Shown: positions 1 through 64,000 of the stretch, in pieces
How the letters are laid out: every line of letters starts with the position of its first letter
Position numbering within the stretch: the first letter of the stretch is position 1
NCBI RefSeq assembly: GCF_002367995.1
Contig: NZ_AP018207.1
Location: forward strand, 124,001 to 188,000
Direction: 5' to 3'
DNA length: 64,000 nucleotides
From: Calothrix brevissima NIES-22
GTDB taxonomy: Bacteria; Cyanobacteriota; Cyanobacteriia; Cyanobacteriales; Nostocaceae
Translations under genes and position numbers: made by a program
The notes under the pieces: model-generated
Told to the model about the DNA's origin: nothing
What the model saw: only the letters and a program-made list of their open reading frames with translations
The model's database searches: none

Positions 1-417
1 TAAATCAAAAGCTTTGACAATTCCTTGGAGTATCCCAATTACCAAAATCCAAATAAAGTTAATTTCCCCAGTCAGACTCAAATAAGTTAACGAACCGGAT
101 AAAATAATAGATACTAGCTGAGTAGCGAGTAAAACATATCTGAGGTTCCAACGATCTAATAAAACTCCTACTATAGGTGTCAGTACTAAGCCTGTTGCTT
201 GATTGGTAAATCCAGCAATACCCACTAATACTGCTGAATTAGTTAGTTGATAAACCATCCATACTAAAGCAAATTGTGTCATCCAAGAACCAAAAAAAGA
301 TACACTTTCTCCGATGACAAAACAGCAAACATTTGCAGATTTCAGCGCTGGGGGAATCTGAAAAAAACCAAACTTTAGTTTGTGTTTTTCAGAATTTGCT
401 TGATGAATTTGCGCCAT
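1..417 (-). CDS. MFS transporter, N-terminal part (runs off the left edge)
   Basis: The first 139 codons of a major facilitator transporter are present, starting at the ATG at 417-415 and open to base 1. The translation has a short polar N-terminus (MAQIHQANSEK) and then hydrophobic helices, including SWMTQFALVWMVYQLT and VLVGIAGFTNQATGLVL. The loop GVLLDRWNLRY matches MFS motif A between TM2 and TM3. It resembles the MFS_3/EntS-like exporter group, to which the exporter at 8115-9419 also seems to belong (its loop reads GALIDRWPRRF). Substrate unknown. The C-terminal two thirds lie outside the window. Confidence 0.85.
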   Translation of the reverse strand, partial: MAQIHQANSEKHKLKFGFFQIPPALKSANVCCFVIGESVSFFGSWMTQFALVWMVYQLTNSAVLVGIAGFTNQATGLVLTPIVGVLLDRWNLRYVLLATQLVSIILSGSLTYLSLTGEINFIWILVIGILQGIVKAFDL

Positions 418-1456
418 GAATTTTTCCTTTTTTGAAGATAGATACAACCCTTTATGTCAGCACAATGGCTGACGTAAATTAATTAGCAATACTTTTAGAT
501 AAACTGAAATTTAGCTCAACATAAATTTAGGATGCTTAGTATTTGATGATAAAAAACTGACACAAGCAATAACTGGCTAGAGTTAAAGATCGTGCCACTA
601 AACTACGTTAATTTGGTAGATATGCCGTAGTATTATATCGGATCTCTGAGGAAAATCTCAACTAAGACTAACTATTGTTTTTTGTTAAAAGCGATCGCAG
701 TAGCTGAGAAACTGTAAAGTCACTAGTACAAGCTAGATACTACACCGAAAATCCGCGATCGCAATTCTTGGGGAAGAGTACCAAAATCACCCCACATACC
801 AAGATTGCGCTAGTTCAACTGATGCTTGCAGGATAATTGCTTGTAAGTAAGTCGGTGGAAAAAAACCAAACTATGTTAAGAAACGTAAATTGGCTTGAAA
901 CCTTTACCAATGACAAATGACTAATGACTAATGACAGCCCTTGCCAGTTATGTTTAATTGCACCGCCCTACTTATATAAATTTTAGACAATTGCTGGCTC
1001 CAATCAGGATTTATTGCTTACGGTAGACAATAAATCTTCATAGCCAACTCTCTTGGCGGAGTGAAAATAATTTTTGATTAGTTATATGTATTATAAGGCT
1101 TTTAACTTAATTGCCTCTGCTAAATAGACAAATCTGCGTTTGCATAATTTGAGATTTATCCCTGATTTACCAACATGTATTGAGGGGAGATTTTCCACTT
1201 GAACGAATATCTAATTGGAGAAAATGAAAAATTCAGTATTTTTAGGGTGTGTTAGATGTTGCATGTAAGTTAACATCGCAATATTGTGGAGCATTACAAC
1301 AGTAATAATCCACCCCATGATATGTATAAAAATCCAATAGGAATGTAATAATAATTTTTCTTTAATTAGCGAAGACTGACACATTTTATTTCCCGTATTA
1401 GTCAATACAAAAATATCTGTTTAACAATTATATAAATATAACCGAGAACAATTTAT
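418..1456. other. Non-coding spacer, about 1 kb
   Basis: Spacer between the divergent MFS gene and the small membrane protein at 1457. It holds scattered HIP1 sites and the MITE-like element at 844-974. An open frame at 1211-1405 on the minus strand has a hydrophobic stretch, but it starts with TTG and has no ribosome site, so it is not called. Nothing else convincing is seen. Confidence 0.6.
844..974 (+). mobile_element. MITE-like element, copy A
   Basis: A 131-bp element with imperfect 15-bp terminal inverted repeats: TAAGTAAGTCGGTGG at the left and the complement of TAAGTAGGGCGGTGC at the right (12 of 15 match). The reverse complement of both ends, each over about 50-70 bp, recurs at 47001-47171. 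Only the centre differs: here it is a short CTAATGA tandem, in the other copy a GC-rich hairpin. It has no coding capacity. A 7-bp AATTGCT direct repeat (835-841 and 989-995) flanks it at a small offset and may be chance. Confidence 0.75.
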
Positions 1457-1843
1457 ATGCAATTTAGAGAAGTATGGCATAAGTCCCCAGATCTAGATAT
1501 ATTCTCCGAGCAAAGTCCCTTTAACAAGGTTCAAACTCAACCTGTAAAAACTGATAATTTTGGATTAAATGATGCATTAATAGCCCAGTCAGGAAGTTTT
1601 CTGGCTTTTATAGTTTTTTGGGGTGGAATCTTCATAATTTGCACAAAAAAACTCAAGTTATTATCTGAGAATAAGCTGGCTGAACCAATGAATGATTGTG
1701 CTAACTTACCCTGTATAAAATGCCATTACTTTGCGAGAAATCACTATTTGAAATGCGCTGTACAGCCTGGAATAGCGTTGACTAAAGAAGCAAATAATTG
1801 TGCTGATTATCATCCCAAGAAGGAAATGTCAGCTAATGATTAA
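1457..1843 (+). CDS. Small single-span membrane protein with Cys-rich tail (hypothetical)
   Basis: A 128-aa protein with no recognised function. Residues about 46-64 (GSFLAFIVFWGGIFIICTK) form one hydrophobic span. After it comes a short Cys-rich domain with the pattern CANLPCIKCHYF...KCAVQP...NNCADYHP: three Cys close together, a fourth in KCAV and a fifth in NCADY. That spacing suggests a small metal-binding or Fe-S knuckle on the cytoplasmic face. I recall similar Cys-rich tails in unnamed cyanobacterial proteins, but give no family name. The ATG at 1457 is the first in-frame start; no strong Shine-Dalgarno precedes it. Confidence 0.6.
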   Translation: MQFREVWHKSPDLDIFSEQSPFNKVQTQPVKTDNFGLNDALIAQSGSFLAFIVFWGGIFIICTKKLKLLSENKLAEPMNDCANLPCIKCHYFARNHYLKCAVQPGIALTKEANNCADYHPKKEMSAND

Positions 1844-1992
1844 GAATTAGCGCTAAATTTTGATGAATTTGTAGTCAGAATTTTAGTAATCCTGTAATTC
1901 ATCACTAAAACCCTGACTACAAAATTATTCTAGGACAAAACGACGTAACTAAAGCTACCATTTCAAACAGTCACAAGCCTTGATTTATTAAC

Positions 1993-2023
1993 TTGTTGAC
2001 TGTTGACTGTTGACTGTTGACTT
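1993..2023. repeat. Short tandem heptamer repeat (GTTGACT type)
   Basis: About four copies of the 7-bp unit TGTTGAC in tandem. This matches the STRR class of heptamer repeats known from heterocystous cyanobacteria. Longer arrays of the same unit occur at 3569-3632 and 59269-59367. Confidence 0.85.
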
Positions 2024-2048
2024 ACTCAGTAGCGGTACTAGTTTTTTG

Positions 2049-2489
2049 CTAACAACCTGCATCACCGACAACAGGTATTTTGACTTTTTTACCATTCTGC
2101 TGAACAGTAACAATTCCTTCTTTGATGGCAACAGTTTCAATCTCTCCTTTTGCACCAAGTTTAACAGCTACGTCAACTGTAATTTTACCATTGGGACTTT
2201 GAAAAGTCTGAAATGTCTTTTGCCCATAAAAAGCTGTACCAGTAGATTTAATTCGCTTAAATTTGGTAATTTTACCGTTTACCAACATCTCCATCGAGTT
2301 ATTTGTTAACCCATTGAATAAGATATAGCGATTTTTATTTGTGCTACTGGGTTTCCATAAAGTCATACCACAGCCATGCCCAGTAATTTGATCAAATTTG
2401 AATTCCTCTACTTTGGGAATGCTTGTAGCTTGAGCAGACTGAGCTATGAGAAAACTAGTAAATAAAGATATAACGGCAATTTTTTTCAT
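2049..2489 (-). CDS. Secreted hypothetical protein
   Basis: A 146-aa protein starting at the ATG at 2489 (MKKIAVISLFTSF...); the frame extends four codons upstream only through a TTG. Residues 1-21 form a signal peptide with a likely cut after AQA (SAQATS). The mature part looks all-beta, with alternating hydrophobic and polar strands. It has two cysteines, one in GHGCGMTLW and one at the extreme C-terminus (GDAGC), which could form a disulfide closing the fold. It is a stand-alone gene convergent with the Cys-rich membrane protein. Function unknown. Confidence 0.65.
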   Translation of the reverse strand: MKKIAVISLFTSFLIAQSAQATSIPKVEEFKFDQITGHGCGMTLWKPSSTNKNRYILFNGLTNNSMEMLVNGKITKFKRIKSTGTAFYGQKTFQTFQSPNGKITVDVAVKLGAKGEIETVAIKEGIVTVQQNGKKVKIPVVGDAGC

Positions 2490-2835
2490 TTTTCTGAACA
2501 ATGTATAAATAATAAATTAGCTTGCCCAATTGGTTTGCATATATTATTTACACTTGAGGACACGGAATTTCCTGATTAATATTTTATTTTCACCCGATTG
2601 TTTAAGTTGCTACTGTATACTGTTGCTGTCATTGCCCAAATCATCAATAAAAAGAAGTAATTTTATCGTGATTTCATTTTTAGCGGTAAAACTGTGTAAG
2701 GGAGCGTAGAATTTACTGTTTATGCGATTATTTGGGCAATTATTTATCTGAGAAAAAATAAATTTCTCAAAAGCTTGACTCTCCACCCAACTGGAGATTG
2801 CTTAATAAAATTAGGAACCTATTGAAATTATCTTT
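2490..2835. other. Divergent spacer
   Basis: A 346-bp AT-rich spacer between two divergent genes, presumably holding both promoters. I see no clear operator, RNA or repeat in it. Confidence 0.5.
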
Positions 2836-3525
2836 ATGCAACTCCCTACTCGGAAAAATAGCGTTTTGGCATTTACTTTAGTAGCGATCGCCTCTGTATC
2901 TGGTAGCCTATTAACATCTTGTGTTACCAGTACTTCTCAAAGCCAAGCGCCAAATCTGGCTACTGATGCTAGCGACAAGCACCAAAATCACCAGCATGGA
3001 GGAATGGATCATAGCATGGCTATGGATTTAGGCCCGGCTGATACTAACTATGATTTGCGCTTTATTGATGGAATGATTCCTCACCATCAAGGCGCAATCC
3101 TGATGGCTAAGGAAGCACAGCAAAAATCAAAACGCCCAGAAATTAAAAAGCTAGCAGACGCAATTATCAAAGCACAGAACCAAGAAATTACTCAGATGAA
3201 AAGCTGGCGCACAGCTTGGTATCCTAAAGCTGGGGATAAACCGATGGCTTATGATGCTCACAAAGGTAAGATGATGGAAATGTCATCTGCGCAAGTGCAA
3301 GCCATGATGATGAATATGGACTTAGGTGCTGCTGATACAGAATTTGACCTACGTTTTATTAATGCAATGATTCCGCACCATGAAGGAGCTGTAACAATGG
3401 CTCAAGATGCTTTACAAAAATCTCAGCGAGCGGAAATTAAAAACTTAGCTCAAGCAATTATTAAAGCACAAGATACAGAAATTCAGCAGATGAAACAGTG
3501 GCGACAATCTTGGTATAACAAGTGA
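2836..3525 (+). CDS. Lipoprotein with two DUF305 domains
   Basis: A 229-aa protein with a lipoprotein signal (hydrophobic core, then the lipobox LLTSC with the lipidated Cys at about 29), so it should be membrane-anchored on the outer face of the plasma membrane. A His/Met-rich linker (KHQNHQHGGMDHSMAMD) leads into two homologous DUF305 domains, about residues 66-130 and 160-227. Each contains the hallmark DLRFIDGMIPHHQGA or DLRFINAMIPHHEGA and ends in QMKxWRxxWY. DUF305 is a four-helix ferritin-like family; the many His and Met residues suggest metal handling such as copper, but no reaction is established. The two domains are clearly an internal duplication. Confidence 0.85.
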   Translation: MQLPTRKNSVLAFTLVAIASVSGSLLTSCVTSTSQSQAPNLATDASDKHQNHQHGGMDHSMAMDLGPADTNYDLRFIDGMIPHHQGAILMAKEAQQKSKRPEIKKLADAIIKAQNQEITQMKSWRTAWYPKAGDKPMAYDAHKGKMMEMSSAQVQAMMMNMDLGAADTEFDLRFINAMIPHHEGAVTMAQDALQKSQRAEIKNLAQAIIKAQDTEIQQMKQWRQSWYNK

Positions 3526-3568
3526 TCAGCTATTCTGCTTTTAAGTTGCACAGTCCATTGTGAGGTTT

Positions 3569-3632
3569 GTTGACTGTTGACTGTTGACAGTTGACAGTTG
3601 ACTGTTGACAGTTGACTGTTGACACTTAACAT
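3569..3632. repeat. Heptamer tandem repeat with alternating GTTGACT and GTTGACA units
   Basis: About eight to nine heptamers downstream of the DUF305 gene: TGTTGAC copies mixed with CAGTTGA variants. It is an STRR-type repeat with no coding sense. Confidence 0.85.
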
Positions 3633-3718
3633 TTAACAGCCCTGATTAGTAATTATGCAGTTTAGACGTGCATTAGCTTTTAAATCCCCCACTAACAAAA
3701 TTAAATTTTAAATTTTGC

Positions 3719-3757
3719 GGAAAGTCTGAGCGGAAGTTTCCTCCGTTCAGACTTTCC
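3719..3757. terminator. Bidirectional terminator-like hairpin
   Basis: Perfect 11-bp arms GGAAAGTCTGA (3719-3729) and TCAGACTTTCC (3747-3757), with further inner pairing of CGGA with TCCG. It lies 20 bp beyond the por stop codon and between the convergent DUF305 and por genes. The stem sequence is closely related to a hairpin inside the MITE at 46980-47184, so it may be a dispersed palindrome recruited as a terminator. Confidence 0.6.
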
Positions 3758-3776
3758 AAGAGAGAATTTAGAATTT

Positions 3777-5309
<1,533 letters not shown>

Positions 5310-7610
5310 TCAAAAAGTAAAAGTTTTGCTGACTAAGGTTGAATCACTAGTTCCAAATCCTGTAGGCATCATATAATTTGGTCTTTTATGAAAGGATTTA
5401 TTTGGTATTTCAGGAAGACCATCAGATTGATCGACTACTTTTAGTTTTAAAGGCTGGGATTGTTTTACTGTTAAAGTAAGCTCTATTTTCTCTTGAGGAA
5501 GTGCATAATAATGCAAGCCCCAGAGAGTTCCAGAATTAGTAGAATTATTGATATGGGCATCAATTTTTTTACTGTTAACAGCAGCCTCTAAAACTTCTAC
5601 TGTTGAGTCTAGATATACGCGCACAATACGTCCTTGCCTTAATGAGATAATCTGCAAATTTAAGGTTCTAGTACCGTTACTTGTATTATCACTAAGTAAT
5701 GTAATTTTCGGTGCAGCTAGTGAAAGTGCAGGAGCCTGATTTTTCAGAACTTGTTGCGATGCAAAAGGTAAATATTCAGTTAAAGAAACTTTTTCCGCAT
5801 TTTGAGCAAGAAACTGCGATGTCCAATCATCTGGCTGTTCATCAAAACTAGCCCAGATAGCTTCTCCTGTGTCTGCATTTAAAGCATAAAAAATACTATT
5901 TGGTTTGGGATGGTTAGCATTAAACCCTGCTGTCAGGCTACCAGCAATTATCAAACTCAAACTGATCGTTAATGCTGTAACGGGCAACAACCATTTGTGA
6001 GGATGTGTGAATAAATAAAGCTGAGGAATGAGCAATCCCAGTAGTAATATCACCATCACCATGACCACTCCAGAAATACTTATGGTGAGGGCAACTAACA
6101 TCAGGTATATTGTAGGAGCAAATAGAATAATGGCTGGAATAGAGCATACAGATAAAACAACAAAGCTTATTCCCAAGGGAGCGTTCTTAGAAGTAGCGAA
6201 GATAAATCCCCATCCTCCAAGATTTAATAACAATGGGAATGTAAATAAATAACTAGCACCCGGTAGATATATGCTAGCTAATACCATTAATATCAGCCAC
6301 CAAAGCAATGCTCCAAAAGTTAGATTTTGGATGTTTGTTTTTCGGTAAAAATAAATATAAACACCAGATGTAATAGCTATAGCGAGCGTTACAAAGGCGA
6401 TCGCGTACAAATTACTGTTATATGTATCGCCTTGAAGAATCGCTCTATATTCACTGTGTAAATTATTCAAAAACCACCAAATAACTGTGACAACTGTCGT
6501 CACACTGATATTATTTATAAATAAAGCTAAAAATCCTAAACTTATTCCAGCGAATGAAAGATATTTTTTTTGGAAACCAAGTATGGTCACCCCAAAAAAT
6601 AATACAACTGTCAAAACTGTCAAAGGTATTACCCAAGCTTCTGGGTAGCTAACAATGAATGAAGCAAAAATATCAAAGTATACAGCATCACTTTGCTTAA
6701 TATTTGTTAAATTTAACTTACCAAAATGACGGGTTAATGCTAAGGCATATTCTCCATGATGTTGCAGGCTACGCCAGTCAATTTTTTGTAAATTGTCATA
6801 GGCTGTATGATAATAAACAACACCATTAAGAAAAGCAAAATTCAGCCCAGGAAAATCTGCTGATTTGAAGATAGTAAAATCTGTATCATTAGGTAATTGT
6901 TTATAAATGCTATTAAAAAGCGAACTGGTAACTGGATGAACCGATGCCTTGGCAAATTCCTGAATTAGCCATCCATTTTCACTGTTGGTTTCAAACATGA
7001 CTGAGGAGCCACTATTTCCCCTAGCTTCAAAATTTACTGCTAAACCAACATCTTTTTTCCAGGGATGTTCTTCAACAAATGCGATCGCTCCTAGCAAACC
7101 AGGTTCTTCACCATCAGTAAACAAAAAAATTACATCATTTTTTAATGATGAACCCACCTTTAATGCCCTAACTGTTTCTAGCATTGCCGCAACAGCAGCA
7201 CCATCATCACTAGCGCCGGGACTATTTGCAACTGAATCATAATGAGCAGTAAGTAAAATTGCTTTACTGCTATTACTTCCCGGAAGTTTGACAAGAATAT
7301 TATGTACAGTTCCAGCAGCAAAAGGAGCGCTATTTTTATTGTTAACAGCTGTTGTTTTCTGAACTTCTGGTTGAAGACCTAATGCTGTCAATTCTTTTAA
7401 AATATAGTCGCGCACTTTTACATGCTCTGGTGAATTAATGGGGTGAGGTTTTTGGGCAATAACTTCAAGGTGTTTCATTGCCCTACCAGCAGAAAACTCT
7501 ACAAGAGGTGCATTGATGCCCAACCTATGGGGAGGATTTAGCTGATAAATGCCCAAAAATACCAGAGATAAGATGAACAAAAAGGTAATGAATTTAAAAT
7601 ATTTCATCAT
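5310..7610 (-). CDS. Membrane-anchored M28-family zinc aminopeptidase
   Basis: A 766-aa protein. An N-terminal signal-anchor (residues about 5-22) is followed by an extracytoplasmic M28 peptidase domain (about 40-310). Likely zinc ligands are His123 in TAHYDS, Asp135 in GASDDG, Glu168/169 in TDGEEPG, Glu195 in NFEARG and the His in YYHTAYDN. After the enzyme domain come about eight or nine membrane spans (about 325-570), then a C-terminal soluble beta-rich domain (about 580-766). This layout is like bacterial and eukaryotic Fxna/ERMP1-type M28 membrane peptidases, which trim N-terminal residues. It lies 160 bp beyond the MbtH-like gene on the same strand, so a link to the lipopeptide cluster is possible but unproven. 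Confidence 0.88.
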   Translation of the reverse strand: MMKYFKFITFLFILSLVFLGIYQLNPPHRLGINAPLVEFSAGRAMKHLEVIAQKPHPINSPEHVKVRDYILKELTALGLQPEVQKTTAVNNKNSAPFAAGTVHNILVKLPGSNSSKAILLTAHYDSVANSPGASDDGAAVAAMLETVRALKVGSSLKNDVIFLFTDGEEPGLLGAIAFVEEHPWKKDVGLAVNFEARGNSGSSVMFETNSENGWLIQEFAKASVHPVTSSLFNSIYKQLPNDTDFTIFKSADFPGLNFAFLNGVVYYHTAYDNLQKIDWRSLQHHGEYALALTRHFGKLNLTNIKQSDAVYFDIFASFIVSYPEAWVIPLTVLTVVLFFGVTILGFQKKYLSFAGISLGFLALFINNISVTTVVTVIWWFLNNLHSEYRAILQGDTYNSNLYAIAFVTLAIAITSGVYIYFYRKTNIQNLTFGALLWWLILMVLASIYLPGASYLFTFPLLLNLGGWGFIFATSKNAPLGISFVVLSVCSIPAIILFAPTIYLMLVALTISISGVVMVMVILLLGLLIPQLYLFTHPHKWLLPVTALTISLSLIIAGSLTAGFNANHPKPNSIFYALNADTGEAIWASFDEQPDDWTSQFLAQNAEKVSLTEYLPFASQQVLKNQAPALSLAAPKITLLSDNTSNGTRTLNLQIISLRQGRIVRVYLDSTVEVLEAAVNSKKIDAHINNSTNSGTLWGLHYYALPQEKIELTLTVKQSQPLKLKVVDQSDGLPEIPNKSFHKRPNYMMPTGFGTSDSTLVSKTFTF

Positions 7611-7770
7611 TCAGCTAATATTTTGATTTGCCATTTCTAGTTAGTCAATCACGAGAAAATCTCACAACAAAATATAAAAATCTCTCTTTCCTAGCCCCTA
7701 GTCCCTATTTTTAAGCTAGATAAACCACACTGTAAAAATATTCTGTTTAACATCTTTACATAGTTTAGAT

Positions 7771-7989
7771 TTAAAAGTTTTCCTCTGGCATTTTTTGGCG
7801 AAGACTAAGCGGTCTCATATCAGTCCATACTTGTTTAATGTAAGCCAAACATTCCTCTTTAGACCCAGTTTTCCCTGCATCCTGCCAACCTAGTGCATTT
7901 TCCTGGTTTGCCAGCCATATTGAATACTGTTCTTCGTGATTGACTACGACTTTGTAAATTGTGGTGCTTTCTGTTGCGGATATATTCAT
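7771..7989 (-). CDS. MbtH-like protein, NRPS adenylation-domain partner
   Basis: A 72-aa protein with the full MbtH signature: NHEEQYSIW, then [19 protein letters not shown], then [11 protein letters not shown]. MbtH-like proteins bind adenylation domains and are needed for solubility or activity of many of them. This one sits 125 bp downstream of the exporter gene on the strand of the NRPS/PKS genes, and most likely serves the three A domains of that cluster. In the first motif the usual SIWP proline is a Leu (SIWLANQ). Length is normal. Confidence 0.95.
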
Positions 7990-8114
7990 TGTGATTACTT
8001 GTGTATTTTAGATAAGTAATTAATCAACTTAGTTATTGGTGATTTCAGATTTCTACTAGTAGATAAGGATGTTAATTTTAGTTAAGTTTGGGATTCGGAC
8101 ACTTCCAATTACTA

Positions 8115-9419
8115 CTAAGCATCTGGTAGTTCTTCCTCTACAAACCGTAAACGTGGATAAAAATAGCCAGCGATCGCTACTAGTACGGTAAGTAATCCCA
8201 TAATCACAAACAACAGCGCAATACCATACCCCGGCCCGACACCGATAATCCGTCCGATACTTGCAGCCAATGGGCCATTGGCAACTAGCAGTGGGTTAAA
8301 TACGCGATCGGCTAGCGGCCCGGCTAGTAAATAGGCTAGTGGTAAAGCACCCCAAGCAATCATTCGCCGCACAGCAAATACCCGTCCCTGAATATCAGGT
8401 GCAACTTTTTTCTGCCAGATTACTTGACTGGAGGCGTTAATAATCGGCAAACCAAAGAAGTAGAGGAACGCTGTGACAAAAAATACAGGGATAGAAGGGC
8501 GTAGCCCAGTAAACATAATGCTTAACCCTCCTAAGAGTGTAAAGCTGAGTACGGCATATATAGGGCGCTTGATACCACCCCAGATGCTCATCAGCAGACT
8601 ACCGATCAGCATCCCGCTACCGCCAACAGACATGACAGTACCAAGTACGGTGACTGGTGCAAAAGCGAGTACTAAGGGTGTCACTAATACATTGACCACT
8701 CCTGTAAGAAAATTGACGACAGCAATAAACACTAGTAATGCTAATAGCCCCGATCGCCCAGTAATATAAGTCCAGCCAAAGGCAGCCTCCCGCAGCAGAG
8801 GCTCTTTATTTGCTTTCCCCTCAGTAATAGCCTTGACTTCGGGAAAATGGACGCACAACAGAGTAATAACGGAGAAAATAAACGTGGCAAAGTCAATAAA
8901 AATGATGCCCTGAATCTTGATAGTTGCAATCAGCACACCGGCGATCGCAGGTGAAAGAATCTCAGCTGCTGCCTCTGCTGCCTCAACCATGCCATTGGCA
9001 CGCCCCAGAAGTTGCTTGGGAACCAAGAGGGTAGTAGCAGCAGCATAGGCAGGCCATTGGAAAGCATTGAAGGCAGAACTGACTGCACTTGCCAAGTAAA
9101 TATGCCAGATTTCTAGTTTGCCAGTAAACAGTAACAAAGCAATGACAAGAGTACTCAAAGCCGCGCCACTGTCACTGAGAATCATACAAAAACGCCTGGG
9201 CCAACGGTCGATTAATGCCCCTGCCACTGGGGAAAGGAGAATACCTGGCAAGGTAGTGAACAGTAAAATCAGTCCAAACTGAGTTACTGAACCAGTGCGT
9301 TGATATACCCAAATACCCAAGGCAAAACGAGTCAAACCGGAGCCGATTAGGGAGACAAGTTGTCCAAACCAGATGAGAACAAAAACTGAGAATTTACTGT
9401 TGGAAGTTAAGGTTGCCAT
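8115..9419 (-). CDS. MFS exporter of the lipopeptide cluster
   Basis: A 434-aa, 12-span major facilitator protein. Motif A is GALIDRWPRRF after TM2, and a long cytoplasmic loop (PEVKAITEGKANKEPLLREA) sits mid-protein, as in the MFS_3/EntS-like group of siderophore and drug exporters. It begins 19 bp after the stop codon of the terminal PKS-C gene, so it is almost certainly in the same operon, and export of the finished product or self-protection is the natural role. The substrate is inferred from position only. Confidence 0.9.
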   Translation of the reverse strand: MATLTSNSKFSVFVLIWFGQLVSLIGSGLTRFALGIWVYQRTGSVTQFGLILLFTTLPGILLSPVAGALIDRWPRRFCMILSDSGAALSTLVIALLLFTGKLEIWHIYLASAVSSAFNAFQWPAYAAATTLLVPKQLLGRANGMVEAAEAAAEILSPAIAGVLIATIKIQGIIFIDFATFIFSVITLLCVHFPEVKAITEGKANKEPLLREAAFGWTYITGRSGLLALLVFIAVVNFLTGVVNVLVTPLVLAFAPVTVLGTVMSVGGSGMLIGSLLMSIWGGIKRPIYAVLSFTLLGGLSIMFTGLRPSIPVFFVTAFLYFFGLPIINASSQVIWQKKVAPDIQGRVFAVRRMIAWGALPLAYLLAGPLADRVFNPLLVANGPLAASIGRIIGVGPGYGIALLFVIMGLLTVLVAIAGYFYPRLRFVEEELPDA

Positions 9420-9438
9420 TTTCTGCCATTCGCTTTGC

Positions 9439-12400
9439 TTATGTCCAATGTGGTAGTTCGATCATCCGTTGGTTGGGATTCGCCACCAAGCTTGTTAGTA
9501 ATGTCTGCAAATAATTGAGTATGCGGGCGATCGCCTCAGCATCAAAATAGCGGTAATCATAGGTCATCTCCACGAACATTTCTACACCAGGAGTCACAGC
9601 TATGCAGAGTGGGTAAGACCAAAAATCAGTAGCGCGGAAACCCTCAATTTTTACACTTGACAAGCGCTCTCCCAAGGAATCGTCAATAGGGTAATTCTGG
9701 AACCGCAAGATACTTTCAAACAAAGGCTGGTTTTCCGGTACTTCGCTCCATTGATGTACCAGCGTCAGAGGACTGTATTCAAACTGGCGTAATTCTACCT
9801 GTTTAGTTTGGAAATGTTTTAACCAAGGCAGGATAGGCGCATCTAATGAAATTTGGACGCGGGCTGGTAAGAGGTTGGTAAATAGTCCAATCATGGAATC
9901 AGCGTCTTTTAAATCTGTGGGACGACCAGAAACGCTAATCCCAAAAGCTACATCATTGTTGCCGCTAAACTTATTTAAAAAGATGCCCCAAGCTCCTTCT
10001 ATCAGAGTGTTGAGGGTAATCTGAGACTGGCGTGCTAAGGACTGGAGGGCAGCAGTAAGTTCTGCTGACAAGCGCAGTGTTTGCAATCCGTACTCTTCTT
10101 TAGCTTGGAGCCAGTCACTAGCAGGTCGATTTGTACCCAAAAGATTTTGGCTCTTAAAGCCCTGTAATGCTTGTCGCCAGAAAGATTCCGCTTTGGACAT
10201 ATCTTGTTGCTGTAACCAAGCAATATAGTTACGGTAGGGACGAATGCTTTCTAGCTCCAGTTTTTGGTTTTGTCGAAATGCCTCATAAAGGGCAAAGACT
10301 TCTTGTAATATCAACGTGAAACACCAGCCATCCATCAATATATGGTGGATGCTCCAAACAAATTGATGTACGTCATCAGCCATCTGAATTAATGCCAATC
10401 GCATTAAAGGGGCTTGGGTATGGTCAAAACCCCGTTCTCGATCTGCTTTTAAAAAGGCTTCTAGTTGCTGTTGTTGTTGGCTTGGTGACAATTGCCGCCA
10501 GTCTTGTCGCTCCCAAGATAGGTTGAGATGGGTGCGGACAATTTGCACCTTTTCGGCTAAACCTTCCCATTTAAAGGAGGTACGCAATACGGCATGTCTA
10601 TCTACTAAGGTCTGCCAAGCTTGTGTAAATGCTTGATAATCGATTTCCCCTCGGAAAGTGCTGTCAAATTGCAGGAAATACAAACCTGCTGTTTGGGCGC
10701 GTTGAGATTGGATCAGCATCTCCTGTTGCATGGGTGTCAGTGGATACACATCCTCCACATCTGACTCACTTTCCAGTAAATCCTCTAAACTTTGTTTATC
10801 CAACAGAGGTGTGAGTGACAATGGTTCCATTGCTGTTTGTGGAACTGGTTCAGCAGAACTGCCAATGACTTCTGCAAGGGAGGCGATCGTTTGATGTTGA
10901 AATAGTTGTGGTGGTGAGAGTTTTAATCCGGCTTCGTTGGCTTTGGCGATGATTCTAATGGCTAGAACTGAGTCTCCGCCTAACTCAAAGAAGTTATCGT
11001 GAATTCCCATTGGTTCAATACCAATCACCGCTTGCCAAATTTCTGTCAAGGTTCTTTCTAGCTCAGTTCTGGGCCCAACATAGGGAGTTTGTAATTTTGG
11101 TCTGGGATGTTTTGTCGTTCCCTGAATTTTCTCGATTTCCTCACCGATATTTGATTGCATCAACAAAGCAACTTGCTCGATTGTGGCTTGTAAATCGGTG
11201 GTAGAAACGAGAATTTGGGGTAGCATATTCTGGCTCAACACCCTTGTAAATACTTCAACTCCTTCATGGGATAAAATACCCTCTCCCAAAACGTTTGACT
11301 CTGGTAGTTGCTGAGAATCATCGCTGTTAGCTGCAAAATCAAACACGCCTAAATCGGTTACTTTCTTCAATGTAAAGCCTTCAATTTCAACGAGTTCAAT
11401 TCCAGATTCATCCATAATTACAACATCAAAACTTATAGTTTCTTGATCGCGATCGCCTTTGTGTTTGACGTAGCTATAAATCTTGCTGGGTAAGGATGCT
11501 TGCATCCGAATGCGGTTGTACCAGAAAGGAAAATAATCAGCACCCCCTTCTTCCTGAGCTAACGTCACAGCAACATCTAATAATGCTGGATGTAAAGCGA
11601 ACTTTTCTACTTCTGCTGCATACTCTTGTGGCAGTTCGAGCATGGCTACAGCTTCGTTTTTGCCAAAGTGTACCTGTTTTAAACTCTGCCATCTAGGGCC
11701 AAATTGCATAGATTGTTGATTGTCAACATCATGCTTTTCCGCAGCATTGACAATATCCCGGACATGGGGACACCTGTTAAAAATCTCTTGAAGATTATAT
11801 TTTTTGGGCGGTTCCGGCGCTACACAAACAATTTTGCCTGTGGCGTGTTCTTGCTGTTGCCCATCACCACTGGCAACGGTAAATTCAAAAATGTCTGAGG
11901 ATTTGTTCAGTATTGTATAAACTTCTTGGTTGCCGTTTTCAGGGATAATTAAAGGTTGCAAAAAAGATGTTTCGCGGATTTCTACAATACCCTTATCGGC
12001 GTGTTTGGCAAAAGCAGCCCTAGCTATTTCTAAATAAGCTGTACCAGGAAGAATGGCATATCCTACTACCTTATGCTCATTTAAAACCCAATGCTTACTA
12101 ATGCTAAAGTCAGTTAAAAATACTTCGCGTTCGGGTGATTCTTCCACACATCTATCTAATAGTGGATGTGCAACTTCAAAACCAACAGCACCTTGTCGCA
12201 GCTTTTGCATCCACATCGGTATTGCTGTATTGACTTTAATGCCAACATCCTCCCATAAATCCCAGTTAATTGCTGTGGTGAATACGTGATGTTTGGCAGT
12301 GTAATATTGAGCGAAAGCGTCTAAAAAGGCATTGGCAGCACAATAATCAACCTGTCCAAACTCACCCATAATTGATTGCAAAGATGAGCAAAGGATCAAG

Positions 12401-15400
12401 AAATCTAACTTCACATGCTGCAATACTTCACCCAGTACTAAGGTTCCAGTTACTTTTGGTGATAGCACCTTGTTTGCCATCTCTGGAGTTTTTAGTTGAA
12501 TCATCCCTCCACCAGCAATACCTGCCGCATGGATGACACCATGCAGTTCGCCAAAGCGTTCAGAGGTTTGTTGCAGTACTTTCTCCATTTGTTCTTGGTT
12601 AACAACGTCAGCGCTAACAACTAAAACCTCTGCTCCCAAGGCTTGCAAGGCTTGGATTTTGCGGATTTTGTGACTAGTATCATCATTATGATCGTGAGTC
12701 CCTAGCCAGCTTTCCCAATCTTGTGGTTGGGGAAATGCTGAACGTTGAGTTAAAACTAGCCGTGCTTGTACCGTTTTTGCCAGATGTTCCGCCAGTACCA
12801 GCCCAATACCGCCCATACCGCCAGTAATTAGATAAACTCCGCCTTGTCGTAACCGGGAAATAGCTTTGCTTTGATTAGCTAATGGTGCTGTTTCAAAAGT
12901 TTGCACCCAGCGTTGATTTCCGCGATAAGCAATTACATTCTCAGTTGATTCTTGCAGTAATTCTGCTAAGATTTGCTCGCTGAGTTTCTCTTTTTGTGCT
13001 TGGCGCAGAGTGATATCAATAATGCGACAATTAATATTAGGAAACTCGCGGGGAATTACCCGACAGGGGCCAAAAACAACCGCTTTTTCTAAAGCTGGTA
13101 GTTCTAAGTCGGTAATATTTTGCAAGTTATTGGATAATACCGCCAGTTGCAACTTCTCGCCCAGATTCTGCTGTCCTAATGCTTGGGCTAAAAATAGCAA
13201 CTGATAAAAGAATGTGTCAGCTTGGGTTGCTATCTGTGTTATTTGGGTATCTGCTTCTAAAGATGGGGTGACAGTCCACAAATGTACAATTTGTTGTGGC
13301 AGCATTTCTATTGTCTGCAACTCTTTTAATAAGCTGTCATAGTCTGCCCGTTGCGTAGGATTGAGGGTGTATTGTCCTGGGGCAACTTTGCTAAAGGAGT
13401 TACCTGTATGCACACAAATTACTTGCTGTCCGCCTGCTTGCAGTTGTTGTGCTAGCAATTCACCAACACCACATTTGTCAACGAATAATAGCCAGCGCTG
13501 TGGTGTTAACTCTGATAAAGCCACAGGCAAAGGCGGCATTGTTCGCTTCCAAGAGGGAATGTAGAACCAATCGCTAATATCCGGCTTTTTGCTTAAGGAA
13601 ACAACTTCTGACTGAATTTGTTGTAGGGTTTGGAGTTGAAAGTCTACCCAATAGCGTTGGCGTTCAAAAGGATAAGTTGGTAATGGTACGCGATGCCGGG
13701 TTTCTGCTGCTCTCATCTGCTCCCATTCTATCGATGCGCCGCTTAACCATAGTCTGCCAGCTGTTGTCAGCAAAAATGGCAAATCAGCGATCGCTTCTTT
13801 GGGATGGCGCAGTGAAGTCAGTACTACTTGTTCTCCAGCAACCATCTGTTGTCTTGCTAAGGTCGCTAGGGTATTTCCCGGGCCAATTTCTAACAATATG
13901 GGTTTGCGGTCTTGTAGCAATGTTTGCACGCCGTCTGCAAACTGTACCGTCTGACGCAGGTGTTGTACCCAGTAGCGGGGGTTTGTCGCTTCTGCTGCGG
14001 TTATCCATTGTCCTGTAACGTTGGATACATAAGGCATTTGGGGAGCTTTCAGTGCGACTTTTTCAACCTGCGCCTGAAACTCATCTAGGATGGGTTCCAT
14101 CATGAGCGAATGGAAAGCGTGAGAGGTGTGAAGTTCGCGACATTTCACACCTTGATGTTCGAGCTTTGCTTGCAACTCGACTATGTGTGCTTTGGCTCCA
14201 GCAACTACGCACTGGTTAGGAGCGTTAACTACTGCTAAAGATAATTCTTGACCGAGTAGTGGCAGCACTTGTGCAGATGGTAGCGCTACTGCTAGCATTG
14301 CACCTGATGGTACAGTCTGCATCAGCCGACCGCGAGTTGCCACGAGTTTCAAGGCATCTTCTAAGGACAAAACCCCCGCCAAGCAAGCCGCTACATATTC
14401 GCCAACGCTATGACCGATGGCGGCTACGGGCTGAACACCCCAAGACATCCACAGTTTCGCCAAAGCGTACTCAATCACAAACAGCGCTGGTTGAGTAATT
14501 GATGTTTGCGTGAGTTGCTGCTGTGCTAGTTGTTCTGCTGCGGGATTGGGAGGATAAATTACTTGACGCAAATCTAATTGCAAGTGTGATTTCAGCAAAG
14601 TGCAGCATCTATCAACTTCTTTACGGAAAGTTGGCAGGTTGTGGTATAAATCGCTAGCCATCTGTACGTATTGAGCACCTTGTCCAGCAAACATAAACGC
14701 CACTGGGCGATCGCTTGTTTCTGGCACATCATCAAAAACGCGATCGGGCTGTGGCGACTCTAATAAGGAGATAGCTTCTTCAATGTCGCGACAAACTACT
14801 ATCCGGCGGTATTGCCAAGGGTGACGACCAACTTGCAAGGTATAGGCAACATCAGCGAGGTTGATTGTGGGATTTTCCTTGAGATGCTTTGCCAGATTAG
14901 CAGTGGTTGTTTCTAAAGCAGCAGCAGTTTTCGCAGATAACAGCAACAATTGCCAAGGTTGAGGATCGCTGGATGGTTCGACAACAGGCGCTTCTTCCAT
15001 CACCACATGCACATTAGTGCTACCAACACCAAAGGAACTCACACCTGCACGCCGGGGTGTATTTTTTGCCGACCATTCACTTAATTGAGTATTGACGTAG
15101 AAGGGACTGTTAGCAAAATCTATTTTGGGATTCGGTGCAGTAAAGTGCAGAGTAGGGGGTATTTGTTGATGTTTGAGTGCCAATGCCGTTTTGATTAAGC
15201 CAGAAATCCCAGCCGCCGCATCAAGGTGACCGATATTAGATTTTACCGAACCGATCGCACAATATTGTTTTACTTGGGTACTGGTACGAAAAGCTTTAGT
15301 TAGCGCTCTAATTTCAATTGGATCGCCTATTTGCGTGCCTGTACCATGTGCTTCTAAATAGCTGATAGATTCAGGTTCAACTTCAGCGTTCGCTAGCGCC

Positions 15401-16314
15401 TCTAAAATGACTTTAGCTTGGCCATCGACATTAGGAGCGGTAAAACTGGCTTTTAGAGAACCATCATTATTTATTGCCGAACCTTTGATGACAGCATAGA
15501 TACTATCACCATCGGCGATCGCATCCTCTAATCGTTTTAAGACAATAGCACCTAAACCACTGCCAAATACTGTTCCCTGCGCTTGAGCATCAAAAGTTCG
15601 GACATATCCATCGGGTGACTCAACACTTCCAGGTTCGTAGAGATAACCCGTTCTGTGGGGAACATTAATCGCCACACCCCCAGCCAAAGCCATTTGACAC
15701 TCATCAAGCAGTAAACTCTGACATGCCAAATGTACTGCTACCAAGGAAGTCGAGCAAGCCGTTTGCACGTTAACACTCGGCCCTTTCAAATTCAATTTGT
15801 AAGAAATGCGTGTCGCAAGACAGGATAAATCATTTCCCAATCCGACTTGGAAAGGGTCAGTGTACTGAGGATTACCTTGATGGGAAAATAAATTAAACAT
15901 ATAGGTGCTGGTTTTAGCACCTGCAAACACACCAATATTACGCTTATAAGTTTTTGGATCGTATCCAGCATTTTCAAATGCTTCCCAAGCGCATTCTAAA
16001 AATAAGCGTTGTTGAGGGTCGATAATTTCGGCTTCCGTCGGCGAGTAACCGAAAAATCCGGCATCAAATGACTCTACGTCATCTAAAATCGGTTCTGCTT
16101 TCACATAATTGGGATTTTTTAATAAATCTGGGTTTACTCCCGCAGCTTGCAATGTCTCGTCATTTAAAGCAGAAATAGAATGTACGCCGTCCCGTAAGTT
16201 TTGCCAAAAATCATCAGTATTATTCGCTCCAGGAAAGCGGCAAGCGATACCAATAATAGCGATTTCTGAACCAGTAAGATTGTCTAAATTTTCTGAATTT
16301 TCTGAATTATTCAC
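9439..16314 (-). CDS. PKS/NRPS hybrid: KS-AT-KR-DH-ACP-C (terminal module)
   Basis: A 2291-aa protein. KS at about 15-440 has Cys187 (TACSTS), His323 (EAHGTGT) and His363 (NIGHLD). AT at about 538-850 has Ser636 (GHSVGEY) and HAFHS at 732-736, typical of malonyl-CoA use. A KR structural half (about 920-1140) is followed by the catalytic half with ITGGMGGIG (1163-1171), Ser1311, Tyr1324 and Asn1328. DH at about 1385-1655 has HKVVGYAILPG (His1414) and HPALLD (Asp1580). ACP has Ser1782 (LGGDSV). A full C domain (about 1855-2290) has HHILMDG at 1990-1996. DH follows KR, the reverse of the usual order. No A domain, PCP or thioesterase follows the C domain. An AAGG ribosome site precedes the ATG. 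It should extend by C2 with a double bond, then transfer the chain to an acceptor. Confidence 0.93.
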   Translation of the reverse strand: MNNSENSENLDNLTGSEIAIIGIACRFPGANNTDDFWQNLRDGVHSISALNDETLQAAGVNPDLLKNPNYVKAEPILDDVESFDAGFFGYSPTEAEIIDPQQRLFLECAWEAFENAGYDPKTYKRNIGVFAGAKTSTYMFNLFSHQGNPQYTDPFQVGLGNDLSCLATRISYKLNLKGPSVNVQTACSTSLVAVHLACQSLLLDECQMALAGGVAINVPHRTGYLYEPGSVESPDGYVRTFDAQAQGTVFGSGLGAIVLKRLEDAIADGDSIYAVIKGSAINNDGSLKASFTAPNVDGQAKVILEALANAEVEPESISYLEAHGTGTQIGDPIEIRALTKAFRTSTQVKQYCAIGSVKSNIGHLDAAAGISGLIKTALALKHQQIPPTLHFTAPNPKIDFANSPFYVNTQLSEWSAKNTPRRAGVSSFGVGSTNVHVVMEEAPVVEPSSDPQPWQLLLLSAKTAAALETTTANLAKHLKENPTINLADVAYTLQVGRHPWQYRRIVVCRDIEEAISLLESPQPDRVFDDVPETSDRPVAFMFAGQGAQYVQMASDLYHNLPTFRKEVDRCCTLLKSHLQLDLRQVIYPPNPAAEQLAQQQLTQTSITQPALFVIEYALAKLWMSWGVQPVAAIGHSVGEYVAACLAGVLSLEDALKLVATRGRLMQTVPSGAMLAVALPSAQVLPLLGQELSLAVVNAPNQCVVAGAKAHIVELQAKLEHQGVKCRELHTSHAFHSLMMEPILDEFQAQVEKVALKAPQMPYVSNVTGQWITAAEATNPRYWVQHLRQTVQFADGVQTLLQDRKPILLEIGPGNTLATLARQQMVAGEQVVLTSLRHPKEAIADLPFLLTTAGRLWLSGASIEWEQMRAAETRHRVPLPTYPFERQRYWVDFQLQTLQQIQSEVVSLSKKPDISDWFYIPSWKRTMPPLPVALSELTPQRWLLFVDKCGVGELLAQQLQAGGQQVICVHTGNSFSKVAPGQYTLNPTQRADYDSLLKELQTIEMLPQQIVHLWTVTPSLEADTQITQIATQADTFFYQLLFLAQALGQQNLGEKLQLAVLSNNLQNITDLELPALEKAVVFGPCRVIPREFPNINCRIIDITLRQAQKEKLSEQILAELLQESTENVIAYRGNQRWVQTFETAPLANQSKAISRLRQGGVYLITGGMGGIGLVLAEHLAKTVQARLVLTQRSAFPQPQDWESWLGTHDHNDDTSHKIRKIQALQALGAEVLVVSADVVNQEQMEKVLQQTSERFGELHGVIHAAGIAGGGMIQLKTPEMANKVLSPKVTGTLVLGEVLQHVKLDFLILCSSLQSIMGEFGQVDYCAANAFLDAFAQYYTAKHHVFTTAINWDLWEDVGIKVNTAIPMWMQKLRQGAVGFEVAHPLLDRCVEESPEREVFLTDFSISKHWVLNEHKVVGYAILPGTAYLEIARAAFAKHADKGIVEIRETSFLQPLIIPENGNQEVYTILNKSSDIFEFTVASGDGQQQEHATGKIVCVAPEPPKKYNLQEIFNRCPHVRDIVNAAEKHDVDNQQSMQFGPRWQSLKQVHFGKNEAVAMLELPQEYAAEVEKFALHPALLDVAVTLAQEEGGADYFPFWYNRIRMQASLPSKIYSYVKHKGDRDQETISFDVVIMDESGIELVEIEGFTLKKVTDLGVFDFAANSDDSQQLPESNVLGEGILSHEGVEVFTRVLSQNMLPQILVSTTDLQATIEQVALLMQSNIGEEIEKIQGTTKHPRPKLQTPYVGPRTELERTLTEIWQAVIGIEPMGIHDNFFELGGDSVLAIRIIAKANEAGLKLSPPQLFQHQTIASLAEVIGSSAEPVPQTAMEPLSLTPLLDKQSLEDLLESESDVEDVYPLTPMQQEMLIQSQRAQTAGLYFLQFDSTFRGEIDYQAFTQAWQTLVDRHAVLRTSFKWEGLAEKVQIVRTHLNLSWERQDWRQLSPSQQQQQLEAFLKADRERGFDHTQAPLMRLALIQMADDVHQFVWSIHHILMDGWCFTLILQEVFALYEAFRQNQKLELESIRPYRNYIAWLQQQDMSKAESFWRQALQGFKSQNLLGTNRPASDWLQAKEEYGLQTLRLSAELTAALQSLARQSQITLNTLIEGAWGIFLNKFSGNNDVAFGISVSGRPTDLKDADSMIGLFTNLLPARVQISLDAPILPWLKHFQTKQVELRQFEYSPLTLVHQWSEVPENQPLFESILRFQNYPIDDSLGERLSSVKIEGFRATDFWSYPLCIAVTPGVEMFVEMTYDYRYFDAEAIARILNYLQTLLTSLVANPNQRMIELPHWT

Positions 16315-16900
16315 AGTTACCCTTGATTGTTAAAAAATACTTAATTACTAATTACTAAGTATGTAATTACTAACAAATATTGATGACTGAGGAGTTAGCG
16401 ATCGCACTTAACAATATTCCACAAGTCCTTGAAGATCGATTCCGAATTTTTCTCACTTTTGAAAACGCTATCACGCATTAAATCGCACTGTTTAGTACAG
16501 CACAGCTTAAATCAAGCAACTTCTCTCTGTGTCTCTGTAGTTAAATAAATTACTTTTAAACCGCAGAGGCGCAGAGGACACAGAGAGGAAAGCGAAGATT
16601 TTTCGAGTCACCTTGAAAGAGCTATTAGTTCACCACGCAAATATTGACAGGTTTAGATTGGGAAAGGGAAAAGGGGAAGGGTTTAAAGCCTTTACCCTTT
16701 CTTTCCAGGACTTACGCAAAAATCACGAAAAAGCTTAATTTATCGAACCGCATTAGACACGCAGTGGCTTCCCGCAGGGTAGACGCCAAGAACGCCAAGA
16801 AGTCGTAGAGTGTGCGTAAGTCCTACTTTCTTTCCCTGTCAAAAAGACTTTGGCAGAGTACTAGTTCTATTTTCATACAAGTAAGCAACAAAACTTGATA
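16315..16900. other. Spacer between the two PKS genes
   Basis: A 586-bp spacer that interrupts an otherwise tight gene run (other gaps here are 18-19 bp). It holds low-complexity direct repeat sequence (GCAGAGGCGCAGAGGACACAG, about 16564-16584) and the inverted-repeat element at 16707-16825. It contains no coding sequence. A secondary promoter for the terminal PKS-C gene could lie here. Confidence 0.6.
16707..16825. mobile_element. MITE-like element with target-site duplication
   Basis: Perfect 12-bp terminal inverted repeats AGGACTTACGCA (16707-16718) and TGCGTAAGTCCT (16813-16824). The same 10-bp word CTTTCTTTCC lies directly outside both ends (16697-16706 and 16826-16835), as expected for a target-site duplication. 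Inside is the common cyanobacterial segment GACGCCAAGAACGCCAAGAAG. It has no coding capacity, so any transposase must act in trans. Confidence 0.8.
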
Positions 16901-19900
16901 TTACGCATCTACTAAACTGATCTCACGCTTTTCTTTGTTGAGTCTTTGGCGTTTTTGATATTGTTGTCGCCGATTGATTCTCTCTTGTTGTACTTCATTC
17001 TGAATAGTTATTTCTTCAGTTTTCTCATTTTCATTACTGTTTAAGAATTCTGCAAGGGAGCGGATTGTGAGACCTTCGTAAAGACTAACTACTGGGATTT
17101 CTTTACTTAGTAACTTTTTCAGGTCAGCAGTAACTTGAATTGCCAATAGAGAATCACCACCTAAATCAAAGAAATTGTCATCAATACCGATTTTTTCAAA
17201 ACCAAAAACTTTTTGCCAAACATTGGCTATTTGTTGTTCTAGTTCATTACTAGGAGCAATATAAGGAGTCGCAAGATTTGGTCGAGGATAGAGTGAATTT
17301 GTTCGCTCAACTACTTGCGAATTGATTTGATTTTCTCCAAGTGCAAGATTTTGCTGTAACTGCTCTAGCCGCAAGTTGAACAGACTGGAGAAATCCAAAT
17401 TTTGCATGTTTGCAAATGACTGCATATTTACATTTGGTGTCAGACTCCACAACTGCATAACTGCTTGGGGAATTGTTTCTAGTGTTTGCAATTCTTGCAA
17501 CAAGTTGTCATAGTCTTGACTCTGAGCCGGATTAATACTGTATGAGTGTTCTCCAAGTTTGCTAAATTGTTCGCCAACTCTGACAGTAATTACGTCTTGG
17601 TTTGCTACTTGCAAAAATTGGATGATTTGATTGCTCGCGCTACTTTCATCAACAAACAATAGCCAGTTGAGTTTCTGTTGTGTCAATGGGATATTTACTG
17701 CTAAAGCTGTATCTTGCTTGACTGGTGCTAATTTTGATGCTTGCGCTTCAATCCAGTATCTTTGGCGTTCAAAAGGATAAGTTGGCAAAGACAGGCGTTG
17801 ACGATGTTCGTCATTGTATAAACTAGACCAATCTATTTGTACACCTGCTAACCAAAGCTGTCCCAAGGTGTTTTGTAAGAAAGCTACATCTGATTGTTGA
17901 TCTTGGGGATGGCGTAAGGAAGACAGTGTTATTTGCTGGGGTTTTTTACTAGGATGGCGGAGAACAAAGGTGCTTAATGTGCGACCAGGGCCAACTTCGA
18001 GGAATAAGCGATCGCTTTCTTGTAACAATTCCTCTATACCGGCAGCAAATCGTACTGTTTGCCTTAAATGTTTAGCCCAGTAACTAGGGTCTGTAGCTTC
18101 GGTGTCGGTAATCCAAGTACCAGTGACATTAGAAATATAGGGAATTTGTGGCGGGTGCAAACGAAAACCTTTGACTAACTCTGTGAAAGTCAAGAGGATG
18201 GGTTCCATCATTACCGAATGAAAAGCATGGGAGGTATGCAGAGGACGGCATTCTATACCTTGGCTCGTCAGATGGTTGTGTAAGTTGGTTATAGCGGCTG
18301 TTGTCCCTGCAACTACACACATAGATGGTGTGTTAATCGTAGCTAATGAAAGTTCTGGGTTTAAAAAGGATTGAATTTCTGTCTCTGGTAAAGGTACAGC
18401 CAGCATTGATCCTGACGGTAGTTGCTGCATCAACCGACCCCGTGCTGCAACCAAAGCGAGGGCATCTTCTAAAGAAAATACTCCCGCCAAGCAAGCGGCT
18501 ACATACTCACCAATGCTATGACCGATTGTGGCTTCTGGCTGAATACCCCAAGACATCCACAGTTTTGCCAAGGCATATTCGATGACAAATAGCGCTGGTT
18601 GAGTGAGATAAGTTTGATTGAGTTGTTGGGTGGCTAATGCTACATCTTCAGAGGGGTACAGTACAGTTCGCAAATCCAATCCCAAGTGAGGTTCGAGCAA
18701 TTGGGCACATCGGTCTACTTCTTGCTGAAATGTCGGCTCTACTTGGTAAAGTTCTTTTGCCATATTCACATATTGAGAGCCTTGACCGGGGAACAAAAAA
18801 GTCACTGGTCGCTCTGTTAGTTCTTGAGAGTGGGTCAGGACTTGTTTTGGTTCTAGGGTTTGCAGTGCAAGTACTGCTTGTGCTTGGTCACGACAGACTA
18901 ACATCCGGCGGTGCTTATGGGTTCTGCGTCCGACTTGCAGGGTATATGCCACATCCGCAAGGTTTGAATTGGGGTGCTGCTGCAAATATTCTGCCAAGTT
19001 AGCAGTCATGGTTTCTAAGGCAGAATTAGTCTTGGCTGACAGCAGTAATAATTGCGAAGGACGGTTAGGTTCTGAAGTGGCGATCTCTGGTGCTTGTTCT
19101 AGAATGACATGGGCGTTAGTACCACCAATGCCAAAAGAACTAACTCCAGCTCGTCGGGGTGTACCAGATGTTTTCCACTCGGTGAGTTGAGTATTGACGT
19201 AGAAGGGACTGTTAACAAAGTCAATTTTTGGATGGGGCTGCTCAAAGTTTAAACTTGGTGGCAGCATTTGGTGTTTGAGGGCTAAAGCAGTTTTGATTAA
19301 ACCAGTGACACCGGCAGCTGTATCTAAATGTCCGATGTTGGTTTTGACTGAACCAATGGCGCAGAATTGTTTTTCGTCGGTACTTGTCCGAAAAGCCTGG
19401 GTAAGCGCCGCGATTTCAATGGGGTCGCCCAAAGCTGTGGCAGTACCGTGGGCTTCAATATAGGTAATTGTCTCGGCTGCTACCTCAGCCATGACTTGCG
19501 CCGCTTGAATTACCTTGGCTTGTCCTTCCACACTAGGAGCTGTATAGCCAACCTTGAAGGAACCATCGTTATTGACTGCCGAACCCTTGATGACCGCATA
19601 AATGCGATCGCCATCTGCTAGAGCATTTTCTAGTCGCTTGAGAACTACAATCCCCGCACCAGCGCCAACAACCATTCCCTGTGCTTTGGCATCAAAGGCG
19701 CGACAATGTCCATCGGGAGATAAAATCCCGCCTTGTTGATAGAGATAACCTGTTTTTTGAGGCAAGGGTATGGAAACACCACCAGCTAAAGCCATCTCGC
19801 AATCTCCACTCAGCAAGCTTTGGCAAGCGAGGTGAACGGCAACTAAGGACGAGGAGCAGGTTGTTTGCACCGTAATACTCGGCCCGGTTAAGTTGAGTTT

Positions 19901-20395
19901 ATAAGAAACCAAAGTGCTGAGATGGTCTTTATCATTGGCAGCAATTGCCGATATTTCTAGCAACTCCCGATTGCCATAAAGATGATTGAGCAAGTAATTA
20001 TTCATGCCTGCACTAGCAAATACGCCAATGGGACTTTCATAAGTTTGGGAGTTATATCCAGCATTTTCTAAGGCTTGCCAAGCACATTCTAAAAACAGGC
20101 GGTGTTGAGGATCGATAATTTCGGCTTCTCTCGGGGTGTAGCCGAAGAAAGCAGCGTCAAACTTCTCCACATCTGCCAACACTGATCCTGCTTTCACATA
20201 GTCGGGATTATTCAGTGAAGCTTGGTCTATACCTTGAGATAATAATTCTTCATCCGAGAACGATGAGATGGACTCGACACCATTGATCAGGTTGTGCCAA
20301 AACTCATCAATATTTTTAGCTCCCGGAAAACGTCCAGATAAACCGATAATAGCGACTTCTAAACCAGTGTATTGAGTGGATGTAGTGAGATCCAT
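16901..20395 (-). CDS. Type I PKS module KS-AT-(KR relic)-ACP
   Basis: A 1164-aa protein that should add one malonate unit without reduction. KS at about 12-435 has Cys180 (TTCSSS), EAHGTAT and NIGHLD. AT at about 530-845 has GHSIGEY and the malonyl-type HAFHS. Residues about 905-1000 (LNWLLFVDESS... to QLWSLTPNV) align with the KR structural subdomain of the neighbouring PKS (its residues about 940-1018), but the catalytic Rossmann half is missing. ACP has Ser1082 (LGGDSLLAIQ). A Lys/Arg/Gln-rich C-terminal tail could be a docking segment. It starts 18 bp after the NRPS stop codon, so the two are co-transcribed and probably consecutive on the assembly line. Confidence 0.93.
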   Translation of the reverse strand: MDLTTSTQYTGLEVAIIGLSGRFPGAKNIDEFWHNLINGVESISSFSDEELLSQGIDQASLNNPDYVKAGSVLADVEKFDAAFFGYTPREAEIIDPQHRLFLECAWQALENAGYNSQTYESPIGVFASAGMNNYLLNHLYGNRELLEISAIAANDKDHLSTLVSYKLNLTGPSITVQTTCSSSLVAVHLACQSLLSGDCEMALAGGVSIPLPQKTGYLYQQGGILSPDGHCRAFDAKAQGMVVGAGAGIVVLKRLENALADGDRIYAVIKGSAVNNDGSFKVGYTAPSVEGQAKVIQAAQVMAEVAAETITYIEAHGTATALGDPIEIAALTQAFRTSTDEKQFCAIGSVKTNIGHLDTAAGVTGLIKTALALKHQMLPPSLNFEQPHPKIDFVNSPFYVNTQLTEWKTSGTPRRAGVSSFGIGGTNAHVILEQAPEIATSEPNRPSQLLLLSAKTNSALETMTANLAEYLQQHPNSNLADVAYTLQVGRRTHKHRRMLVCRDQAQAVLALQTLEPKQVLTHSQELTERPVTFLFPGQGSQYVNMAKELYQVEPTFQQEVDRCAQLLEPHLGLDLRTVLYPSEDVALATQQLNQTYLTQPALFVIEYALAKLWMSWGIQPEATIGHSIGEYVAACLAGVFSLEDALALVAARGRLMQQLPSGSMLAVPLPETEIQSFLNPELSLATINTPSMCVVAGTTAAITNLHNHLTSQGIECRPLHTSHAFHSVMMEPILLTFTELVKGFRLHPPQIPYISNVTGTWITDTEATDPSYWAKHLRQTVRFAAGIEELLQESDRLFLEVGPGRTLSTFVLRHPSKKPQQITLSSLRHPQDQQSDVAFLQNTLGQLWLAGVQIDWSSLYNDEHRQRLSLPTYPFERQRYWIEAQASKLAPVKQDTALAVNIPLTQQKLNWLLFVDESSASNQIIQFLQVANQDVITVRVGEQFSKLGEHSYSINPAQSQDYDNLLQELQTLETIPQAVMQLWSLTPNVNMQSFANMQNLDFSSLFNLRLEQLQQNLALGENQINSQVVERTNSLYPRPNLATPYIAPSNELEQQIANVWQKVFGFEKIGIDDNFFDLGGDSLLAIQVTADLKKLLSKEIPVVSLYEGLTIRSLAEFLNSNENEKTEEITIQNEVQQERINRRQQYQKRQRLNKEKREISLVDA

Positions 20396-20413
20396 GTTCT
20401 ACCTTCTCAGTTC

Positions 20414-23400
20414 TTATTGTTGAGGATTAATTACCGATGAACGCGCTAAACGTTGCTTAAGACGATTTCTGCCTGCTTTCATATCTTCTAAGTTGCTTTG
20501 TGGCAAAGCAGATGTAGCATCGTCTTTGTCTAGACTGAGATGTTTTGCTAACAGGCTGACGGTGGAGTATTTAAACATCTCTATTATGGATACATCTCGA
20601 TCCAGGGTTTTCCGCAGGCGATCGTGAACTTGAATCATTAATAATGAATGACCGCCAAGGTCAAAGAAATTGTCATGCAACCCCACCTTTTCAACTTGCA
20701 GTACTTCTTGCCAAATATGAGCTATGGTGCGCTCTAACTCTGTTCGTGGAGCAACATAGGAGGCGGCTAATTCTATTTGCTGATGTTCTGGAATAGGTAA
20801 AGCACGACGATTGAGTTTGCCATTAGGTAAAACGGGTAGCGCCTCTAGCAACACAAAGGCCGATGGCAGCATAAAGTTAGGTAAGCGTTCTTGCAGAAAG
20901 GCTCGCAGGTCGCTAACACTCGGCTTTTGACCGGGTTGAGGAACCACATAAGCTACCAAGCGGCGATCGCCTGGAATATCTTCTCGCGCCTGTAACACCA
21001 CTTCTTTGACGGTGGGATGTTGTAGTAATGCTAGTTCAATCTCGCTTAATTCAATACGGAAACCGCGAATCTTTACTTGGTCGTCAATCCGACCGAGAAA
21101 TTCTATTGTTTTGTTGGCAAGATAACGCACCAAATCCCCAGTTTTATAGAGGCGTGCGCCAGGTTCGGGACTAAAAGGATGGGGAATAAATTTTTCTGCT
21201 GTCAAATCTGGTCGATTGAGATAGCCTCTAGCTAAACCAGCACCACCAATATACAGTTCTCCCCTAACTCCCAGGGGAACGGGTTGTAAAGATTCATCCA
21301 AAATATAGGTTTGGACATTGGCGATCGCACTGCCAATAGTCACTGCTGATGTCTCTATTAATTCGCTCATTGTGGCGACAATTGTTGATTCTGTCGGGCC
21401 GTAGGTGTTCATTAAAGATACATCTTGCCCTACAGATTTGTACCACTTTGTCAAGCGTTCTGGTATAACTCGTTCGCCACCGATAATTACTAATCGTACC
21501 GAACTAGGAAAACTGGCATTGCTGGTTTCTAAGTTAGCTGCTAGTTCGTGCCAATAAGATGTGGGCAGATTGAGGATATTAATACCCCAATTTTGGCAAG
21601 TTTCTAAGAATGTTGACACAGAAGCCAGCATTCTATCGGTTCGCAGTACAAGGGTGGCACCGCTTGTCAGACAAGGATAGATTTCTTCGGCACTGGTATC
21701 GAAACTGATAGAGGCAAATTGCAGAATCCGGTCATTAGCCTCGATTTTGTAAGCTTGACTAGCTGTATTGGTGTAACTTACTAAAGACCTGTGTTGTATG
21801 GCTACACCTTTAGGACGACCTGTAGAACCGGAAGTATAAATGATATAAGCCAGATTGTCTGCTGTGACTGGGGTCTGGGGGTTTTCTTTGCTATATTCAG
21901 CGATCGCTTGCCAATCTGTATCTAGACATACAACCTGAGTTTGGCATTCTGGCAAGCTGGTTAGTAGTCTTTGTTGGGTAAGCAATACAGGTACTTGAGC
22001 ATCTTCTAACATCAAAGCTAGGCGATCGCTAGGATAAGTCGGATCTAAAGGCACATATGCCCCACCAGCCTTGAGAATACTTAACATTCCCACCAACAAA
22101 TCTAAAGAACGTTCTAGACAAATGCCTATCCTTGTTTCTGGTTGGATACCACAAGCTAAAAGATAATGAGCTAATTGGTTAGCGCGATGGTTTAACTGTT
22201 GATAACTTAAGGATTCATTTTCTAAACAGACAGCGATCGCATCGGGAGTTACTTCTACTTGCTGCTCAAATAACTGATGGATACATCTATCTTCACCAAC
22301 AGAGATTTTGCGATTGTTGCCATCTAGTAATAACTGCTGACGTTCGCTGTCTTTTAATAGCGGTAAATTGATAATCGGCTGGTTACTATTGGCAACGATA
22401 CTTTCTAGTAAAGTTTGAAAATGCCCTGCCAAGCGATCGATAGTTGTGGCATCAAATAAATCTGTGTTGTATTCCCAAAAGCCAGTGATGCCGTTGGGAG
22501 TTTCCTCTAAACTGAGGGTTAAATCAAACATTGATGTTTGACGATCTATCGGCATTGATTGCAACGTCAGCCCCTTCAGTTCCAAGGCAGGTATAGAGAC
22601 GTTCTGAAGCACAAACATAACTTGGAAAAGCGGGTTACGGCTAGTGTCGCGTTCCGATTGCACCACTTCTACTAATTTTTCAAAGGGCAAATCTTGGTGA
22701 GCGTAAGCTCCTAAGGTTACTTCCCGTACTCTTTGCAACAACTCACTAAAGCTGGGATTTCCCCCCAAATCGGTACGTAGCACCAGGGTATTGACAAACA
22801 TCCCGATGAGTGGCTCGATTTCCTGGCGGTTGCGGTTAGCAATGGGAGAACCCACAATCATGTCATCTTGTTGACTGTAACGGTATAACAACACCTTAAA
22901 TGCTGCTAATAATGTCATAAACAAAGTGACACCTTCGCGCCCAGAAAGTATTTTCAACTCCTCAAGTAAAGCTTTGGGCAGTTCTATTGCTTGCTTGTCA
23001 CCGACGAATGTCTGTACTGCTGGACGCGGACGATCTGTGGGTAAATCTAATAAGGAACTACCTGTAAGTTGCTCCTGCCAATAAGTTATTTGTTGATCTA
23101 GTACTTCTCCCTGCAACCACTGACGTTGCCACACGGCAAAGTCTGCATACTGAACAGACAACTCAGGTAAAGGTGAGGGTTGATCTGTGGAATAAGCTTC
23201 ATACAGTGCCGCAATTTCCCGAATCATGACACCCATCGACCAGCCATCAGAGATGATATGGTGCATACTCAACAGTAGTAAATGCTCTGTTTGAGCTAAC
23301 TGCAAGAGTTTCACCCGTAAAAGCGGCCCTTGCAGCAAGTCAAAGGGTTCTTCCATCTCTTGTTTGACTAACTGTTGAATTTCTTGTTGTTGATTTGTTA

Positions 23401-26400
23401 ACCGACTCAAATCGACTATGGGTAAAGATAAAGTCAAATTGGGGCAAATTACTTGCGATGGTTGTCCTTCTATGGTGGTGAAGGTAGTTCGCAAAGATTC
23501 ATGACGCTGTACTACTTCATTCAAGCTTTGATGCAGTGCTGCCACATTTAGCGAACCAGTCATTTGCACAGCTTCGGTAATGTTATAAGCAGTGGTAAAA
23601 GTATCCAGTTGGTTTAAGAACCACAACCGCCCTTGAGCAAAGGAAAGGGGTAAATTGCGGTCGCGTGAAATCGGCAGGATGGGCAAAGCTTTGATATTGG
23701 GTGCTTGGCGATGAATTTTGGCAATTTCTTCGGCAAGTTCGGCGACTGTAGGCGCTGCAAACAAGCTACGCAGAGGTAACTCCACTTGGAAAGCTTCCCG
23801 CAATCGTGAAATTACTTGTGTTGCCAGTAAGGAATGTCCTCCTAAAGCAAAGAAGTTATCGTTGATACCTACTTTCTCCAGCCCCAGAATTTCCGACCAA
23901 ATAGCCGCCAGTACTTCCTCTACTACAGTTCTCGGCGCTATATATTCGCTTTCTGATTCCCAAATGGTAACTTCTGGGACTGGTAGCGATCGCCGATCTA
24001 CCTTGCCATTCGGAGTCAGTGGCAAATTATCAAGAATGACAAAGGCAGCAGGTATCATAAATTCTGGCAGTTTTTCACCCAGAAAAGCCCGCAAGGTTTT
24101 CACGGGTATCTCGTCTGCTGCTAGATAGGCAACTAAGCGCTTTTCGCTCGGTCGGTCTTCTCTGGCAACAACTACAACATCCCGTATACCTGGATATTGG
24201 CGTAAAAGTGCCTCAATTTCACCCAATTCAATGCGGAAGCCGCGAATTTTAACTTGATGGTCGAGTCTTCCTAAATATTCCAGATTGCCATCAGGCAGAT
24301 ATCGTACTAAGTCACCAGTTTTATAAAGGCGTGAATCGGGTTGATTGTTAAAGGGATTGTGAATAAATTTTTGTGCAGTTAATTCCGGTCGATTCAAATA
24401 GCCACGAGCCAAACCGCAACCACCGATATACAGTTCACCAGCAACCCCAACTGGCACGGGTTGGAGGTAAGCATCTAATACATAAACTTGAGTGTTGGCA
24501 ATGGGACGACCGATGGTGACACGATCCTCCGGCTTGACTAGCGTAAATGTGGAATAAGTCGTGTCTTCTGAAGGCCCGTAAAGGTTAAAAACTTGTTGGA
24601 CATTTGTTTGCTGATACAGTTGTTTGACCAGCTTTTGCGGTAGAGGTTCGCCTGCAAGGTTAATAGTGCGTACAGATGCAGGTATGCCGTTAATTCTGAG
24701 TAATTCCGCGATCGCCGAGGGAACGGTATTAATCAGAGTTACACCATCAGATGCTGCTAAACTGGGCAATGCCAAGGCATTTTCGACTAAAATCACCTTG
24801 CCACCACAACTTAATGCGGCAAACAATTCAAAAACCGACAAATCAAAGCAAACTGAAGTTGCTGCTAATACTCCCGCAAAATCCTCAGCGCTAAACACCT
24901 TTGTTGCCCAATCTAAAAAGGCAACTGCACTGCGGTGTTCGATAACAACGGCTTTTGGTTGACCTGTAGAACCGCTAGTGTAGAGGACGTAGGCGTTATT
25001 TTCTGGTAAAACTGGAACGTGGAGATTTTCAGGACTTTCTTGGCTAATTGTTTGCCAATCGCTGTCAATACAGACTGTTTGCGCCTCTGATTGTGTTAAT
25101 TGGTCGCGCAGTTGGTTTTGGGTGAGTAACACCGGTGCTTGGGCATCTTGCAACATAAAAGCCAAGCGTTCGGTGGGATATTTCGGATCTAGAGGAATAT
25201 AAGCGCCACCTGCTTTAAGAATGGCTAAAAGTCCTACCACTAATTCCCAAGAACGTTCTAGACAAATACCGACTCGAACTTCAGGTTTGACACCCAACTT
25301 TTGCAAATAACCTGCTAATTGATTGGCACGTTGATTTAATTGTCGGTAGGTAAGTTGTTGGTCTTGAAAAATCAGCGCTACCGCATCGGGAGTCTTTTCT
25401 ACTTGCGCTTCAAATAATTGATGGATGCATTTATCTTGCGGATAATCAGTCTGAGTCTGATTCCACTCCTCCAAGATTTGATATTTTTCTGGTTCAGTTA
25501 GCAAAGGCAAGTCAGATAACTGCTGTTCTGGGTTAGCAATTATCCCTGCTATCAATGTTTGAAAATGCCCTGCCATTCTTTGAATAGTTTCAGCATCAAA
25601 CAAATCTGTGTTGTACTCTAACCAACCTTTGATGCCATCTGGTGTTTCTGCTAAATCCAGTGTCAAATCAAACTTTGCTGTACCATTATCGATTTCTAAT
25701 GGAGTTAATTGTAAACCAGAAAATTCTAGTGCTGGCATCGGAGCGTTTTGCAGAGCAAACATCACCTGAAATATGGGTGTGTGGCTCATATCCCGTTCTG
25801 GTTGCAAAGTTTCTACCAGTTTTTCCAAAGGCAATTCTTGATGGTTATATGCCTCCAAAACCACATTCCGCACGGATGCAAGGAGTTCTTGAAAGGTAGG
25901 ATTTCCTTCCAAATTACTACGTAGCACCACGGTATTGATAAAAAACCCGATTAAATCCTCAGTTTCGGCGCGATCGCGATTAGCAACAGGAGAACCGACA
26001 ATGATATCTGCTTGACCTGTGTAACGGTAGAGTAGGATTTTAAAAGCGGTTAGTAGAGTGATAAACGGGGTAACTCCTGCTTGCTGACTCAAGTTTGCAA
26101 TTGCATCGGATAGAGATTTAGACAACTGCAATTTTTGCTTGGCTCCGCAAAAGGTTTGTACAGGAGGACGCGGACGATCGGTGGGTAATTGCAATACAGG
26201 CAAGCTACCAGCAAGTTGCTGTTTCCAGTAGTTAAGTTGAGTCTCTAGTAAATCGCCTTGCAGTCTTTGTCGTTGCCAAACAGCGTAGTCTCCATACTGA
26301 ATCGCCAGAGGGGATAGAGGTACTGGTTGATGATTTGAGAAAGCATCGTAAAACTTTGCCAACTCCCGCACCAACACCCCAAGAGACCAGCCATCAGAGA

Positions 26401-26944
26401 CAATATGATGCATTGTCAAAAGTAAGATATGCTCCTCATCTGACAAGCGTATAACTTTAGCGCGTAACAGTGGCAACTGGGACAAATCAAACGGCTGTTT
26501 GGCTTCTTGAGCAGCTAATTGCAGATATTGAGTATGGCGATCGCTTTTTGAATATTCTTCCAGGTTGATTATCGGTACTGTCAGAGTTTGGTGCGAGTGA
26601 ATTATCTGTACTGGTTGCCGATCGACTGTTGTAAATGTAGTTCGTAAAGCTTCATGACGCTGCACAATTTCATTTAAGCTTTGTTGTAACGCAGATATGT
26701 TTAAGCGTCCGGTAATGCGTACTACTGCTGGGATATTGTAGACATCGCTTCCCGGTTGCAACTGATCGAGGAACCACAGTCTAGCCTGTGAAAAAGAAAC
26801 AGGTGCAGTACCGGGGTTTTCTCTGGGAGAAATCTTTGATGATTGTTCTAGTTCTATACCTTCTTCCGCTAGTAAATATGCGAGAAGTTCGCGCTGTTCT
26901 GCGGAAATTCCTGTTTGGTTTGTTAATTGCTTGAATTCTGTCAT
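20414..26944 (-). CDS. NRPS, two modules: C-A-PCP-C-A-PCP
   Basis: A 2176-aa protein. C1 at about 45-475 has HHIVSDG (179-185). A1 at about 505-1000 has LYTSGSTGQPK; reading the ten specificity positions by alignment to GrsA gives DLFNNALTYK, which I recall as an Ala code in cyanobacteria. PCP1 has Ser1038 (LGGHSLL). C2 at about 1090-1520 has HHIISDG (1228-1234). A2 at about 1560-2050 has IYTSGSTGRPK; its code reads about DTANIGTIVK, which I cannot assign. PCP2 has Ser2100. There is no epimerase, methyltransferase or thioesterase. The N-terminus (residues 14-32, SAEQRELLAYLLAEEGIEL) is a helix typical of cyanobacterial NRPS starts. It likely adds residues 2 (Ala) and 3. Confidence 0.95.
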   Translation of the reverse strand: MTEFKQLTNQTGISAEQRELLAYLLAEEGIELEQSSKISPRENPGTAPVSFSQARLWFLDQLQPGSDVYNIPAVVRITGRLNISALQQSLNEIVQRHEALRTTFTTVDRQPVQIIHSHQTLTVPIINLEEYSKSDRHTQYLQLAAQEAKQPFDLSQLPLLRAKVIRLSDEEHILLLTMHHIVSDGWSLGVLVRELAKFYDAFSNHQPVPLSPLAIQYGDYAVWQRQRLQGDLLETQLNYWKQQLAGSLPVLQLPTDRPRPPVQTFCGAKQKLQLSKSLSDAIANLSQQAGVTPFITLLTAFKILLYRYTGQADIIVGSPVANRDRAETEDLIGFFINTVVLRSNLEGNPTFQELLASVRNVVLEAYNHQELPLEKLVETLQPERDMSHTPIFQVMFALQNAPMPALEFSGLQLTPLEIDNGTAKFDLTLDLAETPDGIKGWLEYNTDLFDAETIQRMAGHFQTLIAGIIANPEQQLSDLPLLTEPEKYQILEEWNQTQTDYPQDKCIHQLFEAQVEKTPDAVALIFQDQQLTYRQLNQRANQLAGYLQKLGVKPEVRVGICLERSWELVVGLLAILKAGGAYIPLDPKYPTERLAFMLQDAQAPVLLTQNQLRDQLTQSEAQTVCIDSDWQTISQESPENLHVPVLPENNAYVLYTSGSTGQPKAVVIEHRSAVAFLDWATKVFSAEDFAGVLAATSVCFDLSVFELFAALSCGGKVILVENALALPSLAASDGVTLINTVPSAIAELLRINGIPASVRTINLAGEPLPQKLVKQLYQQTNVQQVFNLYGPSEDTTYSTFTLVKPEDRVTIGRPIANTQVYVLDAYLQPVPVGVAGELYIGGCGLARGYLNRPELTAQKFIHNPFNNQPDSRLYKTGDLVRYLPDGNLEYLGRLDHQVKIRGFRIELGEIEALLRQYPGIRDVVVVAREDRPSEKRLVAYLAADEIPVKTLRAFLGEKLPEFMIPAAFVILDNLPLTPNGKVDRRSLPVPEVTIWESESEYIAPRTVVEEVLAAIWSEILGLEKVGINDNFFALGGHSLLATQVISRLREAFQVELPLRSLFAAPTVAELAEEIAKIHRQAPNIKALPILPISRDRNLPLSFAQGRLWFLNQLDTFTTAYNITEAVQMTGSLNVAALHQSLNEVVQRHESLRTTFTTIEGQPSQVICPNLTLSLPIVDLSRLTNQQQEIQQLVKQEMEEPFDLLQGPLLRVKLLQLAQTEHLLLLSMHHIISDGWSMGVMIREIAALYEAYSTDQPSPLPELSVQYADFAVWQRQWLQGEVLDQQITYWQEQLTGSSLLDLPTDRPRPAVQTFVGDKQAIELPKALLEELKILSGREGVTLFMTLLAAFKVLLYRYSQQDDMIVGSPIANRNRQEIEPLIGMFVNTLVLRTDLGGNPSFSELLQRVREVTLGAYAHQDLPFEKLVEVVQSERDTSRNPLFQVMFVLQNVSIPALELKGLTLQSMPIDRQTSMFDLTLSLEETPNGITGFWEYNTDLFDATTIDRLAGHFQTLLESIVANSNQPIINLPLLKDSERQQLLLDGNNRKISVGEDRCIHQLFEQQVEVTPDAIAVCLENESLSYQQLNHRANQLAHYLLACGIQPETRIGICLERSLDLLVGMLSILKAGGAYVPLDPTYPSDRLALMLEDAQVPVLLTQQRLLTSLPECQTQVVCLDTDWQAIAEYSKENPQTPVTADNLAYIIYTSGSTGRPKGVAIQHRSLVSYTNTASQAYKIEANDRILQFASISFDTSAEEIYPCLTSGATLVLRTDRMLASVSTFLETCQNWGINILNLPTSYWHELAANLETSNASFPSSVRLVIIGGERVIPERLTKWYKSVGQDVSLMNTYGPTESTIVATMSELIETSAVTIGSAIANVQTYILDESLQPVPLGVRGELYIGGAGLARGYLNRPDLTAEKFIPHPFSPEPGARLYKTGDLVRYLANKTIEFLGRIDDQVKIRGFRIELSEIELALLQHPTVKEVVLQAREDIPGDRRLVAYVVPQPGQKPSVSDLRAFLQERLPNFMLPSAFVLLEALPVLPNGKLNRRALPIPEHQQIELAASYVAPRTELERTIAHIWQEVLQVEKVGLHDNFFDLGGHSLLMIQVHDRLRKTLDRDVSIIEMFKYSTVSLLAKHLSLDKDDATSALPQSNLEDMKAGRNRLKQRLARSSVINPQQ

Positions 26945-27277
26945 CTTTACTTGAATAAATAGAAATAATTAGATTTGATTCCTAAAAAATCCTCAAACTT
27001 TCACACCCTTTGCATTTATCTATGTTGACCAAGTTTTCTCAATGTCCTCAGTCAAATTGGGCTGACTCAATTAATTAGTTCTGGAACTTGGAACTTATGC
27101 AAAACGAAGAAATAAAGCATAATAGAGGATAAAAAAATCAGACACATTAATATGACCAAGCCATCAACGAGAGCCTGTGTCAGAGGAATGCTGCTAAGTG
27201 TTTGACAAACCCATAAGTCTTGTAACTTATGGGTGTCAGGGGAGTTTAAAAACTGCTGTAAATACTCAACATTGTTT
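26945..27277. other. Spacer between FAAL-NRPS and NRPS genes
   Basis: A 333-bp gap. A minus-strand frame from a TTG at 27357 (inside the FAAL gene) to 27067 encodes a hydrophobic segment (GLVILMCLIFLSSIMLYFF) in its last third. It has no good start codon or ribosome site and overlaps the upstream gene out of frame, so I do not call a gene. A palindromic stretch around 27208-27236 (CCATAAGTCTTG / TAACTTATGGG) could fold into a hairpin. Confidence 0.45.
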
Positions 27278-30200
27278 TTATTTACCTTTTTTTTGCTGAA
27301 GTGTTGTTTGCAGTTCTTGAGTTGACATCGCTGTGATTTTTTGGAACACTTGAGCAATTTTTTCTATCTGACCTGGTTTGGTTTCACGAGTAATTAAAAG
27401 TTGTGAAAGCTGCGCTATGGTACTAGCCTCAAATAAGTTATGTACAGGTAGTTCTACATGAAAGATATCTCTGATTCGGGAAATCACTTGGATAGCAAGC
27501 AAAGAATGTCCCCCCAACTCAAAGAAATTGTCATCAATCCCAACGCGCTCAATTTGCAAAATTTCACGCCAGATCCCTGCTAAAACTTCTTCTAGTGGAG
27601 TGCTAGGAGGAACATAAGTGACAGCAAGTTCTAAGCTAGTAGCGTCGAGTGCTGGTAAGGCTCGATAATCTAACTTGCCATTTGGTGTCCGTGGCATTTC
27701 CGGGATAGTGACAAAGGCAGCAGGAATCATGTAGTCCGGTAAATGACGAGATAGATAAGAACGCAGGTATTTGGCGGATAGTTGTTGATTATCCTGATGT
27801 GGATTAACTTCACCTTGAGAAAAGAGGATTTCGGACAAAGAGTCTTCGCCAACGGAGGCAGAAAATTCTAACTGTTGATGCTCTTTGGGTACAAGGTAAG
27901 CGATTAAGCGCTTCTGGAATGCCTGATTATCTGTGTTATTTTGCACCACTACAGCAGCTTCTGCCACTCCTGGATATTGGCGCAAAACCGCTGCGATTTC
28001 ACCTAATTCTAAGCGGAAGCCGCGAATTTTCACTTGCTCGTCCAGACGACCGAGAAATTCGATATTACCATCAGGCAGATAACGGGCTAAGTCACCGGTT
28101 TTGTACAGTCGTGCGCCTGGTTCATTGCTAAATGGGTGGGGGATAAATTTTTCGGCGGTAGTATCAGGGCGGTTTAAGTAACCACGGGATAAACCAGCAC
28201 CACCAACATATAATTCTCCAGATACGCCAATGGGTACGGGTTGTAAATAATTATCTAGGATGTAAATTTGCTGGTTAGCAATGGGACGACCGATGGAAAT
28301 AACTTCCGACTGCGGCTGACACACCCAGGATGTTGCATCAATGGATACTTCTGTGGGGCCGTAGCAGTTGTGAAGTTCCACCCCTTGAAGACGGTTAAAG
28401 AAGCGATCGCGCAGTTCTTTTGGCAAGGCTTCACCACCACAGGTAATATAGCGTAATGCCTCACAAGCCTCTAAACCTGGTTGTTCTAAAATCAATTGCA
28501 ACATAGCAGGTACAAAATCCGCGATCGTGATTTGCTGCTGTTTCATCACCTGGACAAGATAGCTGGGGTCTTGATGACCGTTGGGTTTAGCCATCACCAG
28601 ACTTGCCCCTGAGAGTAAGGGGGCGAAAAATTCCCAAACACAGACATCAAAACTAAAAGAGGTTTTCTGTAATACTCGGTCTTTTGGGGTCAATTGGTAA
28701 CGTTCTATACCCCAAACCAAACGATTAACAATACCCATGTGGGGAATCATCACTCCTTTTGGTTGCCCTGTAGAACCGGATGTATAGATGATATAAGCAA
28801 GGTTGCCTGGGTTAACTGCGGCAGTTGGTTTCTCTGTGCTTTGTTGGTTAATAATTTCCCAATCTGTATCCAGGCAAATTACAGAGGCAGGTTGTTCAGG
28901 CAAACTAGTAACTAGAGACTGTTGGGTCAGTAGTATTTGAACTTCGGCATCTGCTACCATGAAAGCAATACGTTCCTTTGGATACGTATGGTCAAGAGGT
29001 ACGTAAGTAGCACCAGCTTTGAGTACGCCTAGTACCCCAATTGCCATTTCCAAGGAGCGCTCAAGGTAAATACCCACCCTAACCTCTGATTTTATACCGC
29101 TAGCTTGTAGATAATGTGCTAGTTGATTGGCTTGCTGGTTCAGTTGTTGATAGGTAAGTTGTTGGTCTTGAAAAATTACTGCAATAGCATTGGGAGCCTT
29201 CTCTACTTGAGCCTCAAATAGTTCGTGAAGACAAACATCTTTGGGATAATCAGTCTGAGTAGCATTCCACTCTACGAGCAATTGTTGCTTTTCGACTGCT
29301 GTTAATAACGGCAAAGTCGAGAGGGGTTGTTGGGAATTAGCAACAATATTTTCTACTAAAGTTTGAAAATGACTCGCCATGCGAGTAATTGTGTCTGAAT
29401 TAAACAAGTCGGCGTTGTACTCAAATGATGCAGCTAGAGAATTATTGACTTCTGCCATTGTCAGCGTTAAATCAAACTGAGCAACTTTTTGTTCCAGCGC
29501 TAGAGATTCCATTTGCAATTCACCCAGATGTATCTCTACTCCTGTTTCATTTAAGGTGAAGGCTGTTAAACCTTGCTCGTGCAACAAATGGGCTTTTTGC
29601 AAAACGAACATGGTTTGGAATAAAGGCGAACGACTGGAGTCGCGTACCGTTTGCAGTCGCTCGACTAGAAGTGCAAAGGGATAATCTTGATGTGTAAAAG
29701 CATCTAGTACTGTTTGACGTACTTGGGCTAAAAGTTGCTCAAAAGTCAGATTTCCCGATAAGTTTGACCGTATAACCACGGGGTTAACAAAGTAACCTAT
29801 TACTCCAGCCAGATCGGCTTCACTTCTACCTGCTGTGGGAGAACCAACTAAGATATCTTCTTGACCTGTGTAGCGATGGAGTAGCAGTTGATAAGCTGCT
29901 AGTAAAGTCATGTAGAGAGTGGTGCCACAAGTGCGGCTTTGAGTCTTGAGTTTTTCAGTCAGTTTTGCATTTAACTGGAAAGGAACAGAAGCACCTCGAT
30001 AGGTTTGTACGGAGGGTCGTGGATGGTCGGTAGGTAAATTTAATACTGGTAACTCCCCGGCTAATTGCTGCTGCCAATATGCCCACAGCTTTTCTCCTTT
30101 TGGACTTGCTAGCATTTGAGCTTGTTTGTAGGAGTAGTCAATATACTGTAGTGCTAAGGGCGGCAGAGAGAGGTCAGAACCTTGTTTTTCTGCCTGGTAT

Positions 30201-32749
30201 ATTGTTCCTAACTCCTGCGCCATGACTGCTAAAGACCAAAAGTCAGTGATGATGTGATGGACAACTAGAAGCAGAATATGTCCCTCTACTGAGTTAGTAA
30301 ACAGACTCACCCGCATCAAAGAATCTTGCTCTAAATTGAAAGGACGGTAAGCTTCTTGAGTCAGACGTTCTTTCAACAAGGTTTCACTCCAGTAAGAAAC
30401 ATCTTGCTGTTGAAAGCAAACATCCATCTGTGGATGAATTAGTTGCAGTGGTTCGCCTTGTCTGACAGCGAACGTAGTTCGTAAAGCCGGATGGCGATCG
30501 CTCAATTTCTGAAAAGCACGTTGCAAGGCGGCAATATCTACATCTCCCTTGAGTAGCACTGCGCTAGCAATGTTGTAAGCTGGGCTTGTTGGTGCTAGCT
30601 GATGCATAAACCAAAGCGATCGCTGTCCATAGGATAAAATTTGCTCGCCATCACTATGCTCAACTAATGCGATCGCAGTCTCTTGACTAGAGATATTTGC
30701 TGTCAACTGTTCTAGTACTTGGTTGGCAATCTGGGCAATACTATCACCTTGCAAAAAACTAGTCATAGACAAGACAACATCCAAGTCAGTTTCAATAGTG
30801 TTTTTTAGTTCAACAGCCATCAACGAGTCTAAACCTACTGTAGTTAACGGCTGTTGAATATCTAACTGGGAAATCTCTAGTCGTAGCGTCTGAGCAACGA
30901 GTTGCTGAAGATAAATTTCTAGCTGTCGTTGGCGATCTGGTGATGTCATTTCCAGAATATTTTCTCGTTTGGAACTATCAAACTGAGCTACCACAGAGGA
31001 TGCTTCTAATATGCTGCTACCTACTACGTCAAAGTCATGGTTGAGAAAGCCTACACGGCAGGCATGACGTTGAATCTTACCACTAGAAGTCTTAGGAAGA
31101 TTTCCTGGTTTGAGTAACTGGATAGCATAAACTTGTAGTTCGTGTTGTTCTGCTACCGCCTGACGAATAGCTCTCACTACCTCTTCGACATCAAAAGTCC
31201 GCAAGTGGGTGCGCTTCACTTCCACAACAACTGCTAGCCGTTCTTCACCAGCAACATCAATGGTAAATGCCCCACTACAGCTTGCTTGCAGTGCTGGATG
31301 GCTTTGTTCTACTGTCAATTCTATGTCCTGGGGATAATGATTACGACCTCGGAGGATCATCATATCCTTAAGGCGACCGGTAACATACAATTCCCCTGAG
31401 TGTAAAAATCCTAAGTCGCCGGTACGTAGAAATGGCCCGTCGCCAGTATCTTTGAGGTAGGCTTGAAAAGTGCTTTGAGTCTGTTCTATTCTTTGCCAGT
31501 AACCCTGAGTCACACTTGCACCAGCAACCCAAATTTCACCAACTTCATCAGCTAAACAGCTAGTCAATTTTTCAGGATGGGCAATAACTACCCGCAAATC
31601 CGCCAAAGGTTTTCCTGAGCTAACCAATGTCTGAGCAGTACCATCTTTTAAAGTGGTGGAAACAATCTGATTTTTTTCTAGCGCTGCTTTCTCAACAGTT
31701 TGGAATACTGGTGGTATTTTCTTACGACCACCAGAAACAATCAACGTTGTTTCTGCCATGCCGTAACATGGATAAAAAGCTTCCTGACGAAAGCCACAAG
31801 ATGCAAATGTTGCGGCAAACTTTTCTATAGTTTCAGCGCGGACGGGTTCTGCACCATTAAAAGCCACTTCCCAGCTAGTTAAATCAAGAGTTGCTCGTTG
31901 TTCGGCAGTAATTTTGCGAAGGCATAGATCGTAAGCAAAATTAGGCCCGCCACTGGTAGTAGCCTTGTATCGAGAAATTGCTTGCAACCAGCAGTAAGGA
32001 TTTTGCAGAAATGCGATCGGCGGCATGAGGATACTTTCTGTTCCTAAATACAGAGGCTGAAGCACATTCCCAATTAAACCCATGTCATGAAACAAAGGCA
32101 ACCAACCAACAACAATAGTTTGCTTGCTATGTCCAAAACCTGCTTCGATCAGTCTTTCGTTATGTAAAAGATTTCCATGACTAACCATCACACCTTTGGG
32201 CGTAGAAGTTGAACCTGAAGTATATTGCAGAAAAGCTAATGTATCTTCGGTAATAGTAATTTCCTGCTTTTTGTCTTCCAGATTGCCGACAAAACTATCA
32301 GTAGCAAACCATTTGAGAGGCTTCAATTCTGGATTGTTGTCTATGAGGCGAGAACTGTTAGATAGTATCTGCGCGGTAGTAAGTATGAGTTTTGCTTGGG
32401 CATCTGCCACAATAGCTTGCAGCCGAGGTGTAGGTTTATTTAAATGTGGTGGATAGGCAGGAACAGCAACAACTCCTGCATACAGACAGCCAAAAAATGC
32501 CGTAATAAATTCCAAACCAGATGGATAAAGAAGTAAGGCACGTTCTCCCTTGGCGATACCTCTAGACTGTAATTGAGAAGCAATGCTCTGAGCCTGTAGA
32601 TTCAAGTCTTGATAAGTCAATCTAGCTGTTTCTGTTTCACCATCTTGCAAAAATCGAAAAGCTATGTTGTTTGGTTGGTGTAATGCTTGATAACGTAGTA
32701 AATCTACTAATGTGGAGATTTTCAAATTATTGAATAACAAATTACTCAT
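27278..32749 (-). CDS. FAAL-ACP-C-A-PCP lipo-initiation NRPS
   Basis: An 1823-aa loading protein. The fatty acyl-AMP ligase (about 10-590) has YTSGSTSTPKG (176-186), PLFHDMGLIG and RTGDLG; it activates a fatty acid with ATP and loads ACP Ser642 (VGLDSLM). The C domain (about 700-1140) has HHIITDFW (831-838), with Phe where HHxxxDG has Gly, and presumably N-acylates the first amino acid. The A domain (about 1190-1680) has IYTSGSTGQPK; its code reads about DVWDTGCIDK, Ser-like at the edges but not a known code. It carries a 30-40 residue insertion near its C-terminal subdomain (HQQLEFSASVGEDSL...). PCP has Ser1749. This is the first gene of the cluster, so the product is an N-acyl lipopeptide. 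Confidence 0.95.
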   Translation of the reverse strand: MSNLLFNNLKISTLVDLLRYQALHQPNNIAFRFLQDGETETARLTYQDLNLQAQSIASQLQSRGIAKGERALLLYPSGLEFITAFFGCLYAGVVAVPAYPPHLNKPTPRLQAIVADAQAKLILTTAQILSNSSRLIDNNPELKPLKWFATDSFVGNLEDKKQEITITEDTLAFLQYTSGSTSTPKGVMVSHGNLLHNERLIEAGFGHSKQTIVVGWLPLFHDMGLIGNVLQPLYLGTESILMPPIAFLQNPYCWLQAISRYKATTSGGPNFAYDLCLRKITAEQRATLDLTSWEVAFNGAEPVRAETIEKFAATFASCGFRQEAFYPCYGMAETTLIVSGGRKKIPPVFQTVEKAALEKNQIVSTTLKDGTAQTLVSSGKPLADLRVVIAHPEKLTSCLADEVGEIWVAGASVTQGYWQRIEQTQSTFQAYLKDTGDGPFLRTGDLGFLHSGELYVTGRLKDMMILRGRNHYPQDIELTVEQSHPALQASCSGAFTIDVAGEERLAVVVEVKRTHLRTFDVEEVVRAIRQAVAEQHELQVYAIQLLKPGNLPKTSSGKIQRHACRVGFLNHDFDVVGSSILEASSVVAQFDSSKRENILEMTSPDRQRQLEIYLQQLVAQTLRLEISQLDIQQPLTTVGLDSLMAVELKNTIETDLDVVLSMTSFLQGDSIAQIANQVLEQLTANISSQETAIALVEHSDGEQILSYGQRSLWFMHQLAPTSPAYNIASAVLLKGDVDIAALQRAFQKLSDRHPALRTTFAVRQGEPLQLIHPQMDVCFQQQDVSYWSETLLKERLTQEAYRPFNLEQDSLMRVSLFTNSVEGHILLLVVHHIITDFWSLAVMAQELGTIYQAEKQGSDLSLPPLALQYIDYSYKQAQMLASPKGEKLWAYWQQQLAGELPVLNLPTDHPRPSVQTYRGASVPFQLNAKLTEKLKTQSRTCGTTLYMTLLAAYQLLLHRYTGQEDILVGSPTAGRSEADLAGVIGYFVNPVVIRSNLSGNLTFEQLLAQVRQTVLDAFTHQDYPFALLVERLQTVRDSSRSPLFQTMFVLQKAHLLHEQGLTAFTLNETGVEIHLGELQMESLALEQKVAQFDLTLTMAEVNNSLAASFEYNADLFNSDTITRMASHFQTLVENIVANSQQPLSTLPLLTAVEKQQLLVEWNATQTDYPKDVCLHELFEAQVEKAPNAIAVIFQDQQLTYQQLNQQANQLAHYLQASGIKSEVRVGIYLERSLEMAIGVLGVLKAGATYVPLDHTYPKERIAFMVADAEVQILLTQQSLVTSLPEQPASVICLDTDWEIINQQSTEKPTAAVNPGNLAYIIYTSGSTGQPKGVMIPHMGIVNRLVWGIERYQLTPKDRVLQKTSFSFDVCVWEFFAPLLSGASLVMAKPNGHQDPSYLVQVMKQQQITIADFVPAMLQLILEQPGLEACEALRYITCGGEALPKELRDRFFNRLQGVELHNCYGPTEVSIDATSWVCQPQSEVISIGRPIANQQIYILDNYLQPVPIGVSGELYVGGAGLSRGYLNRPDTTAEKFIPHPFSNEPGARLYKTGDLARYLPDGNIEFLGRLDEQVKIRGFRLELGEIAAVLRQYPGVAEAAVVVQNNTDNQAFQKRLIAYLVPKEHQQLEFSASVGEDSLSEILFSQGEVNPHQDNQQLSAKYLRSYLSRHLPDYMIPAAFVTIPEMPRTPNGKLDYRALPALDATSLELAVTYVPPSTPLEEVLAGIWREILQIERVGIDDNFFELGGHSLLAIQVISRIRDIFHVELPVHNLFEASTIAQLSQLLITRETKPGQIEKIAQVFQKITAMSTQELQTTLQQKKGK

Positions 32750-33119
32750 TCTACTTAATCCTATTGAATAAACCCTTGAAAGTAATGATAACTAACGCAG
32801 CAGGCGATTAATCAAATAATCAAAACAATCTTGTCAAGAACTAGAAAATATAGCAATCCTATCTGAGTTGTGAAAATATTTTTTTTGATGAACCGCCAAG
32901 ACGCCAAGTACGCCAAGGTTCAGAGAAAAAACTGAGAGTTAGCAAATTTCATAAATGATTTAGGATTGCTATATGTAATAAAATAATGTTTGCAAAATTG
33001 AATATACCAAGCATCAAAAATATAAGCTTATAAGCTCAAGTTCTACTTATATTAACAAAATGTAGTTTAGACAAAAAACATAATCTATGCAAACTTAATC
33101 GAGATTTAAAAAATGCCGA
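32750..33119. other. Upstream region of the lipopeptide cluster
   Basis: A 370-bp AT-rich spacer with the likely promoter for the minus-strand biosynthetic genes and the inverted-repeat element at 32848-32974. No further operator or RNA is recognised. Confidence 0.5.
32848..32974. mobile_element. MITE-like element with 14-bp terminal repeats
   Basis: Perfect terminal inverted repeats ATATAGCAATCCTA (32848-32861) and TAGGATTGCTATAT (32961-32974) enclose a 127-bp non-coding segment with the phrase GCCAAGACGCCAAGTACGCC. If the outer TA pairs are target duplications, the element fits the TA-targeting IS630/Tc1-mariner style. It lies about 100 bp upstream of the FAAL gene start. Confidence 0.7.
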
Positions 33120-33668
33120 TCAATGCCGCATTTTTAATAGCCAAATCTCTAGGCTTTGACGGCGTTTTTGTGATTCTTTGGCTATTTTTTTGGGATTTAT
33201 TTCTCGTTCTTCTAAAAATAAATCTACTTTTCTTGTTGTTAAAACAAACACTCCCTCACGCTTAAATACCATAGGAATTACTAAACTATGAAGTTGCCAT
33301 ATACTGTGAGGAATTCGATAATTTAACTTCAAAGTTTCTCTGTTACTAAATTTTGAGTTTTTACGCTGCTGAATTGCCCAGTAAGTCCTATTAGTTTTAA
33401 CAGCAATTTCCTTAAATTTAAACATTTCAGTTTCTAGTTGAGCACTTAAAGTATTGATCCGCTCTTCTAGCCCAGTTAATTCTTTAATTCCTTCCTCAAA
33501 TTCAAAGTTTAGATTATCTCTAATTCGCTGTTCTTGGAGTTTAATTAACATTTCTTCATATTCAGCTAAAGCTGCTATATCATATTGTAATCTTGTCAAA
33601 TCAAGTACTCGATCGTTATCTGAAGATTCAAAACTTGCAATCGATATTATGTCAGATTCTTTACTCAT
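33120..33668 (-). CDS. Coiled-coil hypothetical protein
   Basis: A 182-aa protein from the ATG at 33668 (MSKESDIISIASF...); the frame extends further upstream, but that part (MINIYIICGK...) looks non-coding. Residues about 30-100 are rich in Glu, Leu and Lys with heptad spacing (LQYDIAALAEYEEMLIKL, EERINTLSAQLETEMFKF), so a coiled coil is likely. The C-terminal half is basic (NPKKIAKESQKRRQ). No family is recognised. It lies next to the decayed caspase fragment and could be a remnant partner of that system. Confidence 0.5.
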   Translation of the reverse strand: MSKESDIISIASFESSDNDRVLDLTRLQYDIAALAEYEEMLIKLQEQRIRDNLNFEFEEGIKELTGLEERINTLSAQLETEMFKFKEIAVKTNRTYWAIQQRKNSKFSNRETLKLNYRIPHSIWQLHSLVIPMVFKREGVFVLTTRKVDLFLEEREINPKKIAKESQKRRQSLEIWLLKMRH

Positions 33669-33815
33669 TGTTATGTCAAATTTGTACTCATTAGCTAAAC
33701 AGTTACTGCTATAAAAAATCAGACCTTTTAGTAGTGCTTTCCCACAGATGATATAAATATTTATCAATCGTAGTGATAGTTTTTTCTGACAGCAACTATT
33801 ATTTGTTACATTTGT

Positions 33816-33961
33816 TTATAAAATGACAGTAAAGTTCCCGTGGGTTTCGAGAAGTTGCGCGATCGCTTCCGCATCCGCAGCCTTGTTGCTAGGTGCTTGA
33901 TTTTACTCAGTGTATCCTTGATTAATTGATTGATACCTACTACTAGTGCTTCTCGTCTCAT
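33816..33961 (-). pseudogene. Decayed N-terminus of a caspase-like (C14) peptidase
   Basis: Reading the minus strand from the ATG at 33961 gives MRREALVVGINQ, then KDTLSKIKHLA. After a frame change it gives KAADAEAIAQLLETHGNFTV and a stop at 33816. Both pieces match the N-terminus of the intact caspase protein encoded at 38573-41611 (MNRDALVVGINQ, KDTPTSKAKNL, NNAEAIAQRLEEYGDF). The match ends there, and nothing of the catalytic His/Cys region or NTPase remains. It is a truncated, frameshifted relic of a second copy, lying directly upstream of the CHAT operon. Confidence 0.8.
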
Positions 33962-33987
33962 AGTCATATTACGAGACATCTTACTTA

Positions 33988-36171
33988 ATGAATTCTTCCA
34001 TTACCAAAACCTTACTAGCTCTGTTACTAACACTCAAAGAACTTACCGTTCCCCTGAGTATCGATGAACAAGAACTTTTACAAAACATCGGACAACAACT
34101 CAATCTCTATCCTGATGACTGGGACTTGATTCAAGAACAGCTAATCGCAATAATTCAGGAAAATTCCGCATTAAATCAGATTTATCAGGATAATAAAGTC
34201 AAATTAGATGCTTTAGATGGTCGAATTCCTCAAGAATTGTTACCCGGCCTAGCTGACTTACACAAACAACTTTTTGGGGAAACAAAAGAAATTATCACCT
34301 ATGACGGTCAAATTAAAGGTGAACCGACCAATCTAGTAAACCCGGTAATTAGCCTTACCACTTCTATCCTACTTACTGATAATCAAGACTCTACTGTTAA
34401 GCAATTAGCTTTTATCCAAGAAATATCTGATTACTTAGAAAATTATCGTTTCTTTAATACTTACTTTGCTAATCTGGATACGCACAGCACAGTTCCACCT
34501 AGCGAACCCTTAATTCACGGACAGACTTATTTATTATTTATAGATATCAGCCCAGAACGCAAAGGTATAGAAAACCAAGATATTCCCTTTCCCGATACAG
34601 CTTTGGCTCAAGTGTGGCATGATTCCCAATCCTTAGCAATTGATGTAGTTGTGGCTTCTAAAGATTTTCACATTGATGCAACAGTGAAAAAACTCACCCT
34701 CCCCCGCAGTGGTGCATCGGATATTCTCCAATTCACCGTCAAACCGAATTTATTTGATGCTAGGGGTTACATTCAGGTGGACTTGTTATATCGCGGCTAT
34801 CTGCTTCAATCCAAGCAACTTACAGTCCTCGTTATCCCCACAGCAGGAGCAGAAATTCCCGAGTCACTGCGCCCGCCGCAAACTGCTAAGATTACCTTTA
34901 CTACCACTGACTTGCTGACTCATGACAAGCTAGCACTGCTACCTGAGCGATTTTTAACTGTAGATGTACAAGTCGATCCTAGAGATGGTAGCACTGACTT
35001 GCGCTTTCTCGACAGAACCCAGGGAAATCAAGAATTAGTATCTTACAGTACAAATTTACAATCTGGGTTAGGAAATGCGATCGCCAGAGTGCGGCAAAAA
35101 TTGCACTCAATGGCGGCGACAAAAGAAGGTTACCAATTTAAAACCCAAGGCGACATGACGCTGTTAAATGCTTGGCTACCCCAGTTAGCTGATGCAGGAA
35201 GATATCTATATCGCTTACTCATTCCTGAGAATAAAAGCTTAACTTTAGGTGATGATCAAGGGGAAAAATTACGCGCCGCCTTAAAACCTGATAGCGTCAT
35301 TCAAGTTAATCCCATTAACCCAATTTTAGGATTGGGAAAGGCAACAATTCCTTGGGGGTTACTATATGAACGCAAAATAATGCCTCCAGTCAAGCAACTT
35401 CATGTCTGCGAAGAATTTCCCCATCGCGACGTAGACTGTACTGGTTGCCCTTTGAAAGATAATTATAAAGTTGTTTGTCCCCATGCTTTTTGGGGCTACC
35501 GCTACGCGATCGAGCAACTTCCAGCTTGGACAAGTAACGAAGGTTTGCAAACACCTAGCCTAGTCTGGCAAATTGCCAACAATCAACCTTTGTATATTAA
35601 TTTCAACGTCTGGCGAGATTTTCGGTTTTGGCAAAATCATGTACCTAAAATCGAACAACTAGGTTCAGTGAAAATGCTGATAGCACAAGAAATTATCGAA
35701 CTGGAAAATATTTGGACAAGCTACAGTTCTCATTTAGATATTGTCTATTTTTATTGTCACGGCGGTATAGATGAAATCGAAAATTTACCTTACTTACAAC
35801 TGAGCGATGACAAAATCTATAGTAATTTTATCGAAGCCTGTGGAGTCAACTGGCAACATCGCCCTTTAGTGTTACTCAACGGTTGCGCTACTGGGGATTA
35901 TAGCCCAGAGAGTTACATCAGCTTAATTGATGACTTTCGTGCAGCTGGTGCTAGTGGTGTAATTGGTACAGAATGTCCCGTACCAGAATTATTTGCAGAA
36001 CTTTACGCCTTTACCCTGCTGAAGCGGGTATTTCGTGGCGAACCTTTAGGAAAAGCCATGCTGGCGGTACGTCGGGAAATGCTTCAGCAGAACTTCAATC
36101 CTTTGGGTTTATTGTATTCATTGTATGCTCCTTACGAGATTGCTTTAGCTCGTGCGATCGCCCATAATTAA
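33988..36171 (+). CDS. CHAT-domain protease with Cys cluster
   Basis: A 727-aa soluble protein. The C-terminal CHAT (caspase/HetF-associated) domain at about 570-727 has the catalytic dyad His591 (YFYCHGG) and Cys633 (LLNGCATGDY). Ahead of it, Cys474, Cys484, Cys487 and Cys497 (HVCEEF, DCTGCP, VVCPHAFWG) form a likely zinc site. The middle (about 175-290) is beta-rich, and the N-terminal 100 residues form a small helical domain (TLKELTVPLSIDEQELL...) that could be an adaptor or effector-associated module. There is no signal peptide or TPR. The next gene starts 15 bp later, so it is in an operon with a membrane protein. CHAT enzymes cleave specific protein partners; the substrate here is unknown. 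Confidence 0.85.
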   Translation: MNSSITKTLLALLLTLKELTVPLSIDEQELLQNIGQQLNLYPDDWDLIQEQLIAIIQENSALNQIYQDNKVKLDALDGRIPQELLPGLADLHKQLFGETKEIITYDGQIKGEPTNLVNPVISLTTSILLTDNQDSTVKQLAFIQEISDYLENYRFFNTYFANLDTHSTVPPSEPLIHGQTYLLFIDISPERKGIENQDIPFPDTALAQVWHDSQSLAIDVVVASKDFHIDATVKKLTLPRSGASDILQFTVKPNLFDARGYIQVDLLYRGYLLQSKQLTVLVIPTAGAEIPESLRPPQTAKITFTTTDLLTHDKLALLPERFLTVDVQVDPRDGSTDLRFLDRTQGNQELVSYSTNLQSGLGNAIARVRQKLHSMAATKEGYQFKTQGDMTLLNAWLPQLADAGRYLYRLLIPENKSLTLGDDQGEKLRAALKPDSVIQVNPINPILGLGKATIPWGLLYERKIMPPVKQLHVCEEFPHRDVDCTGCPLKDNYKVVCPHAFWGYRYAIEQLPAWTSNEGLQTPSLVWQIANNQPLYINFNVWRDFRFWQNHVPKIEQLGSVKMLIAQEIIELENIWTSYSSHLDIVYFYCHGGIDEIENLPYLQLSDDKIYSNFIEACGVNWQHRPLVLLNGCATGDYSPESYISLIDDFRAAGASGVIGTECPVPELFAELYAFTLLKRVFRGEPLGKAMLAVRREMLQQNFNPLGLLYSLYAPYEIALARAIAHN

Positions 36172-36186
36172 CTGCTTCACCTAATC

Positions 36187-37836
36187 ATGAAACGCTGGAT
36201 TACTGCTGCACTGTTGATTTTACTCATTTGTCCTGCGCCAGCTGTGGCTCAAACTAATCGCAAAATTGAAGTTGATGCTTTAGACAAGCCTTTAGAAATT
36301 AAAGGTTGGCTGGGGGAAGAAAATGCTTTAATTAGCAACATTCGCTTAACAGCTTCTGGCGAAAATATCACCAATTGGACATTCTTACCCTCAGACTTAA
36401 AGCGAACCGAAGGCGATGAAGTCATTGGTCGCCAGCAGGTAGAGTTAATCGGGGAACGCAAGCTAGAAGCAGGTTTACCAAAAGATTTTCAAGTGAAAGT
36501 TAATGGTGTCAAGCTACCAGGAACTTATCAAGGACAAATTGAAATACTGTTACCCAGTCAAAAGCGGTCTGAGGCGTTAATAGTTCCGATTACAGTAAAA
36601 GCCAAAGCTAGACCCGCCTTAGTACCTGTAAAAGATTCCGAACAAGTACAGTTGCAATTAGTTCGATGCAGTTGGGATTGTGGTTTAGCGCAGCTGTTAC
36701 TTCCAGACAGCGCATTTCAACAACAACGGCTAATTTATTTAGATAACCCCAATCAGGCAACTATATCCCTTACCAGTGCTGAAGTAATTTTACAAGGAAG
36801 ACAAACTAACTATCAAATTACGCAAACCGAGGTAGAATCCCCACAAAGTCCGCAAACTTTAGCCGCTAATAAAATTATCAGTGTGCCTTTAAAGTGGGTG
36901 CGATCGCATATTCCCCCCGACAGATATACAGGCGCAGTTTACTTCACAATGGAAGGTAAAGAAGGAAGACTATCAATTCCCATAGATTTAAGTATGCGAA
37001 CTGGCCCAGCTATGCCAATTTTAGTTTTATTGTTGGGTATTATTTTGGGTCGCTTGTTTAAATATATGCAAGAAAAAGGCATTCCCCAATCCGATGCTTT
37101 GGCGGAAGTCTACAAAGTAGAAAATACTATCGATAAAGCTGACCAAAAAGACCAAGAAATTCTCAGTCCAATGGTTACAAAAGTCCGCAGTTCTGTTAAA
37201 CAAATGGACTTAGAAACCGCGAACGCAGATTTAGTTAAAATTAAAGAACGAAAGAACTGTTTAGATAGCCTCAGAAAAATCGAACAGCAGTTAGCAGGTA
37301 TGGAACAAGACCCTTATGTCGGTGGTGAGAATGGAATATTAGCCAAAATTAATGAGGCTCGCAAGTCGATTAAATTTGAGAAAGACGATCAAGCTCAAGA
37401 ACTTTTAGAACAAATAAAGAATAGTCTGATCAAACTCAGTCAAGTTATGATGGGAGCAAACCAACAACCCGATCCTACTTTAACAGCAGCTGCAAATGAA
37501 GCAGCTATGGCTAAGAATTCTGCTGAAAGTGCTACAAAAGTGCAGAAAATTCCCGCAGCTAAATTTGCATGGTGGCGACGAATTTTGATAGTGACAGCAG
37601 GAGTCTCTAATGAATTGCGAGCAGAAGCAACATTGTGGGTAGTGCGACCGCTGTTATCTTTAACTTTGTTATTAGGATTATCGTTAGTAGGAATCCGCGC
37701 TTTATATGTAGAGAAGGGGTTAACTTTTGGTGCTAACCCCTTTTCTGATTATTTAGAATTGATACTTTGGGGACTGAGTGCAGATGTTGCTAGCCGGAGT
37801 TTGAGTAATTTAGCAGGGGGAGAAAATAAGGAGTAG
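36187..37836 (+). CDS. Membrane protein: secreted beta domain, TM, coiled coil, TM (CHAT partner)
   Basis: A 549-aa protein with a signal peptide (1-21, cut after AVA). An exported beta-sandwich region (about 22-270) has a Cys161/Cys165 pair (RCSWDCG) and two Ig-like halves ending in PDRYTGAVYF. TM1 is at about 276-294 (AMPILVLLLGIILGRLF). A long cytoplasmic coiled-coil segment follows (about 300-450, with ENTIDKADQKDQEIL and LRKIEQQLAGMEQ). TM2 is at about 485-503 (TLLLGLSLVGIRALY), with a conserved-looking tail (DYLELILWGLSADVASRSL). No named family is recognised. Its start lies 15 bp after the CHAT stop, suggesting an envelope sensor or anchor that controls, or is cut by, the CHAT protease. 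Confidence 0.75.
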   Translation: MKRWITAALLILLICPAPAVAQTNRKIEVDALDKPLEIKGWLGEENALISNIRLTASGENITNWTFLPSDLKRTEGDEVIGRQQVELIGERKLEAGLPKDFQVKVNGVKLPGTYQGQIEILLPSQKRSEALIVPITVKAKARPALVPVKDSEQVQLQLVRCSWDCGLAQLLLPDSAFQQQRLIYLDNPNQATISLTSAEVILQGRQTNYQITQTEVESPQSPQTLAANKIISVPLKWVRSHIPPDRYTGAVYFTMEGKEGRLSIPIDLSMRTGPAMPILVLLLGIILGRLFKYMQEKGIPQSDALAEVYKVENTIDKADQKDQEILSPMVTKVRSSVKQMDLETANADLVKIKERKNCLDSLRKIEQQLAGMEQDPYVGGENGILAKINEARKSIKFEKDDQAQELLEQIKNSLIKLSQVMMGANQQPDPTLTAAANEAAMAKNSAESATKVQKIPAAKFAWWRRILIVTAGVSNELRAEATLWVVRPLLSLTLLLGLSLVGIRALYVEKGLTFGANPFSDYLELILWGLSADVASRSLSNLAGGENKE

Positions 37837-37873
37837 TAATTTAAATTAATGGATGTCAAACTTTTGCTAAATT

Positions 37874-38545
37874 TTAAGTAACTGTCCAACTTCCAGTAAT
37901 TGAATACTCTGTTTGAGGTTGTCCTTGGACTTTGAGTTTATAGTATTTTTGAGGATTACCAGGGTAGGTTAATGTTTCTTGACTACCATCTTCAACTCTG
38001 ATAAATGCAACACGTTGCCATGAGCGTGAATTTTTGCTTGTTGCCTCTAACATAGTAAAATTAGCACTTCCTCCGGATACAGTAATCTCAGCGATAATAG
38101 GATTGCGACCACGAATAATATAATTATCAGAACCTTCGTTGACCAAAATATTGCGTTCCCCAATATCCGTAATACCGCGTTCTATGAAGTTGTTAGTAAA
38201 GGAGAATTTTAGCTTGTGTGCTACTTCAGGAGGATGTAGCAAGGATAATTCTATAGCAACTTCGTTATCGTCGCTGTTATCATTTAATAATTCTGAGTCT
38301 GCTAAAGTGAATTTAGGTGCAACTTGATCGTTAGTTGAAAGAATTGTATTATTTTGTAATTCTTCAGACTCTTCTGATAAAATTTCGCAATCTACACGTA
38401 AGTTTTTAATAGATTTTTTTATTAGCTCTTCGTTGTAACCACTGGCTTTAACTAGAAAGCTCTCCCCTTTACTATTTTCATGTATGGCAGTAGTTTCATA
38501 GCGTATTATGGGCTGGGAAAATTTAAGTTCAGTTAACTTCTTCAT
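37874..38545 (-). CDS. Hypothetical protein downstream of the caspase gene
   Basis: A 223-aa soluble protein, no family recognised. Residues 1-65 look mixed alpha/beta, 65-95 are acidic and low-complexity (ELLNDNSDDNEVAIE), and the rest is beta-rich with NIIVNEGS-like turns and a final YSITGSWTVT strand. It has no signal peptide and no Cys beyond residue 60. It starts 27 bp after the stop codon of the caspase-nSTAND-FGE gene and is convergent with the CHAT operon, so it is best read as the second gene of the caspase operon, perhaps a substrate or inhibitor. Confidence 0.6.
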   Translation of the reverse strand: MKKLTELKFSQPIIRYETTAIHENSKGESFLVKASGYNEELIKKSIKNLRVDCEILSEESEELQNNTILSTNDQVAPKFTLADSELLNDNSDDNEVAIELSLLHPPEVAHKLKFSFTNNFIERGITDIGERNILVNEGSDNYIIRGRNPIIAEITVSGGSANFTMLEATSKNSRSWQRVAFIRVEDGSQETLTYPGNPQKYYKLKVQGQPQTEYSITGSWTVT

Positions 38546-38572
38546 GGAATTTTACCTCATATCTTGATTAGC

Positions 38573-41500
38573 TTACTTGGCACAACGCATACCTGTTTGT
38601 TGGGTATGACGAGATGGAACTGATTTAAGTTTTTGTGTTATTCTATACATAACATCTTTCCAAGTTCCTCCTTTAATAGTTAATGATGAATCTGCTCTAT
38701 TTAGCGATCTAATTGGCTTATTTGGGTAAAGCCAAACACGATTCTCAATATATCCTTTATAAGATTTTTGATAGTAGGATGCAGTCCATTCTTCTACATT
38801 TCCAACTAAGTTGTAGACTTCTTCCATACTTTTATCTTTTGTAGGGCTATTAACTGCTACAGTGCTTCGTGTATCTTTTCCAGATCTCACATTCGCAGGT
38901 AATGGTTCAGGAGTATCATTACCCCAGGGCCATTTGTTGCCGCTTATACCGCGTGCAGCCCTTTCCCATTCTAATTCTGTGGGCAAGCGCATTCCCAACC
39001 AATTACAGTAAGTAGCAGCATGAAAAGCTGTTACTTCTACTACGGGGTGATCTAAAAGTTGCTCGTCATTTAATTTACCAGGGTCAACTGGTTTGTCGCA
39101 ATGTCCAGCGTCAACACATAAACGATATTGACGATTAGAAACTTCATATTTTTGAATTTGGAAATTTGCAATATAAAAATGCCGTGATGGTTTTTCTTGG
39201 TTGTAGGCATCAGATTCATCCGTACCAATAATAGTGTCGCCACCAGGAATAAATACCATCTGAGTTTGCCTAATCGCCATCTGCCGCAATCCTTCTCGAT
39301 AGATGAATGAACCAATAGTACCCATAGCGATCGCACCAAGTACAAAAGCCAGCCATTGCCAACCACGTTTTGCTTGTTTCTCTCGTTGTAATTCGCGCTG
39401 TTGTTCAAGTCGTTCTCGTTCAAGTTCGTCTTTTTCGAGTTGTTCAAGTTCGCTTGTAATGCGATCGCGTTCTTTCTGACTCGCGTCAATGAACTCAAAA
39501 CTCAAACCTGATAGCGGTACAATATCAACGTGTTGTTGTAAAAACTTCTCGGCTTCTGCCAATCTCAACCCTGTTAGCAAGTAATCAACAGGCTTACCTT
39601 TATCTTCCCACTCTTGGGCTGCGGCCTGAATTCTGCGCTCAGTTCTAATCGCCTCTCGATTATTATCTAGTAAATTCTGCAACCTCGACCAATGGCGAAT
39701 CAAGGCTTCATGGGCCACATCTACTACCGCCACCTTATCCTCACCTCGGCGTTGTTCGCTAGTGACAATTAACTTGGCTTTTGCTAGTTTTAGAATTACT
39801 TGCTCTACCAACTGTGCAGATTTACTCAAAGAAACTAAATCTCGCTGTGGAACTTGCTTGCGCGTATCTGGTGTACCTTCCCCTAACTGAGTTAAATTAA
39901 TAAAAATCAAGTCTGCTATTTTTTGTTCTTCAACTGAAAATTCTTTGTAAGTTTGTTCTGCCAAATTTTCTAGAGTTTTTCTGACTCCGCCTAATTGGTG
40001 ATAACTATCTAGTTTCAACCAATTTAATGTTTGCCGTTGCCAAAGCTGCTCTAAAGTATAAGACAACAAAGGCAGCATTCCCGGTTCGGCTTCTTGTGTG
40101 GGTTGTTCTACTGCAATTCCTAAGTCTTGGAGAATAGCATTAATTAAATTTTCCTCAATCTTCCGTCCTAATTTTGCGGCGGGTTCGCGAATTGCTCGCT
40201 GTAACTCTTCCACAGACATGGGAGTTACCATCACTAAATTGCTTTCAATTAAATTAGCCAGTTCATGATATGCCGCACACTTACCTAAAAAATCATCACG
40301 CATGGCAAATATGAGGCAGAATTTATCTGCTGTTTGTTGCAGTGCCCCTAATAAACTAGCAATAAACTGCTGGCGATCGCTTGAATTTTGACAAACGGTA
40401 AAAATCTCTTCAAACTGATCGACAATTAATAGAGTGCGGGGCGATCGCGATGCTTTAATTAATCTTGCTAATCCTGTTGCTCCTTCATTTATTGCATCTT
40501 CGGCTATTTTCAACTGTTCTGCACGCTGAATATCTGTGGCTGACTCATCTAAAAAAGCCGTGGCTAAACTTACTAAAGGTTGTTCTCCGGGAGTAAAAAT
40601 CCGAATTTTCCATTCTTCTGTTCCCGGTAATCGTCGCTGTCGCTGTAATTGGTAAATCAAACCCGCCCGCAACACAGAAGATTTACCACTCCCCGATACC
40701 CCCAAGACTGCTAAAAAATTTCCCTTCCCCACCTGAATATTTTGAATCAGCTTTTGGGTTAATAGTTCTCGCCCATAAAAATAATCAGCATCTGCAACTT
40801 CAAAAAAGCGTAACCCTTTGTAAGGACAAACTCCATCGGGGATATCGATCAGAATATCTTCCCGTTCACCAGTGAGAATAATTTCTTGGTTGGGGTTATA
40901 CCATATCGGCTGTTGGGGAATATCTTTCAGAGTTTGGGCAATATACTCAATCAATTTGTCATTGTTAACTAAACCATTTGGCTGTTGTCTGGGATCTAAT
41001 CCTTGCCAAAGTGCTTTGGAAAATACCCCATGCTTACCATCAATATCTTCCTCAGCCAGTTCAAATTCTCGCGATGCAGCCATGAAAAACCGCGTTTGTT
41101 CTTGCAGCGATGTCCCTAAATCTGAAGAGGCAAAATTGAAGAGTTCTCCACTGTAGCAGCAATCTAGCCAAACTATTTGCTGCTTGACTGGGCTTTTTTG
41201 TAACAGTTCTCGCAACCATCGCAAAGAAACACCCCACTGATTTTTTCGCGGATCGACATCGCTGCTAGCTAGAAATCCTTCAGTTACACCGCCGCGATTT
41301 TTACGTAAACCATGACCGATAAAATATAACAGGGCTGTTTCAGGAATACTTGCGCCTACTGGGTTAAATAATTGAATAATCGCCTCTTCTAAGGTATCCA
41401 ACTTGACCAAGCTCTCAGATGCGACTTGACGCTGTTCGCCCTGAAGCGCTTCTGGTAGCCGCCGCACGCGAAAATCACCATATTCTTCTAATCGTTGGGC

Positions 41501-41611
41501 GATCGCTTCGGCATTGTTGGCAGCAGACACAAGATTTTTGGCTTTGCTTGTTGGAGTATCCTTGAGATAAGGATACTGATTAATTCCTACTACCAGCGCG
41601 TCTCGATTCAT
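38573..41611 (-). CDS. Caspase-like protease / nSTAND NTPase / TM / FGE-sulfatase-like protein
   Basis: A 1012-aa multidomain protein. An N-terminal C14 caspase domain (about 1-250) has His100 (YFIGHG) and Cys152 (LDCCYSG). The next segment (PYKGLRFFEVADADYFYGRE, 263-282) opens an nSTAND1-type P-loop NTPase with Walker A GVSGSGKS (304-311) and Walker B LLIVDQFEEIF, then a winged-helix region with HEALIRHW. A charged helix (about 715-755) precedes one TM (WLAFVLGAIAMGTIGSFIY). The C-terminus (about 785-1012) is an FGE-sulfatase/C-type-lectin-like domain (MVFIPGG, MRLPTELEWERAARG, NLVGNVEEW, KGGTW, GMRCAK). Such proteins are thought to sense a ligand with the C-terminus and trigger the protease. 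The ligand is unknown. Confidence 0.92.
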   Translation of the reverse strand: MNRDALVVGINQYPYLKDTPTSKAKNLVSAANNAEAIAQRLEEYGDFRVRRLPEALQGEQRQVASESLVKLDTLEEAIIQLFNPVGASIPETALLYFIGHGLRKNRGGVTEGFLASSDVDPRKNQWGVSLRWLRELLQKSPVKQQIVWLDCCYSGELFNFASSDLGTSLQEQTRFFMAASREFELAEEDIDGKHGVFSKALWQGLDPRQQPNGLVNNDKLIEYIAQTLKDIPQQPIWYNPNQEIILTGEREDILIDIPDGVCPYKGLRFFEVADADYFYGRELLTQKLIQNIQVGKGNFLAVLGVSGSGKSSVLRAGLIYQLQRQRRLPGTEEWKIRIFTPGEQPLVSLATAFLDESATDIQRAEQLKIAEDAINEGATGLARLIKASRSPRTLLIVDQFEEIFTVCQNSSDRQQFIASLLGALQQTADKFCLIFAMRDDFLGKCAAYHELANLIESNLVMVTPMSVEELQRAIREPAAKLGRKIEENLINAILQDLGIAVEQPTQEAEPGMLPLLSYTLEQLWQRQTLNWLKLDSYHQLGGVRKTLENLAEQTYKEFSVEEQKIADLIFINLTQLGEGTPDTRKQVPQRDLVSLSKSAQLVEQVILKLAKAKLIVTSEQRRGEDKVAVVDVAHEALIRHWSRLQNLLDNNREAIRTERRIQAAAQEWEDKGKPVDYLLTGLRLAEAEKFLQQHVDIVPLSGLSFEFIDASQKERDRITSELEQLEKDELERERLEQQRELQREKQAKRGWQWLAFVLGAIAMGTIGSFIYREGLRQMAIRQTQMVFIPGGDTIIGTDESDAYNQEKPSRHFYIANFQIQKYEVSNRQYRLCVDAGHCDKPVDPGKLNDEQLLDHPVVEVTAFHAATYCNWLGMRLPTELEWERAARGISGNKWPWGNDTPEPLPANVRSGKDTRSTVAVNSPTKDKSMEEVYNLVGNVEEWTASYYQKSYKGYIENRVWLYPNKPIRSLNRADSSLTIKGGTWKDVMYRITQKLKSVPSRHTQQTGMRCAK

Positions 41612-41980
41612 GAGGATGATTTAACACAGTTGAGTTAAGGATAATTATGGGTTGAATTGTAGCAATATCCCCAAGGATATAAAGCTAAATTCAAAAAATC
41701 CTCAAAATATGGCGTTATTCTACTACCTATAGCGAACTGCAATCAATAAGTTTTAAGCTCATCCTGCCCCTAGAAGGGGCAGGATTTCGCGTCAGTAGTT
41801 AGTAGTCAGTAGTCAGTTGTTTTCTTTACCACTGACCAATGACCACTGACCAATGACGCGGCGGGGCGGCTATCCCTCCTACCCCTTGAAGGGGCAGGCT
41901 TCCCGCCGCCTTTGGTGATAATTCGCGATCGCTTTGTGATCTCTGCGATTAAATTGTATCGGCTGACAATGGGTGATCGC
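41612..41980. other. Spacer with hairpin and short tandem repeats
   Basis: A 369-bp spacer. A perfect 11-bp hairpin, ATCCTGCCCCT / AGGGGCAGGAT, lies at 41761-41785 and could terminate the TPR-CHAT transcript. After it come STRR-like repeats (TAGTCAGTAGTCAGT, GACCAATGACCACTGACC; about 41793-41856) and a second half-hairpin, CCCCTTGAAGGGG. No gene is seen. Confidence 0.6.
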
Positions 41981-44653
41981 TTACTTCGCTTCCCCAATTA
42001 AAGTAAATGCAGCCCAAGCGCTAGGATTTGGATACTTTTTCATCGTCACCAACATCGCTTGACGCAACGCCTGTGCTTTATCTGGATTTTTCTGTAATTG
42101 ACGGTAAAATTCCCCCATTAATAATGCCGAAGGGCTATCGGGAATTGACCATAATGTAACAATTACACTCGGCGCACCCGCAGAAATTAAGGCGCGAGAT
42201 AAGCCAATGACACCATCGCCTGTAACTGTACCTTGGGCGGTATCGCAAGCACTTAAAACAACTAATTCGGCGTTAATTTTTAAATCTAAAATTTCATTCG
42301 CAGTTAGTAACCCATTATCTTTACCATCAGGGGCGAGAGCGACAGCACCGGGGACACCCAAACCTTTAAAATCATCAAGTAAGCCGTGGGTTGCTAGATG
42401 AATAAATCTCGCTTGGGGTAATCTTTGAATAAAAGCAGCTTTAGTTGCATTCTTACCTGTAATCGCTATGGTGTTGAAAATTTGCGCTATTTCTTTTGCT
42501 TCCGTTTCTGCGCCTGGTAAGTCTGGTAATTGTTGTGGTGCTTCGCCAATTTTGGGGGGAACACTGGGCATAATCGGATTACCCATAACTAGGACTTGAT
42601 TACCAGAAACTCGCTGCCGTTGTTTGTGAGTTAAATCTAATACTTGAATTGCTGGGGCAGTGAGGATAGTGTGTTTTTCTATTAAATATTTACCTTGCTC
42701 ATCTTGTAAAGCGGCGAAGGGCACAAGAAATAAAGATTCTTGCGGTATAAATGTTACACGCTCATCAGGATTTTTAGGTAACAAGTCAGCAATGGGATTA
42801 ATGAGTAATTTGTGCAGCTTTTGAAAGCGCTGTTTTACCTTAGTTGGATGGGGGTTGTAAGTTACTGCAATACCCCGACCTCTAACCCCGATTGACTCGC
42901 GGCTGTTGGTGACTAATTGAGCTAAGGTTGTATTTTCTTTTTGCCATAAAGGTTTAAGGTCAGCTTTGCGGAAGGTAACTTCACCTGTGGGTTTGATTAC
43001 CCAAATGTAGAGTTCTGATTCTTTAAATTCTTGTTTACCCTGAATTTTGAATTCATCACTAATAATTGAATATTGTACGAGGGTGGTATTTTGTGATTTA
43101 GCAATTTGTTTAATCTCGGCAATATTTGCTGGGGTGGGGAATTGTTCTTTGGGGTTAGTAGATAACCGGGAAGTAAGTAACTCCACAAAAGCCCGTCCTC
43201 GTCCCCGTTCGGATATTTCTAAAGCAGCATCAGTTTTATTTTGGGCAATCAAGACTTGTTGTAAAGTGCGATAGGTGTTACTTTGCGTTTCAAAAATTGA
43301 AACTTTCTCACCATCTTTTAAGTCTCGACCTCGGAGAGATTCTCTAACTTTTATGCCTGCAATTAGGGTACTTTCTGCTAAAGTAAGATTGCCTTGTTTG
43401 TAGTTAGCAAATCCTAGATTGTTCAGTGCATTACCCTCACTTTCACGGTCTTGAATTGAGCGTGCGATCGCCAAGAACTGTTGTAGGTAGTCAATGGCTT
43501 TTGGGTAGTCTGCCAACTTAAGGTAAGCAAGACCGAGATTTCCCAGTGCTGCACCCTCACTTTGACGGTCTTGAATTGAGCGTGCGATCGCTAACAATTG
43601 TTGTTCGTACTCAATGGCTTTTTTGTAGTCTCCCAAGGAATAGTAGGCAACACCGAGATTACCCAGTGCTTTACCTTCACTTTGACGGTCTTTGATTGAC
43701 TGTGCGATCGCTAACAATTGTTGTAGGTAGTCAATAGCTTTAGGGTAGTCTCCCAAGGAATAGTAGGCAACACCGAGATTACCCAGTGCTTTCCCCTCAC
43801 TTTGACGGTCTTTGATTGACTGTGCGATCGCCAACCATTGTTGTAAGTAGTCAATGGCTTTTTTGTAGTCTCCCAAGGAATAGTAAGCAACACCGAGATT
43901 ACCCAGTGCTTTCCCCTCACTTTGACGGTCTTTGATTGACTGTGCGATCGCCAACCATTGTTGTTCGTACTCAATAGCTTTTTTGTAGTCTCCCAAAGAA
44001 TAGTAGGCAAGACCGAGATTTCCTAGTGCTGCACCTTCACTTTGACGGTCTTTGATTGAGCGTGCGATCGCCAACCATTGTTGTTGGTAGTCAATGGCTT
44101 TAGGGTAGTCTCCCAAGGAATAGTAGGCAAGACCGAGATTTCCCAGTGCTTTCCCCTCACCTTGACGGTTTTTGATTTCCCGTGCGATCGCCAAGTATTG
44201 TTGTAAGTAGTCAATGGCTTTTTTGTAGTCTCCCAAGGAATAGTAAGCAATACCGAGATTACCCAGTGCTGCACCCTCACTTTGACGGTCTTTGATTGAC
44301 TGTGCGATCGCCAATACTTGTTGATGGTAATCAATGGCTTTTTTGTAGTCTCCCAAGGAATTGTAGACAAGACCAAGATTTCCCAGTGCTTTCTCCTCAC
44401 CTTGACGGTCTTGAATTTCCCGGTAAATAGAGAGTGCTTGTTGCCAAGACTGTAATGCTGTTGTAAATTGACTGGTTTGAAACTGCTCAATACCTTGTTT
44501 TAACAATCTATCTGCTTCTGCTTTCCGCGCCTGTGGTGTTTGCGCCAGTACTCGTAACTCTCCAGATGTTGCCCAAAGGCTGAAAGTTATCGGTATGGAA
44601 GCTGTCGCGATAACTAGGGCGAGGAAACTTAGACCAATTTTGTGAAAACCCAT
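41981..44653 (-). CDS. Secreted TPR-CHAT protein
   Basis: An 890-aa protein. Residues 1-40 hold a hydrophobic signal or anchor segment (GLSFLALVIATASIPITFSLW). About ten TPR repeats of exactly 40 residues follow (about 45-445; consensus ALGNLGLAYYSLGDYKKAID), nearly identical to each other. A helical linker leads to the CHAT domain (about 600-890) with His756 (HLATHG) and Cys803 (LSACDT), then GLSRALISAGAPSVIVTLW. TPR-CHAT proteins are frequent in multicellular cyanobacteria and presumably bind partners through the TPRs and cleave them. It lies upstream of the caspase operon on the same strand, with a 369-bp gap. Substrate unknown. Confidence 0.92.
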   Translation of the reverse strand: MGFHKIGLSFLALVIATASIPITFSLWATSGELRVLAQTPQARKAEADRLLKQGIEQFQTSQFTTALQSWQQALSIYREIQDRQGEEKALGNLGLVYNSLGDYKKAIDYHQQVLAIAQSIKDRQSEGAALGNLGIAYYSLGDYKKAIDYLQQYLAIAREIKNRQGEGKALGNLGLAYYSLGDYPKAIDYQQQWLAIARSIKDRQSEGAALGNLGLAYYSLGDYKKAIEYEQQWLAIAQSIKDRQSEGKALGNLGVAYYSLGDYKKAIDYLQQWLAIAQSIKDRQSEGKALGNLGVAYYSLGDYPKAIDYLQQLLAIAQSIKDRQSEGKALGNLGVAYYSLGDYKKAIEYEQQLLAIARSIQDRQSEGAALGNLGLAYLKLADYPKAIDYLQQFLAIARSIQDRESEGNALNNLGFANYKQGNLTLAESTLIAGIKVRESLRGRDLKDGEKVSIFETQSNTYRTLQQVLIAQNKTDAALEISERGRGRAFVELLTSRLSTNPKEQFPTPANIAEIKQIAKSQNTTLVQYSIISDEFKIQGKQEFKESELYIWVIKPTGEVTFRKADLKPLWQKENTTLAQLVTNSRESIGVRGRGIAVTYNPHPTKVKQRFQKLHKLLINPIADLLPKNPDERVTFIPQESLFLVPFAALQDEQGKYLIEKHTILTAPAIQVLDLTHKQRQRVSGNQVLVMGNPIMPSVPPKIGEAPQQLPDLPGAETEAKEIAQIFNTIAITGKNATKAAFIQRLPQARFIHLATHGLLDDFKGLGVPGAVALAPDGKDNGLLTANEILDLKINAELVVLSACDTAQGTVTGDGVIGLSRALISAGAPSVIVTLWSIPDSPSALLMGEFYRQLQKNPDKAQALRQAMLVTMKKYPNPSAWAAFTLIGEAK
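43441..44400 (-). repeat. 120-bp tandem repeats within the TPR region
   Basis: About eight to nine units of exactly 120 bp, each encoding one 40-residue TPR. Blocks such as GACGGTCTTTGATTGAC and TAGTCTCCCAAGGAATAGTA recur at the same phase every 120 bases. Many third codon positions are shared too, and each unit carries a HIP1-like TGCGATCGC. This points to recent DNA-level duplication or gene conversion, not ancient protein-level repeats. Confidence 0.9.
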
Positions 44654-45255
44654 AAGGAATTATGAATTATGAATGATGAAATTAAGATAGGGTGGGGATA
44701 TGCACTTTTATTGCGATCGCAATTTATGAGTAAAGTGCGATCGCCGAGCCAAAATTCCAAATTACCGCTTTACTTCCGCCACAGCGTCAGCTTGGCGGTG
44801 AGAGGAATGGGGACGAGTGAGGAGCTTCACCCCTGAGCCGAGTTGTGGCAAAGCAGCAACAGGTGACGGGGTGAGCGACGAGTGAGTAAATAAACTGAAG
44901 TTGGTTTAGATCCCAGTCGCTTCCCCACTGTTAAACACTTTACTTCTTGTAATTTTGCCTAAGTACTTATCTTCTCTCGGAAATTGGATAATTTATTTTC
45001 TGGAGGTAAAGAGTTACCAATGCCCGATGCGCAACCAGGGATCGGAGTTTCCCACCAACTTCCTCTATTTTTTTACTGATTTTCTGAATAGTTTGCATTT
45101 TTAAATGATTTGTCATCGTTCTTTTACCAACTGACTTGGTAAAAATAAGTGAAATTTGGTATGCTTAAGCATAAATTACCAAATACGTAGGTATAAGTAT
45201 CGTCAGGGTTGGTAATAAAATCTCAAATCCATCTTACCCAGCGAGTATTTTCAGC
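44654..45255. other. Spacer upstream of the ModA-like gene
   Basis: A 602-bp region with two parts. About 44690-44900 is GC-richer dispersed repeat-like sequence (GACGAGTGAGGAGCTTCACCC). About 45010-45220 holds repeated TTGGTAA/TTACCAA motifs (see the regulatory entry at 45122-45215). No gene is visible. Confidence 0.55.
45122..45215. promoter_or_regulatory. Putative operator cluster, TTGGTAA/TTACCAA
   Basis: TTTTACCAA (45122-45130) faces TTGGTAAAA (45136-45144) in a perfect 9-bp inverted repeat. ATTTGGT (45154-45160) faces ACCAAAT (45178-45184) around the perfect palindrome TATGCTTAAGCATA (45160-45173). Another TTGGTAA is at 45209-45215, and a sixth copy (TTACCAA) is further up at 45014-45020. 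The array ends 40 bp before the ModA-like start codon, a good position for a repressor or activator. The regulator is unknown. Confidence 0.55.
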
Positions 45256-46167
45256 ATGTTTTTTCTCACCCAAAGAAGACGACTCCTAAGTTGGATAGCA
45301 GCAGCAGTTGCTAGTTTAATTCTGGTAATCAGTTTACCGTTGTTGCTCAATTCCAAACATGAAACAGCCCAGGCTGCAACTACTCTGCGAGTTTATGCGG
45401 CTGTTAGTTTATCAGAAGTGCTCCCAGAAATTGAGAGTGACTTTAACGCAGCTAACCCTAGCTTAGGAGTTACCTTTGTCAATACCTTTGATTCTTCTGG
45501 AGCCTTACTTAATCAAATTAACTTGGCAGCAAACGAGTCAGCCGGGATTCCAGATATTTTTATCTCGGCGGCGACAACTCAAATGAACAGTTTGCAGAAT
45601 GCCGGAAAATTGGCTGCAGGTTGGCCTAAAACCATTGCAACAAACCGTTTAGTCTTGATTAGACCGAACAGTCCAACTGCTCCTGCTCCCTCTCCTACTA
45701 TTGCTGGTTTTGATAAATTGGTGAATGGTGCTGGGCTAAGTGGTAGAAGAGGGATTGTCATCGGCGATCCGGCAACTGTTCCAGCAGGAGCCTATGCAAG
45801 AGAAGTTCTGCAAAGTACTTTAACAGGTTGTGGAGGAGGTAGTTACAATACACTTCTCAACAGTGTGACAGCTAACAAGCTAGTATTTGCTAGCAATGTG
45901 CGTAACGTTTTGGCAGCCGTACAAAATAAAACCCTCAACGGTAACGTCATTGATGCCGGCATAGTTTACACCACCGACCAAAGAATTTCTAGTACTACTA
46001 CGCTCATCGCCACTGCACCGCAGAACTGCCACAGTGCGATTGTTTATCCGGCGGCTGTACTTAACAGAACTGCTAATCTGTCTGTTGCTAATAGTTTTGC
46101 TAACTTTTTCTCCAGTACGGCAGCCAAAAATAGGTTTACTGCGCGTGGCTTTGGTGTGCCTGCATAA
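45256..46167 (+). CDS. ModA-like (molybdate-type) substrate-binding protein
   Basis: A 303-aa exported protein. The N-terminus has an RRR stretch and a hydrophobic core (LSWIAAAVASLILVISLPLLL), a signal peptide or anchor. The mature part follows ModA architecture: LRVYAAVSLSEVLPEI at the start, then DIFISAATTQMNSL, and the ModA hallmark GDPATVPAGAYAREVL (about 173-188), ending AKNRFTARGFGVPA. ModA proteins bind molybdate or tungstate for an ABC transporter, but no ModB or ModC gene is nearby, and low-complexity stretches (SPTAPAPSPT) are inserted. It could bind another ligand or act as a sensor. The next gene is a PEP-CTERM protein 90 bp downstream. Confidence 0.82.
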   Translation: MFFLTQRRRLLSWIAAAVASLILVISLPLLLNSKHETAQAATTLRVYAAVSLSEVLPEIESDFNAANPSLGVTFVNTFDSSGALLNQINLAANESAGIPDIFISAATTQMNSLQNAGKLAAGWPKTIATNRLVLIRPNSPTAPAPSPTIAGFDKLVNGAGLSGRRGIVIGDPATVPAGAYAREVLQSTLTGCGGGSYNTLLNSVTANKLVFASNVRNVLAAVQNKTLNGNVIDAGIVYTTDQRISSTTTLIATAPQNCHSAIVYPAAVLNRTANLSVANSFANFFSSTAAKNRFTARGFGVPA

Positions 46168-46256
46168 CCTCTTTATAGATATTTGCGAGGGCTATGTCTA
46201 TAGCTCTCAATCTTTGTGACACCTTGTGATGTTTGAACTATTTGGAGTTAAATTTC

Positions 46257-46958
46257 ATGAAATCAGCCAAGAATTTTGGACTATTTGTTGCTAGCGTAAC
46301 TAGTGCGATCGCAATTACTGGCGCTCATATTCCCCAAGCACAAGCAGCAAAAGTTAATCTCGTGGTAAACGGAGATTTTGAGGCAGATCCACTGGTAGAT
46401 CCTAATTACGATCCCACCTTGCCGAATCCTTTTATTACTGGCTGGAAAAATGATAGTCAGTTGGAAGGTGGTGTTTATGCTAACCGCCTGTCAAATTATC
46501 CCAACCCAGAAACTAATGGCTTACGCAGCGTTGAACTAGGCTATACTCCTCCTGGGACATTGGCTAATCTTTCACAAACTCTAGCTACAAAGAAGAATAA
46601 TAAGTACCAACTCAACTTCTACTTAGCTTCTGTAGAAGAAGCGCCTCGTCTGGATAATATATTTCAAGTCTTTGCCGGTGGACAAAAGCTGCTAGATTTA
46701 GCAAATGTGTCTTTTCAAGGTTTCACAAAATATTCGTTAAATTTTGTTGCCAAATCCAAGGCTACAGATATCAAGTTTTCTAGTCGTACTGGATATGACT
46801 GGATGAACTTAGATGATGTGAGTGTCTATAAAGTAGATGATGATGAACAAGGTATCCCCCACTCTTCTGTTCCTGAACCCTCAACGATTGGTGGTTTGGT
46901 AATTGCTGGTTTATTAGGTGGTTGGCTCAAAAAGCGTAAGCGGGTTGTGAGTTGTTAA
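46257..46958 (+). CDS. PEP-CTERM anchored jelly-roll protein
   Basis: A 233-aa protein from the ATG at 46257 (MKSAKNFGLFV...), preferred over 46233 because TTGGAG precedes it and a clean signal peptide follows (cut near AQAAK). The mature domain begins with VNLVVNGDFEADP and has ITGWKNDSQLEGG, VELGYT and MNLDDVSVYKV, typical of DUF642-like or carbohydrate-binding beta-jelly-roll domains. The C-terminus has SVPEPSTIGGLVIAGLLGGW followed by KKRKR, the PEP-CTERM sorting signal. It is therefore exported and processed, likely at the outer surface. It probably shares a transcript with the ModA-like gene. Confidence 0.88.
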   Translation: MKSAKNFGLFVASVTSAIAITGAHIPQAQAAKVNLVVNGDFEADPLVDPNYDPTLPNPFITGWKNDSQLEGGVYANRLSNYPNPETNGLRSVELGYTPPGTLANLSQTLATKKNNKYQLNFYLASVEEAPRLDNIFQVFAGGQKLLDLANVSFQGFTKYSLNFVAKSKATDIKFSSRTGYDWMNLDDVSVYKVDDDEQGIPHSSVPEPSTIGGLVIAGLLGGWLKKRKRVVSC

Positions 46959-46979
46959 TGTTGAGCTAAGTTTCTGGAA

Positions 46980-47184
46980 GAACAGACGCGAAATTTAATT
47001 TAAGTAGGGCGGTGCAATTAAACATAACTGGCGAGGGCTGTCATTCTTACAAAGTTCTGATCGCCGGAAGCCGGCGCTCAGACTTTGCGCTTTGTCATTT
47101 GTCATTGGTAAGGGTTTCAAGCCTATTTACGTTTCGTAATATAGTTTGGTTTTTTTCCACCGACTTACTTACTCGCGTCTGTTC
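46980..47184 (-). mobile_element. MITE-like element, copy B, with internal hairpin
   Basis: The core 47001-47171 is the reverse complement of the element at 844-974, matching over both ends. Outside it is a further perfect 12-bp inverted repeat, GAACAGACGCGA (46980-46991) and TCGCGTCTGTTC (47173-47184), absent from copy A. The centre carries a strong GC hairpin (47051-47085). It fills the gap between the convergent PEP-CTERM and subtilisin genes. Confidence 0.75.
47051..47085. terminator. Strong hairpin inside MITE copy B
   Basis: AAAGTTCTGA, then CGCCGG, loop AAG, CCGGCG, TCAGACTTT: a near-perfect stem of about 16 bp. It lies between two convergent stop codons (46958 and 47199) and may end both transcripts. 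The AAAGTCTGAGC arm resembles the hairpin beyond por at 3719-3757. Confidence 0.5.
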
Positions 47185-47198
47185 AATTTTCGGTGATG

Positions 47199-49385
47199 TC
47201 AAGCTGAGAAATTATTGCTGGCGGTGGCTGTGACTATTTTACGTACTTGAGCATCAGTGAGATTTTTATTCGCACTGAGCATTAAAGCAACTACCCCAGC
47301 AACATGAGGCGTCGCCATAGATGTTCCGTTCCAACTAGCATACTTATTATTGGGAACTGTGGAATAAACATTCACACCAGGAGCCGTAACATATCTGATG
47401 AGTTCAGAGCCGGCAAAGTTAGAGAAGCTAGCTATCTCACCATATCGATCCACTGCTCCCACTGCTAGTCCCCAGTTTTGGGCATAGTTGGCGGGATAGT
47501 ATGGTGTAGAACCGCCATCATTGCCTGCTGCCATAACTACGATCGCGCCTTTGCTGCTAGCATATTGAACAGCTGATTGGATTTCCGCGTTCCCTAGATA
47601 CTTACCTATACTTAGGTTAATCACATTTGCGCCATTATTAACTGCATAGCGAATACCAAGTGCGATCGCTTTATCGCTACCAGAACCATTATCATCTAAA
47701 ACTTTCACTGGCATAATCTTGGCATCATAAGCAATACCAGTGACGCCAAAGCTATTTTTTACCCCAGCAATTGTACCAGCAGTATGAGTACCATGACCCT
47801 TTTTATCTAAAATGTTGTTGTTGTTAGCAGCAAAGTTCCAGCCATAAACATCATCAATATAACCATTGCCATCATCATCTTTACCGTTACCAGCAATTTC
47901 TTGGGTATTTTTCCAGATATTCGCCTTTAAATCGACATGGTTGCGATCGACACCAGTATCCAAAACAGCTACAGTAATTCCCTTACCTGTATAGCCTTTT
48001 GCCCAGACTTCAGGTACATTAATTAAGTCTGCTCCCCAATTATTTCCCCCTAAATTAGGAACATCTGTAAAAGTATTTTGACCTAAAGCTTGAGCCACTG
48101 CGGCGGCGGCATTAATTAAGCCATAACCATTAATAGAACTAAAGTTATTTTTGACAGTGACAGATCTAGCAACAATATTATTGCTTTCATTTGTTTCAAT
48201 TACACTATTGTAGCCATCAGCTTTATACAACAAGTAATAGCTACCTGCGGCGATATTCTTGCCAATCCGCAATGAAGATGTTTTTGTAGCGTAAGTACCA
48301 GATACTAAACTGCCAACATCAGCGTAACCTAAATATAAATCATTCTGACTCAATGTTTTATCTTGAGATAGATAAAACATGGCGACAGTCGGCAATGATT
48401 TATCGACACCTTGATTTTTAATCTGGTAATTAATTGTAAATTTATCTCCGATAGTTACGACAGTAGGAGACACAGCCTTTTGCACTATCAAATCTACTTT
48501 AGTCTGAGTAATATTGATAGCTTGGCTAAAAATATTATTGTTTTCATTGCTTTCTAGCAAATCGCCATTGCCATCAGCTTGCAATATTAAATAATAGCTA
48601 CCTGTGGTAATATTATTGGGGATTTGCAATGTAGCTGATTTGGAAACATTCGCACCTACAACGAGAGTATCTACAGAGTCTGAACCCAGGTAGAAGTCAT
48701 CATCACTGATTGTTTTATCTTGAGAAAGATAAAATAGCGTATAGCTAGAAAAAGCGGTTTCCGTTCCTTGGTTTTTAACTTGATAATTTAGCTGGATATT
48801 ATTACCAACTAATGTGGAACTAGGAGAAACAACATTTTGGATAATTAAGTCTGGTAAAGCTGGAGTAGTATTAATGGCGCTAGCAACAATGTTGTTCCTG
48901 GCGTTGCTTTTACTGACTACCTGATTATTATCAGTTTGGGAGATACTACTGTCGATTTTGAGCGTATTTGATTCGGCAGCGTTAACACCAGCAGCCATAA
49001 TATTCACAGCATCGTAGCTGAGATATTTCTCATCATCGCTCAGAGTTTTATCGGGAGATAAATAAAATTTAGCGGTACTAGCGATCGCATTGCTTTTACC
49101 TTGATTTTTGACTTGATATTTTAAGTCGATATTACTGCCAATATATGCTGAACTAGGAATTACAGCATTTGGCAAAATTAAATCTGCCCGCTCGACAGCA
49201 ACAGCATTAGTATTTTGACTATTGACGATAGGGGCATTAGAGGTAGAATGAGTTAATCCTAATGCATGATTTTGCCAGTCTGAAGTGAATATACCGCTAC
49301 TAGTAAAATTGTGATTCCAGCCATTAGTTATTTCGGAAATATAGTTACCTAATATACTAAGTGGCTCAATGGGGCTATGATTCAT
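47199..49385 (-). CDS. CARDB-subtilisin: extracellular S8 serine protease
   Basis: A 728-aa protein. About 65 N-terminal residues without a signal peptide are followed by three CARDB-type beta repeats (about 68-160, 175-290, 296-405), each starting with a DLI(V/L)xxxVxP motif and containing YQVKNQG and FYLSxDKTLS. The C-terminal subtilisin domain has Asp in VAVLDTGVD (about 480), His in GHGTHTAG (about 530) and Ser689 in NGTSMATPHVAG. Lack of a Sec signal suggests type I secretion, as for other cyanobacterial calcium-type proteases, but no RTX repeats are seen. It degrades or processes extracellular proteins; the CARDB repeats likely mediate adhesion. Confidence 0.92.
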   Translation of the reverse strand: MNHSPIEPLSILGNYISEITNGWNHNFTSSGIFTSDWQNHALGLTHSTSNAPIVNSQNTNAVAVERADLILPNAVIPSSAYIGSNIDLKYQVKNQGKSNAIASTAKFYLSPDKTLSDDEKYLSYDAVNIMAAGVNAAESNTLKIDSSISQTDNNQVVSKSNARNNIVASAINTTPALPDLIIQNVVSPSSTLVGNNIQLNYQVKNQGTETAFSSYTLFYLSQDKTISDDDFYLGSDSVDTLVVGANVSKSATLQIPNNITTGSYYLILQADGNGDLLESNENNNIFSQAINITQTKVDLIVQKAVSPTVVTIGDKFTINYQIKNQGVDKSLPTVAMFYLSQDKTLSQNDLYLGYADVGSLVSGTYATKTSSLRIGKNIAAGSYYLLYKADGYNSVIETNESNNIVARSVTVKNNFSSINGYGLINAAAAVAQALGQNTFTDVPNLGGNNWGADLINVPEVWAKGYTGKGITVAVLDTGVDRNHVDLKANIWKNTQEIAGNGKDDDGNGYIDDVYGWNFAANNNNILDKKGHGTHTAGTIAGVKNSFGVTGIAYDAKIMPVKVLDDNGSGSDKAIALGIRYAVNNGANVINLSIGKYLGNAEIQSAVQYASSKGAIVVMAAGNDGGSTPYYPANYAQNWGLAVGAVDRYGEIASFSNFAGSELIRYVTAPGVNVYSTVPNNKYASWNGTSMATPHVAGVVALMLSANKNLTDAQVRKIVTATASNNFSA

Positions 49386-50106
49386 TTCTCTAAACTCCCC
49401 TAATAGTTTACTATGGAGAAACCCTTAATTTAGGTCTCATGTTTTTTGCAATTAAAGTTATATTTTATATTAAAAATTTACATTATTGAACTAGCTAAAA
49501 TAGATGAATGTGCTGTTAGTAAATGAATCAATTAAAAATTCAAAATTCAAAGCAATTGAAGAAGGCAGAAGGCAGAGGGCAGAGGGCAGAAGGTTTTGTT
49601 TAGAAGGGGATTCTGACCCCTCCTAAACAAGAGCCACCAAATTTTCAATTTGGTGGGGGTCTTAAACCCTTACTCCCTTCGGTCGTGGCAGAGGGCAGGA
49701 ATCAGAATTCCCTTCTGCCTTCTGCCTCCTGCCCTCTGCCTTTCTTGATAAATATAGAAGATCATCATGCAGGCGATCGCAAGATTGAAACTTTAGATAA
49801 CGGCTTCATCTTGCTACCTTTTTGGCGTTCAAATTACTCAACAACGCCAAAATATTTATGCAAGAAGCCTAATCAAACCCATTCGCAGGATTGAAACAAC
49901 AAACTCAAGATTGGGTTTCAATCACCGTAGTTATAGAAAAGCTTTTGTGGTATAATTATGCGCCTCTGCCCCGGCATTGTCTATTAACTCATCAATCAAG
50001 GACTCATCAAAAATACTTATATCAGTCCTGAGTCTCTTTTGAAACGTCCTGATATGCGCAGTTGATAGTGGCTATTTAAAAAAAAAGCGATCGCTGATAA
50101 TTGGTT
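49386..50106. other. Spacer with repeat hairpins
   Basis: A 721-bp divergent spacer. It contains the inverted-repeat array at 49561-49740 and two copies of a GCA(A/G)GATTGAAAC word (49779-49791 and 49885-49897) that recall CRISPR repeat ends but do not form an array. No gene is supported. Confidence 0.5.
49561..49740. repeat. Nested inverted-repeat array (GGCAGA type)
   Basis: GAAGGCAGAAGGCAGAGGGC starts the left arm (49561-49593), mirrored by CCTTCTGCC / CCTGCCCTCTGCC (49710-49740). Between them are two more stems: TTGTTTAG / CTAAACAA (49596-49630) and perfect 10-bp arms CCACCAAATT / AATTTGGTGG (49634-49656). Such repeats are common in cyanobacterial spacers; function unknown. Confidence 0.7.
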
Positions 50107-51264
50107 ATGATTTGTCATTTTCTCATTGGTGTACCTGGTAGCGGGAAGTCTACTTTTGCAGCTGAATTTGCCAAGCTGGGGAATTATCGCATTGTTTCTA
50201 CGGATGCAATTCGTCAACAACTCTATGGAGATGCAAGTATTCAAGGTGATTGGTTGGCGATTGAGGAGAAAGTTATCGCTGAGATTGTAGACGCGATCGC
50301 TCAGGGTTATGAAGTAATTTATGATGCTACTAATGCCAAGCGGATGTGGCGGATGGTTTTCTTAATGAAACTCAAGGCGCTAACTCCGGCTGTGTGGATG
50401 GCTTGGTATTTGCAAACCCCTATCGCCGTTTGTCAGTTACGCAACCAACAGCGCGATCGCCAAGTGCCACAGGTCATAATTGAGAGTATGTACAAATCTT
50501 TGCAAGACTTTCCACCCATAGCCGCAGAAGGTTTTGCAGCAGTCAAGCAAATCAATGTCACTTCAGCAAATTTCAACTTTCAAGAAATATTCACCCATAT
50601 CGCAGAACTTCCCAGTAGCATCATCAACTATGCTAACCAAAATCGCCAAATTACCTTACATCCCTACAGCGAGTTACTAGATTTTGAACGGTTAATGCAT
50701 CTGATTTCGCTGACGATTCGCTATCCGGGAATAGGAAATCTGCAAGCCACCCAACCCAGTCAGCTAGAAACTATATTTGGTAGCCTTCCAGAGTTTGCCA
50801 GTTCTCTAGAAGAAATCACCGCCTGTATGGGGAAATTGTGTGGTAATATCTACGCCGATGCTCAAGCGATCGCATCTGATTTACATTGGTTACAAAAAAA
50901 TGATTTCATTGGTGATTTGTTAGTTTTCAGTCAGGGTGGATTTATACAAGATAGTCATGAATCAGTAAAGATATCTGTTAACCCCCCCGTAGAGTTATCA
51001 GTTGTTCATCCCTCTGTATCTCCATCACCACCTCACCCATATTCTGATTTAGCGTCGTTTCAAAGGTTGCTGCAAACAATTCGTTGGATTGTGCATCATC
51101 CGTTTTTACCAGATTCGGGTGAGGAAAGTTGGGAAACGCTGATATCTGCGCTGAAGGAAAAAGGCATTATTGATACTAATGATTTAGACCATCTCCGTAA
51201 TGATATTGAGAATGTGCTAAAGCCGTATAAACTATTACCCGATATATCTTTACTAAATCGCTAG
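50107..51264 (+). CDS. P-loop kinase-like ATPase (polynucleotide-kinase-type fold)
   Basis: A 385-aa protein from the ATG at 50107, two codons after the first TTG. The N-terminal domain (about 1-165) has Walker A GVPGSGKST (8-16), then STDAIRQQLYGD and EVIYDATNAK. This is the pattern of small kinases of the T4 PNK / zeta-toxin-like P-loop group, which phosphorylate nucleic acid ends or small molecules. The C-terminal 200 residues are helical, contain two related segments (PYSELLDFERLMHLISLTIRYPG and PYSDLASFQRLLQTIRWIVHHP) and match no domain I can name; they may be a duplicated regulatory module. It is a single gene with no obvious partner. Confidence 0.7.
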   Translation: MICHFLIGVPGSGKSTFAAEFAKLGNYRIVSTDAIRQQLYGDASIQGDWLAIEEKVIAEIVDAIAQGYEVIYDATNAKRMWRMVFLMKLKALTPAVWMAWYLQTPIAVCQLRNQQRDRQVPQVIIESMYKSLQDFPPIAAEGFAAVKQINVTSANFNFQEIFTHIAELPSSIINYANQNRQITLHPYSELLDFERLMHLISLTIRYPGIGNLQATQPSQLETIFGSLPEFASSLEEITACMGKLCGNIYADAQAIASDLHWLQKNDFIGDLLVFSQGGFIQDSHESVKISVNPPVELSVVHPSVSPSPPHPYSDLASFQRLLQTIRWIVHHPFLPDSGEESWETLISALKEKGIIDTNDLDHLRNDIENVLKPYKLLPDISLLNR

Positions 51265-51436
51265 CTTACGCAGACAGATATTTTAGGACTGCCGATTCTT
51301 CGGTTTAATTTTTTCCAGCAAGTTCCCAAAGTCTGCAAAATTGTCTGAATATTATATCATATCCGCCTAATCAATTGCGATTTCGTAGTGTAATACCAAT
51401 TGGGGACATCCAATTTTTTAAATACCGAATAAATTT

Positions 51437-51492
51437 GTAGTGCGAGCGTCTGGCTCGCTTTGGAAGATCAGCGAGCAAGATGCTCGCACTAC
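51437..51492. repeat. Inverted repeat GTAGTGCGAGC
   Basis: Perfect 11-bp arms GTAGTGCGAGC (51437-51447) and GCTCGCACTAC (51482-51492), with inner pairing of GGCTCGCT and AGCGAGCA. It forms a long hairpin of a type that I recall seeing often in cyanobacterial spacers. Confidence 0.7.
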
Positions 51493-51574
51493 GGAATATG
51501 GGTAATTTATTTTTTGTAAGTCCCTTGAAAAAAAGAATACGACAGATTGTAGGGGCACTGGCACTGCCATGCCC

Positions 51575-51773
51575 TCTAGAAGGGAGCATCCCAATTTTGA
51601 CGCAATACCCTAGAAGGGTATTGCTATACCAACAAAGCCTGCCTACCCTTCGGGAACGTCTTCGACGAACGCAGGCTATCAAACTTTTAGCAAAAGAAGG
51701 CAGGCTTCGTATTTCTAGCCCCACCCTTATAGGGTGAGGGCGTTTTTGCACATTTGGGATGCTCCCCTCTAGA
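51575..51773. mobile_element. MITE-like element with 20-bp terminal repeats
   Basis: TCTAGAAGGGAGCATCCCAA (51575-51594) is matched at 19 of 20 bases by the complement of 51754-51773. The 199-bp element carries internal short repeats (CTTCGGGAACGTCTTCGACG and similar) and no gene. Confidence 0.7.
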
Positions 51774-51938
51774 ATATTTGAATTGGTATAAGTTGGGTAA
51801 ACGCCAAGCAGCTTCCCGTTCGCGTAGTGTCTCCGCAGGAGAAGGGGCACCCAACACCCGAAAACTTCGGTATTGTTGGGTTTACACAAGGTAAGCCCAA
51901 CCTACATTTATTTTCCCCCTGCTACCTTCACGAAGATA

Positions 51939-53870
51939 TTATTTCTTGGCGCTCAATGCTTGAGATTGCTCTACCAGGCGAATAAATTCACCTCGATAGC
52001 CCTCTGTATCCTCACCTTTACCTTGAGTTGCCAATTTAATTGCTAAATCATAATTAGCATTACCCTTATACTCAGAATCACGTAGTACCATGCCAAAAGT
52101 AGCCACCGCCGCCGCAAATCTGAGGTTGGTTGAGGGTATCCGTTCGTTGCGGGAATCATCATCTTGGATAGTTTGGCTAATTAGTTGACTGTTACTGTCT
52201 TGAGGTAATTTATAACGCAATTTGACTTGCATTAACTCATTGCTGGTATTATCCACTTGAGTTACACCAGAACCCTGATAGCGCAAAGGGTCTACTGTTG
52301 GTAGTTTCACATCGCTCTTGATACCAGTAGGAACGATTTCATACAGCGCTGTTACAGAATGACCCGATCCAATATCCCCTGCATCTTTCTTATCATCATT
52401 AAAATCTTGGTTTTGCAACAAGCGGTTTTCGTAGCCAATCAAGCGATAAGCTTGAACTTTTGCCGGATTAAATTCCACTTGAATTTTCACATCCTTGGCA
52501 ATGGTAAATAAAGTTCCTCGGAGATCGTTGACTAAAACTTTTTTGGCTTCTAATAGGGTATCAATATAAGCGTAATTGCCGTTACCTTTATCGGCAAGTT
52601 GTTCCATTTTTGAGTCTTTATAATTGCCGGTACCAAATCCTAATACTGTGAGAAAAATTCCTTGGTCTCGCTTCTGCTCAATTAATCGCGTCAGTTCCCC
52701 ATCGCTAGAAACCCCGACGTTAAAATCTCCATCGGTAGCTAAAATTACTCTATTATTACCAGATTTCATCAGGTTTTGTTTAGCTATTTTGTAAGCGAGT
52801 TCGATACCTTCGCCGCCAGCAGTGGAACCTCCAGCCCGCAAACGGTCAATTGCTGCCAAAATTTTTGCTTTCTGACTACCAGGAGTAGCAGGTAATACTA
52901 ATCCCGCATTTCCCGCATAGACTACCAAACTTACTCGGTCTTCAGGACGTAGTTTATTAACTAGCAATTTCAGGGACTGTTGCACCAAAGGTAATTTGTT
53001 GGGTTCATCCATAGAACCGGAGACATCAATCAGAAATACTAGGTTACTAGGTGGTAAAGTTGCGCTCTCACTGCGTTTACCTTGCAAACCTATCTGTACC
53101 AGCTTATGTTGCGGATTCCAAGGAGCAGCAGTTACTTCCGTCGTCACAGAAAAAGGGCGATCGCCTGTTGGTTGGGGATAATTATATGTAAAATAGTTGA
53201 TCAATTCTTCAATTCGCACTGCATCCTTGGGCGGTAATTCTCCTTGAGTAATAAACCGTCGCACGTTGCTGTAAGATGCTGTGTCTACATCAATGGAAAA
53301 AGTAGAAAGTGGGTCATTCTTGACAAGATGAAAGGCATTATCATCAATTCGGTTATAGTTTTCTGTGTTGAATCTATCTGGCTGAGGTTCAGGGCTAACG
53401 ATTCCTCTGATTCTCATAGCTGGTAGTTTAGGGCTTGCTGGGCGGTTAACAGCTTGCTCTTGCGCAATTGATGGTAGGGGTTGAGTTTTACGATTACTCT
53501 CAGTCGCAGTTACACCAGTACTAGCATCCAATTCTTCTGTCTGTTTTTTGAGGATTGCTAACTCTGGCGCAAATTCAGACTGCAAACGTTGCAAGGTTTG
53601 TCTATCTGCTGGGGTAACAATTTTCGGATCTGTTGCTATTAGTTGATTGCTACGATTCACGCAGGCATTTAAGATGGTGGCAAACTCAGATCTAGTTATA
53701 GGTAAAGTGCCAAAGTTAGCGATTGAGACAACACAACTATACTTTTGTACTAATGCTTGAAGTGACTGATAGTCAGGGTGATTGACTGGAATGGGATTAG
53801 CTGCGGTAGAACTTTGAGGATTCTGATTGACTGGAATCGCCACCGTTGCAGATTGACGTAAAATTGCCAT
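51939..53870 (-). CDS. vWA/YfbK-type protein with SLH-like N-terminus (signal peptide lost)
   Basis: A 643-aa frame. Residues about 31-75 (DYQSLQALVQKYSCV, LPITRSEFATILNAC) look like a shortened S-layer-homology segment, and 90-117 (LQRLQSEFAPELAILKKQTEEL) like the coiled coil after SLH in cyanobacterial porins. A YfbK-type domain (about 165-260), a vWA domain with the MIDAS motif DVSGSM (282-287) and a YfbK C-terminal part follow. vWA domains bind protein partners through a metal. The frame starts at an ATG right after an in-frame TAA; codons upstream of that stop encode an apparent signal peptide (see 53871-53948), so the present protein may be mislocalised or the gene inactive. Confidence 0.8.
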   Translation of the reverse strand: MAILRQSATVAIPVNQNPQSSTAANPIPVNHPDYQSLQALVQKYSCVVSIANFGTLPITRSEFATILNACVNRSNQLIATDPKIVTPADRQTLQRLQSEFAPELAILKKQTEELDASTGVTATESNRKTQPLPSIAQEQAVNRPASPKLPAMRIRGIVSPEPQPDRFNTENYNRIDDNAFHLVKNDPLSTFSIDVDTASYSNVRRFITQGELPPKDAVRIEELINYFTYNYPQPTGDRPFSVTTEVTAAPWNPQHKLVQIGLQGKRSESATLPPSNLVFLIDVSGSMDEPNKLPLVQQSLKLLVNKLRPEDRVSLVVYAGNAGLVLPATPGSQKAKILAAIDRLRAGGSTAGGEGIELAYKIAKQNLMKSGNNRVILATDGDFNVGVSSDGELTRLIEQKRDQGIFLTVLGFGTGNYKDSKMEQLADKGNGNYAYIDTLLEAKKVLVNDLRGTLFTIAKDVKIQVEFNPAKVQAYRLIGYENRLLQNQDFNDDKKDAGDIGSGHSVTALYEIVPTGIKSDVKLPTVDPLRYQGSGVTQVDNTSNELMQVKLRYKLPQDSNSQLISQTIQDDDSRNERIPSTNLRFAAAVATFGMVLRDSEYKGNANYDLAIKLATQGKGEDTEGYRGEFIRLVEQSQALSAKK

Positions 53871-53948
53871 TCCGACTTACGGTATTAATAACAACATTGC
53901 TGCAATACTGATTCGCTGCCAGAGTTTGGATGGAATGGGGTAAGACAT
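53871..53948 (-). pseudogene. Detached signal-peptide start of the vWA gene
   Basis: In the same frame as the vWA protein, an ATG at 53948 opens 23 codons with a basic stretch (KLWQR) and a hydrophobic core (ISIAAMLLLIP). TAA at 53879-53877 follows, then VG and the downstream ATG. With a sense codon in place of TAA this would be a normal exported protein. Either a nonsense mutation or a base error separates them. Confidence 0.65.
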
Positions 53949-54466
53949 GGCTGAATTCTCACACTAATTCTTAAATCGGCTCAAAACCTCAGAGGATGTG
54001 TGGTAGCCCTATTTATTGAGACAGGGTTGCTGACATTTGAAGTTTCTCATTACCTAGAATAATCTTCAGCTACCAGGGATTTCATGGCTGTTACAGTTTT
54101 AGTAACTGTAACAGAGTCTAGTCAGTGATTATACTGAATTTTTGGTAAAAGCATTTCTCAAAAGAAAAATTTTTTAAAACACTCTTAAATCTATCGGAAA
54201 ACTGTATAATAAATAAACTACTAAAAGTCGAGCGAGTAACCGTAGTTAACGGTAGCGATCGCAATCATCAAAGAAAGCAAATATCAAAACCATCCATTGA
54301 GAGTGTTTGATGTTTGCGAAATTTGATTGTGCTTGTTTGCATAGCTTTGCAAAACCGACTTACCAGCAGTTGCGCAGCTGCTGAGAAATATTGAGAATCG
54401 GGATTTTTTGTTAAATCCTGACTCTTTGTCTTGCATAGGTACTATTTACAGTTCAAAGGAGTGAAC
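53949..54466. other. Divergent spacer upstream of the vWA gene and DUF442 gene
   Basis: A spacer of about 520 bp with the palindrome at 54088-54114 and AT-rich sequence (54120-54220). No additional gene is seen. Confidence 0.5.
54088..54114. promoter_or_regulatory. Palindrome CTGTTACAGTT-N5-AACTGTAACAG
   Basis: Perfect 11-bp arms with a 5-bp spacer in the divergent promoter region, 140 bp upstream of the vWA signal-peptide start. The half CTGTTACAGTT recurs at 54968-54978, just beyond the DUF442 gene. It could be an operator or a hairpin. Confidence 0.45.
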
Positions 54467-54949
54467 GTGAACAACGCTATTCGGATCAATGAAAATTTGA
54501 CAACAACAGGACAAGTTATACAACAACAGCTACAACAAGCTAAACAAGAAGGTTTTAAGTCAGTTTTAAATTTGCGATCGCCAGATGAGTTAGGATTTGT
54601 GAAGAATGAGCAACAGATAGTGGAAGCTTTGGGACTAGATTATGCAAATGTGCCCCTTAAGCTAGAAAATTTAAGTGAAGAGTTGATTACGCAAATCCTC
54701 ACAACCTTAGATCAACTTCCCAAACCAACCGTTATCCATTGTGCTGCTGCGATGCGTTCCACAGCAATTGCATTGTTAAGTGTAGCAATTAACGAAGGAT
54801 TAACACCAGAACAAACCTTAAATAAAGCCAAGAATCTCGGCTTTGGCTTCTTTGAACATACTGGCGTCAGTCCGCGCCTGAAGCAATTATTTGTCAACTA
54901 TTTGCATAAACATCAAAAGGTAAGTGTACCTTATGCATTGACTGCATAA
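54467..54949 (+). CDS. DUF442 / beta-lactamase-hydrolase-like phosphatase
   Basis: A 160-aa protein from the GTG at 54467, chosen because AAGGAG ends 5 bases before it; the frame extends upstream only from a TTG without a ribosome site. It has the tyrosine-phosphatase-like fold of the DUF442 (BLH) family: N-terminal ENLTTTGQ, then FKSVLNLRSPDE, and the P-loop HCAAAMRST (Cys-x4-Arg, normal for this family). The end, GFGFFEHTGVSPRLKQLFVNYL, is also typical. Members may act on phosphorylated or sulfur substrates; the substrate here is unknown. It is a stand-alone gene, with no rhodanese or lactamase fusion. Confidence 0.85.
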   Translation: MNNAIRINENLTTTGQVIQQQLQQAKQEGFKSVLNLRSPDELGFVKNEQQIVEALGLDYANVPLKLENLSEELITQILTTLDQLPKPTVIHCAAAMRSTAIALLSVAINEGLTPEQTLNKAKNLGFGFFEHTGVSPRLKQLFVNYLHKHQKVSVPYALTA

Positions 54950-55086
54950 CATGAAAATTGCGATCGCCTGTTACAGTTGACCAATTAACCATACCTGCAT
55001 AATTCTCACCTGCCAATGCATAGAGTGTAAAAAGTTCTGTTTTGGCAGGTTGAGTTACGAGCGTTTTTTTACTAATTTAAATCAGC

Positions 55087-55773
55087 TTAAAAATCTTCAT
55101 TTATCTTAGACAACCGCAATAGATTGTTGATTTCTCGCCAACACAACCTTGTTAAATACGTCAACCAAGTACTAATACCAATTATTTTGAATACATCTTC
55201 CATTACGGCAACAATATGGTGATTATGAATTTTATCAGATAATATTGATAAAATAAAAAAAACTATAGCTGCGGATAGAATGATAAACTCCGTTTTCTTG
55301 ATCGCTTGAAAATTTTTACCAAACCCAAATAATATGGTCATTAAATACAGAACATAAAATAACTTTTCTGGAAACTTTAAATATAGAGGAAAAACTTCCT
55401 CGTGCAGCATCAATAAATCGTCAAGCGTTAAGAAAGATGTTAACAGTCCAGAAAATAATAAAAACCCAGTTAATTCCCGATAACGATTATTTTGTTTGAG
55501 AATTGCATAACTGAACAGACAAATTGTTGCACAAGAACACCATAGCAATATACCGATATTTGAGAACAATCCAATGTAAAAAGGTGTATTAGTAAGTGCT
55601 GCTGTATCTCTTGTTAAATAACCTATCCCAGTTTTTTGCCCTATATTCAAGAGGAGAAAAATTAAAGTAACTGGTATCATTGTCGCCAAAAATGTGCAGG
55701 CTACAATTTTTATTTGATAACTAGGCTTTGTTTGACTAGAATAGATGAATTTTACGTTAATTAAATCTTTCAT
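55087..55773 (-). CDS. Multi-span membrane protein (hypothetical)
   Basis: A 228-aa protein from the ATG at 55773 (MKDLINVKF...). About six hydrophobic spans, including IVACTFLATMIPVTLIFLLL, FSNIGILLWCSCATICLFSY, FLLFSGLLTSFLTL, LFYVLYLMTILFGFG and FIILSAAIVFFILSI. Charged and His residues cluster in loops (LDDLLMLHEEVFP and DKIHNHHIVAVMEDVFK), which could be an active site or metal site of a membrane hydrolase, but this is a guess. No family is recognised. It is flanked by AT-rich spacers. Confidence 0.55.
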   Translation of the reverse strand: MKDLINVKFIYSSQTKPSYQIKIVACTFLATMIPVTLIFLLLNIGQKTGIGYLTRDTAALTNTPFYIGLFSNIGILLWCSCATICLFSYAILKQNNRYRELTGFLLFSGLLTSFLTLDDLLMLHEEVFPLYLKFPEKLFYVLYLMTILFGFGKNFQAIKKTEFIILSAAIVFFILSILSDKIHNHHIVAVMEDVFKIIGISTWLTYLTRLCWREINNLLRLSKINEDF

Positions 55774-56647
55774 GAAAATTACCATTGATTATTTAAATGT
55801 TCGTGTTTATGGATGTCAACACATCAATATGATTGCTAACATCAGAAATTCAATTAAGGAAAAAATTAATAATTTTCTCCGTCAAATATTAATATTCACG
55901 GCTTTTCAAGCATGAATATTTAACCCAAAAATTATTTTTTGAGTTCACATATTATTTAATTTTTGCAATCCTAAATGCTGGCTTATGCACCCATCTTAAA
56001 ATTGACTCTGACAGAGCATCAGTTGAAATGAAGCTTAATTAAAGGTTAATCCAAAGTTAACCAATAACTATGTATAGTTGCACATGTATAAAAAAATATC
56101 AATATTATTATCTTTTATTTTTTTAAATTTTTGATGAAGTATGACTGTTTTATCAGAATAATTACTTAGGCATCTATCTGTTGATAGATTCAAGTTGATT
56201 CGATAGAGTAAAGTGAAGAAATTTCCTCTAGAGAAAACTTAAAGCTAACTAAAAAATATTAGCTTGAGGCTGTTGAAAATATCAATGTAATTTACCAAAT
56301 AAAGCAATTATCAATTGTCTCTACTGCTTTTCCAGAAGGGAATTAAACATAAATAGACTAGAAAAACTCAGAGGATGTGCTAAAAGTCCTGTCATGGGTA
56401 GCACAAGGTTTTAAATCTCCCTAAATTCCCTTAAAAACAGGGATATTTCTCAAATTCACATTTTTTAATGGGGGTAGGGGGGATCAATCAGTGTAAAGAT
56501 ACAGCGAAAAACTTTTCAAACAACCTCTTACTAGCATTTTCGTTGCATTAACTTCATTGATCGTCAAAAAACCACAGATAAACAGCAAAGAATGCGAATG
56601 TATATCTGTGGCGATAAACTATCTATTTGTTAATTTGTCAATCTAAC
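55774..56647. other. AT-rich spacer with one repeat element
   Basis: An 874-bp, strongly AT-rich spacer. It holds the inverted-repeat element at 56370-56528 and long A/T runs (about 56080-56130). I see no gene or RNA. Confidence 0.5.
56370..56528. mobile_element. MITE-like element, imperfect 18-bp terminal repeats
   Basis: AGAGGATGTGCTAAAAGT (56370-56387) and the complement of ACTTTTCAAACAACCTCT (56511-56528) match at 14 of 18 positions. The 159-bp interior includes CCCTAAATTCCCTTAAAAACAG, a phrase I recall as common in cyanobacterial spacers. Non-coding. Confidence 0.55.
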
Positions 56648-57124
56648 TTATCTGTTAGGTTTGATGGGAGATATTTGGACATCTAAAGGAACTCTCACCT
56701 TGAGAGATTTTTGAAAATAGTCGCGGCTATAATAATTTTGCCGACCGCTATTATCTAAAAATTGAGTGAAGCTTTGCAACATAATTTGAGAGCCAGCATA
56801 ATCTAAAGTTAATAATGTATTGGAAAAACCTTGATTATAGTTAGCTGTTGCATAGGTATGGTTAGTATCTTGCACATTCAAACCATAGGTAACAACTGAT
56901 GTTGTTCCCCAATCACAATCTGTGGGATGACATTTACCAAACACTTGAATGTTTAATTTATTGCTACCTGCTGAGGTAACAACTAAGCGAGTCACACCAC
57001 GAGTATTGCTATCTTTATTCACCCAAGTACCGATGAAATCAGCAGGTGCTGCTAATGTAGGACTAATTAGAGAAGCAGCTAAACTTACACTAGAAGCAGC
57101 AATCATCAAATAACGTTTCAACAT
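56648..57124 (-). CDS. Secreted lipocalin-like hypothetical protein
   Basis: A 158-aa protein with a clear signal peptide (1-25, cut after TLA-A). The mature domain starts with FIGTWVNKDSNTRGVTRLVV, a pattern of small beta-barrel or lipocalin-like secreted proteins, and has a CHPTDCDWG motif with a likely disulfide. A C-terminal basic tail (VRVPLDVQISPIKPNR) follows. No enzyme signature. It lies 94 bp downstream of another secreted protein gene on the same strand, so the two may be co-transcribed. Confidence 0.65.
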   Translation of the reverse strand: MLKRYLMIAASSVSLAASLISPTLAAPADFIGTWVNKDSNTRGVTRLVVTSAGSNKLNIQVFGKCHPTDCDWGTTSVVTYGLNVQDTNHTYATANYNQGFSNTLLTLDYAGSQIMLQSFTQFLDNSGRQNYYSRDYFQKSLKVRVPLDVQISPIKPNR

Positions 57125-57218
57125 TTTATGACTCCATTATTAGTAATTTAATTTGTGATTTGTCTAGAAATATGAAATAGATATTGGCATAAATTAGTAA
57201 TATCAATTTCCTAATTTA

Positions 57219-58019
57219 TTACTGCCATTTTTCACTCCAAGCACCTGTAACTTTAAAACCGCCACCTACAGGGGTTAACTGCAATGAACCCCAACCAAAG
57301 GTGTTACAAATAGGGCCTAAACCATTACCGCAAATATCACCAGCACCATAACCATTAAATGAACGAGTACCGATGTGGGAATAAGTAGAACCGCCCCAAT
57401 TACCGTTACCAAACCAAGTGGTATTCTTGAGTCCGACACGGAGAACACAACGCAATCCTTCACCGTTGCGAGTTCCATTTAAATCGGAAACTTTGTATTC
57501 ATCAAAATAGCCACCACAAGTTTTTGGTCTGGGTAAAGGTTGATAGTTAGTATCTGAGACTAATTGCCATTCTTCATTCCATGCACCAGTGACACGAATA
57601 GTTGAAGAACTGATGAATTGGACGTTGAGATTTCCGGGAAAGTTATTGTGAATATCTTCGCCATTTCCGTTAATATCCGATGCAAAGCCGACAAGGTTAG
57701 CACCTCGGTAAATTGCCTGTCCTACGTGACGGTAAGTAGCGCCACCCCAATTACCTTCGCCGTACCAGGCTAATCTGGGGATTTTCGTTCCTGGTCTACC
57801 TTCACTGAGTTTGACGCAACGGATACCTTGACCTTGACGGTTATCTAAAGGCTTAACAATGTAAGTCCGCAGATGGGGGCCACAATTAAAGCTGGGTACT
57901 TGAGTCAAATGTATATTTTTAATTACAGGAATTTGCGCTACCGCACTAGTTACTGTAGTTAGGGCTACCATACTAGCAAGTGCTAAAGATTTCATTGAAA
58001 GTCGCAACATGATTCTCAT
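57219..58019 (-). CDS. Secreted protein with duplicated Cys/Trp-rich domain
   Basis: A 266-aa protein from the ATG at 58019; the frame extends nine codons up to a GTG. The signal peptide ends near SAVAQ. The mature part is two homologous units of about 110 residues. Each has an N-terminal Cys (NCGPHL, TCGGYF), then GQGIRCV or GEGLRCV, then W(Y/F)GxGNWGG(A/S)TYxH(V/I)G, and ends TGAW(N/S)E(E/K)WQ. The invariant Cys pairs suggest one disulfide per unit. Function unknown; a secreted ligand-binding or lectin-like role would fit. It is divergent from the sigma factor gene, with starts 73 bp apart. Confidence 0.65.
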   Translation of the reverse strand: MRIMLRLSMKSLALASMVALTTVTSAVAQIPVIKNIHLTQVPSFNCGPHLRTYIVKPLDNRQGQGIRCVKLSEGRPGTKIPRLAWYGEGNWGGATYRHVGQAIYRGANLVGFASDINGNGEDIHNNFPGNLNVQFISSSTIRVTGAWNEEWQLVSDTNYQPLPRPKTCGGYFDEYKVSDLNGTRNGEGLRCVLRVGLKNTTWFGNGNWGGSTYSHIGTRSFNGYGAGDICGNGLGPICNTFGWGSLQLTPVGGGFKVTGAWSEKWQ

Positions 58020-58092
58020 CCGGTGTAGTAAAGTTTGTGGAGGCACTTTATTAATGCCTTCACTACTTCTCTAGGTAGGCTTTACGTTTTTT

Positions 58093-59265
58093 ATGCACCC
58101 TCGGCAAAGCATCATTGAAAATTTTTCAACTTTTGTGCAATTTGTTGCCGATCGCTTTAGTCATTGGGCGACAGAATCAAAATTGCGTAGTAGTATGCAA
58201 AGTTGTCTCAAACGCACACCGCAAGAAACTTCGGAGTATTTTTGGGCGCTTTACTGGTATAAGTTTTGGCAAATTCCAGAAACTCAATCTTTAGCAAAGC
58301 AACATCTGGCGGCTTATTTGCAAGAGTCTTGCTATTGGGTATCGCAAAAAACCGTCAATAGTTTTGCTAGTACCCAGTATCAATTATCAGATTGTTTTCA
58401 AATAGCGATCGCGCAAATCGATCGCGTCCTCAAAGGTTTTAACCCCAATCACGGCTATACTCTCAAAAACTACGCCAGCCCAATTTTTGCTAGCGCCATT
58501 CGCGAAACTTTACGCCAACGTCATGAAGTCGATATCTGTACAGATTGGGCTTTGTTACGCAAAATCTCTCAAAAGCGTTTACAGGAAGCGTTGCAAACTG
58601 CGGGTTTAACTAAAGATGATGTTCATAGCTACATCCTAGTGTGGAACTGTTTTAAAACTTTGTATGTTCCCACCAGTACCGGAACCTCGCGCCAACTTTC
58701 TCGACCAGACGATCGCCTTTGGGATGCGATCGCTAAAGCTTACAATAGCCAAAGTAGCCAACAGCAAAACATTGCTACTTTAGAAAAGTGGTTACTTCAT
58801 GCAGCTAAAACCACCCGCAAATATCTTTATCCCAGCGCCGAATCTCTCAATATCACTCAAGGTAGTGACGATTCTTGGGAATTACTCGATAATTTGCCCG
58901 GAAATCAACAACCATCCTTAATTGAAGAATTTATTGCCCAAGAAGAACAAACAACTAGAACTGCGCAACAAACTGAAATTAACCAGATTTTAAGGAATGC
59001 GATCGCTCAATTAGAACCAGAGGCGCAACAGATTCTTCAACTGTACTACACTCAAGGACTCAACCAGGATAAAATCGCCAAACACTTAGAAATCAAGCAG
59101 TATACTGTGTCACGGCGATTGACCAAAGCCAGGGAAAATTTACTCAAGTCTTTAGCGACTTGGAGTCGAGACACCCTGCATATTTCCCTCACGCCCGACC
59201 TACTCAAAAGTATGAGTACAGTAATGGAAGAATGGTTACAAAGCTATTTAGGGCATGGGGCATAG
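58093..59265 (+). CDS. Sigma-70 family RNA polymerase sigma factor
   Basis: A 390-aa protein. The N-terminal two thirds are helical, with a weak region-2-like part (LKGFNPNHGYTLKNYASPIFASAIRETLRQR). The C-terminal region 4 is clear: LEPEAQQILQLYYTQGLNQDKIAKHLEIKQYTVSRRLTKARENLL (about 310-355), a helix-turn-helix for the -35 element. I place it among the alternative (group 3/ECF-like) sigma factors; no cyanobacterial Sig letter is assigned. The next gene on the strand, 129 bp away across an STRR array, is a DUF1822 protein, a pairing that I recall from other cyanobacteria and which suggests a regulator-partner unit. Confidence 0.8.
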   Translation: MHPRQSIIENFSTFVQFVADRFSHWATESKLRSSMQSCLKRTPQETSEYFWALYWYKFWQIPETQSLAKQHLAAYLQESCYWVSQKTVNSFASTQYQLSDCFQIAIAQIDRVLKGFNPNHGYTLKNYASPIFASAIRETLRQRHEVDICTDWALLRKISQKRLQEALQTAGLTKDDVHSYILVWNCFKTLYVPTSTGTSRQLSRPDDRLWDAIAKAYNSQSSQQQNIATLEKWLLHAAKTTRKYLYPSAESLNITQGSDDSWELLDNLPGNQQPSLIEEFIAQEEQTTRTAQQTEINQILRNAIAQLEPEAQQILQLYYTQGLNQDKIAKHLEIKQYTVSRRLTKARENLLKSLATWSRDTLHISLTPDLLKSMSTVMEEWLQSYLGHGA

Positions 59266-59268
59266 GAG

Positions 59269-59367
59269 ACTGTTGACTGTTGACCGTTGACTGTTGACCG
59301 TTGACTGTTGACCGTTGACTGTTGGCTGTTCCTTCTTACTACTGACAACTGACAACTGACAACTGAC
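59269..59367. repeat. Heptamer tandem repeat array (GTTGACT/GTTGACC, then ACAACTG)
   Basis: About eight units of TGTTGAC alternating with CGTTGAC, a short break, then four units of the inverse ACAACTG. As the two halves are complementary, the array can fold into a hairpin. It lies in the leader of the DUF1822 gene. Confidence 0.85.
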
Positions 59368-59394
59368 TATTAACAATTTCCCGGAGGAACCGCC

Positions 59395-60558
59395 ATGACT
59401 GCAATGATTTTTGCCAATCCCACAGATTTATTGTTAGAAATTCCCGTTAACGTGCAAAATCGGGCGGATATTCAGAGTCCATCTTTTTCTAACCCCCTTT
59501 CTCGCTATCAAGGCTATATTAATGAACTTTGCCTTGGCGCAGTCTTGCCTTGGTTGCAAGAAGATTTTGCACCACAGGCAAAGGTCTGGCCAACTACCAC
59601 TGCTTTACCTAGTTTTTGGGAACTGGTAAATGGAACCGCAGTCTTAATAGACGACAAACGCTTTATTTTAGTTCCCAGTGAAACCATAGATTTAAGTGAA
59701 ATCCGCGTACCCCAAGAATGGGTGGATTTACTTAGCTGGTCTGGTGATTATTATTTAGCTGTGCAAGTGGAAGCAGATGAAGGCTATGTCAGGGTTTGGG
59801 GCTATTGTACTCACGCACAACTGAAGGAAAAAGGAAATTACGATCCAGGCGATCGCACTTATTCCCTAGATAGTACTGAACTAATTAATGACATTACTGT
59901 ATTAGCCCTCACCCAAGAACTTTGCCCGCAAACAGCTACGCGCAGTGCAATCGCAACTTTGCCCAGCCTACCACAACCACAAGCTCAAAACCTCATTGCC
60001 CGCCTGGGAAAGTCCGAAATCGTGACACCGCGTTTAGAGATTCCTTTTCAACTTTGGGGTGGATTAATTGAACATGGGGGTTGGCGAAAAAGCTTATATC
60101 AACAGCGTTTGGGAATTCCTGAACAATGGTCTATTTTACAATGGTTGCAAAGTGGCGTCTCTCAATTAGCGGAAAATATCGGCTGGGAACGATTAAATAT
60201 GCAATTGAATTTTTCGGGTAGTAGAGGTGTAGAAGAAACACAACCTGATTCTATCCTGTCTCGCCAATTAGCGATCGCCGGACAAACATATGAACTCCTA
60301 GTTATCCTCCAAGGCGAACCAGATGAACCCATTTGGCGTTTTCAATTGCGTAACGCCACAGTAGGCGCAGCTATCCCTGGTGGCTTTAAGTTGCGATTAC
60401 TCACCGAAGATTTACAACCCTTTCCTAATAATGAAGATATCGCCGCAACTGCTGTAGAGCAACTTTTTGTAGAAGTTGCCCTAGAACCAGGTGAAGGTAT
60501 AGTCTGGGAAATAGAGCCACTGCCAGATAATTATGACCGAGAAATACTCAAATTTTAA
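59395..60558 (+). CDS. DUF1822 family protein
   Basis: A 387-aa soluble protein without membrane spans. It has the hallmarks of the cyanobacterial DUF1822 family: a helical N-terminus with YINELCLGAVLPWLQ, then FWELVNGTAVLIDDKRFILVPSE, DLLSWSGDYYLAVQV and VRVWGYCTHAQLKEKG. The C-terminal half has LARLGKSEIVTPRL and FQLWGGLIEHGGWRK. Function is not known. A strong GGAGGA ribosome site sits six bases before the ATG. It follows the sigma factor gene, so it may regulate, or be regulated by, that sigma factor. Confidence 0.85.
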   Translation: MTAMIFANPTDLLLEIPVNVQNRADIQSPSFSNPLSRYQGYINELCLGAVLPWLQEDFAPQAKVWPTTTALPSFWELVNGTAVLIDDKRFILVPSETIDLSEIRVPQEWVDLLSWSGDYYLAVQVEADEGYVRVWGYCTHAQLKEKGNYDPGDRTYSLDSTELINDITVLALTQELCPQTATRSAIATLPSLPQPQAQNLIARLGKSEIVTPRLEIPFQLWGGLIEHGGWRKSLYQQRLGIPEQWSILQWLQSGVSQLAENIGWERLNMQLNFSGSRGVEETQPDSILSRQLAIAGQTYELLVILQGEPDEPIWRFQLRNATVGAAIPGGFKLRLLTEDLQPFPNNEDIAATAVEQLFVEVALEPGEGIVWEIEPLPDNYDREILKF

Positions 60559-60630
60559 AATTCGGCATAGCTTTTTTATAGATACTAAGATGGAGGATTA
60601 TTTTTTCAATCCACTGCAAATTAAAAAGCC

Positions 60631-61098
60631 ATGAGAGAAAAACCAAAAAAACAAATGCGTATCTGGGCGATGTTTTGCCATCTCTCAGCTTTATGTGCGT
60701 GGATGTTATTATTTTTTTTGGTATTTCTCGGTATTCCCTTATATCTCCCGTTAAATATCTTATTCCCACTAATAATTTGGCGCTGGAATAAATCCAAATC
60801 TCCTTGGGTAGATTTTCAGGGTAAAGAATCTTTAAATTTCCAAATTTCTCTCACAGTTTATATTTTGATTATAATTATCCTGTCATTGCTGATGCTTCTG
60901 ACTATTTGTGGTATAGCAATAACAACTAATAGTACAGGACAAGAAATCAAAGCATTTTTAGATATTTTATTATTTCTCTGGTTCGCAATTACATCATTAA
61001 TGATATTACTACAAATATTTTTAGTAACTTTTGCCGCAGTCAAAGCTTATAAGGGCGAACATTATCGCTATCCTTGGACAGTGAGATTTCTCAGATAA
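60631..61098 (+). CDS. DUF4870-type small membrane protein
   Basis: A 155-aa protein with three or four membrane spans: MFCHLSALCAWMLLFFLVFLG, LPLNILFPLIIWRW, YILIIIILSLLMLLTI and WFAITSLMILLQIFLV. The order AMFCHLSAL, then IPLYLP, then WRWNKSKSPWVDFQGKESLNFQIS, then the C-terminal AAVKAYKGEHYRYPWTVRF is typical of DUF4870/Tic20-like proteins. Function unknown; it is 72 bp downstream of the DUF1822 gene. Confidence 0.85.
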   Translation: MREKPKKQMRIWAMFCHLSALCAWMLLFFLVFLGIPLYLPLNILFPLIIWRWNKSKSPWVDFQGKESLNFQISLTVYILIIIILSLLMLLTICGIAITTNSTGQEIKAFLDILLFLWFAITSLMILLQIFLVTFAAVKAYKGEHYRYPWTVRFLR

Positions 61099-61321
61099 AA
61101 TCAAAGTATTTTTTAAGTAAATATCCTAGGGGCAAAGCTTGAATTCTTTGTCCCGCAAGGAAATCAAGTTCTTTTCTCATAGCAAAAGTCATCTGTACAC
61201 TAAGTGTTCCCGAAGGGTAGATGACTAAATTTATTTGCATATACTGAGTCTACTTCAGTAGACTTGAGCTATTAGCCTGGGAATTAATTCCCAGGCAGGT
61301 AACTATATATAACTAAGATAA

Positions 61322-61504
61322 CTAATCTATAGTTTTTTTGATTTCATCTTTGATGTTTTCTGCAGTGTGAGTGATTTTGGCATCAGCTTGCTTGGCTTTA
61401 CCTTCAGCCTTATCTGCTGGATTACCAGTGACTTCACCGACGATTTCTTGAAGTTTACCTTCAATATTTTTAGCAGTAGCTTCTACTCTTTTTTCAATAC
61501 TCAT
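61322..61504 (-). CDS. CsbD-family stress protein
   Basis: A 60-aa, highly charged, Cys-free protein with the CsbD pattern: RVEATAKNIEGKLQEIVGEVTGNPADKAEGKAKQ. The family is induced by general stress in many bacteria; its molecular role is not known. The C-terminus (NIKDEIKKTID) is helical. It is a stand-alone gene in a short AT-rich region. Confidence 0.9.
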   Translation of the reverse strand: MSIEKRVEATAKNIEGKLQEIVGEVTGNPADKAEGKAKQADAKITHTAENIKDEIKKTID

Positions 61505-61843
61505 AGTTTTTCTTGTCAGTCTTAGCTGTATTTATGGACAAGAAATAATCTATGATATCGGCTAACATCATGTATCTATCATGAGATAGCTTATTGATTT
61601 AGCACTATCGTTACTTGGGATAGATGCAAAATCAAAAAGTATATATTAGAGAATAGTATATGTGGATTTTGATGATTTCAGGTAGCAGATACATTAATAA
61701 AATTTTACACGTAAAAAATTTTTTGGAGTCAAAAAAGTGATTTTTAATCTAAGGAAAGTATAGGAGTGAAGTTCCAGAAATGTCTAATACAATTTGGGAT
61801 ATATAATAGGCGGTTAGGCGATCGCCTCTGTAGATAGTTGCAG
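61505..61843. other. Spacer between the CsbD gene and the P-type ATPase gene
   Basis: A 339-bp AT-rich spacer with weak dyad sequence (CATGAGATAGC region) and no gene, RNA or repeat that I can support. Confidence 0.5.
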
Positions 61844-64000
61844 TTAAACATTGGAGTAGAGGTACGATCCTATAATCCGGCTCGCATTTAAAATAGCCAG
61901 TAGGGCTACACCAACATCGGCAAACACAGCTTCCCATAATGTTGCTACTCCAATGCTTCCTAGCGCAATAAAGATTGCTTTAATCCCTAGTGCCACCACA
62001 ATGTTTTGCAATACAATCTGGCGAGTTTTGCGGGCAACTGCGATCGCTTCTGCTACTTTAGAAGGAGCATCTGTCATGAGCACGATATCAGCAGTTTCAA
62101 TGGCAGCATCCGACCCTAACCCACCCATTGCTATACCCACATCAGCTCTAGCAATTACAGGCGCATCATTAATGCCATCGCCGACGAATGCGAGTTTTGC
62201 TTTGCCAGATAGATCTAGCAGTTTTTCGATTTCGTCTACTTTTCCTTCTGGTAGCAATGAGGCGATGAAAGTATCTAAACCGAGTTGACGAGCCACTGCG
62301 GAAGCAACCACTTGATTATCTCCTGTCAGCATCACAGTTTTCTCTACACCCATGCGTTTCAAATCTCGAATGGCTTGAGGAGCATCTTCTTTGATTTCGT
62401 CTGCAATGAGAATGTATCCGGCGTAGCATCCATCTACTGCCAGATGAACCACCGTACCTGCGACATCGCAATTGTCATGATTAATGTTTTCCCGATGTAA
62501 CAGGCGATCGTTGCCTGCGATCACGACTTGATTTTGCACAACTGCCCGGATGCCATGCCCAGGAATTTCTTCGTAATCTGTAACCTCAGAAAAGGTAATT
62601 GGTTGAGCATAAGCTTCACGAATCGACTGTGCCACCGGATGATTGGAATGAGATTCCGCTTTTGCTGCTAGAGTCAGCAATTCTGACTCAGAAAACCCAT
62701 TTTTTGTGACAATTTCGGTAACTTTAAAAGTGCCTTTGGTTAAGGTTCCCGTTTTATCAAACACAACGGTTTTGACTGTAGTCAGCGCATCTAGAAAGGT
62801 GGAGCCTTTGACCAAAATTCCCCGCTTGGCAGCTCCTCCTATGCCACCAAAATAACCCAGAGGAATGCTAATTACCAATCCGCAAGGGCAGGAGATTACA
62901 AGCAGCACCAAGGCACGATATACCCAGTCGGCTCGATTTGCTCCGGGAATTAGTAGGGGTGGTAACAGAGCAATCCCTAGGGAGAGAAAGACAACAACGG
63001 GTGTATAGTAGCGGGCAAATTTGGTAATAAATTTCTCAGTAGATGCTTTTTTGCTGGTGGCATTTTCCACTAAGTCCAGCACCTTGGCAATCGATGATTC
63101 GCCAAACAGTTTTGTGACTCGAATCGTCAGCACACCTGAAGAATTAATCATGCCTGCGAGAATGGGATCTCCAGCTTTTAGGGTGCGGGGAACTGACTCT
63201 CCTGTGAGGGCTGAAGTATCTACTTGCGAGTTACCTTCGAGAATTTCGCCATCAAGGGGTACTTTCTCGCCTGGTTTCACTAAAATTAAGTCCCCAACGT
63301 TGACTTTTTCTGGAGAAACCTGTTTGACTGTGCCATTTATTTTCAGGTTAGCTGTATCGGGACGAACTTCTAGCAAGGCTTTAATCGAACGGCGCGATCG
63401 CCCCACTGAGTATTCCTGAAATAACTCCCCAACCCGAAAGAACAGCATTACAGCAACGGCTTCGGGAAGTTGATGAATGGCAAGTGCGCCCAGGGTGGCG
63501 ATCGTCATCAAAAAGTTTTCATCAAAGATTTGTCCTCTGAGAATATTGCGTCCAGCCGTTTTAAGTACTGTCCAACCACTCAACAAATAGGCAGGAATAA
63601 TGACGGCAAATTCAGCAATGTTGTCAGGCGTGTTATGTAAGGGTTTTTCAAACAGAATGGCAATGGTAAAAAGTGCCACAGCGATGATTACAGGTGGTAG
63701 TTCTTTCTTAAAATTAAATTCGCCAGCACCATGACTGTGACTATGATCTTGTTCATCTTCCTCGTCATGCTCGTTGTGAGTATGACCATCCTCATGACTA
63801 TGCCCTGCATGATCGTGGTGATGGTTGTGCTTAGTAGCAGCTTTAGATGCGGGCGATTTCATGTTTTCAATGGTGTAACCCAAGGATTTTACTCGCTCTT
63901 GGATAGTTGCCTCGCTTACCTGCTTTGGATCGTAAGTTACAGTTAAACGCCCTGTTGCTACTATTACAGATGCCTCAGTTACCCCTCTCAATCGTTCTAG
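61844..64000 (-). CDS. P1B-type heavy-metal ATPase, Zn/Cd/Pb type (5' end outside window)
   Basis: 718 codons are visible; the frame is open to base 64000, so the true start lies further right. The C-terminal part of an HMA domain (VTEASVIVATGRLTVTYDP) is followed by a His/Asp-rich stretch (HNHHHDHAGHSHEDGHTHNE), a metal buffer typical of ZiaA/AztA-like pumps. Then come the actuator motif LTGESVP, the transmembrane metal site SCPCGL, phosphorylation at DKTGTLTKG, the HP motif SHSNHPVAQ and the hinge GDGINDAPVIA. The CPCGL site marks Zn, Cd, Pb or Co export, not copper (CPC-A). It exports toxic metal across the plasma membrane with ATP. No SmtB-type regulator is seen in the window. Confidence 0.95.
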   Translation of the reverse strand, partial: LERLRGVTEASVIVATGRLTVTYDPKQVSEATIQERVKSLGYTIENMKSPASKAATKHNHHHDHAGHSHEDGHTHNEHDEEDEQDHSHSHGAGEFNFKKELPPVIIAVALFTIAILFEKPLHNTPDNIAEFAVIIPAYLLSGWTVLKTAGRNILRGQIFDENFLMTIATLGALAIHQLPEAVAVMLFFRVGELFQEYSVGRSRRSIKALLEVRPDTANLKINGTVKQVSPEKVNVGDLILVKPGEKVPLDGEILEGNSQVDTSALTGESVPRTLKAGDPILAGMINSSGVLTIRVTKLFGESSIAKVLDLVENATSKKASTEKFITKFARYYTPVVVFLSLGIALLPPLLIPGANRADWVYRALVLLVISCPCGLVISIPLGYFGGIGGAAKRGILVKGSTFLDALTTVKTVVFDKTGTLTKGTFKVTEIVTKNGFSESELLTLAAKAESHSNHPVAQSIREAYAQPITFSEVTDYEEIPGHGIRAVVQNQVVIAGNDRLLHRENINHDNCDVAGTVVHLAVDGCYAGYILIADEIKEDAPQAIRDLKRMGVEKTVMLTGDNQVVASAVARQLGLDTFIASLLPEGKVDEIEKLLDLSGKAKLAFVGDGINDAPVIARADVGIAMGGLGSDAAIETADIVLMTDAPSKVAEAIAVARKTRQIVLQNIVVALGIKAIFIALGSIGVATLWEAVFADVGVALLAILNASRIIGSYLYSNV

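What the first reader, a model, noticed from the sequence alone, without database searches (positions are those of the whole stretch)
9439..32749. FAAL-initiated NRPS/PKS lipopeptide line ending in a condensation domain, without thioesterase
The four biosynthetic proteins are in order on one strand and read FAAL-ACP-C-A-PCP, C-A-PCP-C-A-PCP, KS-AT-ACP, KS-AT-KR-DH-ACP-C. The last domain is a full C domain with an intact HHILMDG motif, no A or PCP partner exists for it, and no TE or reductase is present. Known stand-alone or terminal C domains release chains onto free amines or alcohols, so an acyl-tripeptide-diketide captured by a small nucleophile is predicted. I do not recognise this exact architecture as a named product.
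Basis: partly seen in the sequence, partly recalled or inferred. Interest (0 to 1): 0.7.

Follow-up and report, generated by a model that had tools for sequence, protein, structure and literature searches.

The report
Capped cyanobacterial lipopeptide line, no thioesterase
A cyanobacterial gene cluster builds a fatty-acid-capped peptide-polyketide and seems to let go of it with an unusual last domain; it belongs to a little-noticed family of clusters that keep much the same fatty cap, exporter and membrane peptidase but swap the rest, which suggests the cap is cut off outside the cell.

Summary
The terminal C is conserved, not debris: genome G041 carries the same unit with the same ORF end (terminal C 95% identical, dN/dS 0.088). 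It groups with C domains that follow E domains, yet departs from them at 23 of 98 near-invariant positions while keeping HHILMDG. TE-less release by a terminal C is already proposed for kasumigamide, phormidolide and basiliskamide. The FAAL-ACP-C-A-PCP starter, an MFS and this M28 recur in seven genomes with five kinds of tail: C after PKS, C after NRPS, KS-AT-ACP-R, C-A-MT-PCP-R, and TE. The first-residue code is shared by 6 of 7 starters against 0 of 20 FAAL relatives not near M28. I infer a lipopeptide cap removed after export, as in saframycin or colibactin, here by an M28 peptidase. Cap cleavage and the released nucleophile are untested.

The parts
27278..32749 (-). Starter protein FAAL-ACP-C-A-PCP (1823 aa)
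   Evidence: Pfam; FAAL solved relatives; about 62-89% identical starters in six other M28-linked clusters
31019..32716 (-). FAAL domain (residues 12-577)
   Evidence: (7r7e, 3kxw), NCBIfam fatty-acid--AMP ligase
27650..29218 (-). A1 domain, ten-residue code DVWDTGCIDK (residue X of the cap, unassigned)
   Evidence: columns chosen by recalled motif rules
20414..26944 (-). C-A-PCP-C-A-PCP (2176 aa)
   Evidence: Pfam
23945..25414 (-). A2 domain, code DLFNNALTYK (alanine; assignment recalled)
20795..22270 (-). A3 domain, code DTENIGTIVK (residue Y, unassigned)
16901..20395 (-). KS-AT-(KR remnant)-ACP (1164 aa); beta-ketone expected to stay
   Evidence: Pfam; motifs
17345..17704 (-). KR structural-subdomain remnant without catalytic KR
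   Evidence: PF21394, NF047870; dN/dS 0.236 over residues 880-1040
9439..16314 (-). KS-AT-KR-DH-ACP-C (2291 aa)
   Evidence: Pfam; motifs
9448..10758 (-). Terminal C domain (residues 1853-2289)
   Evidence: 95% identity to G041; dN/dS 0.088; model pLDDT 86.6; DCL-like in tree and fold
10327..10347 (-). HHILMDG active-site motif of the terminal C
8115..9419 (-). MFS exporter, 19 bp after the terminal C gene
   Evidence: Pfam; conserved in G041 at 96%, dN/dS 0.088
5310..7610 (-). M28 metallopeptidase with one N-terminal and several C-terminal hydrophobic segments (766 aa)
   Evidence: Pfam; hydropathy and motif positions; PDB relatives include M28 aminopeptidases
6792..7244 (-). M28 metal-site motif region (HYDS, GASDDG, GEEPG, FEARG, YHTAYDN)
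   Evidence: meaning of the motifs recalled
33420..33828 (.). Conserved stretch upstream of the starter gene, 77.6% identical with gaps, probably non-coding

Best explanation
A complete, probably horizontally moving six-gene cluster. The FAAL loads a fatty acid onto an ACP; NRPS modules add X, Ala and Y; two PKS modules add a beta-ketone unit and an enoyl unit, giving fatty acyl-X-Ala-Y-diketide on the last ACP (domain order shown; chemistry inferred). The terminal C, a re-specialised DCL-type condensation domain with no A-PCP partner in the cluster, offloads the chain onto a free nucleophile, most likely a small amine (release by C about 65%; identity of the nucleophile unknown). The MFS exports the lipopeptide and the membrane M28 peptidase then trims the conserved acyl-X-Ala cap outside the inner membrane, freeing the amine of Y next to the keto-enone tail (about 45%). 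The tail is the part that varies between clusters and would be the active part; the cap would serve as leader, membrane anchor or mask.
For: Terminal C: same ORF end in G041, 95% aa identity; dN/dS 0.088 against 0.10-0.15 for C1-C3 of the same line; HHILMDG intact; 23 of 98 near-invariant columns changed, against 2-16 of 85-93 in 23 relatives. All 28 fetched next-best loci (52% identity or less, one per genome) have an A domain after the C; here nothing follows. Cap and peptidase: M28 at E 1e-60 or better is rare (10 of 217 family genomes; 6 of 388 order genomes; 15 distinct genomes). Seven carry it in clusters with a FAAL-ACP-C-A-PCP starter of 62-89% identity, an MFS (68-96% identity in six counting the window's own, a weaker match in G140) and different tails. 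These starters form one clade against 20 FAAL relatives not near M28 (97/93; 98% of bootstraps), and A1 is DVWDTGCIDK or DVWETGCISK in 6 of 7 against 0 of 20. Their M28s form one clade too (99/99). A2 is the Ala code in 5 of 7. More distant M28 relatives sit in FAAL/NRPS clusters of G219, Janthinobacterium and Azospirillum.
Against: No nucleophile-making gene is among the six genes. M28 enzymes of known structure found here include several aminopeptidases, which normally need a free N-terminus (recalled), whereas the cap is N-acylated; cleavage inside it would be a departure. G021 has M28 but another A1 code and no A domain in its second protein, and G140's second A code is Ser-like, so the cap is not strictly fixed. 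Seven of the 15 genomes with M28 (G059, G093, G187, G188, G281, G303, G533) show no NRPS or PKS domain in the fetched flanks, although G093's copy is at a contig edge; a Paenibacillus plasmid relative has no annotated NRPS beside it. The M28 hydrophobic part is the least constrained segment measured (dN/dS 0.335). A divergent sequence departs from near-invariant columns anyway: the most distant relative in the set, at 37%, departs at 16. No product is known.
Confidence: 0.45

Rival explanations
1. The terminal C closes a ring: a hydroxyl or amine inside the chain (side chain of X or Y) attacks the ACP thioester, as fungal CT domains do.
For: CT-type release exists (passages of PMC11546977); no nucleophile gene is present; X and Y are unassigned and could carry a nucleophile.
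Against: The domain is DCL-like in sequence, tree and fold; CT structures rank lower (5dij, rank 28). A ring through the cap would conflict with cap removal.
Confidence: 0.2
2. The M28 peptidase is a self-resistance enzyme (product-degrading, or a spare target) rather than a maturation enzyme.
For: Tails in G140, G145 and G258 end in reductase domains that could give electrophilic aldehydes; peptidase-inhibitor products are plausible.
Against: M28 tracks the head of the line (starter clade and X code) and not the tail, which is the opposite of what target or tail protection predicts.
Confidence: 0.25
3. The line is truncated: the terminal C is a relic of a lost C-A-PCP module and release is by hydrolysis or a trans-acting thioesterase.
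For: Its relatives are the C of a C-A unit (28 of 28 fetched loci) and the ORF ends where the C-A linker would begin (read); TE-family genes exist elsewhere in the genome.
Against: Same end kept in G041 with strong purifying selection; active motif intact.
Confidence: 0.15
4. A trans A-PCP protein elsewhere supplies an aminoacyl acceptor to the terminal C.
For: One C-less A-MT-PCP-R protein exists at G000:C1:5.07 Mb, and another cluster's protein begins with A-PCP.
Against: The A-MT-PCP-R is about 5 Mb away; 62-78% orthologs lie in genomes without the terminal C, and G041 lacks a close one. Seven other lone AMP-binding frames show no carrier domain. The terminal C ends without a docking tail (sequence).
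Confidence: 0.07

Closest known systems
Kasumigamide lines (kasC) and other TE-less lines ending in C (phormidolide, basiliskamide, palmerolide)
   Same: Cluster lacks a TE and the last domain is a C proposed to release the chain (passages of PMC5061366, and PMC8739492).
   Different: Different modules and products; palmerolide's C is truncated to 133 residues, this one is full length; no FAAL/M28 head is mentioned in the passages seen.
Saframycin, naphthyridinomycin and dnacin leader-peptide lines (SfmE, NapG, DinC)
   Same: Fatty acid or leader removed by a membrane peptidase: SfmE removes the fatty chain in saframycin, NapG is the membrane protease that yields the matured prodrug, and dnacin's DinC is a 741-aa NapG-like peptidase (passages of PMC9570651, PMC11285072, PMC7570522, PMC9854587).
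   Different: Actinobacterial tetrahydroisoquinolines; the passages do not state the peptidase family, so whether SfmE, NapG or DinC are M28 is untested here.
Colibactin-type prodrug lines (ClbP, XcnG, ZmaM and others)
   Same: N-acyl-amino-acid cap, export, then cutting by an inner-membrane peptidase; homologous peptidases serve unrelated products (passages of PMC9889268).
   Different: ClbP is family S12 with a D-Asn cap; here the peptidase is M28, and the four C-family domains of the line carry C-type and no E-type motifs.
Jamaicamide JamQ
   Same: Cyanobacterial line with a C domain thought to act in ring formation (passages of PMC2799420).
   Different: JamQ is a separate gene on the other strand; here the C is fused to the last PKS module.

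Membership tests
TE-less line released by a terminal C | Full-length C as last domain with intact HHxxxDG | tested here: met
TE-less line released by a terminal C | No TE or reductase in the cluster | tested here: met
   for the window; the matching unit of G041 was compared by alignment and gene order
TE-less line released by a terminal C | The C catalyses release | not testable with these tools
   constraint only
Fungal-type CT cyclase | Sequence and fold closest to CT | tested here: not met
   closest are elongating C domains, several after E domains
Leader/prodrug NRPS system | Conserved acyl-aminoacyl head module tied to a membrane peptidase across different tails | tested here: met
   exceptions: G021 differs in A1, G140 in A2
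Leader/prodrug NRPS system | Exporter gene in the cluster | tested here: met
   an MFS in 7 of 7 FAAL clusters with M28; G140's is a weaker match, absent from the E 1e-30 list
Leader/prodrug NRPS system | Peptidase removes the cap | not testable with these tools
   no experiment
ClbP-type (S12) prodrug peptidase | S12 serine peptidase | tested here: not met
   PF04389 M28
Peptidase family M28 | PF04389 match and metal-site motifs | tested here: met

The most novel reading that the evidence does not exclude
A new prodrug logic in cyanobacteria: FAAL-initiated lines install a nearly fixed fatty acyl-X-Ala mask, an MFS exports the masked compound, and a membrane M28 metallopeptidase, of another family than ClbP, unmasks it. 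The mask-exporter-peptidase set is combined with exchangeable tails and release domains. In the window the unmasked amine of Y lies beside a keto-enone made by the two PKS modules and could close a five-membered ring spontaneously, much as colibactin forms its warhead.
Probability: 0.35. Interest if true: 0.8.

Novelty: new variant of a known kind. Interest (0 to 1): 0.6.

Why it matters
If right, the M28 gene and the DVWDTGCIDK starter code become a search handle for masked cyanobacterial metabolites, whose active forms would be missed when only the lipopeptide predicted from the megasynthase is sought. The family also lets release domains (terminal C, reductase, TE) be compared behind related starters, and the terminal C gives a clean case for asking how an elongating C becomes a release C.

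Tried and rejected
Trans A-PCP partner: a C-less A-MT-PCP-R was found and set aside by distribution; seven other lone AMP-binding frames have no carrier domain by my profile. Truncation artefact: rejected by G041 and dN/dS. SDR at 3777-4739 as a tailoring enzyme: it is protochlorophyllide reductase (LPOR) and lies outside the unit. C1 motif HHxxxD[FL] as a family mark: present in 27 of 27 FAAL-linked C domains compared, so not special. Cyanochelin as the product: the passages show FAAL, TE and aspartate beta-hydroxylase and the word peptidase does not occur in the text. X and Y were not assigned; I know no trustworthy match for their codes. The order searches are samples of 388 genomes.

C-domain tree: a quick tree with long branches flagged, on loci mostly fetched for likeness to the terminal C. 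From the classified domains it used 40 of 44 E-following, 11 of 11 FAAL-following, 8 of 8 PKS-following, 28 of 111 after A-PCP (25 at random plus 3 from the own genome's two other terminal-C proteins), none of 38 after a split A-PCP, and the 8 of the window and G041; a few rows are the same domain fetched twice, and domains with other contexts were left out. I use it only for the E-following placement; most of the best PDB ranks by sequence and fold are of that kind too (which of them follow an E domain is partly recalled).

FAAL control: the 20 are the first 19 non-M28 starters in the rank plus G006; G173, G112:C86 and G032, ranked between, were skipped. Sixteen of the 20 lie in genomes without an M28 hit; the other four (G000, G021, G034, G059) lie far from it or on another contig.

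Literature: ten searches. Three for M28 or prodrug peptidase with NRPS or cyanobacteria gave 0, 0 and 1 paper, that one being dnacin. Twelve papers were opened and seen only as passages, none in full; PMC3252866 and PMC8648761 gave nothing used here.

Full report
Observation. The four ORFs at 27278-32749, 20414-26944, 16901-20395 and 9439-16314 (minus strand) carry FAAL-ACP-C-A-PCP, C-A-PCP-C-A-PCP, KS-AT-ACP and KS-AT-KR-DH-ACP-C. KS, AT, KR, DH and C motifs are intact (C1 reads HHIITDF, as its FAAL-linked kin do); my carrier pattern found the ACPs of proteins 1, 3 and 4 but not the PCP of protein 1 or the two of protein 2, which Pfam finds. Both ATs have HAFH. The KS-AT-ACP protein keeps a piece of a KR structural subdomain but no catalytic KR. 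No TE or reductase is in the cluster.

Boundaries. In the only other genome of the 217 family genomes searched with an ortholog of the terminal C (G041, 95%; next best 52%), window 5304-32772 aligns collinearly at 89-92% nucleotide identity, while the rest does not match, apart from 33420-33828 (77.6%). The unit thus has six genes: four synthases, an MFS exporter (8115-9419) and an M28 peptidase (5310-7610). G041 is listed under another genus, so the unit has probably moved between lineages. The SDR at 3777-4739 lies outside and is LPOR.

Terminal C. It is full length, models well as a C domain (pLDDT 86.6), and its best solved relatives are McyB by sequence and PvdL E2-C3, SrfA-C and tyrocidine modules 1-2 by fold. 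In the 28 fetched next-best loci it is followed by an A domain in 28 and preceded by an E domain by motif in 21; a broader motif plus profile labelled five more (labels). In the tree it lies inside the E-following group. Yet it sits after a PKS ACP and ends within a few residues of the domain. Between G000 and G041 its dN/dS is 0.088, below C1-C3 (0.150, 0.102, 0.101) though above the KS domains (0.053-0.054). It departs from 23 of 98 near-invariant columns of its relatives, which themselves depart at 2-16 of 85-93; part of this may be plain divergence. I read it as a working domain re-specialised for a new acceptor. The same genome has two more proteins ending in a full C, one followed by an MFS.

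Partner search. PF00668 gives 61 hits, PF00501 53 and PF00975 11 (7 over the cut-off) in the own genome. A C-less A-MT-PCP-R lies at 5.07 Mb. Its orthologs at 62-78% lie in G116, G117, G059, G012-G015, G017, G018 and G134, in none of which an ortholog of the terminal C was found; G041's best match is 52% within a larger frame. Seven other lone AMP-binding frames (463-734 aa) show no carrier domain. One further protein begins with A-PCP but belongs to its own cluster; it was not tested further.

The family. M28 at E 1e-60 or better is found in 10 of 217 family genomes and 6 of 388 order genomes including the window's own, 15 genomes in all. In seven (G000, G041, G140, G145, G034, G021, G258) it ends a cluster that starts with a FAAL-ACP-C-A-PCP protein of 62-89% identity (in G140 with an insertion) and has an MFS. 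The tails differ: terminal C after KR-DH PKS (G000, G041); terminal C after C-A-PCP, with PALP, phosphoribosyltransferase, amidotransferase, racemase-like and ATP-grasp genes (G034); KS-AT-ACP-R (G140; G258 with extra modifying genes); C-A-MT-PCP-R (G145); C-PCP-C-PCP-TE, the TE matching about half its profile, with a separate A-PCP (G021). In G219 a FAAL NRPS and M28 share a contig. In G093 M28 lies at a contig edge and a cluster like G219's on another contig, so linkage is open. In G059, G187, G188, G281, G303 and G533 no NRPS or PKS domain was found in the fetched flanks. Among 24 plasmid records with distant M28 matches I read five regions: Janthinobacterium and Azospirillum (FAAL plus NRPS), Streptomyces (NRPS plus MFS), Paenibacillus (no NRPS annotated) and Nonomuraea (not annotated).

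Control. I compared the seven M28-linked starters with 20 FAAL-ACP-C-A relatives from the same genome set (choice told under Tried and rejected). The M28-linked ones form one clade (97/93, one change in 98% of bootstraps). Code DVWDTGCIDK (five) or DVWETGCISK (G140) occurs in 6 of 7 against 0 of 20; G021 has DAEDLGTIVK. A2 is DLFNNALTYK in five of the seven; G140 has DVWHMSLIDK, and G021 has no A domain there. The M28s of these clusters also form one clade (99/99). The FAAL and M28 trees differ inside (G140 groups with the window by FAAL but with G021 by M28), so parts have been exchanged.

Mechanism. Shown: domain order, conservation, constraint, co-inheritance of starter, exporter and peptidase, variety of tails. 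Inferred: fatty acyl-X-Ala-Y-diketide; release by the terminal C to a nucleophile; export; removal of the acyl-X-Ala cap by M28. The inference rests on M28 following the head and not the tail, and on precedents: SfmE and NapG and ClbP. It is weakened by the aminopeptidase nature of several of the nearest solved M28 enzymes, by G021 and by the M28 relatives without NRPS neighbours.

Novelty. TE-less release by a terminal C is known or proposed. A cyanobacterial FAAL-MFS-M28 family with swapped tails was not found in the searches made, which cover open-licence papers only.

Noticed in passing
L141:15833-20000 and L142:1-2354 (about G000:C1:7065833-7072353): Another protein of the same genome, A-PCP-C-A-PCP-C, ends in a full C (HHIITDG) between a fatty acid hydroxylase gene and an MFS gene: a second probable terminal-C line.
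   Followed up: partly
L143:3680-8143: Single-gene TubC-C-A-PCP-C protein ending in a C with HHIVCDR, between an anmK-like gene and a TldD/PmbA-like gene.
   Followed up: partly
L165:8774-13405 and 3224-8838: In G034 the line stops at the C that aligns with C3 of the window, beside PALP, phosphoribosyltransferase, amidotransferase, racemase-like and ATP-grasp genes that may make the amine it joins to acyl-X-Ala.
   Followed up: partly
L144:7502-11965: Lone A-MT-PCP-reductase protein with orthologs in several related genomes, function unknown.
   Followed up: partly
L160-L161 (G021:C1:6977989-7001632): 11,822-bp perfect tandem duplication covering the tail, MFS and most of M28 of the G021 cluster; real or an assembly artefact.
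   Followed up: no
L187:20019-42208: Janthinobacterium lividum plasmid with M28, FAAL, ACP, NRPS, 2,3-diaminopropionate genes and dioxygenases: a distant M28-FAAL cluster.
   Followed up: partly
window 38573-41611 and 41981-44653: Caspase-nSTAND1-FGE-sulfatase-like protein and a TPR-CHAT protein next to the cluster, with another CHAT-like gene at 33988-36171.
   Followed up: no
window 33420-33828: Upstream stretch 77.6% identical to G041 with 29 gap positions; translated matches in many frames score alike, so it is probably non-coding, perhaps a control region.
   Followed up: partly
C1 domain after FAAL, window residue 831 of the 27278-32749 protein: All 27 FAAL-linked C domains compared have HHxxxD followed by F or L instead of G.
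   Followed up: yes
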